Source: Rugalucina vietnamica
Lineage: Eukaryota > Mollusca > Bivalvia > Lucinida > Lucinidae
NCBI GenBank assembly: GCA_964017185.1
Contig: OZ024869.1
Coordinates: 6,842,501 to 6,906,500 of the forward strand
Length of the DNA: 64,000 nt
Reading direction: 5' to 3'
Shown: positions 1 through 64,000 of the stretch, one piece after another
How the letters are laid out: each line of letters starts with the position of its first letter
Position numbering within the stretch: position 1 is the first letter of the stretch
Position numbers and translations under genes: made by a program
Notes under the pieces: generated by a model
What the model saw: only the letters and a program-made list of their open reading frames with translations
What the model was told of the DNA's origin: nothing
Database searches by the model: none

Positions 1-598
1 CAGAGGAGATGATGTTTGAATATTATGGTAATATACATGTATATTGCGCCGGGGTGGGGGCATATGAGCCCCTGGGGTCCAATTTTTTTTAGAATCATTA
101 ATATTCAGTCCTACTGCCCATTTTCTGCAAGACTTTCACTTTAAATGACTTTAAATGACATTTTAAAAGTTTTCCCCATTCAAATCCATTGGCGACCTAT
201 GTTGACCTTGCCGTAAAATAGGTCAAGGTCATCACAGGGTCATGATTTATATACACATTGTAGTGCTTGAGCCATCAATGCTTCATGCCAAGTTTCGTTG
301 AAATCAGTCCACCGGTTCTGGAGAAGAAGATTTTTGAAGGGTTCTTACCATATATGGGCATGGCGGCCATCTTGGTCATGTGACCTGGATTTCTTATATA
401 CACATTGGTTCCCCCTTCCTATAGATGCTTCATATAAAATTTGGCTTTCGTTGGCCAAGCGGTTTCAGAGAAGAAGATCTTTGAAATTGTGGACGGAAGG
501 ACGACAGACGACGGACGGACGGATGGACGGACGCCGGATCATGGCCATCCTATAAGCTCACCTTGTGAGCCTAACGGCTCAGGTGAGCTAAAAAGAAG
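1..598 (+). repeat. Interspersed GCTCACCTGAGC-ended repeat, copy 1
   Basis: This block is the reverse complement of copies at about 33000-34740, 34690-36000 and 36000-36345. It has GGTCACATGACC/AAGATGGCCGCCATGCCC motifs, a CGGACGGACGG tract near 490-530, and a hairpin end, with the related tract CCTTGTGAGCCTAACGGCTCAGGTGAGC here. The short open frames at 298-629 come from this repeat and are not genes. Confidence 0.85.
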
Positions 599-661
599 AA
601 TCAGAAAAAAAGATCAAGCAAGAATTTAAAAACTTTCTGTTTATTATTAACATTGACATAC

Positions 662-769
662 CTGATCCATTATGTGTACTAACAATGGCCACAAGAAGGC
701 AGCTGTTTTACCGCTACCAGTTTTAGCAATACCAATAATGTCCCGACCCGATAAGGCTATAGGAACTCC
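662..769 (-). CDS. DDX42: DDX42 Walker A exon
   Basis: The 108-bp, phase-0 exon encodes [20 protein letters not shown] and then [16 protein letters not shown]. The motif I P-loop AKTGSGKT is intact. The acceptor is TGATTTCAG and the donor GTATGT. The next exon lies outside the window. Confidence 0.94.
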
Positions 770-3700
770 CTGAAATCAGGAAAACAGAACAGCAGAATAG
801 ACCAAATGTTTATGAAAGTACTTGATGATGAGTCAGGCACACAATAGAGCACACAACTTTCTGGTAGCTTGTGATACTATATATCCTTTCACCATATAAA
901 AATTGAGCCGCCTCATGGGAAAACCAACAATCTGCATATGCGAAAACAAAGACGCAGATCAGCTTCGCGGTAACCGCGAAGCTGATCAGCGCCTTTGTTT
1001 TCGCTACTGGGAAAGTACAATCCCTCTTCTTCTTAAATCCGAAATTTCAAGCTTCTAGCCATCTTCAGTGCTTGTACAGCCCAGTTTGTGTCAGACCTGT
1101 TCGAAAACCACATTGTTGGTTTTCCAATGAGGTGGCTCATTAATGTCAAAGCTTATTGAAGCTTTTTGAGCTCACTGAGCACTGCTTGTGTATAACAAGA
1201 CTGTGGCTTATAGGGTTATGTATTATTTTTGTATCTATAGATTAAGAGTTTCTCAAAAATACCCACAATCACTATTTTGCGCAAAAATACATTTGATATT
1301 TATCATCTGAAATTGTTCATTTATATGTATAGGCTGTAAGGCAATCAGATTAAACTAGAGAGATTTTTTGTTTCACTCAATGAAAAGCAGTCACACTTGA
1401 CACAATCTACAGATCATAATACCTGAGCTTGTATAGGTGTAGGTGATGAATATTCTGACTTTCTGATGGCATCCATTAAAGTCTCATCAAAACCAAAATG
1501 ACCAAAGCTGGTCACCGGTTTAGGGGGCAGCAAACCTGAAACCTGGAAAAAATTAAATATTATAACCATCATTATTATTATTATGGGGCCTGTCCCAGAA
1601 ATACGTAGACATTTGTGATAAAACAAGAATGTATATGCAGAATTGCATGAAATTTATATGATCTGTTTGCATACATCTAATATACATTTCGTACAAATAT
1701 GGATGAATTCGTCGCTCACACAACACATTTATATGCATTTATGCCATGAGGGGTAGGTGACTACAGCGCACGTCAAAAACTCTGTTTTTAAATTCATAAA
1801 GATCAAATTCAGCAGTTCCTCTAACTACCAGTTGAGATGATATTACACAACGCTTACTATCAGTTGCACGAGTAACTAGATAACTTTTCGGAAGTTTAAA
1901 ATGATTTCCACCATCAGCGTTGATTTCATACAATTTTAGTTAAACATACTGAGAGTGACGTTATGTAAGTTTTACGGCGCAAAATTAGACCCTCCCCAAC
2001 ATTTTTTTTCCAGTTAAGTACATTTAACAAAATTAATTTATAAAATCAAACTTCTAATGTGTCATTAATGATTTAGTGATGATTTTGTGTGCATTTTTCT
2101 TTAAATATTCTAAATGCTTGTTTCTTGTTGTCAATTTAAACAAGCGACCTCTTTTTGTTTTGTTTCAGTCAAAAAAAATAGTTGTCCCTCATATAAAATG
2201 AAATTGATCATGCTATTTCTTTCTTTTTATCATTTCTATCTCAAATAATTGACTATCATTTTAACTAAGAAGACTTAATGAATGCTTAGATGGTAATATT
2301 CATCTCATTACGGCTCTAATAAAGAGACTGCATACAAAACATTCAACCACCCCTCCACAAAAACGTTGCAAAATGATTTTCAACGTGCTCCGGTTACGCC
2401 GATACACCATCATGTAAATGTCCATAACTTGTACAATTTGTAAGCAATTGAACTAATATTTTTACTGATTGCTCCATAGAAATGTAGTTTATAAGCATGA
2501 AACTATCTTTAAATTTCAAGCAACCGTTTGCGAGTTATTAGACATGTTTATGATTTCCCGGGACGGACCTCGTATTTTCAGTATAATCATCATCTTATTT
2601 TTACTTAGGTTTACACCCTTTTCAAGATTATTTCAGCTCATATGAGACGTACGAATCAGTAGAAAAATAATAATAATAATAATCGTCTTTATTTTGAGAA
2701 GGTAACACATTTAGCAACAGCTAATCTTCCATGAGGCCTTCTATACTAACTACGACAAAATACAATATATACAAGCAGTGATCTATGTAAATCTACTGTC
2801 CCTGATACAAGAAAATAAAACTTGAAATATTAACATATGATTACCTATGAAAAAGGAAAACAAATACATCTGTACATTGACGAAAGAAAAGTAAAATAAC
2901 ATGTATTCTCACATACCACCATACACACACACACAAGAAAAAGAAAAAAAAAAAGAAAATAAAAACAAAAGATTACATTATAATGCATATTCAAAGGTTA
3001 AGTGCTTGTTTGGTTACATGATTTTATCCATTTGATGCAGTTATTGTGAAATGAGTCTACTGTTTTTAAATTTTTTAACAAATCTGGCAAATTATTCCAA
3101 ATGATTGGTCCTGAGTAGATGAGGCTTTGCTTAAATATTTCTTTTTGTGGTCTTGGAATATGAAAACTTGAAGTATTTACTGACCTAAGAGACTGCACTG
3201 TTTCATTCATGGGTCTCAGAGAAAACATTTCATTAATATATGATGGAGTGATAGCTTTTGAAACTTTGAACATAAATTTAGCTTTTCTCATAAAAATTCT
3301 CTCATAAATATTCATAATTTTAATGGGCAAAAATGCCCATTTTAATGGGAGTACCCCGAGAAAAAACATCCGGCACATCCACAAGAAGAACATGGCTTGT
3401 CTCACATGCTGATACCAACACTTCACATACGAGGTGTGATCAGGAAGTTCTAAGCCTCAAGTGCTTGTGATTATCAGGGAACGAAAATCTGGTGATTACT
3501 TTTCAATATAAACCCCCTTCAAGGCAATGCACTTAGTCCATCTCTGTTCGACTTCAAGCCCTTCCAAATAGAAATCCTTTTCCTGGTCCTCCAAATACTC
3601 GTTCACTGCCGCTATGATGCCTTCATTGCTTCCAAACTGTGTTCCACGAAGGTTGGATTTCAATTTTGGGAACAGATAGAAGTCAGAAGGGGCCATATCA

Positions 3701-6193
3701 GGAGAATATGGGGGATGAGGAAGGACTTCGAATCCGCATTCAGTCGCATTGTCCTGCAAAAGCAGAACGCCTCAAGTCAATTTTCCTCTCCTCTTTCTTG
3801 CAATTTCCTGGTGCAAACGCCTCAATTCTGCTGCATAATATGCACCATTAATCGTACGACCTTGTTTAAGATAATCAATCATGATTACCCCCTGACTATC
3901 CCAAAAGACTGAGGCCATCACCTTCACTGCCGAAGAAACTCTCTTAAACTTCTTGGGAGGGGTGAGCCAGGGTGCTTCCATTGTTTTTGGTCATCAGTCA
4001 ACATTCTCGGTTTCCATCTTGCCGAGACCTTGGACAAACCCAAGATATCTGTTAGAATTGTTTGCACTGCCCCAAAACTTATGCCCACTTCGCTGGCTAT
4101 ACTTCACAAGTCTCGCCCCCTGTCACAAATAACCAGGTTGTGAACGATCTCCACATTTTCATCAGTGGTGGCATCTTTGGGGCGGCCAGATCTTGCATCA
4201 TCCTCAATGCTCTCTCTCCCAAGCTTAAATTCTGCAGCCCAATTTTTCACTGTGCTATAAGAAGGAGACTCATTCCCAAGTGTTTTCATGAAGTCTTCGT
4301 GAATTTCCTTGGGAGTCTTTCCCTTCTTACAAAGATATTTTATCACCACTCTCACTTCAACTTTCTCCATTTTGCAAGTTTGATGCAGTGTCCTCTCTCA
4401 ATACTGTCGTACAAAAGCAATCAAGCGTGACCAAATGCTTTTTACTCTCCAGATGACTTTCAATTTAATAGGATGACAGACTGAAAAAGAGTTTTGTCTT
4501 ATGGAATGCTTTGAAGTGTATCAGGCTTAGAACTTTCTGATCACACCTCGTAGCAGTAAGATTGTCAGCCTGGTGAAAGTTTCTGATGCATATGTCATTT
4601 TGAAAACTCAATGTTTGGCATTGTAAAAAGAATGTATCATGGTTTGACCAAATGAGGTCATCCTCTTTAATAAAGAACTTGACCAAATGAGTCACTTCAC
4701 TTCACTTCACTTCACTTCACTTCCACTTCCCTTCACTTCACTTACCTACTAACTTTACTTACTTTTACTAACTTACTTATGTTGTGTTGGTAAAATGTAC
4801 TGAATCAAATAGCAATTTTGAAATCTTGAATTCATATTTGGGGCACCCAGTAACATTTTTAAAATCAAAATAAACATCATACATGAAACAATACACCATG
4901 GACAACTATTTACCTATAAACTACTTATCGTGCCAATAAAATCAAAATGGTCCACACGGCAGTTTTATCTGTATTGTTTTGAGCATAATACACTGTAATT
5001 TTTTTCATGAAAATTAATTGGTGTTGGTGAAAACAAATTGATTTGCAGTACCTAACTTAGTTGCCTAGATCATTAAAATGAGCCGCCCCATGAGAGAACT
5101 AACAATCTGCATATGCAAAACCAAAGACCCAGATCAGCTTCGCAGTAACTGCAAAGCTGATCTGCGCCTTTGTTTTTGCTACACGGATAGTACAATTCCT
5201 CTACTTTCTATATCCAAATTTTTCAGCCTCTAGCCAGCTTCCGTGCATGTACAGCTCAGTTTGTGATGGACCTGTTAGGAAACCACATTGCTGGTTTTCT
5301 CATGAAATGGCTCAAATGTGACTTACTCTGATTCCTAGTTTTGCCCTCAATTCATTGACTTGTTCATCTGTGAGTGCCTTGATGTCAGGGTGTTCCACAT
5401 AGAAATTCTTGCTGAATGGCTGATAGTCTATATCAGAGTGATCTATTGGTGGCAGAGGGACTATAATCTGAAACAGAATGTAGAAATTCTTGCTGAATGG
5501 CTGATAGTCTATATCAGAGTGATCTTTTGGTGGCAGAGGGACTATGATCTGAAACAGAACATAGAAATTCTTGCTGAATGGCTGATAGTCTATATCAGAG
5601 TGATCTATTGGTGGCAAAGGGGCTATGATCTGAAACAGAATGTAGAAATTCTTGCTGAATGGCTGATAGTCTATATCAGAGTGATCTATTGGTGGCAAAG
5701 GGACTATGATCTGAAACAGAATGTAGAAATTCTTGCTGAATGGCTGATAGTCTATATCAGAGTGATCTATTGGTGGCAAAGGGGCTATGATCTGAAACAG
5801 AATGTAGAAATTCTTGCTGAATGGCTGATAGTCTATATCAGAGTGATCTATTGGGGGCAAAGGGGCTATGATCTGAAACAGAACATAGAAATTCTTGCTG
5901 AATGGCTGATAGTCTATATCAGAGTGATCTATTGGTGGCAAAGGGACTATGATCTGAAACAGAACGTAGAAATTCTTGCTGAATTGGTGCTAGTCTATAT
6001 CAGAGTGATCTATTGGGGGCAAAGGGACTATGATCTGAAACAGAATGTAGAAATTCTTGCTGAATGGCAGATAGTCTATATCAGAGTGATCTATTGGTGG
6101 CAAAGGGACTATGATCTGAAACAGAACGTAGAAATTCTTGCTGAATGGCTGATAATTATAATACTACTAATAATAATAATAAATAAATAAAGA

Positions 6194-6250
<57 letters not shown>

Positions 6251-9200
6251 CAGAGTGATCTATTGGTGGCAAAGGGACTATGATCTGAAACAGAACATAG
6301 AAATTCTTGCTGAATGGATGATAGTCTATATCAGAGTGATCTATTGGTGGTAAAGGGACTATGATCTGAAACAGAACATAGAAATTCTTGCTGAATGGCT
6401 GATAGTCTATATCAGAGTGATCTTTTGGTGGCAGAGGGACTATGATCTGAAACAGAATGTAGAAATTCTTGCTGAATGGCTGATAGTCTATATCAGAGTG
6501 ATCTATTGGTGGCAAAGGGACTATGATCTGAAACAGAATGTAGAAATTCTTGATGAATGGCTGATAGTCTATATCAGAGTGATCTGTTGGGGGCAAAGGG
6601 ACTATGATCTGAAATAGAATGGAGAAATACTTGCTGAATGGCTGATAGTTTATATCAGAGTGATCTATTGGTGGCAAAGGGACTATGATCTGAAACAGAA
6701 TGTAGAAATTCTTGCTGAATAGCTGATAGTCTATATCAGAGTGATCTTTTGGTGGCAGAGGGACTATGATCTGAAACAGAATGTAGAAATTCTTGCTGAA
6801 TGGCTGATAGTCTATATCAGAGTGATCTTTTGGTGGCAGAGGGACTATGATCTGAAACAGAATGTAGAAATTCTTGCTGAATGGCTGATAGTCTATATCA
6901 GAGTGATCTTTTGGTGGCAGAGGGACTATAATCTGAAACAGAATGGAGAAATTCTTGCTGAATGACTGATAGTCTATATCAGTGATCTTTTGGTGGCAGA
7001 GGGACTATAATCCGAAACAGAATGGAGAAATTCTTGCTGAATGGCTGATAGTCTATATCAGAGTGATCTTTTGATGGTAGAGGGACTATAATCTGAAACA
7101 GAATGGAGAAATTCTTGCTGAATGGCTGATAGTTCTATTGTTGACAAAGGGACTATGAACCGAAATGACAAATTTAGTACACTGCAAAAGTATGATGATT
7201 TGTCAGGTTTTCATGATGGTGTGAATATTTGTGGTATGCAAGTATATAAGCCTAAAATCCATTTTAATGCTGTCAAATTTACAGCGCCTGTAGGCCATAT
7301 TGTGCAAGGGACATCAGACTGTTTTTTTGTGATGTAGTGTAATAATTTATATTCATTCTCCTCCGTGTACCAATAGTATGCCTCTTCTACATTGTGATCA
7401 ATACAAAACAATGTATCATACTGTACAAACCTTATCTTGTTTTGTAAAGATTATATTGCCGTCATTATCGTATTCTACCATGAGATCATCTTGTTCGTCC
7501 TGTAGTACCCCCGCCATTGGGTTCTCCTCCATGTAACGATAGTATGCCTCTTCTACATCTTCCTCTTCAATGTCATCTCGTACACCCCTGGGGATAGATA
7601 AAATGCATTTAAGGAATACCTTCTTCTAACAACCATTGACAAAGGTACACTTAGTAGGGTTACAAAATATGTTTTGAGGGATTTTTTTTTTGGTTAAAAT
7701 ATCTGGCCTGTTTAATTTTGATGTTATAGAATCAATCTGATCTAATTTAGATCAATTTGTCTAGAAACATGGTCCATATGAGTCGCATCATGAGAAAACC
7801 GGATTTTTGCCTATGCAAAAACAAAGGCACACATCAGCTTCGCAGTAACTGCGAATCAGCGACTTTGTTTTCGCAACACGGATAGTACAATCCCTCTTCT
7901 TCTTAAAACCGGAATTTCAATGTTCTAGCCTGCTTCTGTGACTGTACAGGCCGGTTTGTGTCAGACCTGGTCGTAAACCCCGAAGACTGGTTTTCTCGCA
8001 ATAGAGCTCATGGGGATGTGACTTTAATGTCTCTTCTAAAGAACAGGAGAAGCATGAGATCAAACCCACAGTCCAAATCCAAAATGACTTAACCACTACA
8101 CCACAGAGGTTGTATTTTAATATGAACAGCATTCCTCTGGCAAAATCAAACTTTAGAGTAATTCCACAAATTCTTATGATGTCTAAAAATTCAGCAAAAT
8201 TAGATTTATCATTTCTGTATGGCAGGCATGTCTTACTTTTCCTCCTTCTTTTCTTTCACTTTTCCTTTGGCTTTTTCATTTGACGACTCCACATCTTGTC
8301 TCGCTTCTTCCTACAAATCAACCAATTTATTATAGTCTGAAAACTTGCCTCTGATAATGGTTTTTCGCAGAAAATTTTTGTATGGGGGACGACAGAAAAA
8401 ATATTTTCATGTCAAAATCTTGATCTTAAATTTCCTAATAGGACCTAAAAAAATTTTGAAAATTCATGGACAAATAAAGTTTTTATGGCCAAAATGAATT
8501 TTGCAAAGGGATTTTGCATTGGCAAGGGAGATAATCGATGATCGTGAAAATGCATCTTTTTCGAGAATTTTTACCTGATCATGAAGATTTTGTCTCAGGT
8601 GTGTCATTTGTGCCACTTTATAATAATTTTGAGCAATCATGATTAAATATTTAGAATTTAAAATTTTCGCAGGAAAATATTTACCTCTCTTCCATGAGAT
8701 TTTTGTACAGGAAATCCCTATTCAAAAATGTTTTTGACCAGAACTTTTTTTATTTGTCAACCGATTTTCAAAATTTTTGCTGCACATTTTGCGACAAACT
8801 GGATCCTTAAATGTGCCAAGAAAATATTTCTTCCTTATTTGAACAATTGTAAAATATCTGCAAAAAACCATTATCACACACTACGAAACAGACAGTAGAT
8901 TCAATACATGCATTTATGGCAGTACATTGTATAATTAATATTTTGTGATATTTTTGTTGATCTTTGTGTTGTTTACAATCCAGATAAGGTCTGATATTTT
9001 GACAGGTCTCAATCAAAATTGTTAGGTGTTCATTTTGTCTTTGTTGTTGCTTTGTTTGCTCATTAGAATCAACTGGACAGGGCAGTTTAATTGACAACAA
9101 ACAGTTTACATGTATCTAGCAAAACATACTAAACTAAAATATCAATAATCAAGCACATGTATGCACAATTTATCTTTGTGTTAATTCAAACAACTTTTTT

Positions 9201-10528
9201 AAGAAATATGCTATTTGATCACCAACCTCTATTTCGGCCATGAAAGCATCTAGAGGGTCTTCCCCATCAGATTCATCTTTGGTTTGTTCCTGTTGTCCCG
9301 GGCTACCAGGGGCGGGCTGGTACTCACACGCATTGTCATCATTATCATCAAAATAACTGAAAGAACAAGATTACACATGCAGCTAAATGGAGCAGAAAAA
9401 AATAATTCATACAACTACACCTGGACCTCTTTATAACATGGTTCATTACAACACGGTTTGGGATATAACAGTGATCACTGATGGACCCAAATTGAACTGT
9501 TTTGCTATATGTCCACACATTTTACTCTCAAATAACACCGATTGGATAGCTAACACGGAAATTGGCTTGTACCCAAGTAATAGTGTTATAAAGAGGTTGA
9601 TGTGTATAATAAATAGCCTGTCAAAAAAATATGAGCCACATCACGAGAATGAGCTACGCCATGAGAAAATTAATTATGCAAAAACAAAGGCGTAGATCAG
9701 CTTCGCAGTTACTGCTGAGCTGATCAGCACCTTTGCTTTCACTGCATGGATAGTACAATTCTTTTACCTTCTTAATCCAAAATTTCAAGCTTCTAGCCAT
9801 CTTCTGTGACTGTACAGACCAGTTTGTGTCAGACCTGTTCGAAAACTAAATTGTTGGTTTTCTCATGACGTGGCTCATATGATTTTTTGGGTTGATTCAT
9901 GGTTCTGCAAAGGTACAACATTAGCAAGGCTGCTACAAATAAGCCTCATCATGAGAAAACCAACAATCTGCATATGCCAAAGCAAAGATGCAAATCAGCG
10001 CCTTTGTTTTCACTACTGGGATAGTACAATTCCTCTACTTTCTAAATCCAAAATTTCCAGCCTCTAGCCATCTTCTGTGCTTGTACAGCTTGGTTTGTGT
10101 CCACCTCTTTGGAAACCACAATGTTGGTTTTCTCATGATGCAGCTCAAATGCTAGCTAGAGGTATGTATATGGATATTGACATGTTGATCTGTTTTGACA
10201 AATCTAACAGATCAGACTTTGGGCTATTTGATTAGAGTCTAAATGTTTACCATTCCAACTGCATCATTTGACCTAACTCCTCTATGGCACTACTTTTTTA
10301 CTTACATTATAGCATAATTACAACAAACATTAATGTGTACAAAAAATGAGCATTTACTATAAAAACTCACTCATCTTCATCATTGACCCTCTTTCTGCCG
10401 ATGTTGAGGTGATATCCAAATGATCGTCCTGGCATTGACTTTTTACTGCTTCCGCTTCCTTCACTCTTTATTGAAAATCCACCAAACCCGAATCCTCGAG
10501 GGTTGCCATCACCTCCTTTATGATACAT
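662..10528 (-). CDS. DDX42: DDX42 DEAD-box RNA helicase, 5' half (seven coding exons, continues off left edge)
   Basis: Seven exons on the minus strand join without a frame error into 296 codons: 10528-10371, 9356-9227, 8310-8237, 7587-7431, 5467-5327, 1542-1423 and 769-662. All introns are GT-AG. The start ATG at 10528 opens [18 protein letters not shown], matching the glycine-rich N-terminus of vertebrate DDX42. Next come an acidic stretch, the conserved [15 protein letters not shown] block, the Q-motif region ([15 protein letters not shown]) and Walker A (AKTGSGKT) in the last exon. DDX42 is an ATP-dependent RNA helicase tied to the U2 snRNP/SF3b complex in the nucleus; this role comes from the family. 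The DEAD box, motif III and the C-terminal domain lie beyond base 1. Introns carry a LINE tail, a mariner, several inverted-repeat elements and the 81-bp array at exon 5. DDX46/Prp5 was considered, but the N-terminus and the spacing to the Q motif fit DDX42. Confidence 0.93.
904..1140 (+). mobile_element. GAGCC-type short inverted-repeat element (MITE), copy 1
   Basis: This is a non-coding element of about 237 bp. It begins TGAGCCGCCTCATGGGAAAACC and ends with the complement (GGTTTTCCAATGAGGTGGCTCA). An internal palindrome GATCAGCTTCGCGGTAACC lies about 55 bases in. Thirteen more full or partial copies occur in this window. Its size, terminal inverted repeats and lack of coding content fit a MITE. 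Confidence 0.85.
1423..1542 (-). CDS. DDX42: DDX42 Q-motif exon
   Basis: The 120-bp, phase-0 exon encodes VSG, then [12 protein letters not shown], and ends SSPTPIQAQ, which is the aromatic and Q-motif region of a DEAD-box helicase. The acceptor is TTTTTCCAG. A second AG, six bases further in (TTTCAG), would break the frame, so the upstream one is chosen. The donor is GTATTA. Confidence 0.92.
2668..3426 (-). mobile_element. LINE 3' fragment (CR1/L2-like reverse transcriptase C-terminus)
   Basis: An open frame at 2998-3426 encodes the end of a non-LTR retrotransposon polyprotein, recognisable by [22 protein letters not shown], the usual C-terminal signature of these proteins. It is followed by an untranslated tail of about 330 bases ending in a TTA/ATT microsatellite at 2668-2686, typical of CR1/L2-like 3' ends. 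No reverse transcriptase core is present, so this is a 5'-truncated dead copy. It sits in DDX42 intron 5. Confidence 0.75.
3430..4550 (-). mobile_element. Mariner-family DNA transposon with intact terminal repeats
   Basis: This 1,121-bp element is bounded by TA dinucleotides (3428-3429 and 4551-4552). It has 28-bp terminal inverted repeats beginning CGAGGTGTGATCAG, with one mismatch between the two ends. TA target duplication and size are standard for Tc1/mariner. The transposase inside is broken (separate entry). It is inserted in DDX42 intron 5, beside a LINE fragment. Confidence 0.93.
3496..4370 (-). pseudogene. Mariner transposase pseudogene
   Basis: Three blocks on the minus strand make up a mariner transposase. 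An N-terminal helix-turn-helix block (4370-4104) begins [14 protein letters not shown] central block contains [13 protein letters not shown] with the first catalytic Asp. A C-terminal block contains LLLQDNA with the second Asp and [19 protein letters not shown] with the third, giving the DD34D layout. The frame is broken by a TGA at about 4104, a frameshift near 3975 and a second TGA near 3772. It cannot make active enzyme, although all three acidic residues can still be read. Confidence 0.88.
4690..4765. repeat. (CACTT)n microsatellite
   Basis: An imperfect pentanucleotide run of CACTT units that decays into CTTACTAA-like sequence on its right. Confidence 0.9.
5079..5315 (+). mobile_element. 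GAGCC-type MITE, copy 2 (ends 6 bp from the DDX42 exon 5 donor)
   Basis: This copy has the same ends and internal palindrome as the one at 904-1140. It stops at CTCA around 5314, and the DDX42 exon 5 donor (GTAAGT, read on the minus strand) occupies 5326-5321. The element therefore starts almost at the intron's first bases. Confidence 0.85.
5327..5467 (-). CDS. DDX42: DDX42 exon 5, whose acceptor and first 67 bases are tandemly amplified
   Basis: The 141-bp exon (47 codons, phase 0 at both ends) has acceptor ACATTCTGTTTCAG and donor GTAAGT at 5326-5321. It encodes [20 protein letters not shown] and then [20 protein letters not shown], as in vertebrate DDX42. The first 67 bases plus the 14 bases ahead of them are the unit of the array at 5401-7165. 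Only this copy continues into the rest of the exon, so it must be the last acceptor. Whether it is the acceptor normally used cannot be told from sequence. Confidence 0.92.
5401..7165 (-). repeat. 81-bp tandem array of 3' splice site plus start of DDX42 exon 5
   Basis: The unit is 81 bp. Read on the minus strand it is ACATTCTGTTTCAG followed by 67 bases coding for [25 protein letters not shown] acceptor trinucleotides fall at 5468 (the genuine exon), 5549, 5630, 5711, 5792, 5873, 5954, 6035 and 6116, then at 6285 and every 81 bp to 6933, and at 7093. The unit at 7012 has CGG in place of CAG. One unit is displaced by an ATT microsatellite (6186-6250). The DDX42 frame is open through nearly all units; the unit at about 5990 has an in-frame TAG. 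The array ends in a decayed partial unit near 7165. Confidence 0.95.
6186..6250. repeat. (ATT)n microsatellite inside the DDX42 exon array
   Basis: About 18 ATT units follow an AATAATAATAAATAAATAAA lead-in and replace part of one 81-bp unit, leaving 169 bp between neighbouring acceptors instead of 162. Confidence 0.92.
7351..7395 (-). pseudogene. Partial duplicate of DDX42 exon 4 in the following intron
   Basis: On the minus strand this reads [12 protein letters not shown], a near copy of [12 protein letters not shown] from the exon at 7431-7587. It lies about 160 bp downstream of the original. No complete splice sites flank it, so it is an exon fragment rather than an alternative exon. Confidence 0.75.
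7431..7587 (-). CDS. DDX42: DDX42 exon with RDDIEEED motif
   Basis: The 157-bp exon (acceptor TCTATCCCCAG, donor GTTTGT) encodes [19 protein letters not shown] and continues to EYDNDGN, closely matching vertebrate DDX42. A 40-bp degenerate copy of its middle lies in the downstream intron at about 7351-7395. Confidence 0.92.
7779..8010 (+). mobile_element. GAGCC-type MITE, copy 3
   Basis: A diverged copy beginning TGAGTCGCATCATGAGAAAACC and ending AATAGAGCTCA. Its internal palindrome is partly lost. It lies in DDX42 intron 3. Confidence 0.75.
8012..8113 (-). mobile_element. tRNA-derived SINE-like fragment
   Basis: Read on the minus strand, CCTCTGTGGTGTAGTGGTTAAG resembles a tRNA A-box region, and GGGTTTGATCTC about 25 bases later resembles a B box. 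It cannot fold as a functional tRNA, and no RNA polymerase III terminator is evident. It is most likely a decayed SINE head. Confidence 0.5.
8237..8310 (-). CDS. DDX42: DDX42 charged-linker exon
   Basis: The 74-bp exon (acceptor TTTGTAG, donor GTAAGA) encodes a Lys/Glu-rich linker that ends in a split Lys codon, completed by the first base of the next exon. Its sequence is weakly conserved; phase and position support it. Confidence 0.85.
8311..9226. other. DDX42 intron 2: no recognisable feature
   Basis: AT-rich intron sequence with no open frame supported by homology and no clear repeat apart from short AAATTTT runs. Confidence 0.6.
9227..9356 (-). CDS. DDX42: DDX42 acidic-region exon
   Basis: The 130-bp exon has acceptor TTCTTTCAG and donor GTTGGT. 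It encodes a Tyr-Phe-Asp-Asp acidic stretch and ends [14 protein letters not shown], matching the DDPLEAFMAEVE block of vertebrate DDX42. Confidence 0.9.
9649..9877 (+). mobile_element. GAGCC-type MITE, copy 4
   Basis: Begins TGAGCTACGCCATGAGAAAA and ends ATGACGTGGCTCA. A stray partial end (ATGAGCCACATCACGAGAA) sits just before it at 9631. It lies in DDX42 intron 1 (between coding exons 1 and 2). Confidence 0.8.
9941..10147 (+). mobile_element. GAGCC-type MITE, copy 5
   Basis: Begins AAGCCTCATCATGAGAAAACC and ends CTCATGATGCAGCTCA. The central palindrome is half deleted (AAATCAGCGCCTTTG). It lies about 65 bp after copy 4. Confidence 0.8.
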
Positions 10529-10535
10529 CGTGATT
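10371..10535 (-). CDS. DDX42: DDX42 exon with start codon
   Basis: The coding part runs from ATG at 10528 to 10371, followed by donor GTGAGT. It ends in phase 2; the first base of the next exon completes an Asp codon. Two possible acceptors (CAGCAG at 10541-10536) lie just upstream of the ATG, so this is probably not the first exon and a 5' UTR exon is expected at higher coordinates. I could not identify that exon. Confidence 0.88.
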
Positions 10536-10804
10536 CTGCTGACAGAAAATTAATGGTCTGAAGACTAATACCCTAAAATTTCATTATTTAAATGTTAAAC
10601 AGTGTAGACCTAAAGAGTTGGTTTTCTCATAAAAGCTAGAAGAAAAAAAAAAGCACCTGCCATTCTCTTCATATGACCTTACTTTTACAGGACATCAAAT
10701 TTATGAAAAAAGAACTTGATTTTTACACAAAATAAATTCATCAAAAAGAATGATTAAACTATCAAATCAACTGAAAAAATAATAAATATCTTTTTCTTTG
10801 TACC

Positions 10805-10925
10805 GAGTCAAATTCTGACCATTACCCTAGGAGATGTGAAAATGTGACTTGCTCAAGGCCACAACAAAATGTGCCCTGAATGAGGATCAAACCCTGGACC
10901 TCTCAGATGACAGTCCTCTACTCTT
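10805..10925 (-). mobile_element. SINE-like fragment
   Basis: On the minus strand, GAGGTCCAGGGTTTGATCC is a B-box-like motif. It is followed by TTGTGGCCTTGAGCAAGTCAC, a motif I associate with conserved SINE bodies of many invertebrates. No terminal duplications were found. Confidence 0.45.
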
Positions 10926-10989
10926 TCTTTCTTTGTTACTTTATATACTGCAACACCCCCTCATGAGGATAATAGGCAGGTGGACTGCA

Positions 10990-12160
10990 TCTTAAAGCCA
11001 TGGTACATAAAGTTTGCTTGCTTGTTTGGTTGTTTAATGACGCGTCAACCCTGATGAGTCATTATCGTCTAACGAGGTAAAATGTTAAAATATATTGAAA
11101 TCATAGTGTATGAAAAAAGAATAAAATCAGACTGCTCCATTCAATGAAAAAAAATGAACAGAAAATGGTTGAGCAGAGTTAACACAATCGCCAATATCCT
11201 GAATCTATCCCCCAGGGGAATCTAAAATAAAATGAAGATAAAAATGTTAATTTCTGCACTATATTTGGATGAACTGGTTCATCTAGATGCTTGATTATTT
11301 TCTTTCTTATGATTAACGAAGCAATCTGAATGTATTGTAACTTTAGGAGAGGCTATGAAGTTCAATTATAAAATGTGTATGGAATAAAATCAGGAATAAA
11401 CAACACATACAACTCTTTTACATATATGCATGTAATTTACAGAATAAGCTGCATAATAGAAATGCTGCTTATTCCGTGAATGTATTAATAGATTCAAAAT
11501 ATCACTGCTTATAGTTTTTGTCATGTAGATCTACAATGTACCATGTACGTTTAAATAAAAATATCTCATAAATTTAATTTTCATTCCATGTACAAATTTC
11601 CCACTATACATTCTTTCCCCTGTACATTTCATCCCCTATAAAATTTTGTCTATATCTTTTAATACCCCAAAAGAAAACCATGCCCCTTTTCTCTATGGCA
11701 AGGATCCCCAAAGAAGATCCTTTTAAGATACTCGGGGGATACCTTAGTTGTGAAACACATGCGTTTGTGAGATTATTTACCTTTCAGACGGTAAATTAAA
11801 AGCACATTTAACAAATTATATATACAGTTGAGTCTCATGGAGTTGCGCGGCACATGGACTTGCGCATCTCTTGGTTTCTTGTCTCAGGACTAACGCATGA
11901 TAGTTTACATTTGTTTGTTTGTAACATTTTGCCAGTAAACTTCGTTAAATGATCCAAAGATGAAAAATATCAAAGATGGGTCAGAAAAAATGGAGAAAAT
12001 TATGTAAAACGGACTTGCCAGTCATTTTGTTTACCTAGTTTATTGTATCGTCCAAATTAAATATGCATGGGGCTGCTTTAATCATTTTTTTCTGGCTTAT
12101 CAACTAGAAACATGACAAACTTCCCAAAACATTTGTTTAAATACCATATCTCTTGAGGAA
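10990..12160. other. Intergenic or 5' UTR intron, no gene seen
   Basis: AT-rich DNA with no supported coding frame. If DDX42 has an upstream 5' UTR exon, this would be intron. Confidence 0.5.
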
Positions 12161-12501
12161 AACCCCCTAATGGCGTCAAATATATCAAGTGCGCAACTTC
12201 ATGTGACCTTTGACGTCGGGGATAAACATGGGGGTATCTTTACTTATGCTGAAATTCTGAGAAAAGTTTTTGACATTTTCATAATTTCTGTCGGTAGTTG
12301 TATGCATTACATGTTCGTGCAAAAAGGGGATTATTTGTTTTATTCAGACATGGCTTCTATGATAATCTACAAGGTCAAAAAATGCTTAGGTGCGCAACTC
12401 CAGGGGACAGCATCGTACATGAATCTACTATTACACCCTGTAAATTGCATGAGCCTCAGTCCATCAGAAAGCATTTGCTTAACCTTTTTGTTGATGCGAG
12501 A

Positions 12502-12574
12502 TAAATCGTCAGACAGTCAGCATCAATGTCCCAATATATAAATCGTCAGACAGTCAGCATCAATGTCCCAATAT
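12502..12574 (+). repeat. 37-bp tandem duplication
   Basis: ATAAATCGTCAGACAGTCAG followed by CATCAATGTCCCAATAT occurs twice in a row with no visible change, suggesting a recent duplication. Confidence 0.85.
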
Positions 12575-12899
12575 CAACGTCGACTGCCACATGAATTATG
12601 TTATAGATCTAGTGCCTAAACCTGAAGTGGTGATCAGAAATTGATCTACTCAGTATCAGAATATAGATAAATGACCCAGGTAATGTATTCTTGCGCGTTT
12701 GTATATATATGTTTTTTAATGCTCTGAGAAATGATCCCCTAAATTGATTTTAGGGGATAGATTCAGAATATTGTCACACAATAACCGTCACCAGCCCGCC
12801 ATGAGGATTCACTCCTCTGCTTTTCGTTGTGGACCTTGGTGGTTCTATTTGATCAAAACAATTGTCATTGAATAAAACAGGATTACACATGGTTGACAC

Positions 12900-13045
12900 G
12901 TGGTGATTGCATCCGAACTCGACCTTGTTGATGTCATGGGAGTGCTTTGACGTCACGGCACGCGCTTTGTCACATGAGCATGGAGAGCTTCTTTCTGATT
13001 GGCTTAGCGTCGCGTAGAAAAGTGAGAGCAAATGAGCTAGCTGAA
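12900..13045. promoter_or_regulatory. Candidate promoter region with a CRE palindrome
   Basis: TGACGTCA at 12948-12955 is a perfect CREB/ATF site, in a local patch of higher CpG content (CACGGCACGCG, TAGCGTCGCG). It lies about 2.4 kb upstream of the DDX42 ATG and could hold its transcription start. This rests on motif and composition only. Confidence 0.3.
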
Positions 13046-13439
13046 TGTGTAAATCTCACAGAAATTATGGATTTTAAGCAGGAAATCAGAGACTTTTCTT
13101 GTGGAACATCACCTGGAGAGACAATTTAATATCTCTGTGAACAGTATGCGAAGTGGGGGTGAGCTGGATTTAGTTTTTCACAGTGAATTTCGGGTTTCAA
13201 AATTTGATGTGTAAAGTAAAACTTTTTTTGAACGGTTAGTACATGCTTGGCACTGAGGCTGTATGACACATTCGGAATGCTTTTGTGTAAACATGCATGG
13301 AGATTGTAAATAACAGCTGAAGGTCTGAGTCTAGCCATGAGGATAGCCTTAGTCAATTATTTTTTTTACATCAATACAAAGCTGCAAGAGGTGACTTTGT
13401 TAATAGAGCACCATTTTTCGTATATTATTAGGCTTCTTT

Positions 13440-13685
13440 CAGATACCTTCAGCTAGCAAAGAAGCGTACAAAAGTAGTTTCTTTCCACAGACTATCAGGG
13501 ACTGGAATGACCTCCCTGATTCACTTGTCTCCTCTGCTGAAATGTCTGATGACTGTGTGTCCAAGTTCGCTTCACTCGTGCGTTCAAGGGACTAATTTCC
13601 CCCCCCCCCCCCCCCCCCCCATCCGAACCCCCTGGTGAAATAATGTCATTTGGCGTGTCACCAGTAAACTATTCAGATTCAGATT
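13440..13685 (+). mobile_element. LINE 3' end fragment with C-run
   Basis: An open frame ends TIRDWNDLPDSLVSSAEMSD and closes at the TAA of GGGACTAA, a non-LTR polyprotein C-terminus. A run of about 22 C (13599-13620) and a 3' tail ending in AGATTCAGATTC repeats follow. The same end, without the long C-run, occurs at 40192-40370. Confidence 0.75.
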
Positions 13686-13894
13686 CTGTGAAAAAAGCAA
13701 GTTTAGACAGGTTCCTTATTCATGCCATAGGGAAGTCTGAATCTTTAACCAACCTTTCTGTTTGGTAAAGAATTGGTATTTTCTGTCAAAATTATGGGGG
13801 TTTTGTTGATAATTTTATGGCATACTTGTATGAATAAAATTTTGACACGTCGTTTCAAAGAAAGCTTGAGCATTTGGTTTCGGGTCATCTCAAT

Positions 13895-14657
13895 ACCTGG
13901 ACATCGCAGATTTTCCTCTAGACAGGATATTCCCATCGACAGCCAGTCAACAGTGGGAATACTCACCTTGAATTGGAAGGACACCAGCTATAGAGAGGTC
14001 ACAAAGGATATCCGAAAGTTCATGAGTCATCTACAACAAAGAAATATAGCCGTAGAGATTGATTGGACACCCGCACATAGCTCTATAGCTGGAAATGAGA
14101 TGGCTGACAAGCTGGCTAAAGAGGCTGCGATGGAGGCAAGCAAGTTTCCAGAGGAGAAAACAATCACGTCCCACCATGAGATCAAGCTAGCATGTGCCAA
14201 ATACATCACAACTCAGTGGCAAAGAAGATGGGAACAATCTGACACAGGAAGAGACTACTACAACTATTTCCCAACAGTGGAATTCAAAAGACTCTTCGAC
14301 CATCCTAATAAAGAAGCATTCAGCTGGTTACTACAACTACAGTCAGGCTATTCTCGGCTGAACAGCTACAGACACAAGATGAGTCAAGTACCATCCGACA
14401 AATGTGGGTGCGGACAGACAGAGACAGTGGAACATTTCCTTCTGCAGTGTCCCCTACATGAGTCAGCTCGTAACAACTTGGAGTTGAACCTTAGCCGGAG
14501 TATTGGTCTATACCACCTGGATCTACACACTCTACTTGGCAATGAAGAGGACGACAATATCCCCAACTACAGAGAGACCATTATGAAGGAGCTGACAGAG
14601 TTCTTCAGGGCCACAGGAAGATTCCAACCGAGTCCTAGTGCGCCTCAGAATCCGTGA
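13895..14657 (+). pseudogene. LINE RNase H domain and C-terminal zinc region (fragment)
   Basis: The open frame carries an RNase H domain of the Jockey/R1-like LINE type: IDSQSTVGIL with the second-strand Asp, then DWTPAHSSIAGNEMADKLAK with the His and the last acidic pair. After it come CGCGQTETVEHFLLQCPLH, a Cys-His motif usual at the end of these polyproteins, and a stop at 14657. No endonuclease or reverse transcriptase precedes it, and the sequence before about 13895 is unrelated. It is a 5'-truncated, non-autonomous copy. Confidence 0.85.
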
Positions 14658-15105
14658 TCCGCTATTCTATCATTCTGTCCAAGTACACTAGAGATCAGTT
14701 ACAAATGAGAAGATCAAGTACAGAAGAGTGATGCAGACATGAGAGAACACAGTGCCAACTAGGTCATGAATAGCGGATAGAGGATCGGTGTTTCGTTATA
14801 CTACACAAAAACAACACGTGAAGCTTGAGATATATTCCTACGCCAACCACTTGGCCTGGGAAAGAAGTTCCTCTGTTCGGGGCTCATTTTCTCCAAGATC
14901 ACCGACACGTCCACACGCCGTTGATAACAGGAGCCCGAGCATACACCTGCTACAGACTGTCATTGGTAAGTTATCATAGCAAGTATCTGTATAACAAATT
15001 GGCACAAGCGAGAATACGGAGCGGGATACATATCTCATTGGTAAGTTTTGTCTACTTTCATTGACTAGTTAGAGATTCACCACGAGGACCGAATAACTAA
15101 CTAAA
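14658..15105. other. No gene seen
   Basis: The first about 120 bases are probably the 3' end of the LINE fragment. The rest shows no supported frame or repeat. Confidence 0.45.
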
Positions 15106-15109
15106 TGTT

Positions 15110-15472
15110 ATGAACCACTGCAGAAGCTGAGGGTGAGGTTATGGCCATGTAAAACCGGTTTAAGCCCGCCAGTAACTTTGTGTTACTGATCGTTCCAAGT
15201 CGATACTTCTGTGGTGGTTCTTTTTGTTTTATGTCTTGGTGTTTAAAAATTTTTTTGTGCTGTTGGCGCCTTATGTATGTTTTCATATTTTTAGTTAAGT
15301 TAAGGTAACTGAGTGGCCACCTATTGGGAAAATAGCTGCCCATTCGGCTTACGATTGTTTCATGGTATAAGTACCTGATTGTTAGTTTGGTTTTTTCCCA
15401 CCTCGGTTTTTGGAGTGGGAATCTTTTTCTGATTGCGCCTTTTCCTGATCTTTGCCTACTTGTACCTTTTCA
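15110..15472 (-). repeat. LINE 3' UTR, inverted copy
   Basis: Nearly the full reverse complement of 16192-16556, with a few mismatches. The pair forms inverted arms of about 360 bp separated by about 720 bp. Confidence 0.85.
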
Positions 15473-15929
15473 CTTTCGTTTTCTTTCATTTTTCTAAAGT
15501 TCTTTCTTCATACCTGTAAAACATATTCGCTCGCATTTTGAGGTCTCAAATTTCTACTTTGCATTTTTCTTTCATTCTTTACTTTATCAGCATTGTAACA
15601 GCAAACTATTGTTCACAAAATTTAATTTTCAAGTAGTAGCTTTTGGAAAATATATCATATCATACCAGTATGACTGCTGTTTCATGGTGGAGTGAAACAT
15701 GTTCTCATACCTATCATTCCGATCCATGGTGGGGACAAACTTGTTCTCGTGACGAATCTCCTAATCCATGGTGAGGTGAACATGCATGCAGTGAGTCGAG
15801 TGAGTCGGAAGTAAATCATGACAAGACAAAACCTATTTCAGCCACACCAAAGTCTGATCTCAAAACATAATGTTCAGTTCGTAACACCTAACGCATTGTC
15901 CAAGACACGGGGTCACCCAAAAAACAGTT

Positions 15930-16170
15930 TAAAGAAAGATCAAGGTTAAATGTTAGGGCAAACAGCTTCATCAACCGCGTTGTAAACATCTGGAATCAGC
16001 TCCCCAAGAGCGTTGTCATGGCACCCTCTCTGAACACTTTCAAGAGTCGATTGAACAAATATTGGAGCAGACATCCTTATAAATTCACTGCTCCGTGCTA
16101 TGAGCCTGGCCAAACTATCGGACTTACATGGAACACACACCAAAATGCGCCTGAAGAAGTCAGATGACTT
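15930..16170 (+). pseudogene. LINE polyprotein C-terminal fragment
   Basis: The open frame reads RLNVRANSFINRVVNIWNQL and then a SLNTFKSRLNKYW motif, a CR1-like C-terminus. It runs into the 16192-16556 tail, which is therefore its 3' UTR. Confidence 0.75.
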
Positions 16171-16191
16171 ACATTGGTGTCTACGTCGGTA

Positions 16192-16556
16192 AGAAGGTAC
16201 AAGTAGGCAAAGATCAGGAAAAGGCGCAATCAGAAAAAGATTCCCACTCCAAAAACCGAGGTGGGAAAAAACCAAACTAACAATCAGGTACTTATACCAT
16301 GAAACATATCGTAAGCCGAATGAGCAGCTATTTTCCCAATAGGTGGCCACTCAGTTACCTTAACTTAACTAAAAATATGAAAACATACATAAGGCGCCAA
16401 CAGCACAAAAAAAAATTTAAACACCAAGACATAAAACAAAAAGAACCACCACAGAAGTATCGACTTGGAACGATCAGTAACACAAAGTTACTGGCGGGCT
16501 TAAACCGATTTTACATGGCCATAACCTCACCCTCAGCTTCCGCAGTGGTTCAGTGA
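16192..16556 (+). repeat. LINE 3' UTR, forward copy
   Basis: Pairs with the inverted copy at 15110-15472. The frame translated here (85 codons) appears as a second 'ORF' at the other arm, but this reflects the repeat and not a gene. Confidence 0.8.
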
Positions 16557-17020
16557 TATACAAGAAATAAGAAAAATCATATAAAGAAACTACTAAAACA
16601 TAGATACCAACGTTTAACATGAATAACGGAAAGCAGAGTGAGCAGCTATTGAAGGTATTAGGTGGTCACAGTGCTAGCTGTAAGAACGGTAATCGGTAAG
16701 AACGAAGACGCCACAGTCTGATCTCAAACCGACTGTTCAGCTCGTTACAACTGATGCATTTTCCAAGACGCTACGATCTGATCTCAAACCGACTTTCCAT
16801 GATACATTTTCCAAGGCTCCGGAAACACGATTGTCTCCAAATGGGAGAGTATTATGAAATAAAAATAATTGTTAGATCGTTTGGAAGCAGTAAAACATTT
16901 AAAGCGAGAAGATGGGCCATATTGTACAGTTTCGGGTAATGAATCTTCATCAGTGACCCTTTACAAAACCGGCAGCGAAAGCCAGACATTTTTGCTGCAA
17001 TTTCAAGAATTTCCATCTGA

Positions 17021-17332
17021 GTAGTCTAAACAATGGTCTGATATCAAATCATCATTTCAAGAATATCAAGAAGCTCAGCCATATGCTAAAAGTCATGCAC
17101 CTTCTGATGTCACAGAAGGTCAGTTAAACCAGGATCACAAATATTCTGTTGATCATGATCAAAATTGCGTCGACAATGATGTGCAGGTTGGTAAAATCAA
17201 CCAGTCCTTGGATCCCATCTACGATGTGACCGACTCGTTTGTCACGATGGAAACTTGCCGCGCGACCGCTGAGGATAAAAAGTTGGGCAAAAATCTTAGG
17301 CCTCGGGTCGCTGACAATATTGCAGTTCGTTA
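17021..17332 (+). pseudogene. Gag-like open fragment without start codon
   Basis: A frame of about 104 codons is open from a TAG near 17020 to the TAG at 17332. It is hydrophilic and ends KLGKNLRPRVADNIAVR, loosely like the conserved region of DIRS-type gag proteins. That match is weak and from memory. There is no plausible ATG near its start. Confidence 0.35.
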
Positions 17333-17520
17333 GCTATGAAAACGGGTGGGGTTGCTTTATCTCCGGGGACGAACATGCCGTGCATGTAGACGAGCCGTTC
17401 GTCTGTGAATACGATTCCAAAGCATTGGGTGAATTGTATGAACATTCCGAGGATAAACGTTAAATTCAGCATTTGCTCAAAGCGACACTACCCATGGCGA
17501 TTTTGCCGATACAACTGAAC

Positions 17521-17740
17521 ATGTGCATCTTTCTCTTTCTGACATCGGTTTAGAACCAATTTTGCAGCCTGACAAATATGCATCTGAAACCACCGAACGT
17601 GCACATCTTTCTCTTTCTGACATCGGTTTAGAGCCAATTTTGCAGCCTGACAAACATGCATCCGAAACCACCGAACGTGCACATCTTTCTCATTCTGACA
17701 TCGGTTTAGAGCCAATTTTGCAGCATGACAATGCATGCAT
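17521..17740 (+). repeat. 78-bp coding-like tandem repeat, about 2.7 units
   Basis: A 26-codon unit containing HLSLSDIGLEPILQPDK and SETTERA repeats in frame. The last unit is diverged. The frame continues to 17903 without a recognisable domain. Confidence 0.8.
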
Positions 17741-18276
17741 GACACTTGGTAATTACAACCGGCATGGCTTTCGGACATTTGATCAGTTTGAGCACAATTT
17801 TCTTGACCCAGGTTCGTCTGGTCATACAAGGCTTTTCTCAATAATGGATACAGTTTCTAACTCTGATGACGAATATACCTGCATGACGATGTCTCGACGA
17901 TGAATATGGGCCATAGTTTTCTGTCAGTCGGTCAATCTGGTCATAGTTGCTTACCTGCTGGTCAAATGGACCATGGTTTTCCATCGTTGAACAACTCGGA
18001 CAATGTGGATCTGGCGGTTCGTCTGCATGACCGTAGTTATATACCGTTTGTTAAATTTAGACCTGGTTTCCTGACGGTTAGCACTGATCTTAGAACTAAT
18101 GCTTTTATTTTTGACATGAGAGAACATTGTTCTCAGCCCATACGTACGACTAATCTAGATCCCGGTTTTACGACTTTCGGCTACTCTGAAAATGCAAACC
18201 TATTCCCCAATCCCTGTAAATCGGTTGAGTCATTTTTCTATCATTGCTAGAAACTCTGATGTGACTCAAATAGAAA

Positions 18277-18544
18277 TACCACTACTGATTTACTCACACA
18301 GCAGTCATCTTGCTAGCTTGGGACTAGCTTCGCCTCTCGACTGTAGCGACTACATGTATGCTGATGGAACAATCGGTAACATGAAATTCGATCGCTTTCC
18401 AGGCGAGAAATACCACTACTGATTTACTCACACAGCAGTCATCTTGCTAGCTTGGGACTAGCTTCGCCTCTCGACTGTAGCGACTACATGTATGCTGATG
18501 GAACGATCGGTAACATGAAATTCGATTACTTTCCAGGCGAGCGA
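18277..18544 (+). repeat. 134-bp tandem duplication, two units
   Basis: Units at 18277-18410 and 18411-18544 differ at only a few bases (AACAATCGG/AACGATCGG, GATCGC/GATTAC). The first is open in frame with the coding-like stretch before it. Confidence 0.85.
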
Positions 18545-18629
18545 TGACGTCCAGCAGAACTCTCGGAATCACATTTGACACAGGAATGTCCTGTTTATCC
18601 ATGAAAGTGAATATCCTTAGTGACAGCGA

Positions 18630-18815
18630 TTCCCATCCCCCCTGGTGTGGTATTCTCAGTTTGACGTTTCACCAGTAAACTATTCTGATTCTGATTCGAA
18701 AACACGTCCGCCATTCAAGAGTTCCCACAATTCTCAAACCTCATTCCGATAAAGGAAGCAGAATCAGAATAGTTTACTGGTGAAACGTCAAACTGACAAT
18801 ACCACACCAGCATAC
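18630..18815. repeat. Inverted pair of LINE 3' tails
   Basis: A tail ending GTTTCACCAGTAAACTATTCTGATTC (18655-18697) faces an inverted copy at 18766-18815. It is related to the tails at 13640-13685 and 40345-40370. Confidence 0.7.
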
Positions 18816-18895
18816 GAGGAGTTCCGAAGGTGGTGCCAAATTGGGTCAAAATGACCCAGATCCCTTCCTAACATTTGCCAAACAAGTGCAACGTC

Positions 18896-19012
18896 ATGTC
18901 AACTCCTGCGAAACAACGAAAAGGAAACAGAAATAAAAGTGCTAGTCCTGTTGTCAGTGCTAAGAAGAACAGACCGTCAACGGTACAAATAATCATCCCT
19001 GATTGCCTATAG
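18896..19012 (+). CDS. Short basic open frame (38 codons), unidentified
   Basis: ATG at 18896 opens MSTPAKQRKGNRNKSASPVV and the frame ends at TAG 19010-19012 after IIIPDCL. It is rich in Lys/Arg. Its last 11 codons lie in the 87-bp segment repeated at 27362. It is probably retroelement debris rather than a gene. Confidence 0.25.
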   Translation: MSTPAKQRKGNRNKSASPVVSAKKNRPSTVQIIIPDCL

Positions 19013-19064
19013 ATAAATTTGGGAAATCGTTCTTTTAAAAATTAAAGTGATTAAATTGTAAATT
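18978..19064 (+). repeat. Left flank of the Ngaro-like insertion (segment b)
   Basis: Identical to 27362-27448 as far as I can read. It ends at the AATT core (19061-19064) where the retrotransposon begins. Confidence 0.9.
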
Positions 19065-19229
19065 ATTCCCCCTGATCTTAAACAAGGTATAAAATTAAGA
19101 GGAAGACTAGAATTTAGAATATGAATGTAATCGGTTTGTCATATAAACGTAGAAGTCAATCTTTAACTACTGTTCAACCTTAAATTTGCCGTAATCATTA
19201 ATGAAATTAATATTCATCAACAAGCACCA
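19061..19229 (-). repeat. Ngaro-like split repeat B2
   Basis: 169 bp, matching B1 at 20147-20315 with an offset of 1,086. It forms the 3' terminus of the element next to segment b. Confidence 0.92.
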
Positions 19230-19244
19230 CTGGACAAAATATTA

Positions 19245-19332
19245 AAAAGCAATAAACCATTTCATACTTGACAAATGATTAAGATACAAAAAGCAATAAA
19301 CCATTTCATACTTGACAAATGATTAAGATGCA
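19245..19332 (+). repeat. About 43-bp tandem duplication between A2 and B2
   Basis: AAAAGCAATAAACCATTTCA and the following bases through GATTAAGAT occur twice in succession. Confidence 0.8.
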
Positions 19333-19892
19333 ATATCAAATATAATGTCCATACCTGAGATTGACAAATTTAAGCAATATTTAACCAATATCTTCATGAT
19401 CTATCTAGTTTCTATGAAACTCAATATATTTATCATGAAAACAACTTATTCATATACTTTTATCTCTTCACAACTGAACTAACCATCAAATGTCTAATAA
19501 GACAAATTATGAAAGTTGTGTACGTTCAATCAAAATGCAAAAAAACATTCTATACAAATTATGAAACCAACAATTATTATGAGCTGACCTCAAATATTTA
19601 ATCTGCAAATGATCTAAACTAGAAATTCTCAAACTTCAACATGCAATTACATGCCAAATATTATTTAATAAATTTAGTCAAATGAATCAAATTCTAGAAA
19701 ATTAATTATATAAATAACTTTATACTACCAAATATTCCAAATATGCACAAAATTGTATATATTTGAAATAATACACATCTAACTGAACTAGAATGAAATC
19801 AGCTCATATTAAATGAAAGAAACAAAAACAACAAATACATCTATAGATGAACAAAACAGAAATATAAGGGCATGGGTGGGTGGGTGCTTTTT

Positions 19893-20150
19893 AAAAATCT
19901 TGACTTCCACTCTTGAGTAAAACGAAAAACTGTGAAGAAAAGGCGCGAAGGATTCCGAATATGCTCAACTTTAACCAATGAAAACTCTTGTAAATAAATC
20001 AACCAATCGCAAAGTTTGTTAGAAAACTTGCGACAAATTTGTGTGCCAAGAAACCGAAGCCGAATCCTTTAGCGTAAAACTGTGTACTTTAAAAACGAAA
20101 CCGAGTTCAGTCCCATAATTAAATATTTTTAGAATAAAAATAATCCAATT
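19893..20150 (-). repeat. Ngaro-like split repeat A2
   Basis: About 258 bp, matching A1 at 26347-26604 with an offset of 6,454. It meets B1 at the AATT core, 20147-20150. Confidence 0.92.
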
Positions 20151-20315
20151 ATTCCCCCTGATCTTAAACAAGGTATAAAATTAAGAGGAAGACTAGAATT
20201 TAGAATATGAATGTAATCGGTTTGTCATATAAACGTAGAAGTCAATCTTTAACTACTGTTCAACCTTAAATTTGCCGTAATCATTAATGAAATTAATATT
20301 CATCAACAAGCACCA
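20147..20315 (-). repeat. Ngaro-like split repeat B1
   Basis: Matches B2. It diverges from B2 immediately after CAAGCACCA at 20315/19229. Confidence 0.92.
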
Positions 20316-20749
20316 ACCCAACGGCCATACAAAGGAAATGCAAAGCAAACACAAATATAATGTAAGGGCTATACAAGGGAAATAAACCTTAATAAATCAA
20401 TTACAAAAATTTCCGCTATGAGAACAGAATCGAACTTCATACACCAGAGACATAATTCAACCAATCTGAATATTTTGCTGCAAATTAAAACTTCTGGAAA
20501 AACCAGAAGCCCACCGATGTATGAAAGAACTATTCCACTTACTTAAGACGTTTCATAACAGAAAACGTGTATTTCCCTTGTAAAAGACAAACAATCTTAC
20601 CGTAAAATCTGTACATAAACTATCAAGAATACTTTTCATTCAATTGAAAATTAAAGTATTCTATCTTCAAATTCCCATATACATTTTTGTAATCTGTAAC
20701 AAAATATAAATCAAATTGAAACAGACATGTATGAATAACATGAGCTTAA

Positions 20750-20975
20750 TCAACAGATTTATTCATCCCAAGGACAAAACAATTCCATAGAGTTCGTACC
20801 TAAAGCTATAGGTTCAATAGATATTGTTTCTAACACAAGGACACCGTACTTCTGCCTACATGACATGAACTTAATTAGCAAATATGTCCAGCTCAAGGAC
20901 AAAACAATCTCATAAAGTTCAAACACAAAGCCATGGGCTTATGAATAGCGTTTCTAACACCAGGACAACATACTT
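20750..20975 (-). repeat. Degenerate ~120-bp tandem repeat downstream of the hydrolase
   Basis: Two units share ACATGA(G/A)CTTAAT, CAAGGACAAAACAAT and GTTTCTAACAC motifs in the same order. They lie between the hydrolase stop and B1. Confidence 0.6.
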
Positions 20976-20980
20976 CTATC

Positions 20981-21504
20981 TTACATAGTCGAAATTACTC
21001 TTAAAAAGAAGTAACTCAGCCTGCTAGATCCCAACGTATTTAAATGTAGACCTTTATCTCGTTTAGCAAACATTTCCAGCTTTATCTTACCAGCGAACAT
21101 GAAAAGCTTGTAAGTACAAATAAACTTAAAATTCAAATCCTTGCTCATAACTTTCTGCAAATGCGCGTTCACTCGTCTTATCATGGGATCTGTATCAAAA
21201 TGATCCTTGGGCCTCGGAATAATTGCTGATATGATAATGCTTATATGTCGCTTCTTCTTTCTTAATATCCCTATGAGATTGCCATAATCAGAAAGTATAC
21301 TTTGGTAAGAAGCCCTACTGCCTATGTCATTAGTACCTACATGTATTAACACATAATCGTATGGAGCAATATTGGCTTCACCACAGTCTATTTTATTCGC
21401 AATTTGGGCAATTCGATCACCAGGGAAACACTGTAAGACCACGCCTTCAATTCCTGATACATGTTTAGCAATGGAATCGCTTATGATAGTGACCTTTTTC
21501 CTCT
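20981..21504 (-). CDS. SGNH hydrolase domain of the Ngaro-like element
   Basis: The frame is open from an acceptor-like ATTTCCAG at 21511-21505 to the stop at 20981. SGNH blocks are in order: IISDSI (nucleophile Ser), CFPGDRI (block II Gly region), HVGTND (block III Asn) and DKGLHLN (the Asp-x-x-His pair). The family contains esterases and lipases. In Ngaro-like retroelements the role is unknown. There is no good ATG upstream of block I in this frame, so the protein probably starts in an upstream exon or is a domain of a larger product. It looks intact. Confidence 0.8.
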
Positions 21505-21760
21505 CTGGAAATAGAGAGAAATTATTATAACTAAAAAATCATTAAAAGTTTACATACCTGCATCAATATAAATATTTGTAGACACAATAGATCTGGATAT
21601 TCCATTGCTGTCTACCCGTCAAAAATCTGAAATTAGAAAAAACATATCAATATGCAAAAAGAGAAGTTTATATACAATAAAACCTATATTTACAATTAAA
21701 ATCGGCCTCGGTATTCCTGAGTACCTTACTTCAACCATCTGCTTATAACAATTCTTAAGC

Positions 21761-22735
21761 TTACAACCTCTGAATTTGCTGCTTCATTTTTTCTGCCACT
21801 ATAAATTTATCTTCGAAAGAAAGGGATAAATACTTCCTATAAGCGTCAGATTTCCAATCACCATGTAATTGGATCAAATCAGCTGGTACCCCGGATTTGA
21901 ATGCATAACTACAACCACCTCTTCTAAAGGAATGTGAACTGTATAAATTTGAATCTAATCCTATTTTATGAATAACACTCTTTAATTTGGCCTGATACTG
22001 TTTATAAAAAATGAAATCGTTCTCATGTAACTTGAATAACGGATCTTCTTTCTTAGATTTGATCACAGAACACATTTGATAATAAGCTGCTACAGGACAT
22101 AAAATAGAACCCGGAATGGCAATTAGCGGCGTTTTTTAAACTCGTTCACCAAACTGTATTGTCTTAGACCAACGCATGCTTACAATCAAAATGCTACTGT
22201 CACCCTGCACATCCTTGTGACATAAAAATTTCTTTTCTTTCAAGTCTTGTTTACTAGTCGGAACTAAATTAGATTTACGAGCAAACAAATAAAAAGCAAA
22301 CAAAAATAAACACCAGTAAACAATATTCTCTGATTTTGTCATATCTAAAATATCAAATATTTGCAACAAAATATTTGGCGTGATGGGTTCAGCTTGCTTT
22401 ATGCAATAAGGATGTAATCTTGCAATTCCTTTTAAACCTAAATTAATAATGAAAGAATTGATGTGTTCAATAGAATATCCTAAAATTAAATTCATTGTCT
22501 TAACTCCACTCAAATAATTCTTGATTGATTGTACAGATTTTAAACTTCTGCTCAAAAACTGTGAATATAAACTTAAAACCTCTGTTGTAGTTGGTAAATA
22601 GGACAAACCAAAGTACACACAAAATAACAAATAAGACTCCCATTGTATTTTTAAATTCTTCCTCGTGCCTGTTGCATAAGCCGATCTTCGTGATGCATTC
22701 AAATCTTGTCTTAAAGAAAACAGCTGTTCATCTGA
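21761..22735 (-). pseudogene. Tyrosine recombinase of the Ngaro-like element, one in-frame stop
   Basis: The N-terminal SAM-like core-binding region (frame from about 22735) contains LRQDLNASRRSAYATGT and the first catalytic Arg in FARKSN. A TAA at 22138-22136 interrupts the frame after FGERV. The same frame then continues with TPLIAIPGS, HSFRRGG (the His-x-x-Arg), LHGDW and DAYRKYL (Tyr nucleophile) to the stop at 21761. All catalytic residues can be read, so this nonsense change is the only visible lesion. The enzyme would join the circular DNA intermediate to the target at the AATT core. Confidence 0.85.
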
Positions 22736-22742
22736 AAAAATA

Positions 22743-24074
22743 TTACCATGTATTAATGAATTTGAATAATTCTACGGGTACCTTATACTCATGTAAATCG
22801 AAATGACTAGTTAACTGAAAAAACTGTGATTCATTCTTAGGATCTAAATGAAACCTCGACAAAAGATCACTAATTCTATTTGTCTTTGAATCTAGATGAA
22901 CGGTCTTAATTTCAAATTCCAATATAGCTGCCAAGTAAGCAATTTCACGCAAACCAGATTGCAGTAACTCACACTTAGCCCTACCGGATGAAATAACTTG
23001 ACAAACCGCCTCGTTGTCACAAAAGATCTGTATACGTTTACCCTTAAAGTATTTTCCCCACAATTTCAAACAAACAATTATAGATAGCATTTCTAAAACA
23101 TTGATGTTTAAATTTCTCTCTAAGATGAAATCTGGAAAAATTGTATGGAAATAACTTCCTTGCCAAAAACCTCCGCAGCCTGACAAACATGAATCACTGG
23201 AAAAAATTGAATCTGGTTGACACCATTCCTCGTATAACATCATTGAAATTCCATTGTAATGAGGTAAAAACTTATACCACCACAAAATGTCTTTTTTTGC
23301 AAAATCAGGTATGTTATGTAAAGTGCCTGGCTTTTCTTTATAAAGGACTTTTAACCATTTGATTAAACGAGAAATGAAAATTCTACCAGGCCGAACACAT
23401 GAAGCAACAAAATTCAGTTTACCTATTAAAGATTGTAAGTCTCTTAAAGTTGCATTTTCCCTATCTAACCAAGATCTGAGTAATAAATTTAATTCTTTTA
23501 AACGTTCTTCTGTAATTTCAATTGTCATCGTTTCAGAATTAAATAAAACGCCGATAAACAACATTTTGGTCGAGGGAAAACATGCCTTTTTAATTGCTTC
23601 TTCAACTCCACATTGACATAAAACTTTCCTCAAAGTCAAAAAGGCGAAATGAGCATTCTCAGCACGTTCCGCAGAAGCTAAATCATCTATATAATTTAAT
23701 ATATATATTCCTAACTTGAAAAGAATGAAAGTAAGCGCATTAGAAAATCTTTGTGCAATATAAGCACTAGACCTACAACCCATACTCAAAACCGTATCGC
23801 AAAAAAGGTGCTTTTTCCAAACAAAGCTTACTAAATGCATACTTGATGGGCAAATATTGATTTGTCTATAAAAGCGTCGCATATCGCACTTGAACATCAA
23901 ACAACCTCGACCTTTAATTTTAATAATTTCTATGAAATCATCAACTTTCGGATAGAGCACCCTTATGTTTTCGCCTAAATATTCATCCTTTAAAATAAAA
24001 TCATTAATAGAAAAACCATGCGGAAAACTTAAGTCCAAAATGACTCGTCTCTCATCCGTATCTTTCTTTGGCAC
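22743..24074 (-). CDS. Reverse transcriptase-RNase H of the Ngaro-like element
   Basis: A 443-codon open frame. RT motifs: PKKDTDERRVILDLS, CDMRRFYRQINI (first Asp) and the YIDD active site within LNYIDDLASA. RNase H follows with SSDSCLSGCGGFW, NVLEMLSI, IFCDNEAVCQ and a late Asp in NRISDLLSRF. Both domains look complete. The N-terminal part of the RT region lies in another frame (24080-24640), so the 24074 boundary is a frameshift and not a real start. Confidence 0.9.
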   Translation of the reverse strand: MPKKDTDERRVILDLSFPHGFSINDFILKDEYLGENIRVLYPKVDDFIEIIKIKGRGCLMFKCDMRRFYRQINICPSSMHLVSFVWKKHLFCDTVLSMGCRSSAYIAQRFSNALTFILFKLGIYILNYIDDLASAERAENAHFAFLTLRKVLCQCGVEEAIKKACFPSTKMLFIGVLFNSETMTIEITEERLKELNLLLRSWLDRENATLRDLQSLIGKLNFVASCVRPGRIFISRLIKWLKVLYKEKPGTLHNIPDFAKKDILWWYKFLPHYNGISMMLYEEWCQPDSIFSSDSCLSGCGGFWQGSYFHTIFPDFILERNLNINVLEMLSIIVCLKLWGKYFKGKRIQIFCDNEAVCQVISSGRAKCELLQSGLREIAYLAAILEFEIKTVHLDSKTNRISDLLSRFHLDPKNESQFFQLTSHFDLHEYKVPVELFKFINTW

Positions 24075-24079
24075 AGAAT

Positions 24080-24640
24080 TTACAGGTGATATTTGATCTT
24101 TGTTGTGAAAGGATTACTTTTAAAAGGCCCAAGAATTGATTTGTTTTCAGCCTCTTTCTCTAAATATTCTAACATAGAATCAGGAAATTCTGTTGCTCCA
24201 GAGTGATTTCTATGTTTCCATAAATTTTTTCGATCACCTATTTCCAAAATATCATCATTTCCAATATAACCGATTGGAAAGCCAAATTCCAACAAATCAC
24301 ATATTTCTATATCCTTATAATCTGATAATGCTTTTCTCAAATATTCAAAATCCATTCTAAAATTCACTTTGATTTTACAACTCTGATAATTGAATTTTCC
24401 AGAAGCTAAAACTTTCTCATGAGCATCTAAAAAATATTCCATTGTATTTTGACTTATATGTTTTTTAGTAAATTTGCACACATCACATTTGTTGGAATGC
24501 TTACAAATACAAGTTGTATGATCTTTAAAGTGTTCCTTATTAAGCTCTTTTTCACAAAATTTGGGAAAAAATATATTAACTAACTCATTCTGATGATCAT
24601 CAACTGTAAAAATTTTAACTACTTTTTCCCTAGACCGAAG
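24080..24640 (-). CDS. N-terminal pol region, in frame with gag but behind a TGA
   Basis: From the codon after the gag TGA (24643-24641) the same frame stays open for 186 codons. It holds a Cys-rich motif (CICKHSNKCDVCKF) and ends NPFTTKIKYHL and a stop. The expected continuation of the RT (ISPVNSVPKKD) is in another frame beginning about 10 bases earlier. One base appears to be missing in the ACAACAAAG run near 24095. This is either decay or recoding. Confidence 0.75.
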   Translation of the reverse strand, partial: LRSREKVVKIFTVDDHQNELVNIFFPKFCEKELNKEHFKDHTTCICKHSNKCDVCKFTKKHISQNTMEYFLDAHEKVLASGKFNYQSCKIKVNFRMDFEYLRKALSDYKDIEICDLLEFGFPIGYIGNDDILEIGDRKNLWKHRNHSGATEFPDSMLEYLEKEAENKSILGPFKSNPFTTKIKYHL

Positions 24641-26029
24641 TCAAGCGTTAAGATGTGGGCATGCGGTAGAACTTTCTGGATGATCTAATTTTTTCTTGTC
24701 CTTTAACCAGCAAGATGCACAAATGTGCAAAGCCAATCTTTGCTCCCCTTTAACTACTTTTAGATGATTAGATTTGTGACTGCATTTATTGCGTTGATAT
24801 TCCCCACAAAACCATACCTTTTCAGCTTTTTCATCAGATTTTGCATGATAATTTGCCTTTCGTGTTTGCTGATAATCTTTCCCTTTCAACAAATATTTGT
24901 TAAGCAATGCACTTTCTAAATAAGAAGGGTCATCTGACCAGGTTTTTCGACCTCTTTCAATATCTCTTACGAATGCTGCATAATACGCCTTAAGCCCTTT
25001 AAATTCGTACATTGAACAATAATATACGATTTTCTTTAGAAAATCTATTCGGCCTTGTTTTTCAACCTGCGATATATCATCCTCGGAAATGATCCCAAGC
25101 TCACCTGCTATGAACTGTTTCATATCTAAATCATCATATTTCAATTGCTTACTAACAAATTCAAATTGCAAGTAAGCTTGAGGCCATCGCTGAGGATGCT
25201 TTACCCTGTCAGCTGCCTTCGCATTTATGCCAGATTTAACTTTCTTCTTCTTTTTCTTCTTCTTACTATCATCACTATCTCTATCAGACTTTTCTGATTC
25301 AAAATAACTGCTATTTGACTCTGAGTCTACTGGGTTTGAGTCTTCAACCTCGTCATTTAAAGCAAATTGCTTCATAAGCTTATGAACCTTAGCTTTTAAA
25401 TGTTTATTCTTCCTTAAATTATCAATCGTTATGATTTCGTCACCGTCACTTTCATCTTTCACAGATTGTTCAGTCAAAGGAGGCACAGGAGGCACAGTTT
25501 TTGATTTACCTCTTAAAGTTTTGACTTTCTGTTGCTTAGCCTTCAGTTCTTCTCTCATTTCCTGTAACTTCTTGGATTTACTAAGACGTCTTTCTTCGTC
25601 ATCCAACTGCTTCATTTGTTCCTTAATCAAACCCATTTCTTCATCAATGTCACTTTCATTTTCAACCGGAAGTGACCCTGTTTTTGGTTTGGTTCCCGTC
25701 ATTGGTGTCTTAGCTAGTGACTCAGCCACCGTGAGTTTGGCTGCACCAGCACCACTGGAACTTGTTCCCGCCTTAGGAGTAACCACAGATTTACTACTCG
25801 CCCCCTTGAGACTACCACTGGAACCTGTCCCTGCCAAAGGAGTGGCCGCTGACTTGCCACCCGAAATACCACCCTTAGGAGAACCGTCCTTTGAAGACTT
25901 GTTTTCACTAGTTTTTGAGGATTTCTTATCAGAGTTCCCAGCCACCAGAGACTCGACACTCCCCTGTAGTCCTTCTTTGTCCATGACTCTGTAATTTAAT
26001 TTGACTTTGCTCTTTCGAGCTTTGGACAT
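24641..26029 (-). CDS. Gag-like protein of the Ngaro-like element
   Basis: A 462-codon frame from ATG at 26029 (MSKARKSKVKLNYRVM). It has a Ser/Gly/Lys-rich N-terminal third, a charged coiled-coil-like stretch (about residues 145-200, EEERR/KSKK), an acidic Ser-rich patch followed by a Lys-8 run, and a folded domain around WPQAYLQFEFVSKQL. A C-terminal Cys/His cluster (WFCGEYQRNKCSHKSNH, then HICASCW and CPH) is typical of DIRS-class gag zinc-binding ends. The frame is open further upstream, but only from non-ATG codons. Confidence 0.82.
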   Translation of the reverse strand: MSKARKSKVKLNYRVMDKEGLQGSVESLVAGNSDKKSSKTSENKSSKDGSPKGGISGGKSAATPLAGTGSSGSLKGASSKSVVTPKAGTSSSGAGAAKLTVAESLAKTPMTGTKPKTGSLPVENESDIDEEMGLIKEQMKQLDDEERRLSKSKKLQEMREELKAKQQKVKTLRGKSKTVPPVPPLTEQSVKDESDGDEIITIDNLRKNKHLKAKVHKLMKQFALNDEVEDSNPVDSESNSSYFESEKSDRDSDDSKKKKKKKKVKSGINAKAADRVKHPQRWPQAYLQFEFVSKQLKYDDLDMKQFIAGELGIISEDDISQVEKQGRIDFLKKIVYYCSMYEFKGLKAYYAAFVRDIERGRKTWSDDPSYLESALLNKYLLKGKDYQQTRKANYHAKSDEKAEKVWFCGEYQRNKCSHKSNHLKVVKGEQRLALHICASCWLKDKKKLDHPESSTACPHLNA

Positions 26030-26346
26030 TGACAGAACTTTGAAAGTTTGAGTAAAGGTATAACTCAAAAGTACAATAATAAGAACTGAGAGTTTGTGAG
26101 AGCACAACTCAAAGGTACAAAAAGAGTTTGTATGAAAGCACAACTCGAAGAAAACGAAAGTTCAGTGCATCAGCTGATCAACACACCACGTGTCGAGTCA
26201 TAAACAACTAGAATTTCATTTTAAATGACTTCTGAAGAATGACAGTTATTGGTAATAACTAAAACGTCAATAAAGATTCGCTCCCAGTTCAAAAGCGATG
26301 TCCTCTCTTAAATAACGAGGAAAAAACACTCAGAAAAAGTCTTTTT

Positions 26347-26604
26347 CAAAATCTTGACTTCCACTCTTGAGTAAAACGAAAAACTGTGAAGAAAAGGCGC
26401 GAAGGATTCCGAATATGCTCAACTTTAACCAATGAAAACTCTTGTAAATAAATCAACCAATCGCAAAGTTTGTTAGAAAACTTGCGACAAATTTGTGTGC
26501 CAAGAAACCGAAGCCGAATCCTTTAGCGTAAAACTGTGTACTTTAAAAACGAAATCGAGTTCAGTCCCATAATTAAATATTTTTAGAATAAAAATAATCC
26601 AATT
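26347..26604 (-). repeat. Ngaro-like split repeat A1
   Basis: The 5' end of the element, a copy of A2 at 19893-20150, with the AATT core at 26601-26604 abutting the right flank. Confidence 0.92.
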
Positions 26605-26720
26605 TCAGAATGATTCGTCGCCGTATACTCAGTTCCTACTGTATCGCGGTAGCTTCTGAATCGCGGCATTTGCATATCACGTGAATTTTCTAGCCTGTTC
26701 TTCAGGGGTGGATTCAGGAT
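26601..26720 (-). repeat. Right flank of the Ngaro-like insertion (segment d)
   Basis: 120 bp, matching 27445-27564 with one visible mismatch (GTATCGCGG/GTATTGCGG). It contains the last codons of the open frame at 26677-26997. Confidence 0.9.
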
Positions 26721-26997
26721 CCTCATTTTGTTCTCGATCAAAATCAACAACGTCAAATTCTGACCCTATCACCGGTTGTTCTGTCCCTGACCTTGCACTC
26801 AATCCGGAGGCGCCCGAGGGGTTTTCAAGGAGGGGTTCCCCAAAATCGACTTCAGTCCCAATCTCATCAACATTCACCTTCTGTTGTTTCGCATCCTTCG
26901 AAATTTGACTTTCTCCGTCACTCATCTTCTTATAATCGATCTTCTTACGATTACGTAAAGATCGAACTTCACTTCTAGAGTCTAGCTCTTTGTTCAT
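26677..26997 (-). CDS. Second, unrelated gag-like open frame (106 codons)
   Basis: ATG at 26997 opens MNKELDSRSEVRSLRNRKK. The body is acidic (VDEIGTEVDFGE, DVVDFDREQNEDPES) and ends EEQARKFT. Its length, charge pattern and position next to an A-like terminus at about 27300-27361 suggest the start of another retroelement's gag. No zinc motif is present. Confidence 0.4.
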   Translation of the reverse strand: MNKELDSRSEVRSLRNRKKIDYKKMSDGESQISKDAKQQKVNVDEIGTEVDFGEPLLENPSGASGLSARSGTEQPVIGSEFDVVDFDREQNEDPESTPEEQARKFT

Positions 26998-27049
26998 CGA
27001 AGAATTTACCCGGGATTTATGCCATTACAAAATCCCAAAATGTCCCCCA

Positions 27050-27361
27050 CAAATTAAATGTACATGAATGATAAAAATAGAACGGCCACAGTGGAGATCG
27101 AAGGGAATTTCTCTTTAAACAAACGAGAAGAAAGATCGACAAAGATTGTCAATATTTTATAAGACGAGAACTTCACTTTTCAACGGCCGTCTTCGTCGAA
27201 AGATTTTCAAACTGTGCCGAAAAGTTGACAACAAAGGAAATTTTAGCCAATAAATTTTTAGTACTAAAAATAGATATAGACACAGTCGAACGAGATACCG
27301 AAAGGCAAAAAGGAGTCAATTCGTCTCCATAATTAAATATTTTTATTTGTTAAAAATCTTC
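27050..27361 (-). repeat. A-like terminus of a second Ngaro-type family
   Basis: On the minus strand the end reads AAAAATATTTAATTATGGAG followed by ACGAATTGACTCC. The A1 end of the full element reads AAAAATATTTAATTATGGGA and then CTGAACTC in the same position. Similarity is confined to the outer ~60 bp, so this is a related but distinct family. Confidence 0.4.
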
Positions 27362-27564
27362 CAACGGTACAAATAATCATCCCTGATTGCCTATAGATAA
27401 ATTTGGGAAATCGTTCTTTTAAAAATTAAAGTGATTAAATTGTAAATTTCAGAATGATTCGTCGCCGTATACTCAGTTCCTACTGTATTGCGGTAGCTTC
27501 TGAATCGCGGCATTTGCATATCACGTGAATTTTCTAGCCTGTTCTTCAGGGGTGGATTCAGGAT
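27362..27564 (-). repeat. Uninterrupted b-d copy: the empty target site of the Ngaro-like insertion
   Basis: 27362-27448 equals segment b (18978-19064) and 27445-27564 equals segment d (26601-26720). They are joined here through the same AATT that borders the retrotransposon. This is the sequence expected before insertion. Confidence 0.88.
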
Positions 27565-27571
27565 TTCTGAA

Positions 27572-28189
27572 CAGGCTCAGGACAAATCAAAATTTAGCTA
27601 CAGAGCTCGATTTAGCTATAGTAGCTAAAAGGAGCTTTAAAAATTGTGTATATTTCATATATGTTTTAATAAACTTTAACATTGTGAAAAAATTGCAGGC
27701 AAATACTCGATTAAAATTGTTAACAACTTTAAATATTTTGTGTAAACAACATTTTTCTGAAAATCCAGAGAAGAAATTTCTGCAAAAAACACCATTTCTG
27801 TTTATTGCAGAAAATGAGAATTCATAAAACCCCAATCAACAGTTAGATATGCTATCATATTTTTTTCTGCTGCATAAATTGTGTTCTGTGTTTGGCATTC
27901 CATTTTTTTTTTTTGCAATGACTGCCACAATGAGGTATTTTATAACATCTCATTTCCTGCAATTATAAAATGAAGTTTTTGCAAAAAAGTCTTGGCTGGA
28001 TTTTCTCAAATTTGATGTTTACACAACCAATACAAAGTAGTTAACATTTTTTATTAATCATTTACTTGCAATTTTTTCAATGAGTCTTTATTATGATATA
28101 TATATGAAATATACACAATTTTAAAGCTCCTTTTAGCTACTATAGCTAAATCGAGCTCTGTAGCTAAATTTTGATTTGTCCTGAGCCTG
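27572..28189. mobile_element. Hairpin (foldback) element with 5-bp target duplication
   Basis: 618 bp flanked by CTGAA on both sides (27567-27571 and 28190-28194). The arms begin CAGGCTCAGGACAAATCAAA and match perfectly for about 70 bases. Weaker complementarity continues to the centre. It has no coding capacity and is probably mobilised by a transposase elsewhere. Confidence 0.88.
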
Positions 28190-28494
28190 CTGAAGCGGGG
28201 GTTCAAATCTGGAAAAGGGGTTCGTTAACTTCGTTTGCCTAAATTGTTTTGCAGAAATTCCCCATCTAAAAAAAATAATATGGGCCCACTGGCCCAGTGG
28301 GTGGTTCGATCGAACCCCTTGAAGCCCCTCTAAATCTGCCACTGAGAACACCCTACATTCAACATCTTTTGTGGCAAACGTCAAGACCGTATAATGCCTT
28401 GCCTCAGCTGCCATATTTGGAGCAACTTTCATCCTGTAGCTGTTGCTTGTGATGTTTATTGGCTGTAATCTGTAATGGTTAGAATCCGTCAAAG

Positions 28495-29365
28495 GAGTAA
28501 AACATTCAAAGGGATGTGTTCCTTTACCGGAATGTGCCTAATTACTGGAATGGTATTGAAATCCGGTGCGTTCCTTTACCAGAATGGACTACCGAAATGG
28601 ACATTTATATGTGTCCTTGAGTATTTTTTTTCATTTGGTCTTTTAGGACAAATTTGTCTAGGATGTACACAGACAGGGTTTAGTTCGAGAATCGTGTAGT
28701 TTAAGTACAGTTAAAGTGTGTTCCGTACGATGGGGTAGCCTGGGTCAGGGACCCATATATTCTTATAGGTCACTGTCACAGTGCCAGCACATTTTACTCA
28801 TTTCTACTTCTATTCACCCCTGTTTTGGTGTAGAACATACACTGGTGATTTCTATACATTTTAATCATATAAACTTCTGAATAGTGATCCCATCCCGGAC
28901 ATCACCACTGGGCTACCCTAACCACACTGGGAAGTCAATTTTGCTATACTAAGATGAAATTTATTTTATACAAACTATTTTTATGACTCCAGAAATACAT
29001 TTCATGCAGACAAAATACATTTAAAGCACCCAAAGCCACAGTATAATGTCCATTCCGGTAGTCCGTTCCGGTAATTATGTCCATTCCGGTAAAGGAACAC
29101 ACCCATTGAAATCAAATGAGTAAAAGGTGTTCGCTCTGTGACTATGATCCAAGCGTACATGTGCATTCCCGTTAGGCTTCTATCCCATCATATAGAACAC
29201 AATTTTGCGGTACCTAAGCCACACAGTTCTCGGACTAATTAGAGTCTGTGCATATTCCAGGCCACCCTTTAAAGACTAAATAAAAGGTAACCCAGGACAC
29301 ATATAAATGTCCATTCCAGTAGTCCATTCAGGCAATCATGCTCATTCCGGTAAAGGAATGCACCA
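28495..29365. repeat. Inverted clusters of CCATTCCGGTA-type motifs
   Basis: 28500-28605 carries several TTACCGGAATG/TACCAGAATGGACTACCG copies. 29048-29105 and 29311-29365 carry the inverted form (CCATTCCGGTAGTCCGTTCC). The first and second clusters could be the ends of one ~600-bp element, with the third cluster a neighbour. Confidence 0.6.
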
Positions 29366-29625
29366 CATTCAATTGGACAAGGTGGTTCATGCTGTACAAT
29401 TGTGGGTAATTAACCCTCATCAATTGACCTTTTACAAACTGGCTATGAAAGCCAGGCACTTGTACTGCAAAAGCCTGCAATTTCAAGCATTTACATCAGT
29501 CTGGATTCTGGATAGTCTTATTCAAGGTCTCATATACTGATCAAAATACTTTTAAGAAGTTGTAAACATTTTATCTTTTTGTCAACCTTTAATGCTTGGA
29601 AGACAATAACCTGTCTTTTTCATGC

Positions 29626-29760
29626 ACAGTGGAGTGGTAAGTTAATGTATCAGACTTCAGGCTGAGGGATCCTTGGTTCAATCCTTGGCCAGGACTTAGT
29701 CTGTAGTAGCGTAAACCTTTAAGCAAGACACTATATCGCAGCTCAATGTGTACTTGTTTA
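29626..29760 (+). mobile_element. tRNA-derived SINE-like fragment
   Basis: GGAGTGGTAAGTTAATG resembles an A box and GGTTCAATCC at 29675-29684 a B box. TTAAGCAAGACACT follows. The tRNA fold is not conserved. Confidence 0.5.
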
Positions 29761-29867
29761 TAATGTTCCTTATAGAAGATGTAGCAATAAAAGCTCCACA
29801 GACTGAGAGCTTATGTTAGTTATAATATGCACTTCTTTTGAAATCTTGAAAAACATCATTTTTGCAG

Positions 29868-30035
29868 GAGAATACCATTGACAATTTAATAATGTTTCAG
29901 CCTGTACTTGTGACAACTGCAAGCTCTGGTAGTTTAGACACTGATACCATTCCTGTGGATACAGAAGAATCACGAGACAGTCCAGTTATCACATACACGG
30001 ACAAGATACCAGTCTTTAAAGATCCTAAGTTTGTG
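29868..30035 (+). CDS. INO80C: INO80C exon 1 (coding)
   Basis: Acceptor-like TTTTTGCAG ends at 29867. ATG at 29892 gives MFQPVLVTTASSGS, resembling the PIVATTSTPG start region of vertebrate INO80C. The donor is GTACAT at 30036. A second AG (TTTCAG at 29900) lies inside and would remove the ATG. Confidence 0.82.
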
Positions 30036-33000
30036 GTACATAGATTAATAGTACATGTATAATTATTCCTTGTCTTGCACATTTCTTTCATGCAGATTTG
30101 ATCATGTAAATATTTCTACAGCCATTTTTTTCAGTTCTGCTGATTCAAGTCTTTAAGAAGAGCATTTGTCAGTTAGTGTAGAAAGAAATGTTCACTAAGT
30201 ACTGGTAATCTACCTCGGGAAGGTTTACTCTTGAACAGTGTTGCTTGGATAACTTGCATCTCAACATGACCTTAGCTGTTCATAAACTTCTAATTCAAAC
30301 AAAACATAGCTTCATGATAACATGTCTGACGATTGTCTGTGCAGTGTATACCCCCCTTACACCCAACTTTTTTTTTATCAAAACCGGGGTGTGCAGGGGT
30401 TTTCATTTTTCTGACCGAGGCACTTCTGACATGTATCCACAATGTATTTTGAACTATGTTCTGAGCAAACAACAAGAAAACTATCATTTTTCAACAATAT
30501 CATTTTTAGTTCTGGACAGAAATGCTATGTATTTGCATAGGTATGTTTTCATAATACATTGAACATTATTTGAGCCTCCTCATGAGAAAACCAACAATCT
30601 GCATATGCGAAAACAAAGACGCAGATCAGCTTCGCGGTAACCGCGAAGCTGATCAGCGCCTTTGTTTTCGCTACATGGATAGTACGCAAGATTCTAGCTC
30701 TTTTCTGTGCTTGTACAGGCAAGTTTATATCAGACCTGTTCAAAAACCACATTGTTGGTTTTCCCACGAGGCGGTTCATTTTTCAGCATTCCAATCAAGG
30801 TACAACTGGTAACATCATTTTTCAGCATTCCAATCAAGGTACAGCTGGTAACATCATTTTTCAGCATTCCAATCAAGGTACAGCTGGTAACATCATTTTT
30901 CAGCATTCCAATCAAGGTACAACTGGTAACATCATTTTTCAGGATTCCAATCAAGGTACAACTGGTAACATCATTTTTCAGCATTCCAATCAAGGTACAG
31001 CTGGTAACATCATTTTTCAGCATTCCAATCAAGGTACAGCTGGTAACATTATTTTTCAGCATTCCAATCAAGGTACAGCTGGTAACATCATTTTTCAGGA
31101 TTCCAATCAAGGTACAACTGGTAACATCATTTTTCAGCATTCCAATCAAGGTACAGCTGGTAACATTATTTTTCAGCATTCCAATCAAGGTACAGCTGGT
31201 AACATCATTTTTCAGCATTCCAATCAAGGTACAGCTGGTAACATTATTTTTCAGCATTCCAATCAAGGTACAGCTGGTAACATTATTTTTCAGCATTCCA
31301 ATCAAGGTACAGCTGGTAACATTATTTTTCAGCATTCCAATCAAGGTACAGCTGGTAACATTATTTTTCAGCATTCCAATCAAGGTACAGCTGGTAACAT
31401 TATTTTTCAGCATTCCAATCAAGGTACAGCTGGTAACATTATTTTTCAGCATTCCAATCAAGGTACAGCTGGTAACATTATTTTTCAGCATTCCAATCAA
31501 GGTACAGCTGGTAACAAGAGAACTAGAACTTGGAAGAACTTGAAACAAATCATAGCTGCCGAGAGGTCATTACCTTGGCAACCAGAAGATGTAACATGTA
31601 AGTCAAGGGGAAGGAATACCTTCAAATCAGTACACATAAAGTTTTGTTCAACCAATGCTGACCTAGCTAATGTTATTTCTTTCTGTTATATGTATCAAAA
31701 AGCTGTCATGTTTGAATAAGAAATATTTTTATTAAGGTACTGTCCCCGCATTTTCTCCTTCTTGTCTCTCCTAGTTAGTTGCCTCTTCTATGTTATGAAG
31801 AATGAAGAGTGATTTGTTTGTTTGAATTGATGTTTAACGTCCCAGTCAACAGCTGTGGTCATGTTATGATGACTTGAAATTTTGGATTTAAGAAGAAGAG
31901 GGCTTGTACTATCAGATCTGTGTAGCGAAAACAAAGACACTGATCAGCTGCTATCTAGTTTTGCCTATGCAGACTTGGTTTTCTGATGTGGCGGCTCTAA
32001 TTCTACATTTCAGATGGTATGATAGATGCTCCTCCTTCATTCAAACCTGCTATGAAATATTCTGACCTCTCAGGACTTTCCGTAAGTACAATATACAGTT
32101 GACAAAGCTTAACATGAAAGAAATTGCCAATTACACCTCAACTTCTCGATAACTTGGTTCCTTGTAAACTAAAAGGTTTTGGCTACTTTTAGCTATTTCC
32201 TCTTATTTAAAGGCTTTATAATCAAAAGATAACGCAAAACTTAAACAGAAATGTCAAATATTATGTAATATTCAATATTTAAATGTTCTGAAAAAAAGAG
32301 GGTACCACCTTCTGGAGTCCAAAAGGACAGGGTGCATTTCCCATTTTCAAAATGAGGGCAGGGTGCTCTCCCCTCTAACACCCTTCTAGCTCTACCACTG
32401 GCAAGTCTATTCTGACCTGGAGGTTGTAAAACTTTTTTCATGCTCAACTCGGCTAAGCATTGAAATTTAAAGAGCTCATACATTAGTCTGTGTGAGAAAG
32501 GTGCAGATCAGCTGTGCAGAAACTGCACTGTTGATCAGCACTTTTATTTTGCTATATGTTAAGTACAATTCCTTTTTATCTTAAATCTGAAATTTCAAGC
32601 TTCTATACATCTTCCAAGGTTGCACAGGCTGATTATTGTCAGACATGGACAGAAATTTGGTTCTGACTTCATTTCGTGGCTCATAGAATCAAAGTTCAGT
32701 GTAGTACACTGACATGTTGCTGTACACTGACGTCATCATTATCATATGAGCCGGGTCGCAAGAAAACCAGTTTTTTGCCTATGCGAAAATGAAGGCGCAG
32801 ATCAGCTTAGCAGTGACTGCGAAGCCGATCAGCGCCTTTGTTTTCGCTAAACGGATAGAGCGATTCCTCTTCTTCCTAAATCCGAAATTTCAAGCTTCCA
32901 GCTGTCTTCTGTGACTGCGCAGACCGGTTTGTGTCAGACCGGGTTGGAAACCCGGAGGACTGGTTTTCTTGGGTCACAGCTCATATATATCTGTTTATTA

Positions 33001-36000
33001 GCTCACCTGAGCCGAAGGCTCACAGGTGAGCTTATAGTATACCCATGCTCCGGCGTCCGTCCGTCCGTCCGTCGTCCGTCCGTCCGTCCGTCGTCCACCA
33101 TTTTCAAAGATCTTCTTCTCTGAAACCGCTTGGCCAATCAAAGCCAAATTTTATATGAAGCATCTGTAGGCAGGGGGAACCAATGTGTATATAACAAATC
33201 CAGGTCACATGACCAAGATGGCCGCCATGCCCATATATGGTAAAAGCCCTTCAAAAATCTTCTTCTCCAGAACCGATGGACCGATTTCAACAAAACTTGG
33301 CATGAAGCATTGATGGCTCAAGCACTACAATCAGAGTTCTCACTAGGATTTTGAAAACAGGATTCTAAGAATCCATCACTGGAAAAAGTTGGAGTCAGAA
33401 ATGAAAACTTGGAGTTTGACCAAGAAAACTTGGAGTTTTACCTTATAAATATATTTCAATAACTTTTTTCTCAACTAGGATTCCACCTAAAATTTGTACA
33501 TCCTGTAAACAAAAACAAAATTTTTTTTTTTTTTTACAAAAGCCAATACTTGTTTTTCCAGACGTCGCAAAATAATTGATAAGATTCTGTCAACTTTACT
33601 GAAGTTGAAGCAGCCAAAATTTATAAATGAGTGTTTTTTATCACACATGAAGGCAATTCAGACCAATACCGATGCCAGAGACTGCTCTATAAAAAATATG
33701 CCTGTGTTTTAAGGGGACCGATGTAATGTCATAAGTTTTCGTGGCGGTAGAAAGGTGGGGTTTTTTTCTCTTCTTTTCTGCCAATTTCTCATTCGGAATT
33801 TCTTAAAGGCAATTGAAATTGTGATACATTCTCTCATTCAGAGAATTTCTATGCAAATAGGGTTGGAAATAAATGCAAAAAAACACAAATCGCACCAGAA
33901 AACGATCTCTCCATTGTGTACATTGTTCCGATTCCGTAGCGAGTTTTCATACCGAAATTACGGCGAACATATAGATCTGCGGCAGCGTACACTTTCTTCG
34001 ATGATCGCTAATAATATTTTTCAACAACATCTTGTTTTCCTATCATCCCTTTGTGTAGATAAGGACCTGACAATACACATCCATTGAATCAACACAAATT
34101 TGTGATCCGTGAAAATTTACCTGTCAATCTCAATCAACAAAAACTTGATTGTCAGTTTACTGCCCTCTGATTGGATAAGGGCACAATTAGTTCAAGCCTA
34201 CTTGCTTTCCCACATCAGTGGCACGTGTCAGGCTACTTAAGCCTCTTCAGTGGTCATCATTACCTGCTAAAACACAATGTCTTGCGGCTATTCTGCCTTG
34301 ATCTTTCCGCGGTAGCTTATTTTTTCACGCAATTTATGGAAAGTTTTGGACGCGTCACCAGAAAAAACATGGCGTAAGCGAGAATCCATGGCAGTGAATT
34401 TTAGGCGTACGAAACGGAAAACACGCGTAAAAATACGCCCAGATTGGAGTTATCGAGAACTCTGTACAATGTGTATATAAATCATGACCCTGTGATGACC
34501 TTGACCTATTTTACGGCAAGGTCAACATAGGTCGCCAATGCATTTGAATGGGGAAAATTTTTAAAATGTCATTTAAAGTTAAAGTCTTGCAGGAAATGGG
34601 CAGTAGGACTGAATATTAATGATTCTGAAAAAAATTGGACCCCAGGGGCTCATATGCCCCCACCCCGGGGCAATATACATGTATATCTCCGTAATATTCA
34701 AATGTCTTCTCCTCTGAAACGGCTTGGCCAATCAAAGCCAAATTTTATTTGAAGCATCTATAGAATGGGGAAATCAATGTGACTATAAATAATCTAGGTC
34801 ACATGACCAAGATGGCCGCCATGCCCATATACGGTAAAAACCCTTCAAAAATCTTCTTTTCCAGAACTGGTGGACCGATTTCAAAGAAATTTAGCATGAA
34901 GCATTGATGGCTAAAGTACTACAATGTATATATAAATCATGACCCTGTGGTGACCTTGACCTATTTTATGACAAGGTCAACATAGGTTGCCTATGCATTT
35001 GAATGGGGAAAACTTTTAAAAGTCATTTGAGGTGAAAATCTTGCAGGAAATAGTTAGTAGGACTGAATATTAATGATTCTGAAAAAAGTTGAACCCAAGG
35101 GCTTATATGGCCCCACCCCAGGGCAATATACATGTATATTACCATAATATTCAAACATCATCTCCTCTGGAACCGCTTGGCCAATTAAAGCCAAATTTTA
35201 TTTGAAGCATCCATAGGATGGGGGAACCAATGTGTATATTAATAATTTAGGTCACATGACCAAGATGGCCGTCATGCCCATATATGGTAATCGATGCATT
35301 GCGATAGGAACTGCTTCGATAGTGATGCATCGATTGTACAATGCACTATCGATGACTATCGCCGATAGTTCGTCCAACTATCGATAGATTCGATAGTTTA
35401 TTTTCATTGACGGAACTCTTTCTCCATATTTGCTTTTGGGCGTGTTTGATTAGCGAAATAGTCACATCCTGAGCGTGCTTGATTACTGCGTGCCCGCCTG
35501 AACATAGAACAGAATAGAATAAAAAAAAACGTGGGCCACCATGGCCCCCCGTAACATCAACTGTCATGTTTTTTTCATATGATTATGAAAACCTATATTG
35601 ATGAAGGTTTAATATCCCGCTTGAGAGAGATTTGCGACCAGACAAGATGCAAACCAGCCTGGTTTATTATTGGTATCAGCAAATATCGTTTTGGTCCGAA
35701 AGTACCGGAATGACTCGATCTTAGTCCCGGTTTTTAGTGTGACGTTAGTTGTGGCCTAATCGAACACACCATTCTACTTTCACTTTTAACCAACTGCCGA
35801 AAATGGCGACAAATTTCGAGATTGTTCCAAATAAAACACCTTTTAAGACAGTTTTGTGAAAAACCGATAGTATCGTGATAGTATCGTGATAGTATGCCAC
35901 GATAGTGATAGTATCGTGATAGTGATTTCCACGATAGCGATACTATCGCGATAGTCAAAATTGGCATCGATAGTCAGCCCTAGTAAAAACCCTTCAAAAA

Positions 36001-38039
36001 TCTTCTTCTCTGAAACCAATAGACTGATTTCAAGGAAACTTGGCGTGAAGCATCGATGGCTAAAGTACTCCAATGTATATATGAATCATGACCCTGTGAT
36101 GACCTTGACCAAGTTTATGGCAATGTCAACATGGGTTGCCTATGCATTTGAATGGGGAAAACTGTTAAAATGTCATTTGAAGGGAAAAGCCAGCAGGAAA
36201 TTGGCAAATGGACAGAATATTGATTATTCTGAAAAAAGAAAATGGCCCAAGGGCGTCATCTGCCCCTGCACTGGGGTTAAATACCATACTTTTCAAACAT
36301 GTTTATTGGTATATGCAGCAGATCTCAGGTGAGCGTTTACAGGACCATTGGTCCTCTGGTGTTAATTATTGTTTTGGGCATCAGCCCAAAACAGTATAGT
36401 GGTCAAGTTGTAATGGATCTATTTGCATAGTTTTCGTGCCACGAGGTGTGCCTAAAATGCACACTGCATGCTCTTGCTTAAACGGTGACAAAATCTTAAC
36501 CTTTACTGGGGTTTAGAGGCGGTAGCCTGCATGAGTTATGGTCAACTAGTACTTTTAACCAACTCGTTCCAGGTCAACTCGTACTTTTTCAGTGGTCAAC
36601 TCGTACTGTCGTCAACTTGTACCCTCAAGTCAACTTTGTTATTAGTCAAATATTATCAATTTAATGTAAACACTAACTTTGAGGACATTTTTTCTCTGTA
36701 TTTGGCATAAAAGCGGAGATTTTCTATCAATTACTCTATCTTTTGCAAATTGACAAGTCTTCGATTGTACAAAGGACTTTTGACCAATACATGTAAATAC
36801 CATTTAAAGTTTCATAAGAAATCAATCAGTTTATTATTTTCTTTAGCCTATGTAATGTGTTTTTTGTTCACATCCTGTCAGCTCCAAGACTTCCGTTTCT
36901 TTAGAAGATTTTTGAAATATTTTGCTGTATGTAATGGTCATTTGACATAGGTCAACAAAACAAAAGTAATTTTTTTTTCCTTTGCAAGGAAACACCATAC
37001 GGAATGGCTTTCATTGACCATGTAGTTTCAAAGAAAAAAGATGTTTGAATATCATGGAAATGTATATGTATATAGCCCCTAGCAGCTACATACAACCACC
37101 CCATTCGGCCAATTTATTTCCTCATCATAAAACTACTGTCCATTTGTATCTACATGACATAAACCAGACTAGCCCAAAACTTGGCTTCTTCAAGAAGCCA
37201 ACTTGTGGAATAAATTGCCTGACACTTGGTCATATGCCATTCTGAGACAGCCTGAGCCGTCTGGTGAGAAAACCAACAATGTGGTTTCCGAACAGGTCCG
37301 ACACAAACCAGGCTGCACAGTCACAGAAGCAGGCTAGAAGCTTGAAATTTCGGATTTAAGAAGAGGAATTGTACTGTCCGTGTAGTGAAAACAAAGACGC
37401 TGATCAGCTTCGCGGTTACCGCAAAGCTGATCTGCATCTTTGTTTTCGCATATGCAGATTGTTGGTTTTCCCATGAGGCGGCTCAGCCTGTTTTTTTCGC
37501 ACATGAAAACAAAGATGATGCAGTTCATATTTGTAAACACCACTTGCTTTAAGTAAGCAATGTAAATGTACTATGTTTAATGTAAATAGAGAGAGCAACA
37601 GAGAGGAGAGAGAGAATTCTCTTAATTTAGAAATTCTCTGATATCGTAGGATAGTGTTTTATAGGACCTCATGTCACACAATGCTGGACCTCATGTCTTA
37701 CAATGCTTTCTAATGGCCCAACTTAAGCATGAAGCATGAGACAACCTAATGATTATGCCAATGAACTGCAGCACACAAGTTGAATTTACTGTAAATTTAT
37801 TCATTGTGGTCTCTTTCTTAAAAAATATAACCTATACTAATAAGAGATTTAGCTATTCAATGTCTTGCCTGGTTGTCTTACAAAGCATGTAATTGTATGT
37901 ACTTTTTCAGGCAAAATACACAGACCCCCAGACAAAACTAAGGTATGCCACAGCTGAGGAGTACACCAGAGTTAGACTGATGCCCAGTGATTTGGTTACA
38001 GGCTGTTTAGCACTGAGAAAAGCCAATGTACCAGTCTGA
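29892..38039 (+). CDS. INO80C: INO80C (Ies6-like) subunit of the INO80 chromatin remodeller, complete
   Basis: Exons 29892-30035, 31489-31597, 32014-32081 and 37911-38039 join into 149 codons plus TGA. All introns are GT-AG with phases 0, 1 and 0. The protein contains VFKDPKFV, then TRTWKNLKQI, AERSLPW, IDAPPSFKPAMKYSDLSGL, YTDPQTKLRY and LPSD-like MPSDLVTGCLALRKA. This is the YL1-C-type domain that defines INO80C/Ies6. That subunit pairs with the actin-related Arp5 module in the nuclear INO80 complex (family knowledge). The N-terminus (48 codons before the conserved part) is shorter than in vertebrates. Exon 2's acceptor is the last of 19 tandem copies. Intron 3 is 5.8 kb and full of nested repeats. 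A 5' UTR intron is likely, since TTTTTGCAG precedes the start exon. Confidence 0.93.
30571..30778 (+). mobile_element. GAGCC-type MITE, copy 6 (abuts the INO80C exon array)
   Basis: Has a perfect internal palindrome around GCGGTAACCGC and ends CACGAGGCGGTTCA. The next bases, TTTTTCAG, are the first acceptor of the INO80C array, so the element sits directly at the array's outer edge. Confidence 0.88.
30779..31515 (+). repeat. 39-bp tandem array of 3' splice site plus start of INO80C exon 2
   Basis: The unit is ATTATTTTTCAG (or ATCATTTTTCAG) followed by 27 bases beginning CATTCCAATCAAGG. Acceptor AGs end at 30786 and every 39 bp to 31488, giving 19 acceptors and exactly 18 x 39 bp between the first and last exon-like starts. 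Units differ only at a few sites (AACTGG/AGCTGG, CATC/CATT, CAGCATT/CAGGATT). In the INO80C frame every unit reads HSNQGTAGN(I/H)IFQ-like codons with no stop. Confidence 0.96.
31489..31597 (+). CDS. INO80C: INO80C exon 2, whose acceptor and first 27 bases are tandemly amplified
   Basis: 109 bp encoding HSNQGTAGNKRTRTWKNLKQ and onward to PEDV. It aligns with vertebrate HSGHGGAVAGKKNRTWKNLK, which fixes the start at CATTCC after TTTTTCAG. Only this last copy continues into AAGAGAACTAG. The donor is GTAAGT. Confidence 0.93.
31856..32000 (-). mobile_element. GAGCC-type MITE, truncated copy 7
   Basis: Holds only one end and part of the middle (GATTTAAGAAGAAGAGG, then CAAAGACACTGATCAGC, ending GGCGGCTC). 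It lies in INO80C intron 2. Confidence 0.65.
32014..32081 (+). CDS. INO80C: INO80C exon 3
   Basis: 68 bp (acceptor TACATTTCAG, donor GTAAGT) encoding GMIDAPPSFKPAMKYSDLSG. It completes the Tyr codon split across intron 2. Confidence 0.94.
32275..32400. repeat. Fragment of a CCACCTTCTGGAGT..CTACCACTGG repeat
   Basis: CCCTCTAACACCCTTCTAGC followed by TCTACCACTGGC resembles the end at 28310-28345 (CCCCTCTAAATCTGCCACTGA). The similarity is modest. Confidence 0.4.
32489..32684 (+). mobile_element. GAGCC-type MITE, diverged copy 8
   Basis: The left end is eroded. The middle (GCAGATCAGCTGTGCAGAAAC) and right end (TTCATTTCGTGGCTCA) are recognisable. Confidence 0.6.
32747..32983 (+). mobile_element. 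GAGCC-type MITE, copy 9
   Basis: Begins TGAGCCGGGTCGCAAGAAAACC and ends GGTTTTCTTGGGTCACAGCTCA. This sub-type shares the GGGTCGCAAG end with copy 3. Confidence 0.8.
33000..34740 (-). repeat. GCTCACCTGAGC repeat, copy 2, split by a DNA transposon
   Basis: Starts with the hairpin GCTCACCTGAGCCGAAGGCTC and a CGTCCGTCCGTCC tract. It is the reverse complement of copy 1 at 1-598. It is interrupted at 33332-34464 and resumes with GTGTATATAAATCATGACCC. Confidence 0.85.
33332..34464. mobile_element. 1.13-kb non-autonomous DNA transposon with 6-bp target duplication
   Basis: TACAAT flanks both sides (33326-33331 and 34465-34470), and the interrupted repeat is restored by removing one copy. The terminal inverted repeats CAGAGTTCTC/GAGAACTCTG are perfect for 10 bp. 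No transposase is encoded; the 110-codon open frame inside shows no known domain. Confidence 0.8.
34690..36000 (-). repeat. GCTCACCTGAGC repeat, copy 3 (truncated), split by a CGATAG-rich element
   Basis: Repeats the inner part of copy 2 twice (34690-35150, then 35150-36000) without the hairpin end, suggesting tandem partial copies. It is interrupted near 35289 and resumes at AAAACCCTTCAAAAATCTTC. Confidence 0.75.
35289..35985. mobile_element. CGATAG-rich inserted element
   Basis: The insert separates ATATATGGTA from AAAACCCTTC of the host repeat. Both ends carry clustered CGATAGT/ACTATCG motifs in opposite orientation (left TAATCGATGCATTGCGATAG, right ATCGATAGTCAGCCCTA). The last 130 bases hold a run of GATAGTATCGTGATAG. 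Confidence 0.7.
36000..36345 (-). repeat. GCTCACCTGAGC repeat, copy 4 (partial)
   Basis: Carries the same inner blocks (ATGACCCTGTGATGACCTTG, GCATTTGAATGGGGAAAAC). It ends in the GATCTCAGGTGAGCGTTTACAGGACC type of terminus. Confidence 0.75.
36360..37250. other. INO80C intron 3, no further feature identified
   Basis: Mostly unassigned AT-rich sequence. 36540-36640 has several GGTCAACTCGTAC-type short repeats. Confidence 0.5.
37253..37485 (-). mobile_element. GAGCC-type MITE, copy 10
   Basis: A reverse-orientation copy with both ends (TGAGCCGTCTGGTGAGAAAACC, and CCCATGAGGCGGCTCA) and the central palindrome. It lies in INO80C intron 3. Confidence 0.85.
37911..38039 (+). CDS. INO80C: INO80C exon 4 with stop
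   Basis: Acceptor TACTTTTTCAG. Encodes AKYTDPQTKLRYATAEEYTR and ends RKANVPV with TGA at 38037-38039, the same end as vertebrate INO80C within a few residues. Confidence 0.94.
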   Translation, partial: AKYTDPQTKLRYATAEEYTRVRLMPSDLVTGCLALRKANVPV

Positions 38040-38126
38040 TTATTCAAGGGTGACAACTATTTGAGCTCTCCGTAGACTTGTGCTACATGTGACGGCATAA
38101 TAGTGGACTATGATAAAGGAAGTTTT

Positions 38127-38132
38127 ATTAAA
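38127..38132 (+). terminator. Possible INO80C polyadenylation signal ATTAAA
   Basis: The only canonical or near-canonical signal between the INO80C stop and the TM2D1 start. It is the weaker ATTAAA variant, 88 bp after the stop. Confidence 0.35.
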
Positions 38133-38244
38133 AGGCAGAAAACAAGCTTGAAAACTGTTGTTTTGCTTTTGAGACAGGTGACTTTTAGTACTCTATATCA
38201 CAAACTCGTTTGTAGAATATTTGCTTCTGTATCATGCACTGAAA

Positions 38245-38826
38245 ATGAATTCCAGTCAGTGTAGCACAATTTTGAATTACATGGTTATTGTGTTCGTTTC
38301 GTGTTTGATGGACTTATGTCAAGCAAGCACCAATCAAAGTACAAAAGTGCTGTGTAAGGACTTGCTAATGGGACAGTTTCTGTGTGATGAGCCACAGATT
38401 GATCACGGCACACAACAGGCCATAGGATGTCGGGAGGATACGAGGACTGTCCCTGTTCAGTGTAAACCTGCCCCAGGGATAGTGTGTCTGTTGGACGATG
38501 GTACCGAAAAGCGTAAGGAATCACCTATAGGGTATTACAAGGATGTGCCTTGCAAATGGACAAATGGATATGAATTTGAGACAGCATTGTTACTGTCAGT
38601 TTTCCTGGGAATGTTCGGGATTGATAGGTTTTATTTAGGATATCCCGCAATTGGTTTATTGAAATTTTCAACTCTTGGGTTCTTCTTTCTGGGTCAGCTT
38701 GTTGATGTGCTATTAATAGCAGTTCAGATAGTGAAGCCTTCAGATGGTTCAGATTATGTTATAAATTATTTTGGTGCCGGACTGACCAGGATCCTGATGA
38801 ATGATGAAACTATAACTAGTACTTGA
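38245..38826 (+). CDS. TM2D1: TM2 domain-containing protein, TM2D1-like, single exon
   Basis: A 193-codon frame from ATG at 38245 (A at -3) to TGA at 38826. A hydrophobic N-terminal signal segment (IVFVSCLMDLCQA) is followed by a Cys-rich luminal region (KDLLMGQFLCDEP, CKPAP). The TM2 domain has two membrane segments (TALLLSVFLGMFGIDRFYLG, then LLKFSTLGFFFLG), with the DRF motif intact. The tail reads VKPSDGSDYVINYFGAGLTR, which distinguishes TM2D1 from TM2D2 and TM2D3. Human TM2D1 was described as an amyloid-beta binding protein; the fly family affects Notch signalling. The gene is intronless here although the human gene has several introns. It begins 205 bp after the INO80C stop on the same strand. 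Confidence 0.9.
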   Translation: MNSSQCSTILNYMVIVFVSCLMDLCQASTNQSTKVLCKDLLMGQFLCDEPQIDHGTQQAIGCREDTRTVPVQCKPAPGIVCLLDDGTEKRKESPIGYYKDVPCKWTNGYEFETALLLSVFLGMFGIDRFYLGYPAIGLLKFSTLGFFFLGQLVDVLLIAVQIVKPSDGSDYVINYFGAGLTRILMNDETITST

Positions 38827-38949
38827 GCTGTGTTTGAAGAAATTTCATTGTTGATTTCTGATCATGTAAACACAAATTGGCCTGTCTATAATGGGTAGAT
38901 ATAGACTTGAAATGGTGCATGCAACAAACGTGTAAAGCTATTCACAGCC

Positions 38950-39164
38950 CAATAAATGCAAGAAATGGCTTTCTGAAAATATAAGACTATCCTGCTCAAG
39001 GTTTCAAATAGCTGAAGAAGTTAACGAGAGATCATTCCATATAAGCTTTAAAAAACATGCCATACATATTGCTTGGAAGCTGTCAGCTGATTTGCATCTG
39101 TCAAATTTATTCAATATCGTATGCACCATTATAACCAGAAATGGATTAAAAAGTACAGTTTATT

Positions 39165-39203
<39 letters not shown>

Positions 39204-39365
39204 GTCCTGTTGACTGTAGACATATGCAATAAAACAAAGTCACTGTTACCAGTGCTGTACTTGTATTGAATTATGTTGTTTACAAAGATTTTTTTCAAAA
39301 ATGCCAAGTGTCATCACATAAAATTGTTCTACTGTTTGTGCCAGTAAGGTGTACAATAAAGTAAA
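38950..39365 (+). terminator. Candidate TM2D1 polyadenylation signals
   Basis: AATAAA occurs in CCCAATAAATGC (about 38950), GCAATAAAACAAAG (about 39227) and GTACAATAAAGTAAATG (about 39353). Which is used cannot be told. Confidence 0.5.
39163..39203. repeat. (ATC)n microsatellite
   Basis: About 13 TCA/ATC units in the TM2D1 3' region. Confidence 0.95.
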
Positions 39366-39944
39366 TGAAGAAAAACATATTTGTTTTTGTTTTATTACTA
39401 GCCATTTATGTAAATATTGAGTATGTCAGTATTATAGAAATGTGTGTCCTATACTCTGCATTTGAAGTCCTGTATGTAAGGCTTTGCACATATCGTTAGT
39501 TAGGCGTCAATACGCAGGAAGATTTGGCTCTATCCCAGCATCACTGAAAAATATTGAGCAGGATGTTAATCAAACAAACCAAAATCAAGGGCTGCAACTT
39601 AGCAAAAAAAAATAGTGCATAGTTATTCCCCTTATAGACGACTTTTGTCTGTGTACAACTGTACACGTAAAATTTTGCCCTTAACTCATTAAAGCTCATT
39701 TAGTCAGTTAATAGCTATACATAGCTAATGTTTATTTGTTAAAATGTCCGACTATAAATAAAGTTGTATTCTATATTCTGTAGCCTGACATCCTTTTCGC
39801 TGAAGACAGTGGATTATAAAAGGACCATGCCTCTTTCAATCAAAGACATAGCAATACAGCATTTGTTATTCACATTTGTCCATGCCAAAATACTGACCAA
39901 CAGTTAAATATCAGCCCTGAGATTAATATACATTTTTATTATGC

Positions 39945-40440
39945 TCCCAACTTCGAAGAAGCATATCGGTTTGGGTGTGTCTGTCCAGTCCAGTAAGTCC
40001 AGTGCGTGAGTTATGCTTAGCAGTTAGAGCTAGGATCTTGAAATTTGGTATGTGGTTTGTATATGAAAATTAAGGGGATCTTTTAGGTAAATTCAAGGGG
40101 CTAGGGGCCCATTCTGTGAGAGTTATTTCCCTTTTTACCTTTTTAATTCTTGATAAAGTGAATAAATAATGGGTACCTTGTGTGCGCAACCCCAGACTAT
40201 CAGGGACTGGAATGACCTCCCTGACTCTGTTTCTACTGCTGAAATGTCAGATGATTGTGTGTCCAAGTTCGCTTTACTCGTGCGTTCAAGGGACTAATTT
40301 CTCCCCCATCCGAACCCCCTGGTGAAATAATGTCATTTGGCGTGTCACCAGTAAACTATTCAGATTCAGAACTCTTCCTACAGTTTAATTCCGATTCTCT
40401 TGAACCTTTACAGATGTTGTGACCATGCTTTGAAGATATG
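39945..40440 (+). repeat. CTTCGAAGAAGCAT-type dispersed repeat, split by a LINE end
   Basis: Begins ATTATGCTCCCAACTTCGAAG and contains GTACCTTGTGTGCGCAAC. It is interrupted by the LINE fragment at 40192-40370 and resumes TCTTCCTACAGTTTAATTCC. The joined order is found unbroken at 42011-42060. Confidence 0.75.
40192..40370 (+). mobile_element. LINE 3' end fragment
   Basis: Nearly the same sequence as 13485-13685 (TIRDWNDLPDS frame, stop, GTGTCACCAGTAAACTATTC tail), but with a short C run. It is inserted in the dispersed repeat around it. Confidence 0.82.
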
Positions 40441-40444
40441 CATG

Positions 40445-42437
40445 TGGTTTGGATCAGGGAACTGTTATACCTGGAATTCGTACTTAATTATGGCGGAAAT
40501 TAGCACCTTTAGCAGCATGCTGTGTGCTCCATACACTTCAATGCAAAAAGACCAACAGTCGAGAGCCATTATCACCTAATTGTTATCGCCTTTGATCCCT
40601 GCACCGCGGTAGCTTCTTAAGAATTCCAGAACTTCGCCTGAATTTTATTACCGGAAATAAGAGTGCCGTATGCGCAAGTGTCACCACAGGGTGACACCTG
40701 TCTTCATGTATGCGCACTCAATGAAATTTAATTACGATTAAGTGTCTGAACCATAATTAAGATGATATGCGTAGATACAACTTCGGTGTTCGGTGGAATA
40801 AAGACGAAAAGCCTAGAACTGACATTTCTAATTTTCAAAAAAAGTGGTGTTTTTCTTTTAAAATTTAACATTGTTCCGACGCTTTGCGACAAATTTTCAT
40901 TTAATACTTACGTAGGACAAACTTTGCAATTTAATCTAATGAACCTCGCATTTATGCCGGGAAGTGCCGTATTGCTGTTTTATCGCATTTTAAAACATGG
41001 TTCTGTGGATTTTTGTGTCTTTATCCTGTTGAATACGATATGTACCACATAGACCTATCGCTGTTTTGGATTTCATTATGACGCATCCCGTACAATGTCT
41101 AATACATGAAAAAATAATATAAGACGAATATATATATTAATCGTAAATCGTTTAGTAAGAATATGTATGCCCGAGTTCGTTTAAAATTATGAGATTAAAC
41201 AGTCAAATAAGCTTGAAACCTTATAATTAACAATCTTTTTCAACAGTGGAGGTACTCCGTGAAATTTCGACACACGGCTATGTCGAGTGTTTGGTAATGT
41301 TTTGACAAAACAGTCCTACCAAAATGAATTTGAAATAAAGCAGACTGCTAGTTTGCAGTTTTTTTCTATGATAATGATGACGTGTACACACAGCCACTGC
41401 ATGTGTGTGACACGTGCAAACGAAAGCTTCAACGACATTACTAATTTATTTCTTATCTTTTCTATACATGTTTTTATTCTCATCAGCAACGAAAAGGAAC
41501 TAATTGAAATAAGGAATTATTTGAAGTACTGACAGAGCGAATGACGTCAATTTAATTAAAGTATGTTTCTGATTATTTTCGTTGTCAAAAATTAGTTTTC
41601 GACGCCAGAGCAAAAGTTTTTACATGTATCATGTTGCTCAGTCAATCGCTTTTGACAATTGAATGTGTATGCAACGTGCATGTATAACAAATTATTTTTT
41701 TTTTTTTTTCATTTCATGAAATCCGGGTAGTAACTGGTTGTCAGCACATGCATGTAAATGATAGTCTAAAACGGGAACCAGACAAGTAAATTATCCGCAG
41801 ATTTTGCTAATTGATGCCAAATAATAATGACACTTGACTCATTAAATGGTGTGGCGGTGCAGGAGATGGAACCTTTGATGTAATTGAGTACGAACTCCAG
41901 GTTAACAGCTCCCTGTTTGGATATAATCCTCAGATTAATTTTTGTCCCTTTTTTCGCAATTTGAACTAGCCAGTTTTTTGGCATTTTGACAATGAAAGTG
42001 AATGGACATTGGGTACCTTGTGTGCGCAACTCCTCCTACAGTTTAATGCCAATTCGTTTAATGGGGAACACGAATTTCCCACAAGAAGAGACAAGTCATT
42101 TTTTCAATGAGGTCATGTTGCTTACACAAATCAAAGGTGGTTGTACATTGACTACGTTGCCACGTGACGTTGATCGCATAAAACAATTTACAAATCGTTT
42201 ACGGTTGTCAAATTCAATAGCGATTCCCGGCGATGAACATTGCTCAGCCGCAATTTAAGATTTAGCTTCCTGAAATGCATCCACCGCATGCACTCGGCCA
42301 AGTCGACCTTTCAAAAATGTATGCATGGTTTTGCATAACTACAACTTAAAGACATTGTCGGTGCTAAATGGACACAAAGTTTAAATTTTCAGATTATATA
42401 CTTTTCAGATTATATACTAGTCAAAAGTACTAACCGG

Positions 42438-42479
<42 letters not shown>

Positions 42480-43470
42480 CAAATAAGTGCAGAACGAGGC
42501 GAAACACGTTGAAAATACCAAAGTTTCATTATGTAAAATGATGCTGTTAACATTATTCTACACATAAGCTGACAGATTGGATACTAATACATTGGACACT
42601 AATACATGTTGGGCTGCATTTTACAGAGAGGCTGGTAACTTTGCCCTGCATCGGAATCATGTGTTCGTGTGTTCACAAAATTAATGGTTTCACAACTGGA
42701 GCAGAGACGTCTGCTTGGTAACGCTGTGTGCGTTTAATTAATATTAAACTGATCATAACTCTCTTTGGAGTTTAATGCTGAAGTGAGATGCCATCCCAAA
42801 TAATTACTGATCCACCCCAAAAGCGGCCATTTCCTAATAGCTACAACACAAACGCCACGGTAACGTTCACTATGCCGTCTGTCGACCCTTGTGCGACGGT
42901 CAGGTCCTCGGAAATACAGTCCATTCATTGCGTCGCTGTCGAATTTAATGAGCTTTTGTACATGTATGCACTTGTATGTGTTCTGCGATGTCTTGTCGTA
43001 ATACGAAATGACACAATATATGGCCTGTGTGGTCGGATTCTAAATGCACGCGACCTGTTCCGTATTGTTTTGTCCATGGTGTGCCAGTCGAATGCAACTG
43101 TTGTCTTTTCGGCGTTGTTGCTCTTTTCTAGATTTCTGACGCTGTCTGGCGACCTTAAAATTGTAAGATCCGTGTTTAATTACATCATTTTACACCATGC
43201 AACCGTACACTGATAATGGTTTACTTGTCGCAAGTTCGTAACCCAGCACCTTGCTGAAGTACGTCAACTGCTCCTCGTTCTGTCATCGTTGTGCGCCGCG
43301 AGAATTTATGAACTGAATTGATGCGACTGCAATAGCATGGGCTCCACGTGCATTTTATTCCAAAATTAGATTGAAAGTTGTGCCGGTAAAACGTTTTTTT
43401 TTTTTTCTCTCTCTCTTACTTTTGGGCATTGGCCAGAATGTACGCTTTAAAATTTATGAAAACAAGAATC
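40445..43470. other. No recognisable gene
   Basis: Contains a partial dispersed repeat at 42011-42060 and a T-run at 42446-42479. Open frames of up to 141 codons (42788-43213) show no known domain. 42840-43330 has more CpG than its surroundings, so an unrecognised 5' exon is possible but unsupported. Confidence 0.45.
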
Positions 43471-43476
43471 GGAACA

Positions 43477-44044
43477 ATTTTTAAGACGAAATCTCAAAAA
43501 CTTTCCTGTAGAATGTAGAAAAACAGCATACATATCCCTGGTGCGCTCTATCTTGGATTACGGATCAATCGTTTGGGACCCTTATCTGAAACAGGATGTT
43601 GAAAAACTTGAAAAAGTACAAAAGCAAGCAGCCCGCTTTATTACAGGGGATTTTAGAACGCGAGAAGAGGGCTGTGTCACCGGCATGCTTCAGTCATTGG
43701 AACTATCATCCCTGGAAAATCGTCGCTCTTCAAACAGGCTTATATTCATGTTCAAGATAGTCGAGGGGTTAGTGCCGGCTATACCTCCTAGTGAATTCCT
43801 AAAACCCGTGAGAGAAAAACGCCAAGTGAAAGTGAAAAGATTTGAAAACTGTGAAACAACAAACATTCTAGATAGGCACACATCAAAAAACAACAGAAGC
43901 TTCGCAGTAGAGCATTGTAAAACTGAGCAGTTAAAACATTCATTCTTCGTCAGAACAGTCGTGGAGTGGAACCACCTGGATACAGCAACAGTGCGCTCAA
44001 AGACGGTTGAGAGCTTCAAACAGGCTCTCCCACATTATTACTAA
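43477..44044 (+). pseudogene. LINE polyprotein C-terminal fragment
   Basis: The open frame includes PVECRKTAYISLVRSILDYG and then IVWDPYLKQDVEKLEKVQKQ, the thumb-to-C-terminus signature of CR1/Jockey-like reverse transcriptases. It ends VESFKQALPHYY. There is no RT core and no upstream part. Confidence 0.85.
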
Positions 44045-44049
44045 ATGCG

Positions 44050-45185
44050 CTCTCTCCCCGGTGTGTTATGCTGAACAAGCCCTACACCGTAAAGATACAG
44101 ATACAGACAGATACAGAGATGACGAAGGAGCCATGGGGAAAAGCACACTTGTTGACCTACCCGGAGAAATCCCCGACTCAGTCGATGTCGTAGCTGTTAA
44201 AGATCTCTATTATCCATTAATTAGCGCTATATTTTCTGTTTCTACTTATCAGGCTTATTTCGAAATTCTATCGATCTGAAAATGCTGTCAACCGTTGCCA
44301 TGGGAACGTATAAACGTGAAGTATTGTTATCAGTAGGCGGCGTTTCGAGGCAGACGGCAGGTGAAATACAGGTATTAGCCAATCAATATCGAGAACTAAA
44401 ACTGCGAGATTCGTTAAGGTTCCTCAAAGCAAAATCGAGACATTTCTATTTCGTCTAGTCTGCGCGAGTCTGCTTGCAAAAATGCTTAATCCGAAATATT
44501 AAGAAACAGTCAAACGTAAAATTAAGTAAACCGGGTGGAGGAAAAACCCCATAACGAGCCCATATTTTTTTTCTCGATCGTATCTACATTTTTGTCGCAT
44601 ATACCAATGCTTTCCACTAGAAAATGTCGAATTGTGAAAAGTGTTCAAGTGTTTTCATCATGCGAAAGGATACCATTTTCATCAATGGGTAAGGGAAGGG
44701 AGTACCATACAGGGCCATATGTGTTCTGAATAAATTTCAGGTGAGTATTTGTTTGATGTTATGAAATTTAAATCAGTAATCGATATATTTCCGGGTACAT
44801 TTTATGTGCCAATAATAGTCGTTTATCACTCAACAGTGAACCTGAAACGACATGAATTGTTATCGGAATTGATCTGACAAATTATTGTATGTAACAAAAC
44901 AAGATCTGATCTTTCATATTGTCGCAGAAATCTCATAGAAACGAAATAATTACGGTAAGACTCTTGAGACCTTTAAACCGTCATGATAATATAAAATTAT
45001 AGACTTTCGTATATCTGTAAAATGTAAAGAAAACTAGATAATATAGTTTGGCGTTCGTTGCCAGTTTGTAAAGGTCACTGATGATGGTTCATTATCCGAA
45101 ATTGCGCAAATCACTCTTCCTTATTTCAAACAAAGGATCTTTATCTATATTTTATTATTTGTTAGTTAATATTTCAATAAAACAG
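44050..45185. other. No gene seen
   Basis: The first ~60 bases are probably the LINE tail (ACAGATACAGACAGATACAG). The remainder is unassigned. Confidence 0.45.
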
Positions 45186-46940
<1,755 letters not shown>

Positions 46941-46942
46941 GC

Positions 46943-47453
46943 GCATCTATGGTGGCATATAGGTGCCATCCACATAACGAGTTAGTATCACGTTAATTTT
47001 AGTTTTTAAGTCGACTTATAACGTGTTGGCGCGATACTATCTAGTCTTCCGGTAAATAAAATTTTATCTGCTATTGGACATTATTCCGCTCTTAAGCGCC
47101 ATCTCGTTAATGAGATAGTGACTTGTTAGCTCTAGTTTTTATGTCGACTTAGGATGAATGGTTCTTATACAATCTTGACTTCCTGTCATCCTAAGTCGAC
47201 ATAAAACTAGAGCTAACGAGTTACTATCTCGTTACTGTCATCCTAAGTCGACATAAAACTAGAGCTAACGAGTTACTATCTCGTTAACAAAATGGCACTT
47301 AAGAGCGGAATCATGTCAAATAGCAGATACAATTTTATTTACCGGAAGACTAGATAGTATCGCACCAACACGTTATAAGTCGACTTAGAAACTTAAATTA
47401 ACGTGATACTAACTTATTATGAGGATGGCACCTATATGCCACCATACGCATCT
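46943..47453. mobile_element. Long hairpin (foldback) element
   Basis: Arms of about 240 bp are complementary from GCATCTATGGTGGCATATAG at the left to its inverse at the right, folding at about 47187. Each arm carries GTCGACTTA and ACTAGAGCTAAC motifs. The right arm holds a ~53-bp tandem duplication (47186-47286). Non-coding. Confidence 0.88.
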
Positions 47454-47653
47454 GTTACAAATCTTCGTTTTTGTCTTTGGCGATCAAGGAGATAAAGCCA
47501 AGCGCTTGCAAAGAGGCATGGAAAGCGTCTTCATGATTTTGGGTTAATACAAAACATTTTTTTTTTTTGGACGGAAACATTTTTACTTTCGGATTCAAGC
47601 CGTTTCTTCCCAAGGTTGTTTCGGTCCAGTTTGTTTGAAGAAAAAAAAAACAA

Positions 47654-47800
47654 CACTAGTATGGTGGAATGGGTGTACCCTTAGAGGGTAGGGTAGGGAG
47701 GAATTCTTGTACAGGAGGATGGTTCACTAATAGGGTGGGTGTATCCTAGGAGCTAAGGTAGTGTGGAACCCTGGTAAGTTAGGGTAGTACAAGGCGCCGT
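47654..47800 (+). repeat. Degenerate AGGGTAGGGTA/ACTAGTA repeat, block 1
   Basis: GGGTGTACCCTTAGAGGGTA-type units. Related to 48830-48985. Confidence 0.7.
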
Positions 47801-48829
47801 TTTACCCTAATATATTCCTGTATTGTATTGCAGTTAAGGCGTTTATGTGCGGATGAATTCACTGTTAAAAAGATCGTTTGCAGGGAATTCGCCAAGGTTC
47901 AATTTTCTTACAGTTTCTCTTTATGGTAAAAAAAAAATTAAAGCCGTTGTCAGGCGTTTGCCAAGGAGCGATTTTCTTACAGTTTCTCTTTATTGTAAAA
48001 TTGAGAACAATTAATGTTAATTATCTTTTTCATATTTAAAACTGACAGAACAGGTTTTCTAATAGAAAGCATAATGTGTTTACGAACCGTGTCGGCTGCG
48101 TGTATATTCACGAGTGATAATTGCCATTTCAGTAATTTTTAGACGGACACAATCCACCGCTTGCGAAGCGTGGATGACACATTGTTTTCTTAAGATTAGC
48201 CATAAAAGTTGTGAAAATAAGCCAAAAGCACTAGGGGATTATCGATAGACCATAACGAGACGGTAAACACAGGCTGCTGTAGGCTATTTGTGACAACTGT
48301 TACGCAACGTTGCTCACTTTCGACGGCGACACAAACCACAGATTTTTTTAAGCATTGGGACACCTATATCTTGTATAATTCTATCCGATCAGAAAATGCA
48401 TTTGTGCTTTCTCGATTAAGAACGGCGAATTAAAATAATTGTAAATAAGGAATCGGCAATGACACTTGTCCGCGTTAAATATCCGGGTGCGCCAATAAGT
48501 CAAAAGCGGAACAGCAACATTAGCGTGGTGTTATGGACGGTGTTATTTTCACATTAAATCGTTGTAGATCTTTTTTAATTGATTAAAATATTGAAACAAG
48601 CAAAATTTCACTTTTGTTTATTCCATTTTACAAGGACTCCGGGATAAACCGCCAATTTGCTCGATTAAGCAAATTAACACGCCGTATAGGCGCTTTTCCC
48701 CACCCACAAAAACTACATGAACTTTGATCAGCCTGGTCCGACTCAGTAGATTTGCATTACGCGCTTCAACTATAACGCGCTTGCGACTTGTGGACCCCGA
48801 CCAGCGCCTTATAACGGGTCTGAAGTGTA

Positions 48830-48985
48830 CACTAGTAGGGTGGGATGCGTGTACCCTGAGAGGGTAGGGTATGGAGGAACCCTAGTAGGGCATGATGGTT
48901 CACTAGTAGTAGGAGTACCCTAGGAGATAACGATAGGGGAAACCCTAGTAGGGTATGGTGGTACACTAGTAGAGTGGATGGCAAT
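48830..48985 (+). repeat. Degenerate AGGGTA/ACTAGTAGG repeat, block 2
   Basis: Units of about 50 bp contain ACTAGTAGGGT and GTACCCTGAGAGGGTAGGG. It lies about 1.2 kb from block 1. Confidence 0.7.
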
Positions 48986-49150
48986 CGCTGAAAGGTGAAT
49001 TGAGGATCTGTCAACAGGACAACAATTCTGTAATACTCCATTGTTGGTGGTGTTCTCATGGACCTGAATTGTTATTAGCTGTAAAAGTCATGGAATAAAT
49101 GATATAAGGTCGAAACCGCCTGAAAGATGTATCCAGCAAAGATTCCGGGA

Positions 49151-50346
49151 CATCTCGGCCCATAACAAACTCGGCCCATGACAAACTCGGCCCTTGACAA
49201 ACTCGGCCCATGACAAACTCGGCCACCAATTCTAGGACTATGCCAAATCGGCCAATACAAACTCAGCCCCTATCTATAGACTATGGCTACCTAATTTCAG
49301 AGTATTATAGGAAGTTATAAACAGTGATTTGATAGAAAATATCATTTTTAGTATTTTGAAGATGATGCATATTAGCAACTCTAGGTTGCTTTCCAATCCA
49401 TAATCTCAATGAATTATGATTGATATTAAGAATTGCAGCCCTAACAAACCATTTCAAGTAAGTATATAGTTTGTCATTATGCTTAGTTTATTATCGATGG
49501 TGGGTATAGTTGAAAGAAAGAAGAAAAAATGAAAGAAACGGTAGTGAGTAAGTAAAAGAAAGTAAGTCAATAAAAAAGAATGATCATTGTCTATGTTTTG
49601 TCACACCTGGCCAGTAATTAGACAATGACAGTATTTGTTTGGATGAAGAACTCAGTCAATTATACTAAACAAACAATTACTGAACAAACCAATATAATGA
49701 TAATTGGTTTACTTGAATGACTTAAATTGTTAATGTGATTCAATGACAAAACACAAAATTAAATTTTATCGTATCCTTTTTTATTTCTACCTTCTTCCCT
49801 TCTTTTTGTTGAATACATCTGTTATAGAATCATGGTGAAAACTTAATTTTCTAGTCTTATAAAAAAAGATAAGTCCATCGAAGTCCATTAAAGTTTTTGA
49901 AGTTTATGAGACGCGATTTTCAAAACAATCTGCAACTGGTCGTAATAGAAAATATTTTGCCAAAAACACTGTTAATAAATTTTTCTCACATTTTAAAATA
50001 AATATATGACTCTAACTTAACGTCCTCAATTGTTTCTAAAATGAAAAAGAATACCACATTTTAAATCAACACAAGTCAAGTAAAACAAGTCAAGTATACT
50101 CATATAAAGATGGGTATATAAATAATAAGAGAAGTGTATGCAGACTTTGCAATTTGTTTTTATCAACACTTGTATAATATATTCGTATATTCCTTTAATC
50201 ATACTATAAAATCCATACTGTACCAGTATTATAAGTAGAGGCCGAGTTGGATATGGGCCGAGTTTGTCATAGGCCGAGTTTGTATGGGCCGAGTTTGTTA
50301 TGGGCCGAGTTTGTCATGGTCCGAGTTTGTTATGGGCCGAGTTGTC
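49151..50346. mobile_element. Element with inverted arrays of 16-bp repeats at both ends
   Basis: The left end (49151-49267) has about seven CTCGGCCCATGACAAA units. The right end (50238-50346) has about six of the inverse, GGGCCGAGTTTGTCAT. The 970-bp interior is AT-rich and non-coding. The unit arrays act as composite terminal inverted repeats. Confidence 0.78.
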
Positions 50347-50799
50347 CAGTTACCTCCAGCAAAGTTCGAAACGTCTACGAAACAATTTCGTTTCGCTCAA
50401 AAAACAATAACAAGTTTTGATAAGTTTAACCTCGTTTTCGGACTTACTTTCACTTTCCACCTACGTGAATGGAGAGCTCACGAAACTCATAATTTTTACT
50501 TGTTTAATGGAATTGTCAGTCAAAAGTAAGTAAATTATGATGTTTTGTATGTTGTATTCAAATTAGCAATAGCAATATTTCTGGCTTATTCTGCGTAGAA
50601 GTTGAGATAGATTTGAAATTGAGCGTTCGCCCGATCGCAAATTAGTATTGTCTTGCCTTGTATCGTAATGTTCCCCCGTCGATTTATCGATGCACCTCGT
50701 TTTAACCCCGAGAAAGGATATTACCACCACCAAAGTGACCAGACCCCAATGATAGAACTACACTGTCTGCCACCAACCATCACCTTGACATATTTACTG

Positions 50800-50960
50800 T
50801 ATTCCTATCACTGAGGTTGTTGTTTTTGGAGAAGAGAAGCCAGTCAAATGCTGAGCACCAAGTAAGGTAGCCACTGATACCATTTTTAAAGTCTTTGGTA
50901 TGACCCAGCTGGTATTGAACGCACAAACTCCCACTTCCAAAGCCAATGCTGTAACCATTA
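50800..50960 (-). mobile_element. SINE-like fragment
   Basis: On the minus strand GCGTTCAATACCAGCTGGGT resembles a B-box region followed by a SINE body. It is weak. Confidence 0.35.
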
Positions 50961-51639
50961 TGCCAGATGAGAGTCTGGTATTTCGACAGGAACATCATAA
51001 TAGAAAATACAACCCACAGGTAAAGCTATGTTGTACAGTGGTATACATATATTTTTGTATTTTTGCTTTAAGACAGATTATGGGTGATGCAGCTCTAGTG
51101 CATACCCACAATCTATTTTTTTGAGCAAAGTTAGAAAAATATCAGTTTTTTTCACGCATGTTTTCCCGGTTGCCAAAAAAAAAAAAGTGGCCTCATCTGT
51201 TTTTTGGCGAAAAAAAAAAAAAAAAAAAAAACCTGCCTGCCTCATCTGTTTTTTCCAAAAAGTGCTTGAGAAACAATTGTATTTTTTTTTTTGGCCTAAA
51301 ATGGTTTCTTTTGAGCTATAGACTATTTGATTCGCCATTGTCGAGTTTGGTTCGCCATTGTCTAATGCGGGCGGTATCATATCAACAGAGTTATCTCCCA
51401 TTAGGAAATTGAATGAACTAAAATTATTATTTTCCTGTATAGCTGAGATATGTTACATGTTCTTAGTACAAAATAGAATAACATTCCCATGGTCGTCTTT
51501 GAAATAATAGCGTTTGACCTCTTAGTGGTTCGCCATTGTCGAGTCCACTGTATCTATCTTCGTATACTGCCATACGCCCTCACGGACATTCTAGGTTTAT
51601 CTTGTAAACTATATTAGATATATTGTTGAATAGAGAAGA

Positions 51640-53395
51640 TATCTACTTTATTTTATTAGATATCTATTATAAAGAAGATATTTTATATACCCAGGCTTAT
51701 ATAGCAATTAAGATATCTTTTTTTTATTATATTAGATTTCTTAAAATATGCAAGATAACTTATACAGTATGTACATAAGAGATCTTTTTAGCTATATATA
51801 AGATATTTTATTTGTTAAAGTAGATATCTAAATTGAGAATTAAGAGATCTCAATTGATATATTAGATATCTTATTTGTAAAAAAGTATATATGCTATCTT
51901 AATTAGTAATATAGATATCTGATAAAGCAATTAAGATATCCTATTTGTTAATAAGATATCTTTTGTAAATAAAATTAGATATCTTTGATGTTTTTTGTAA
52001 ATAAGCATATGAGCAAATTAGCATATGAGGTATCTACAATAGTATATTATATATCTATTTATCTAACATATCTTTAACATCTTTAACAATTAAGATATCT
52101 TTGTAAGCATATTAGATATCTTAATTACATTCACAAATAAGATATCTAGTATCCTATATTAGATATCTTATTTAGTTCAACAAATAAGATAACTTATTTA
52201 GCATATAAGATATCTTATTTATTTCACCCAATCACAGTCAGTTTCTTTTACTTATATAAGCTATCTACCATGTCAATACAGATATCTTATTTATAGCTTT
52301 AATTAAGATGTCTTATATATTAATTCAGATATCTGAATTATTAATTCAGATATCTGAAATATTAATAAAGATATCTTATTTCCGAATTTAAATATCTAAG
52401 TAACTAAATAACTATCTGTCATTATAAATAAGATATCTTATTTACCAATTCAGATATCTAATTTGTTATATAAGATATCTTATTTGCTAATTAAGATTTC
52501 TAGTTTAGCAATAAAGATGTCTTATTTACCAAAGTAGATATCTTGATTCATCTTGTAAAGAATATATCTTAGTTAGGTATAGTAGATATCTTATTTATTT
52601 AGATATCTTAATTATCATACAATATATCTTATATGCTGTATAAAATATCTTAATTGTGGAATTAAATAAGATCTTATTTAGCATGTATCATGGGATTAAA
52701 TAAGATATCTTATTTAGCATGTTAGATATCTTCTTTACTTGGTATAAGGTATCTTATTTAGGATATAAGAATGATGTTCTATTTCATAAAGAAAAATCTT
52801 ATGTCCTAATTAAGATATCTTATTTTTGCTATTAAGATATCTAATGAGCATAATAGATATCTAATAAGCATAATAAATAGGAAAACTGCTTGCTATTTGT
52901 TTTACTATGTATTCCAGAGAACAGATACCTGAACTATTATAGTAGACCTGAATTATTATAGTAGACATCTTGTTTAATAATAAAATTAAAATAAGGCATC
53001 TACTTTATTTTATTGGATATCTTCTATAAAGAAAATATCTTAATTACCAATTAAGATATCTTTTTATGTTATCAGATATCTAAAATGTTAAATAAGATAC
53101 CTAATATAGTATATCAGATATCCTTTTTACTAAACAAGGTATATAAATTGTTTTATTAGCAGTGATTAGATATCAAAAATGGCAAATAAGATTCTATATT
53201 GGTGTATTAGATATCTTGTTTGTAAAACTATATAAGCTTTTATATTAAATAAACTAGATATATGATATAGCAATTAAGATATCTTATTTGTCATTTTAGA
53301 TATCTTTTATGGCAAATTAGATATCTTATAAATTAAAGTAGATATCTGTTATATTTTCCTAAATAAAATATCTTATTTATTTAGCATATAAAACA
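51640..53395. repeat. AGATATCT palindrome field, left part
   Basis: Dozens of AGATATCT, GATATCTTA or TAAGATATC motifs recur at irregular spacing of about 15-60 bp in AT-rich DNA, often as AAGATATCTTATTT. There is no fixed period and no coding frame. Confidence 0.85.
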
Positions 53396-53397
53396 GC

Positions 53398-54448
53398 ATG
53401 TTGATTGATTGATTGATATTTATTCGGTAAAATCAACACATACATACATATATAGAAACATAAAAAGTATAAAGCACATTATCTATCACAGTTAATTGTT
53501 ATGAATAAATCAATCTTAAATATACATAAAGACATTTTATAAATCAATCTAAAATGTATAAATAAACATTTTTGAAAAACACTATTTATAAATTAATATA
53601 AAAAATATAAATAGACATTTTTTGAAAAACGTCACTGTATAAAAAAATAATAGTTTGCTAAAAATAACAAGTTAAAGAGGCAAATTTAGATAAATTTAGA
53701 TACCCTAGTTATAAAAAAAATTATCACAGCATGATCATGTCTCATACTCCCGGACCAAGGGAGTGTAGCAAAGCGTCACGTCAAGCTTCTTCGCCTACAC
53801 CCACCGTCTCTGGAAGTGACCAAGCCTGGTGCCGCCAGCAGAACGGTGCCCAAGTGTGTGAGACATGAAAAAAAAATGGTTATGTATGAGTGTTGAAGTA
53901 ACCCAGGATAGCCCATGAAAGCCCAGAGGCTTATTTCCAATTTGGGGTCCTGATGGTTAGATCCAAGACTACCAAGAAGCGAAAAAAAAAAAAAAAAATA
54001 AAAAATAAATAAAATGAATCCTAAGTTTATATTCCAAGTACTGAAAAGCCAATTAATAGTATATGAAATGATCTGTTTCCATAAGTTTCAGTTGGGTTCT
54101 AAGGTATTGTTTTGCAGCACTTTTGAATCCATTGAAACTGCGCTTTTGTTTGACATCTAAGGGTAGAGAATTCCAATCTTTAATCGCATTATAATAGAAA
54201 GTTGTTGCTGCTGCACCACATACAGAAGGTAATACAAAATTTTCAATGCTATTCCTAGTGAAATGATGATGAACCTCCGAGGTTTTGATAAAATGTTCAG
54301 ACATGTATGACGGCCCAGTTTCATTGTAAATTTTGTGTACATGACTCAATCGTAATTGTTTAACCCTAAAATCGACATTTAACATTTTCAGACTATCAAG
54401 TTCCGAAAAGCCAATGTGTGATCGAGGGCCAAGATTTTTTATGAAGCG
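53398..54448 (-). mobile_element. LINE 3' fragment inserted in the palindrome field
   Basis: On the minus strand an open frame (about 54445-54053) includes FYYNAIKDWNSLPLDVKQKR, a LINE C-terminus. A 3' tail of ~650 bases ends in an (ATCA)n microsatellite at 53401-53417. The field continues on both sides, so the LINE entered it later. Confidence 0.8.
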
Positions 54449-55330
54449 CACAGATAGATATCTTGATTGACATATCAGATATCTTACATGACATTTTATC
54501 TCTTTATTATAAACATCCACAAATAAGATATCTAACATGCTAATGAAGTTATCTTATTTGATTAATAAGATATTTTATATGCTTAAGTAGATATATCCAA
54601 TATTAGATACATGTATCTTATTAGGTTTAATAAATAAGACATCTTATTTTGATATCTTATTTTTTTACCCAATCACTATGGGTTTCTTTTACTTATGCAT
54701 GTATAAGATATCTACTTTGTCAATAAATATATCTTATTTATGGCAATAATTAAGACATTTATTAAATCAGACATCTTATTTCCTATTTAAGATATTAAAT
54801 TTACTAAAAAAGATATCTTATTTACCTTTACAAATAAGATATCTTTATTACAAATTCTGATATTTATTTGCTATGTCATATATATCAATTTGTCAATTTA
54901 GATATCTAGTACATGTATAACATATATAAACACATCTAATAATATATCTTATTTATGGCAATAATTAAGACATTTATTAAATCAGACATCTTATTTCCTA
55001 TTTAAGATATTAAATTTACTAAAAAAGATATCTTATTTACCTTTACAAATAAGATATCTTTATTACAAATTCTGATATTTATTTGCTATGTCATATATAT
55101 CAATTTGTCAATTTAGATATCTAGTACATGTATAACATATATAAACACATCTAATTTAGCTAAAAAGATCAACATTTTAGAAATCTAATATAATAAAAAA
55201 AATATCTTTATTGTATGTAAGATGGCTTGGTTATGGCAGATATCTAAGAAAATAAAGAAGAAGATATATATTAAAAAAATAAGATCTTATTTATAAACAA
55301 GACACCTTTAGTAGTAAATCAGATATCTGT
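54449..55330. repeat. AGATATCT palindrome field, right part
   Basis: The same motif continues with somewhat lower density. Includes the exact 215-bp duplication listed separately. Confidence 0.82.
54726..55155 (+). repeat. 215-bp tandem duplication
   Basis: 54726-54940 and 54941-55155 read identically as far as I can check. Confidence 0.92.
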
Positions 55331-55455
55331 TTCTTTTTCGAGTAAATAAAGTAAAATGGCTTGCCATAAAATTGTACCCTATGGTTTACTGCTTTTGGTG
55401 GGCTTATCATTTGGTTAGTATATCTTGTTGCCAGCTACATAGCAAAAACAATAAA

Positions 55456-55686
55456 TGAGCCATCATGTGGGAAAACCATCAATGTGGTTTCCGAACAGGT
55501 CCGACACAAACCGGCCTGTACAAGCACAGAAGATGGCTAGAGGCTGGAAATTTTGGATTTAGAAAGTAGAGGAATTGTACTATCCGTGTAGTGAAAACAA
55601 AGGCGCTGATCAGCTTTGCGGTTACCGCGAAGCTGATCTGCGTCTTTGTTTTCGCATATGCAGATTGTTGGGTTTCATGAGGCTCA
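55456..55686 (-). mobile_element. GAGCC-type MITE, copy 11
   Basis: Starts TGAGCCATCATGTGGGAAAACC, with the internal GCGGTTACCGCGAAGCTGATC, and ends TTTCATGAGGCTCA. Confidence 0.85.
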
Positions 55687-55689
55687 AAT

Positions 55690-56130
55690 ATTACCATACT
55701 CCTGATTATTTAAACAAGCATGATCACACAGGTTATCAGGAGATGACCAACATGACTGAGAACAATGCATATAAAATCTGTATGTGGTCATGGGGAGTAA
55801 AATAGCTGTCTGGGAACAATGGATCACTCTGATCTGTGGTAAGTAAAGTTATTCCCAGACAGGTACATGTATTAGAGCGATGCACGACATTTCGTCGAAA
55901 ATGTGTTTTGACGAAAATTTTATAACTTCAAAAATATTCACCGCAAAATTTTGAGATTTATTCTGTAGAAGACTAGCCTATAGGTCCACATTTTGAGCCA
56001 CCAACCACTAGGTTTAGGGTAAAGGTCCATCTATAAAGGTCTGGGCATGGGGACATTTTCGACAAATGTAATTTTTGACGAAATGTTGTGGATTCGTATT
56101 TGGGTTCTGAGCTTATATCCTTTAATATTG
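55690..56130. other. No gene seen
   Basis: Unassigned. 55880-56095 has a loose inverted symmetry (CATTTCGTCGAAAATG versus CATTTTCGACAAATG) that may mark a small unlisted element. Confidence 0.4.
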
Positions 56131-56176
56131 TCATAAAGGTTTTATTGTTGTTGATATTTCTTGTAGTTTTCAGTTG

Positions 56177-56738
56177 TTCTGTAATTTTGTCTTTGGGGAA
56201 TTTGCATACTTTATATATTCTTCAGTACGTTCCTGATACTTTGATTGTTCTTATTATGATGACATAAAACACACACAAATTTCTGGTCACTAATTTATTT
56301 ACAACATAAGGTATTTACATGCCAAGCGAGTATTCCCTAATAATTGTCCATGTAGGTACATTTGAGCAGTGGGGCAAGCCCCCTGTGCAAAGCTATGTAT
56401 ATTAATTCACAGTCACATCTTGCTATTTCTGCACAGCCATTCATATATATAAAAATTCCTTGTTTTAGTTCTAAAGTCAGAAATATCCTTTTTTCACAGT
56501 TTAGTTTTGCCAGTTTAAATACCCTATCATTGCTTTTGTTTCCTCATACATGTCTTAAATTTTAATTTATCAACTTGAGGAAATAGTACAAAAATTTCAT
56601 AATTTTACTTAATTTTAAATGTTATTCCTTGAGAATTACCCAAGGCAGTAACCTACAAATTGGTTTTGATTATAAAACTGTCAGACCAATAATTTTTGGT
56701 GGGAGCTTTTGCTTTAATAATTTCCTTGTCATAATATT
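56177..56738 (+). repeat. 0.56-kb direct repeat, copy 1
   Basis: Identical as far as I can read to 58148-58709 (offset 1,971). A further ~45 bp of weaker similarity lies to the left of each. Confidence 0.93.
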
Positions 56739-58147
56739 CCCTCTACTTTTAAATTGTGATGTCCTCATCACAAAGTTTTACTTTTTCATTTCTTCTATAC
56801 ATTCTTGTTTTACTATCTTTAAATTTTAATGCAATTAATTGGCTAAAGTTGACCAACAGTTTTTACAAGAGCCTGACCAGTCTCATTGTGCATTATTTTA
56901 ATTCTAATTTATGACATTTACGCTTTCAATCATATTTTTTATTTATTTCTTTCAGCAGCACAACTTTATTTCAGTATTAACACCTCTTGTGAAAATACAA
57001 TTTTTCTTCACTTATGAATGCCTCCCTCTTACACTATCTCACTGATTCACCATTTATCTTCATTATTTTTCAGTGATTTCTCAGTAGATATGTAATTCAG
57101 ACACCATATAACTTTATTTGATTGACAAGCGGTCATTTAATCATTGAATTTAGCATCATAGACTAGCTAGCCAGTCCTTAACGTAACTCTGTCATTTATT
57201 TTGGTCAATTTTAGTCAAATGCATTTGAGGATTAAAGTTAGCCTGCTGATACATTTGGAATGAGGAATGCCATGGAGTTTTCATTTTTTTTTTATTATTT
57301 TGCCTAAATTTTAGATCATTTTATTCCTCGAGATTTTACCTAAAAGTAAAACAAAATATAGAGATAAAAATAAAGAAGCTTAGAAAAAAAAATCAATGAA
57401 AGATGTCCACAACAATCCTCAGGCCCATACTAAGTACAACAAAACAGAAGTTTCAGTTATTCCCACCACCCTTATCCATGAGTATTCATTGTTTTAAATA
57501 AAATTTGTGTATTTTAATATCACTATACTCTATTCATATTTCATTTAGCACTTTATGAATACAATCATGCTGTAGATTATTCATAATATAAAAGTTATTA
57601 AAATTAATTTTGTTTGAAATGCTTTTTAGAATTAATTATGTGATGGTAACATTTTTTACTTATAAATTTATTCTGTTTGGTGCATATTGTGTTGACTGTG
57701 CAGAAATGTTATATTTAAACATACATACATGAATATGATAACATGTTAATAAAATAAACAAAGTAGAAGAACACACAAATAATATCATTAAGTATTAAAA
57801 AGTTCATATAAGCATAGGTTGTTTGATCAGTCCAAATTGTAGTACTTAATCAAATAAATTGTTCTAATTTTTGTCCAAAAGAATTGTATGTAATAGTCAA
57901 ATAATAGCATCAAATGGTCCTCTTCAGTCCAGTATGTTTAGTTCCAATGTGTTGCACATCATGATTCCATGAGATTTCCTAATAGTCCAAAAAGAAAGTT
58001 TTTTGTAGATCTCCAATCACCATTCTGTTTCTTTTTCTTTCCTTTGTTCCTGGGATCTGGAAACAGCCAAAAGGTGTTTCCAACCGCGGATTTCCACCAT
58101 ATTGTCATCAAGGTTTTTGTTGATGTTTCTTGATAATTTTTAAATGA
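56739..58147. other. Spacer between direct repeats, no gene seen
   Basis: AT-rich, with no open frame of note, no gag or pol motif and no primer-binding-like site next to copy 1. Confidence 0.6.
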
Positions 58148-58709
58148 TTCTGTAATTTTGTCTTTGGGGAATTTGCATACTTTATATATTCTTCAGTACG
58201 TTCCTGATACTTTGATTGTTCTTATTATGATGACATAAAACACACACAAATTTCTGGTCACTAATTTATTTACAACATAAGGTATTTACATGCCAAGCGA
58301 GTATTCCCTAATAATTGTCCATGTAGGTACATTTGAGCAGTGGGGCAAGCCCCCTGTGCAAAGCTATGTATATTAATTCACAGTCACATCTTGCTATTTC
58401 TGCACAGCCATTCATATATATAAAAATTCCTTGTTTTAGTTCTAAAGTCAGAAATATCCTTTTTTCACAGTTTAGTTTTGCCAGTTTAAATACCCTATCA
58501 TTGCTTTTGTTTCCTCATACATGTCTTAAATTTTAATTTATCAACTTGAGGAAATAGTACAAAAATTTCATAATTTTACTTAATTTTAAATGTTATTCCT
58601 TGAGAATTACCCAAGGCAGTAACCTACAAATTGGTTTTGATTATAAAACTGTCAGACCAATAATTTTTGGTGGGAGCTTTTGCTTTAATAATTTCCTTGT
58701 CATAATATA
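58148..58709 (+). repeat. 0.56-kb direct repeat, copy 2
   Basis: Second member of the pair. Sequence diverges after CATAATAT at 58709/56738. Confidence 0.93.
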
Positions 58710-58821
58710 CTGATTTCATCTGCATTGGTTATTCTCAGTTGCGTTGTTTGTCTCTGGATATCCGGTGTGTTGTTGTTTCTTCCTGTACCATCTTCTACAA
58801 TTTATGGGACAGTAATATATT

Positions 58822-59033
58822 TGAGCCTGTGCGTGACATAACCAACAATTTTGGTTTCCGACCAGGTCCGACACAAACCGGGCTGTACAGTCACAGAAGA
58901 TGGTTAGAAGCTGGAAATTTGGATTTAGAAAGTAGAGGAATTGTACTATCCTTGTAGCGAAACAAAGGTGCTGATCAGCTTCGCAGTTTGTTTTCGCCTA
59001 TGCAGGTTGTTGGTTTTCCCATGCGGTGACTCA
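58822..59033 (-). mobile_element. GAGCC-type MITE, copy 12
   Basis: Begins TGAGCCTGTGCGTGACATAACC and ends CCCATGCGGTGACTCA. The central palindrome has a deletion. Confidence 0.78.
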
Positions 59034-59352
59034 TTTCATTTATTTGACCAACTATTTATTAATACCATAAAATTCTATTTATATCTGACAGTTATCTGTT
59101 TAACTTAGGATATAATCTGAATTATTACTTTGAATGTGCCGTAACATGCAAACATAAGATCAAAGCAATGGACATGACAAACAATCAGCCAAATGCACCT
59201 TGGTTCTTATCATAATTTTTTTCTTTTTCTTTTTTCTTTCACTCATTCTAGAAAAAAAGACTAAAGTCCTGGATATAAGATTTTTAAATTTTAGTAGCTT
59301 TAAAGCAAGTTGTTAATCCCAGAAGGCAGGTTTTATTCAAATCATTCTCAAA

Positions 59353-59575
59353 TGAGCCTTTGCATGAGAAAACCAACAATTTGGATTTCGAACTGTCCGA
59401 CACAAACCAGGCTTTACAGCCACAGAAGAAGGCTAGAAGCTTGAAATTTTGGATTTAGAGGAAGAGGGATTGTATGTGTAGTGAAAACAATGGCGCCAAT
59501 CAGCTTGGCAGTTACCGTGAGCTGGTCTAAACCTTTGTTTTGGCATATGCTAATTGTTGGTTTTCTCATATTGTA
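59353..59575 (-). mobile_element. GAGCC-type MITE, copy 13
   Basis: Begins TGAGCCTTTGCATGAGAAAACC. The right end is eroded (GTTGGTTTTCTCATATTG). Confidence 0.75.
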
Positions 59576-59579
59576 ATGA

Positions 59580-60550
59580 GTGTTTCTTTATCAAATAAGT
59601 GACCATCAGCACATCCATGTTAAAATGTTGGGCTAAGAGAAATTAATGTGTGATTCTAAGTTCATTTGAAAATATGGTAGCATTTTTCAGGTCCGTTAGA
59701 TCTCAATTGAAATTTTTTTTCTCTGGGATTATTCTTGTGTGGCAAATTGGAACACTATAGTTAACTTTAGAAACAATGATTTTTTGAAAACTGATCGACA
59801 AATAAATAAAAAAAAATTGCAAATATAAGGTTATTAAATGTGCATGTCAGTCTGTATGCTTAGAGATTAACCCAATCATGAACAAATTTTAGACTTCCCT
59901 GTTTGATTGGTTAAAACAATATTAATTACAAAATCAAATTACAAAGTATTTCAATTGCCTAATAAATTAAGTGTCAGGATTGGAAAACAAGTCATATGGC
60001 TAATAAATATCCTCTTCCCTGTTTTGATTACATGATGAATATTATGGAGAATCTACCATCAACTTCTTCTATGGATTAATTTGAAGCTTTTCATTTTTTT
60101 GTTTATTTTGGCTCACATGGGTGTGTTGATTCCTTTTTCTCCAGACATTTTGCGATGCAAGGTGGATTTAATACAACCCATGAAACTGGCAACACTTCAG
60201 TTTCAAGTTTCTCAAAAACTTTAAAAATATGGTGTATTCGGAAATATTCACATTACTTTTTTGTGACTTTCTATTTTCAATTAAAATGGAGTTCTTGAAT
60301 TCACTAGGGAGTACACATGCAGTCTGTAAAGCTTGTAGCAAGTCTTCCCTAGCAAGAACTTTGAATGCAAGAGGCAACAAATTCATGAATATTAATGAAA
60401 ATTAAATTCTCATGAATATTTCAAAACTTACAGTACAATTAGAGTAACATATAGTTTAGACCCAGATCAGGCTTAAACTGTTTACAAATGTTACCTGGTG
60501 CGTAGATAACATTGGTTGACAAAAACCAAATAGATTATTCCATTTTCTTC
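59580..60550. other. Intergenic or 5' intron of the adenylyl cyclase, no feature identified
   Basis: AT-rich and unassigned. It ends in the polypyrimidine acceptor of the next exon. Confidence 0.5.
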
Positions 60551-60555
60551 TTCAG

Positions 60556-60603
60556 ATGAGAGATTGCAATAAAGTACAATTCTTCGTGAGCAGACGACGG
60601 TAA
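60556..60603 (+). CDS. Upstream ORF (15 codons) ahead of the adenylyl cyclase start
   Basis: ATG directly follows the acceptor TTTTCTTCTTCAG. The frame MRDCNKVQFFVSRRR stops at TAA 60601-60603, 14 bases before the main ATG. Such a uORF would reduce or regulate initiation at 60618 if this exon start is used. Confidence 0.45.
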   Translation: MRDCNKVQFFVSRRR

Positions 60604-60617
60604 AGTACACACACAGA

Positions 60618-61526
60618 ATGGAACAGGATGTGAACGTACCGAGCAGCGGAAAGAACTTCCGGATTAAGACAATGGGGAAATCGGACAGCGATTGTGAAAG
60701 TCACGGTTCCTCTGTTGCTATGGAAGTGTATAATAAGGTGTCAGACATGAATTCTATGAAAAACGGAGACTTAACTAGTCCGACGCAAATAAAAAAGAAC
60801 CATAAGTCAATGTTTCAACAGCTGTATATAAAGCCTCAGACAAAAGTTGCTCCTGCGGAAAATATTGGGGAGGCACATACACCGAGTTCTGCTTCCCATA
60901 AATCAGCTTGGGACAGAGCTAAAGAAGCACATGAACTGCAGGAGTCGCAGGACCAACGACGTAGGGATACAAATGACTCACAGGATGACCTACTTTACAA
61001 AGAAAAGTGGTTCCTGCAAAGATCATACAAAGATATTTTGAAAACAAAAAGATTTAAAAATCCAAAGCTTGAGCATTTATACCAGAGGTATTTTTTCAAA
61101 TTGAATCAGTATAATTTAACAATTTTGATGGGATTATTTTGTGTGATTGCAATTCTACAGATAATATTCTATTACATAAGTGGTGCCCCTCTTCCAATGA
61201 GAGGTGTCTGCCTAGGAATAATAATAGTGATATTTATCTTCCTCGAAGTATTGTGCAATAGGTCATCTTTTGATCAACGACAATCTAGTCTGGTGTGTTA
61301 TGTGATAGCAGTGATGTTATGCGGGTTCGTAGCACTGATAACTGCAGATACAAACCCACGATCGGCATCAGACAGCGTCTGGTGCACGGTGTTGTTCATA
61401 TACATGACATATGCTTTGCTTCCAATTCGTATGAGACTTGCCGTTTCTGGTGCAAATTGTTTTGTTATAATTCATCTTATTATCACCATTGTCAGGAATT
61501 ATCAGGATTCTTTTGCTTGGAGACAG
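60618..61526 (+). CDS. Adenylyl cyclase type 5/6-like, first coding exon
   Basis: 303 codons from ATG at 60618 (A at -3, G at +4) to the donor GTGAGA at 61527, phase 0. The first ~150 residues are a polar cytoplasmic N-terminus. RFKNPKLEHLYQRYFFKLNQ, at about residues 145-164, is the conserved lead-in of ADCY5/6. Five of the first six membrane segments follow (about residues 167-188, 195-213, 224-243, 253-270 and 273-293), with the diagnostic VLCNRSSF and PRSASDSVWCTVLFIYMTYALLP-type stretches. The catalytic C1 and C2 domains are beyond the window. The enzyme makes cAMP under G-protein control at the plasma membrane (family knowledge). Type 5 and type 6 cannot be separated; invertebrates usually have one gene for both. 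Confidence 0.9.
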
Positions 61527-61784
61527 GTGAGAATAACTTAACCCATTGATGATGAATGGCCTTTCCCATCATTTGGACAAGTCCAATTTCATTTTTAGGG
61601 GAATTGGGAGTGATATTCAAATTTTATTGAATTTTTTGATGAAATTGCCCTATGTAAACAGAATAGCCCCAGATGGGATGTCCCTTTCTGGGGTGTCACA
61701 TCTTGGACTATGCTGTTTGTCTATGTCCCATAAAAAGGTTGCCAAGCTTATATGAGTTAACTTAGATACAGAGACATTATATTA
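61527..61784 (+). other. Adenylyl cyclase intron 1, first part
   Basis: No feature seen; the next coding exon is not found before base 64000. Confidence 0.6.
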
Positions 61785-61789
61785 GCCAC

Positions 61790-62003
61790 GATGCAAGAAA
61801 AATGGTCTTTGGGGTTTCAGACCATGTCTGACACAAACTGGCCTGAACAGAAGAAGGCCAGAAGCTGGAAATTTCAGATTTTAGAAGGAGAGGGATTTTA
61901 GTATCCCGGAAGCGAGAACAAGGGCACTGATTAGCTGTGCAGTTACATCACAGCTGATGTTTTCGCACAGGCAAATACCTGGTTTTCTTATGGTATAGCT
62001 TAT
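61790..62003 (-). mobile_element. GAGCC-type MITE, diverged copy 14
   Basis: Ends are degraded (ATTAGCCACGATGCAAGAAAA, ATGGTATAGCTTA). The middle retains GACACAAACTGGCCTG and AGCGAGAACAAGGGC. Confidence 0.65.
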
Positions 62004-62351
62004 ATGGGAGAACCTGCTTTTTAGCTCATCTTGTAATGAGTATGCCAAGACTTCGGCATCTGTCGTTTTTACCATTTTCTAGCATTTGAATAGGTAAAAA
62101 GTCACAGAACTGAGCAGGATCATTGGAGAGAGTTTAATGGGGAGTTAATGGGGAGTGCAAATAAATGGAATATTGATGGCTGTGGCCAAAGTAACTGATT
62201 AGTTCTTTATGTACTTCTTTAATCTTAAAGTTGGTCAGTGTGGCCAAACTTATTCTTCCACAATTCAAATGAATTGCCAGGTCAATCCTTACCTGAAGAG
62301 AACCAACAATAAGTGGCAAAACCTGCAACTGCTGATTCCAGTGGTGTACAC

Positions 62352-62525
62352 ATGCGCGGATCCAGAGGGGGGGACCGGGGGTCCGGACCCCCTCTGGAAT
62401 TTGAAAATTTTACCTAAAAAAAGGTAATTTCGGGATTTTTTTTGGGTTGGACCCCCCCTCGTCTGTGATCAAAAATTACCATTTTCGTTGGACCCCCTCT
62501 CATGAAAATTTCCGGATCCGCGCAT
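62352..62525. mobile_element. 174-bp element with 12-bp inverted ends ATGCGCGGATCC
   Basis: Perfect terminal inverted repeats ATGCGCGGATCC/GGATCCGCGCAT. Inner GGACCCCCTCT/AGAGGGGG stretches are also inverted. GTACA lies near both ends (62346-62350 and 62527-62531), possibly a target duplication. Confidence 0.75.
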
Positions 62526-62579
62526 GGTACAAATCTTACTTGCTTTATAAATGTTCAAAGTTTCACTATGAAAATTTTC

Positions 62580-62745
62580 TAAAAGTACTGAGTAGTACTC
62601 GTAAAATACTCATAAGTACAGGGCTTTTTGCATCAGTACTTGAGTAAGTACAAGTACTTATACTCAGAAATTTTGGTGGGTACTGAGTATTGCTGAGTAC
62701 TGTAAAAACTGTACTCGAGTAAGTACAAGTACGAGTACTCCATCC
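62580..62745. repeat. AGTAC/GTACT-rich tract
   Basis: More than a dozen AGTACT, GAGTAC or AGTACAAGTAC motifs occur in 165 bp, without a fixed period. Confidence 0.8.
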
Positions 62746-62991
62746 TTGTTTATAAACCAATCACCCTATTAATATTGCTAGGAAGATTATTTCGATCAGG
62801 CAATCATCATAACTTTGCAAAAAGGTTAATTATGTACAGTCTATCAACAAATTTAAATAGAATGTTTGTACATTTCTAACAACATTAGAATGAACTCAAG
62901 TGATATACTGGCCAAACTTATTCTTCCTCCACTATAAAATATTTCGACCCATTGTTTGTTAGTTAGCCTGTGCCCAAGTAAAGGCAGTATA

Positions 62992-63661
62992 AAGTCCAAT
63001 TCGCATGCTCAAAAAATACACGCGTGTAAATATACTCCGGTGTGTATTTATACTCTGGTCTGCAAATCAACCTGAGAGTAAATTTAAATTGCGTTCGCAT
63101 GGGTTTTATCGCCAGGAGGCTGAGGCTGCTTCAAGGTGTTCATGTAGACTTTGGCAGCAGAGGGGAATCATGTAATGATCAGGTTATACAGTTCCCTTTT
63201 TTCATCCTTTTACAAGGAATTACTGTTAAAATGTCCCAAGAGTCCTAACCAAGAATGATGAAGAAATAGTGTGGCTGTTTGCACTGCATATGATCTAAAA
63301 TGTTATGAATGGCAATAAACTCTTATTTAGCAACAATGTCCACAGTTTCAGCAATTGTCATATAATCAGAAACAAAAAATGTGAAAATTCATTATCTAAA
63401 AGCAGAATATTGACTTGAAATAAAAATACTCATGGGTAAATTTTACTTTGCGTTCGCATGGGACATAATAGTAAATTTACACGTGTGTATTTGTAAAAAT
63501 AAAATTTGCATCTGGTCAGACCCAGGAGTAAATTTACCCATATGTAAATATACTCCGGTGTGTATTTGCGTTCGCATGCGCCATTTACTTACCCCGAGTA
63601 AAATTTTCACACTGGAGTATATTTACACGTGTGTATTTTTGGCGCATGCGAATTGGACTTA
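62992..63661. mobile_element. 670-bp inverted-repeat element with GCGTTCGCATGGG motifs
   Basis: The ends are AAGTCCAATTCGCATGC and its inverse, followed by a longer imperfect arm containing TACAC(G)CGTGTA and ATACTCCGGTGTG. TTGCGTTCGCATG occurs three times inside, at about 63089, 63449 and 63566. Confidence 0.82.
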
Positions 63662-64000
63662 AGACACATGCCAGAAAATACCATATCTTAGGTGAGTGCT
63701 TACAGGACCATTGGCAATAATGGTAGTATTGTCTTAGTCTGGGAGAATAAGTACAATATGTTTTGTGTGCTACCAGTGGGGATCAGCATTTTATTCACAT
63801 TTAAACTGCTGAATATTAAACACATCTGAAGCATTTAACACATTGTTACTGCAGTTTTTCTAGTAACTTGTAAAAGTCTGTATCTTTCAAAAATAGTATA
63901 TAGACAAGACTGATATTGGCTCATTCAACTTATAAGGCCTTCATCAGTCGATTTGCTGTGGAAGTCAATGGGTTGCTAAAACTACATCAGGATGTGCTAA
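63662..64000. other. Right edge, no gene seen
   Basis: Starts with TTAGGTGAGTGCTTACAGGACCATTGG, which resembles the repeat terminus at 36320-36350. Otherwise unassigned intron of the adenylyl cyclase. Confidence 0.4.

Follow-up and report, generated by a model that had tools for sequence, protein, structure and literature searches.

Two tandem arrays in the window (the whole 64,000-nt stretch of Rugalucina vietnamica DNA analyzed here) repeat an intron-exon boundary together with its splice signal. We place them, with a probability of about 0.8, among the "mirages" named previously in amphioxus, now in a bivalve. The genome is rich in arrays, and these two probably arose by ordinary minisatellite growth, having been founded on exon edges by chance or by a modest preference. 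The first-pass annotation had reported arrays 24 kb apart, on opposite strands, with unrelated units that are both multiples of three in length, and this description was correct (TRF; 81 bp × 21 and 39 bp × 19). The arrays and the exons that they adjoin are as follows.

5327 to 5467, minus strand: DDX42-like exon, source of the repeated 3′ splice site of array 1 (PDB phmmer and splice edges).
5400 to 7138, minus strand: array 1, 81-bp tandem units (TRF and unit table).
6152 to 6250, strand not given: ATA/ATT microsatellite in a single array 1 unit (169 nt, broken frame; TRF and unit table).
30776 to 31516, plus strand: array 2, 39-bp tandem units, 19 copies (TRF and unit table).
31489 to 31597, plus strand: INO80C-like exon, source of the repeated 3′ splice site of array 2 (PDB phmmer and splice edges).

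The anatomy of the arrays and the identity of the genes were read directly. Each array 1 unit consists of the acceptor CTGTTTCAG plus approximately 68 nt from the start of the DDX42 exon (period of 81, 21.4 copies, 89% matches; TRF, 5400 to 7138), and the final unit continues into that exon (PDB 8hk1_E; E = 5.1 × 10−18, phmmer). The unit table resolved 21 units, of which 19 keep the acceptor AG and the most distal is degenerate and incomplete. A degenerate partial copy extends the array to ∼7168. The array 2 unit is TTTTTCAG plus approximately 28 nt from the start of the INO80C exon (period of 39, 19.0 copies, 98% matches; TRF, 30776 to 31516); all 19 units are exactly 39 bp, each contains TTTTTCAG, and the final unit continues into the exon (PDB 7zi4_Q; E = 5.7 × 10−24, phmmer). 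The best named matches of INO80C are from bivalves (Potamilus, Mercenaria, and Ruditapes). COX1 was less decisive for the host: after a best match at 88%, the next, at 66 to 70%, came from insects, a chiton, Panopea, and others; the mitochondrial contig is 30.7 kb. Canonical splice sites flank both the DDX42 and the INO80C exons beside the arrays.

Boundary copies were also observed directly at other edges, at donors as well as acceptors. Across 33 mapped exons of three neighboring genes (DDX42, INO80C, and adenylate cyclase [ADCY]), tandem copies cross 7 of 61 splice edges, namely, the DDX42 acceptor, the INO80C acceptor, and five ADCY donors. A doubtful eighth edge, the DDX42 exon 14 donor, carries a single 44-bp match (75%) at +289 and was not counted among the seven. 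By type, copies are present at 2 of the 33 acceptors and at 5 of the 28 donors (Fisher P = 0.23); since five of the seven edges are donors, donors are affected and not acceptors alone, contrary to the earlier proposal of seeding specific to 3′ splice sites. Of 36 exons mapped initially, three ADCY matches (F, G, and H) with unclear edges were omitted; neither the first DDX42 match nor the large ADCY open frame in the window was used as an exon. The position of this frame is given below.

60573 to 61538, plus strand: first large open frame of ADCY (sequence matches).

The five donor-side duplications lie in later ADCY exons, ∼1.4 to 43 kb beyond the end of the window. They comprise 8 copies at irregular spacings of 88 to 241 bp, 18 copies at 52 bp, 1 at 197 bp, 18 at 22 bp, and 1 at 129 bp; four of the five spacings are not divisible by three. 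Outside the mapped genes, motif-based genome searches yielded a CFAP221 acceptor array (units of 56 and 37; found among 14 array loci inspected) and a CNOT7 donor array (unit of 53; found among 4 flanks). The recurrence suspected from the two window arrays is supported by the mapped edges and by these two further genes. A Pfam scan of 10 peptides, chosen by eye from 218 flank open reading frames and trimmed or extended, gave matches for 4: two of three ADCY pieces, a dipeptidase, and a PapD-like piece (CFAP221 by PDB). An alpha-aspartyl dipeptidase array (51 bp × 2.1) was considered as an edge array and dropped, because homology spans the two copies and the duplication is apparently internal to an exon.

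Several of these features correspond to those published for amphioxus. Mirages are described there as minisatellite-like tandem copies of intron-exon boundaries (PMC3087553, PMC3902484), the genes named being Adh3, TnC, BflGb6, BflGb9, and PGBD5. Their units are given as 10 to 72 bp in Adh3 and 150 to 160 bp in the globins, and they are portrayed as affecting both boundary types, with a homogenized interior and unlike border units (PMC3087553). The descriptions also report normal mRNA despite the extra splice signals, as well as length polymorphism and somatic instability, with instability reported for Adh. Like the amphioxus arrays so described, those reported here have a unit that crosses the boundary, including its splice signal, at either exon end, with the signals kept in many copies; this holds for arrays 1 and 2 and for the other mapped edges. 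The units are of minisatellite size (81 and 39 in the window and, at the remaining mapped edges, spacings of 22 to 241), and both exon ends are affected, in the proportions given above. Homogenization was compared by eye. One variant of the array 1 exon unit recurs in units −18 to −20 only; a second recurs in units −2, −12, and −16 to −20. The exon and distal units share variants that most middle units lack. In array 2, seven identical units adjoin the exon unit, and the distal units are mixed. Unlike the amphioxus cases, which have a cephalochordate host, the present arrays are in a bivalve, with copy numbers of up to 19 to 21. In the literature searched, arrays called mirages came from amphioxus only. 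The first-pass annotation knew of no named class for such arrays, and the amphioxus mirages supply one.

Could a simple duplication have been falsely expanded during assembly? Assembly error was one possibility named for the amphioxus PGBD5 repeats, with resequencing there reported to argue against it (PMC3902484). Here, array 1 copies are distinguished by private substitutions, and one contains a microsatellite; copies at ADCY D, at ADCY K, and at a further DEAD-box exon, L071 (see below), have diverged. Array 2 is less secure in this respect, since seven neighboring units are identical. Overall, we consider an artifact extremely unlikely.

The first-pass annotation had further proposed 3′ splice sites as the seeds of duplication, with persistence restricted to arrays whose unit length is divisible by three, owing to occasional exonization of the copies. 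Both window arrays are acceptor-side arrays with such units, the reading of array 2 is open across all 19 copies, and multiples of three occur in 2 of 3 acceptor-side arrays versus 1 of 6 donor-side arrays (Fisher P = 0.23). However, array 2 is open in two plus-strand frames and one minus-strand frame, and its openness is thus of little weight. In array 1, unit −8 contains a TAG, unit −10 is broken (169 nt), and unit −19 is 79 nt long, which precludes an open product from acceptors at or beyond unit −8. Variants in the exon part of the array 1 copies comprise 12 nonsynonymous, 4 synonymous, and 1 stop (neutral fractions of 0.75, 0.22, and 0.02, respectively), a neutral ratio with no sign of coding constraint. 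Among the same copies, the acceptor 9-mer varies less than the exon part (0.0065 versus 0.029 per site; few changes, compared by rates only), a point against the favored explanation. The preponderance of donors among the mapped edges and the CFAP221 acceptor units, neither of which is a multiple of three, also count against this proposal. There was no whole-codon excess in the sample: multiples of three account for 3 of 9 edge arrays, a small sample, and for 14 of 43 tandem arrays in a 164-kb region, not above the one-third expected by chance. Finally, the acceptor-like word TTTTCAG showed no genome-wide excess in arrays with units of 27 to 57 bp (569 + 480 versus 524 + 607 for the reversed control). 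We regard a codon filter acting on acceptor-seeded arrays as improbable.

A second alternative is a true preference for exon edges at both ends, whereby junctions start tandem duplication or let arrays persist. Across the three gene spans, 5 of 11 arrays with seven or more copies are founded on an edge (0.75 to 0.98 expected; Poisson P = 0.001 to 0.003), where the calculation assumes 80 edges, a guess, and omits one further cluster near −10 kb. This excess hints at an edge preference beyond plain chance. When the arrays that prompted the analysis are set aside, 3 of 9 such arrays fall on edges (0.66 to 0.87 expected; P = 0.03 to 0.06), or 3 of 6 without dispersed families (0.31 to 0.41 expected), and the CFAP221 and CNOT7 arrays are further instances. 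Nevertheless, the three nonprompting large edge arrays belong to one gene. Moreover, the genome is rich in arrays: 224 of 1,500 random intronic points fall inside arrays of seven or more copies (the intronic parts of the edge arrays counted), and the 5 of 61 edges inside such arrays do not exceed this proportion. With arrays of one or more copies, the counts were 503 of 1,500 intronic points versus 8 of 61 edges; this control is too permissive, and the comparison was therefore limited to the seven-or-more-copy counts. Among 16 DEAD-box exons, hand-picked from 51 matches regardless of arrays and with apparent dispersed copies skipped, one (L071) has a degenerate edge copy within ∼120 bp upstream, a frequency that does not differ from that in the mapped genes (7 of 33 exons; Fisher P = 0.25). 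The L071 copy was partly read by eye and, its length being unclear, was excluded from the unit tally. The donor word GGTAAGT was in excess in arrays genome-wide (1566 + 1639 versus 408 + 479); however, approximately two-thirds of its places, among the matches listed within 35 Mb at the start of one contig, lie in one dispersed family (GGTAAGTAGACC...), and the excess was therefore not counted as evidence of splice-site seeding. Taken together, a true edge preference is possible, although we favor it less than ordinary minisatellite growth. Somewhat more doubtful still is the broader proposal of an ongoing, genome-wide process in bivalves that preferentially starts arrays at donor and acceptor edges, independently of frame, and that is convergent or shared with amphioxus.

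For ordinary minisatellite growth, we infer the mechanism of duplication, the order of events, and the choice of splice site from the DNA as follows. A short tandem duplication, arising by slippage or end-joining repair, would by chance span a splice site, and the unit would then be copied many times over into the intron by slippage or unequal exchange. Homogenization would act on the interior units, and the unit joined to the exon would be kept under selection. The array would be tolerated if splicing picks the site adjoining the real exon body. In INO80C, even a decoy acceptor would yield an in-frame product, such that the gene may remain functional either because splicing uses the exon-adjoining site or because the decoy is still in frame.

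That mirages recur in conserved genes within a mollusc points to a distribution broader than a single lineage, and edge arrays may simply follow from a minisatellite-rich genome. Each array is a natural experiment in which a true splice site adjoins up to 20 near-copies and the choice would have to be by position. Edge arrays also provide raw material from which introns may be gained, a role proposed in the amphioxus globins, and a case of such gain has been reported in potato, in a gene encoding RdRp. There, the duplicated segment likewise crosses an acceptor boundary and supplies a ready 3′ splice site; unlike that single duplication with a detected new intron (PMC4974935), the present arrays have many copies. 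Human segmental duplications similarly show minisatellite expansion at exon-intron boundaries, for which splicing alteration and intron formation are presented as possible (PMC2812944), but that account concerns copy number differences between recent paralogs, whereas the present arrays lie in conserved genes of one bivalve. An edge-preferring process, if true, would keep ready-made splice sites in constant supply for the gain of introns and would allow spliceosome choice among 20 near-identical sites to be tested in nature.

An abundant inverted repeat resembling a MITE lies near both window exons.

5079 to 5319, strand not given: MITE-like element copy (same family as beside array 2), 7 bp from the DDX42 exon donor.
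30563 to 30781, strand not given: MITE-like element copy, abundant ∼240-bp inverted repeat, abutting the distal end of array 2.

These positions raise the alternative that the arrays belong to, or were seeded by, this element. However, 70 MITE-like segments occur in 164 kb, so that such neighbors are commonplace, and a bordering copy is absent from all five ADCY edge arrays, which argues against MITE seeding. The nearest copy is ∼0.3 kb beyond ADCY A, 0.6 kb beyond K, and ∼5 kb beyond E, and the introns that follow B and D contain no copy. As a blastn query, the element had no match within the arrays. We consider this origin very unlikely. The element does lie close to splice sites more frequently than under shuffling, and for this reason it was compared with introners (PMC9860276, the main text of which does not contain the words mollus-, bivalve, or MITE). 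At no more than ∼245 bp, the copies sit within longer introns of 416 to 9,850 bp and never form a whole intron.

Both tandem arrays noted in the window by the first-pass annotation were confirmed by TRF. Each is an edge array, with a unit that crosses an exon-intron border. Array 1 (5400 to 7138, minus strand; 81 bp × ~21) ends at an exon matching DDX42 (E 5.1e-18), and its unit comprises the intron end with AG plus approximately the first 68 bases of that exon. Array 2 (30776 to 31516, plus strand; 39 bp × 19) ends at an exon that reads HSNQGTAGNKRTRTWKNLKQIIAAERSLPW... and matches INO80C (E 5.7e-24); its unit comprises the intron end with AG and approximately the first 28 exon bases. The protein from the four INO80C exons of the window has its best matches in bivalves (Potamilus, 80%; Mercenaria, 74%; Ruditapes, 75% identity; ~82% of the query). 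With COX1, a single match stood at 88% identity, followed by diverse animals at 66-70%. We take the host to be a bivalve; it is not amphioxus. The genome measures 1.09 Gb in 47 contigs, of which the mitochondrial contig (30.7 kb) is large for an animal.

With human sequences as probes, we mapped exons across the window and 100 kb of flanks in three genes: DDX42, INO80C, and ADCY (adenylate cyclase; start at window position 60573). For 33 of the mapped exons, 61 edges were placed (33 acceptors and 28 donors), and 1.5 kb to either side of each was searched for copies crossing the edge. Such copies were found at 2 of 33 acceptors, which are the DDX42 and INO80C arrays already noted, and at 5 of 28 donors, every one in ADCY:

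Edge-crossing copies at ADCY donors (edge-copy search; L053:1278-2300 [C1:6907778] and L054:5761-6735 [C1:6922261] in two fetched loci of contig OZ024869.1 [C1], plus exons D, E, and K).
Donor array, 8 copies at irregular spacings of 88-241 bp
Donor array of exon B, 18 copies at 52 bp
Donor duplication, 1 copy at 197 bp
Donor array, 18 copies at 22 bp
Donor duplication, 1 copy at 129 bp

A single weak and doubtful match at the DDX42 exon 14 donor is outside this count. Within ADCY alone, edge duplications occur at 5 of 11 mapped donors and 0 of 13 mapped acceptors. Elsewhere in the genome, edge arrays were found at a CFAP221 acceptor (56- and 37-bp units; genome pattern of triple TTTTCAG, 14 array loci inspected) and a CNOT7 donor (53-bp units; triple GGTAAGT, 4 flanks fetched), cases that give no rate because they were picked up through their splice motifs. 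Among 16 of 51 DEAD-box hits, hand-picked without regard to arrays and viewed with ~120 bp of flank, one degenerate edge copy was seen (locus L071). The suggestion that such arrays recur is borne out by 7 of 61 mapped edges together with CFAP221 and CNOT7.

The proposed seeding at 3′ splice sites was not supported: genome-wide, the acceptor word TTTTCAG showed no excess in arrays over the reversed control, and the ADCY edge arrays all lie at donors. The donor word GGTAAGT was in excess over control genome-wide, but a dispersed family of the GGTAAGTAGACC type (e.g., C1:2685583, C1:12772107, and C1:22747547) accounts for about two thirds of the triple-donor-word places among the matches listed. 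At L038 (C1:26186663-26189027), ~44-bp repeats form one long array in which TTCAG alternates with GGTAAGT, such that every junction could be read as both acceptor and donor. Arrays are frequent in this genome and, by coverage, edges showed no excess in those of at least 7 copies (5/61 edges and 11/239 exon-interior points versus 224/1500 random intronic points, the last including the edge arrays' own intronic parts). Counted by founding unit, 5 of the 11 large arrays within gene spans began on an edge (expected, 0.75-0.98); without the two prompting arrays, 3 of 9 did (expected, 0.66-0.87; P = 0.03-0.06), all three in one gene. An edge preference by founding unit may exist.

Nor was the idea that arrays are kept when their unit is whole codons upheld. 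Among the 9 edge arrays whose unit could be measured, the length was a multiple of three in 3 (81, 39, and 129, but not 56, 52, 22, 197, 53, or the irregular ADCY array), as it was in 14 of 43 tandem arrays of the 164-kb region; acceptors (2/3) and donors (1/6) were indistinguishable at these numbers (Fisher, 0.23). In array 1, unit −8 contains a stop, unit −10 is interrupted by a microsatellite, and unit −19 is 79 nt long (units numbered away from the exon). The distinct variants in the exon part of this array comprise 12 non-synonymous changes, 4 synonymous changes, and 1 stop, which approximates the ratio expected without selection. Array 2 is open over its full length, yet is open in further frames as well. 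Therefore, unit lengths, stops, frame breaks, variant ratio, and open frames gave no sign that array copies are retained as coding sequence. Two other repeats were seen: an apparently exon-internal, in-frame 51-bp tandem duplication in an alpha-aspartyl dipeptidase gene (C1:6963351 region; window-extended 120851-120956) and a 78-bp × 2.7 tandem repeat within a long open frame (window 17526-17740).

The annotation knew of no named class, but amphioxus "mirages," as described in PMC3087553 and PMC3902484, share this anatomy, with tandem copies of the intron-exon boundary at either end; splice signals are present in many copies, and splicing is reported there as regular. Minisatellites at exon-intron boundaries are present in human segmental duplications (PMC2812944), and a potato gene gained an intron through such a boundary duplication (PMC4974935). 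The papers listed by our literature searches included no report of such edge arrays in molluscs. Most likely, a short duplication across a splice site would come first, slippage or unequal exchange would then multiply the unit, and selection would hold the exon-fused unit while the others drift and become homogenized. Splicing would then have to choose the exon-joined site by position. At ADCY exon B, 18 near-copies lie beyond the donor, and 18 of the 19 units keep an intact GT; use of a wrong donor there would shift the frame by one 52-bp unit. We infer that the exon-joined site is the one used.

An abundant MITE-like inverted-repeat element of ~240 bp lies near both exons at which the window arrays end:

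MITE-like segments (the 164-kb region holds 65 more).
Window 903-1146
Window 5079-5319
Window 30563-30781
Window 37253-37485
Window 55451-55690

In a closeness spotted post hoc in this single region, the element lies within 40 bp of 7 of 61 edges versus 2.0% of 20,000 random points. Compared with a shuffle of the elements within their own introns, the observed counts were 6 of 52 edges within 40 bp (shuffled mean, 1.9; P = 0.007) and 11 of 52 within 100 bp (shuffled mean, 4.9; P = 0.001).
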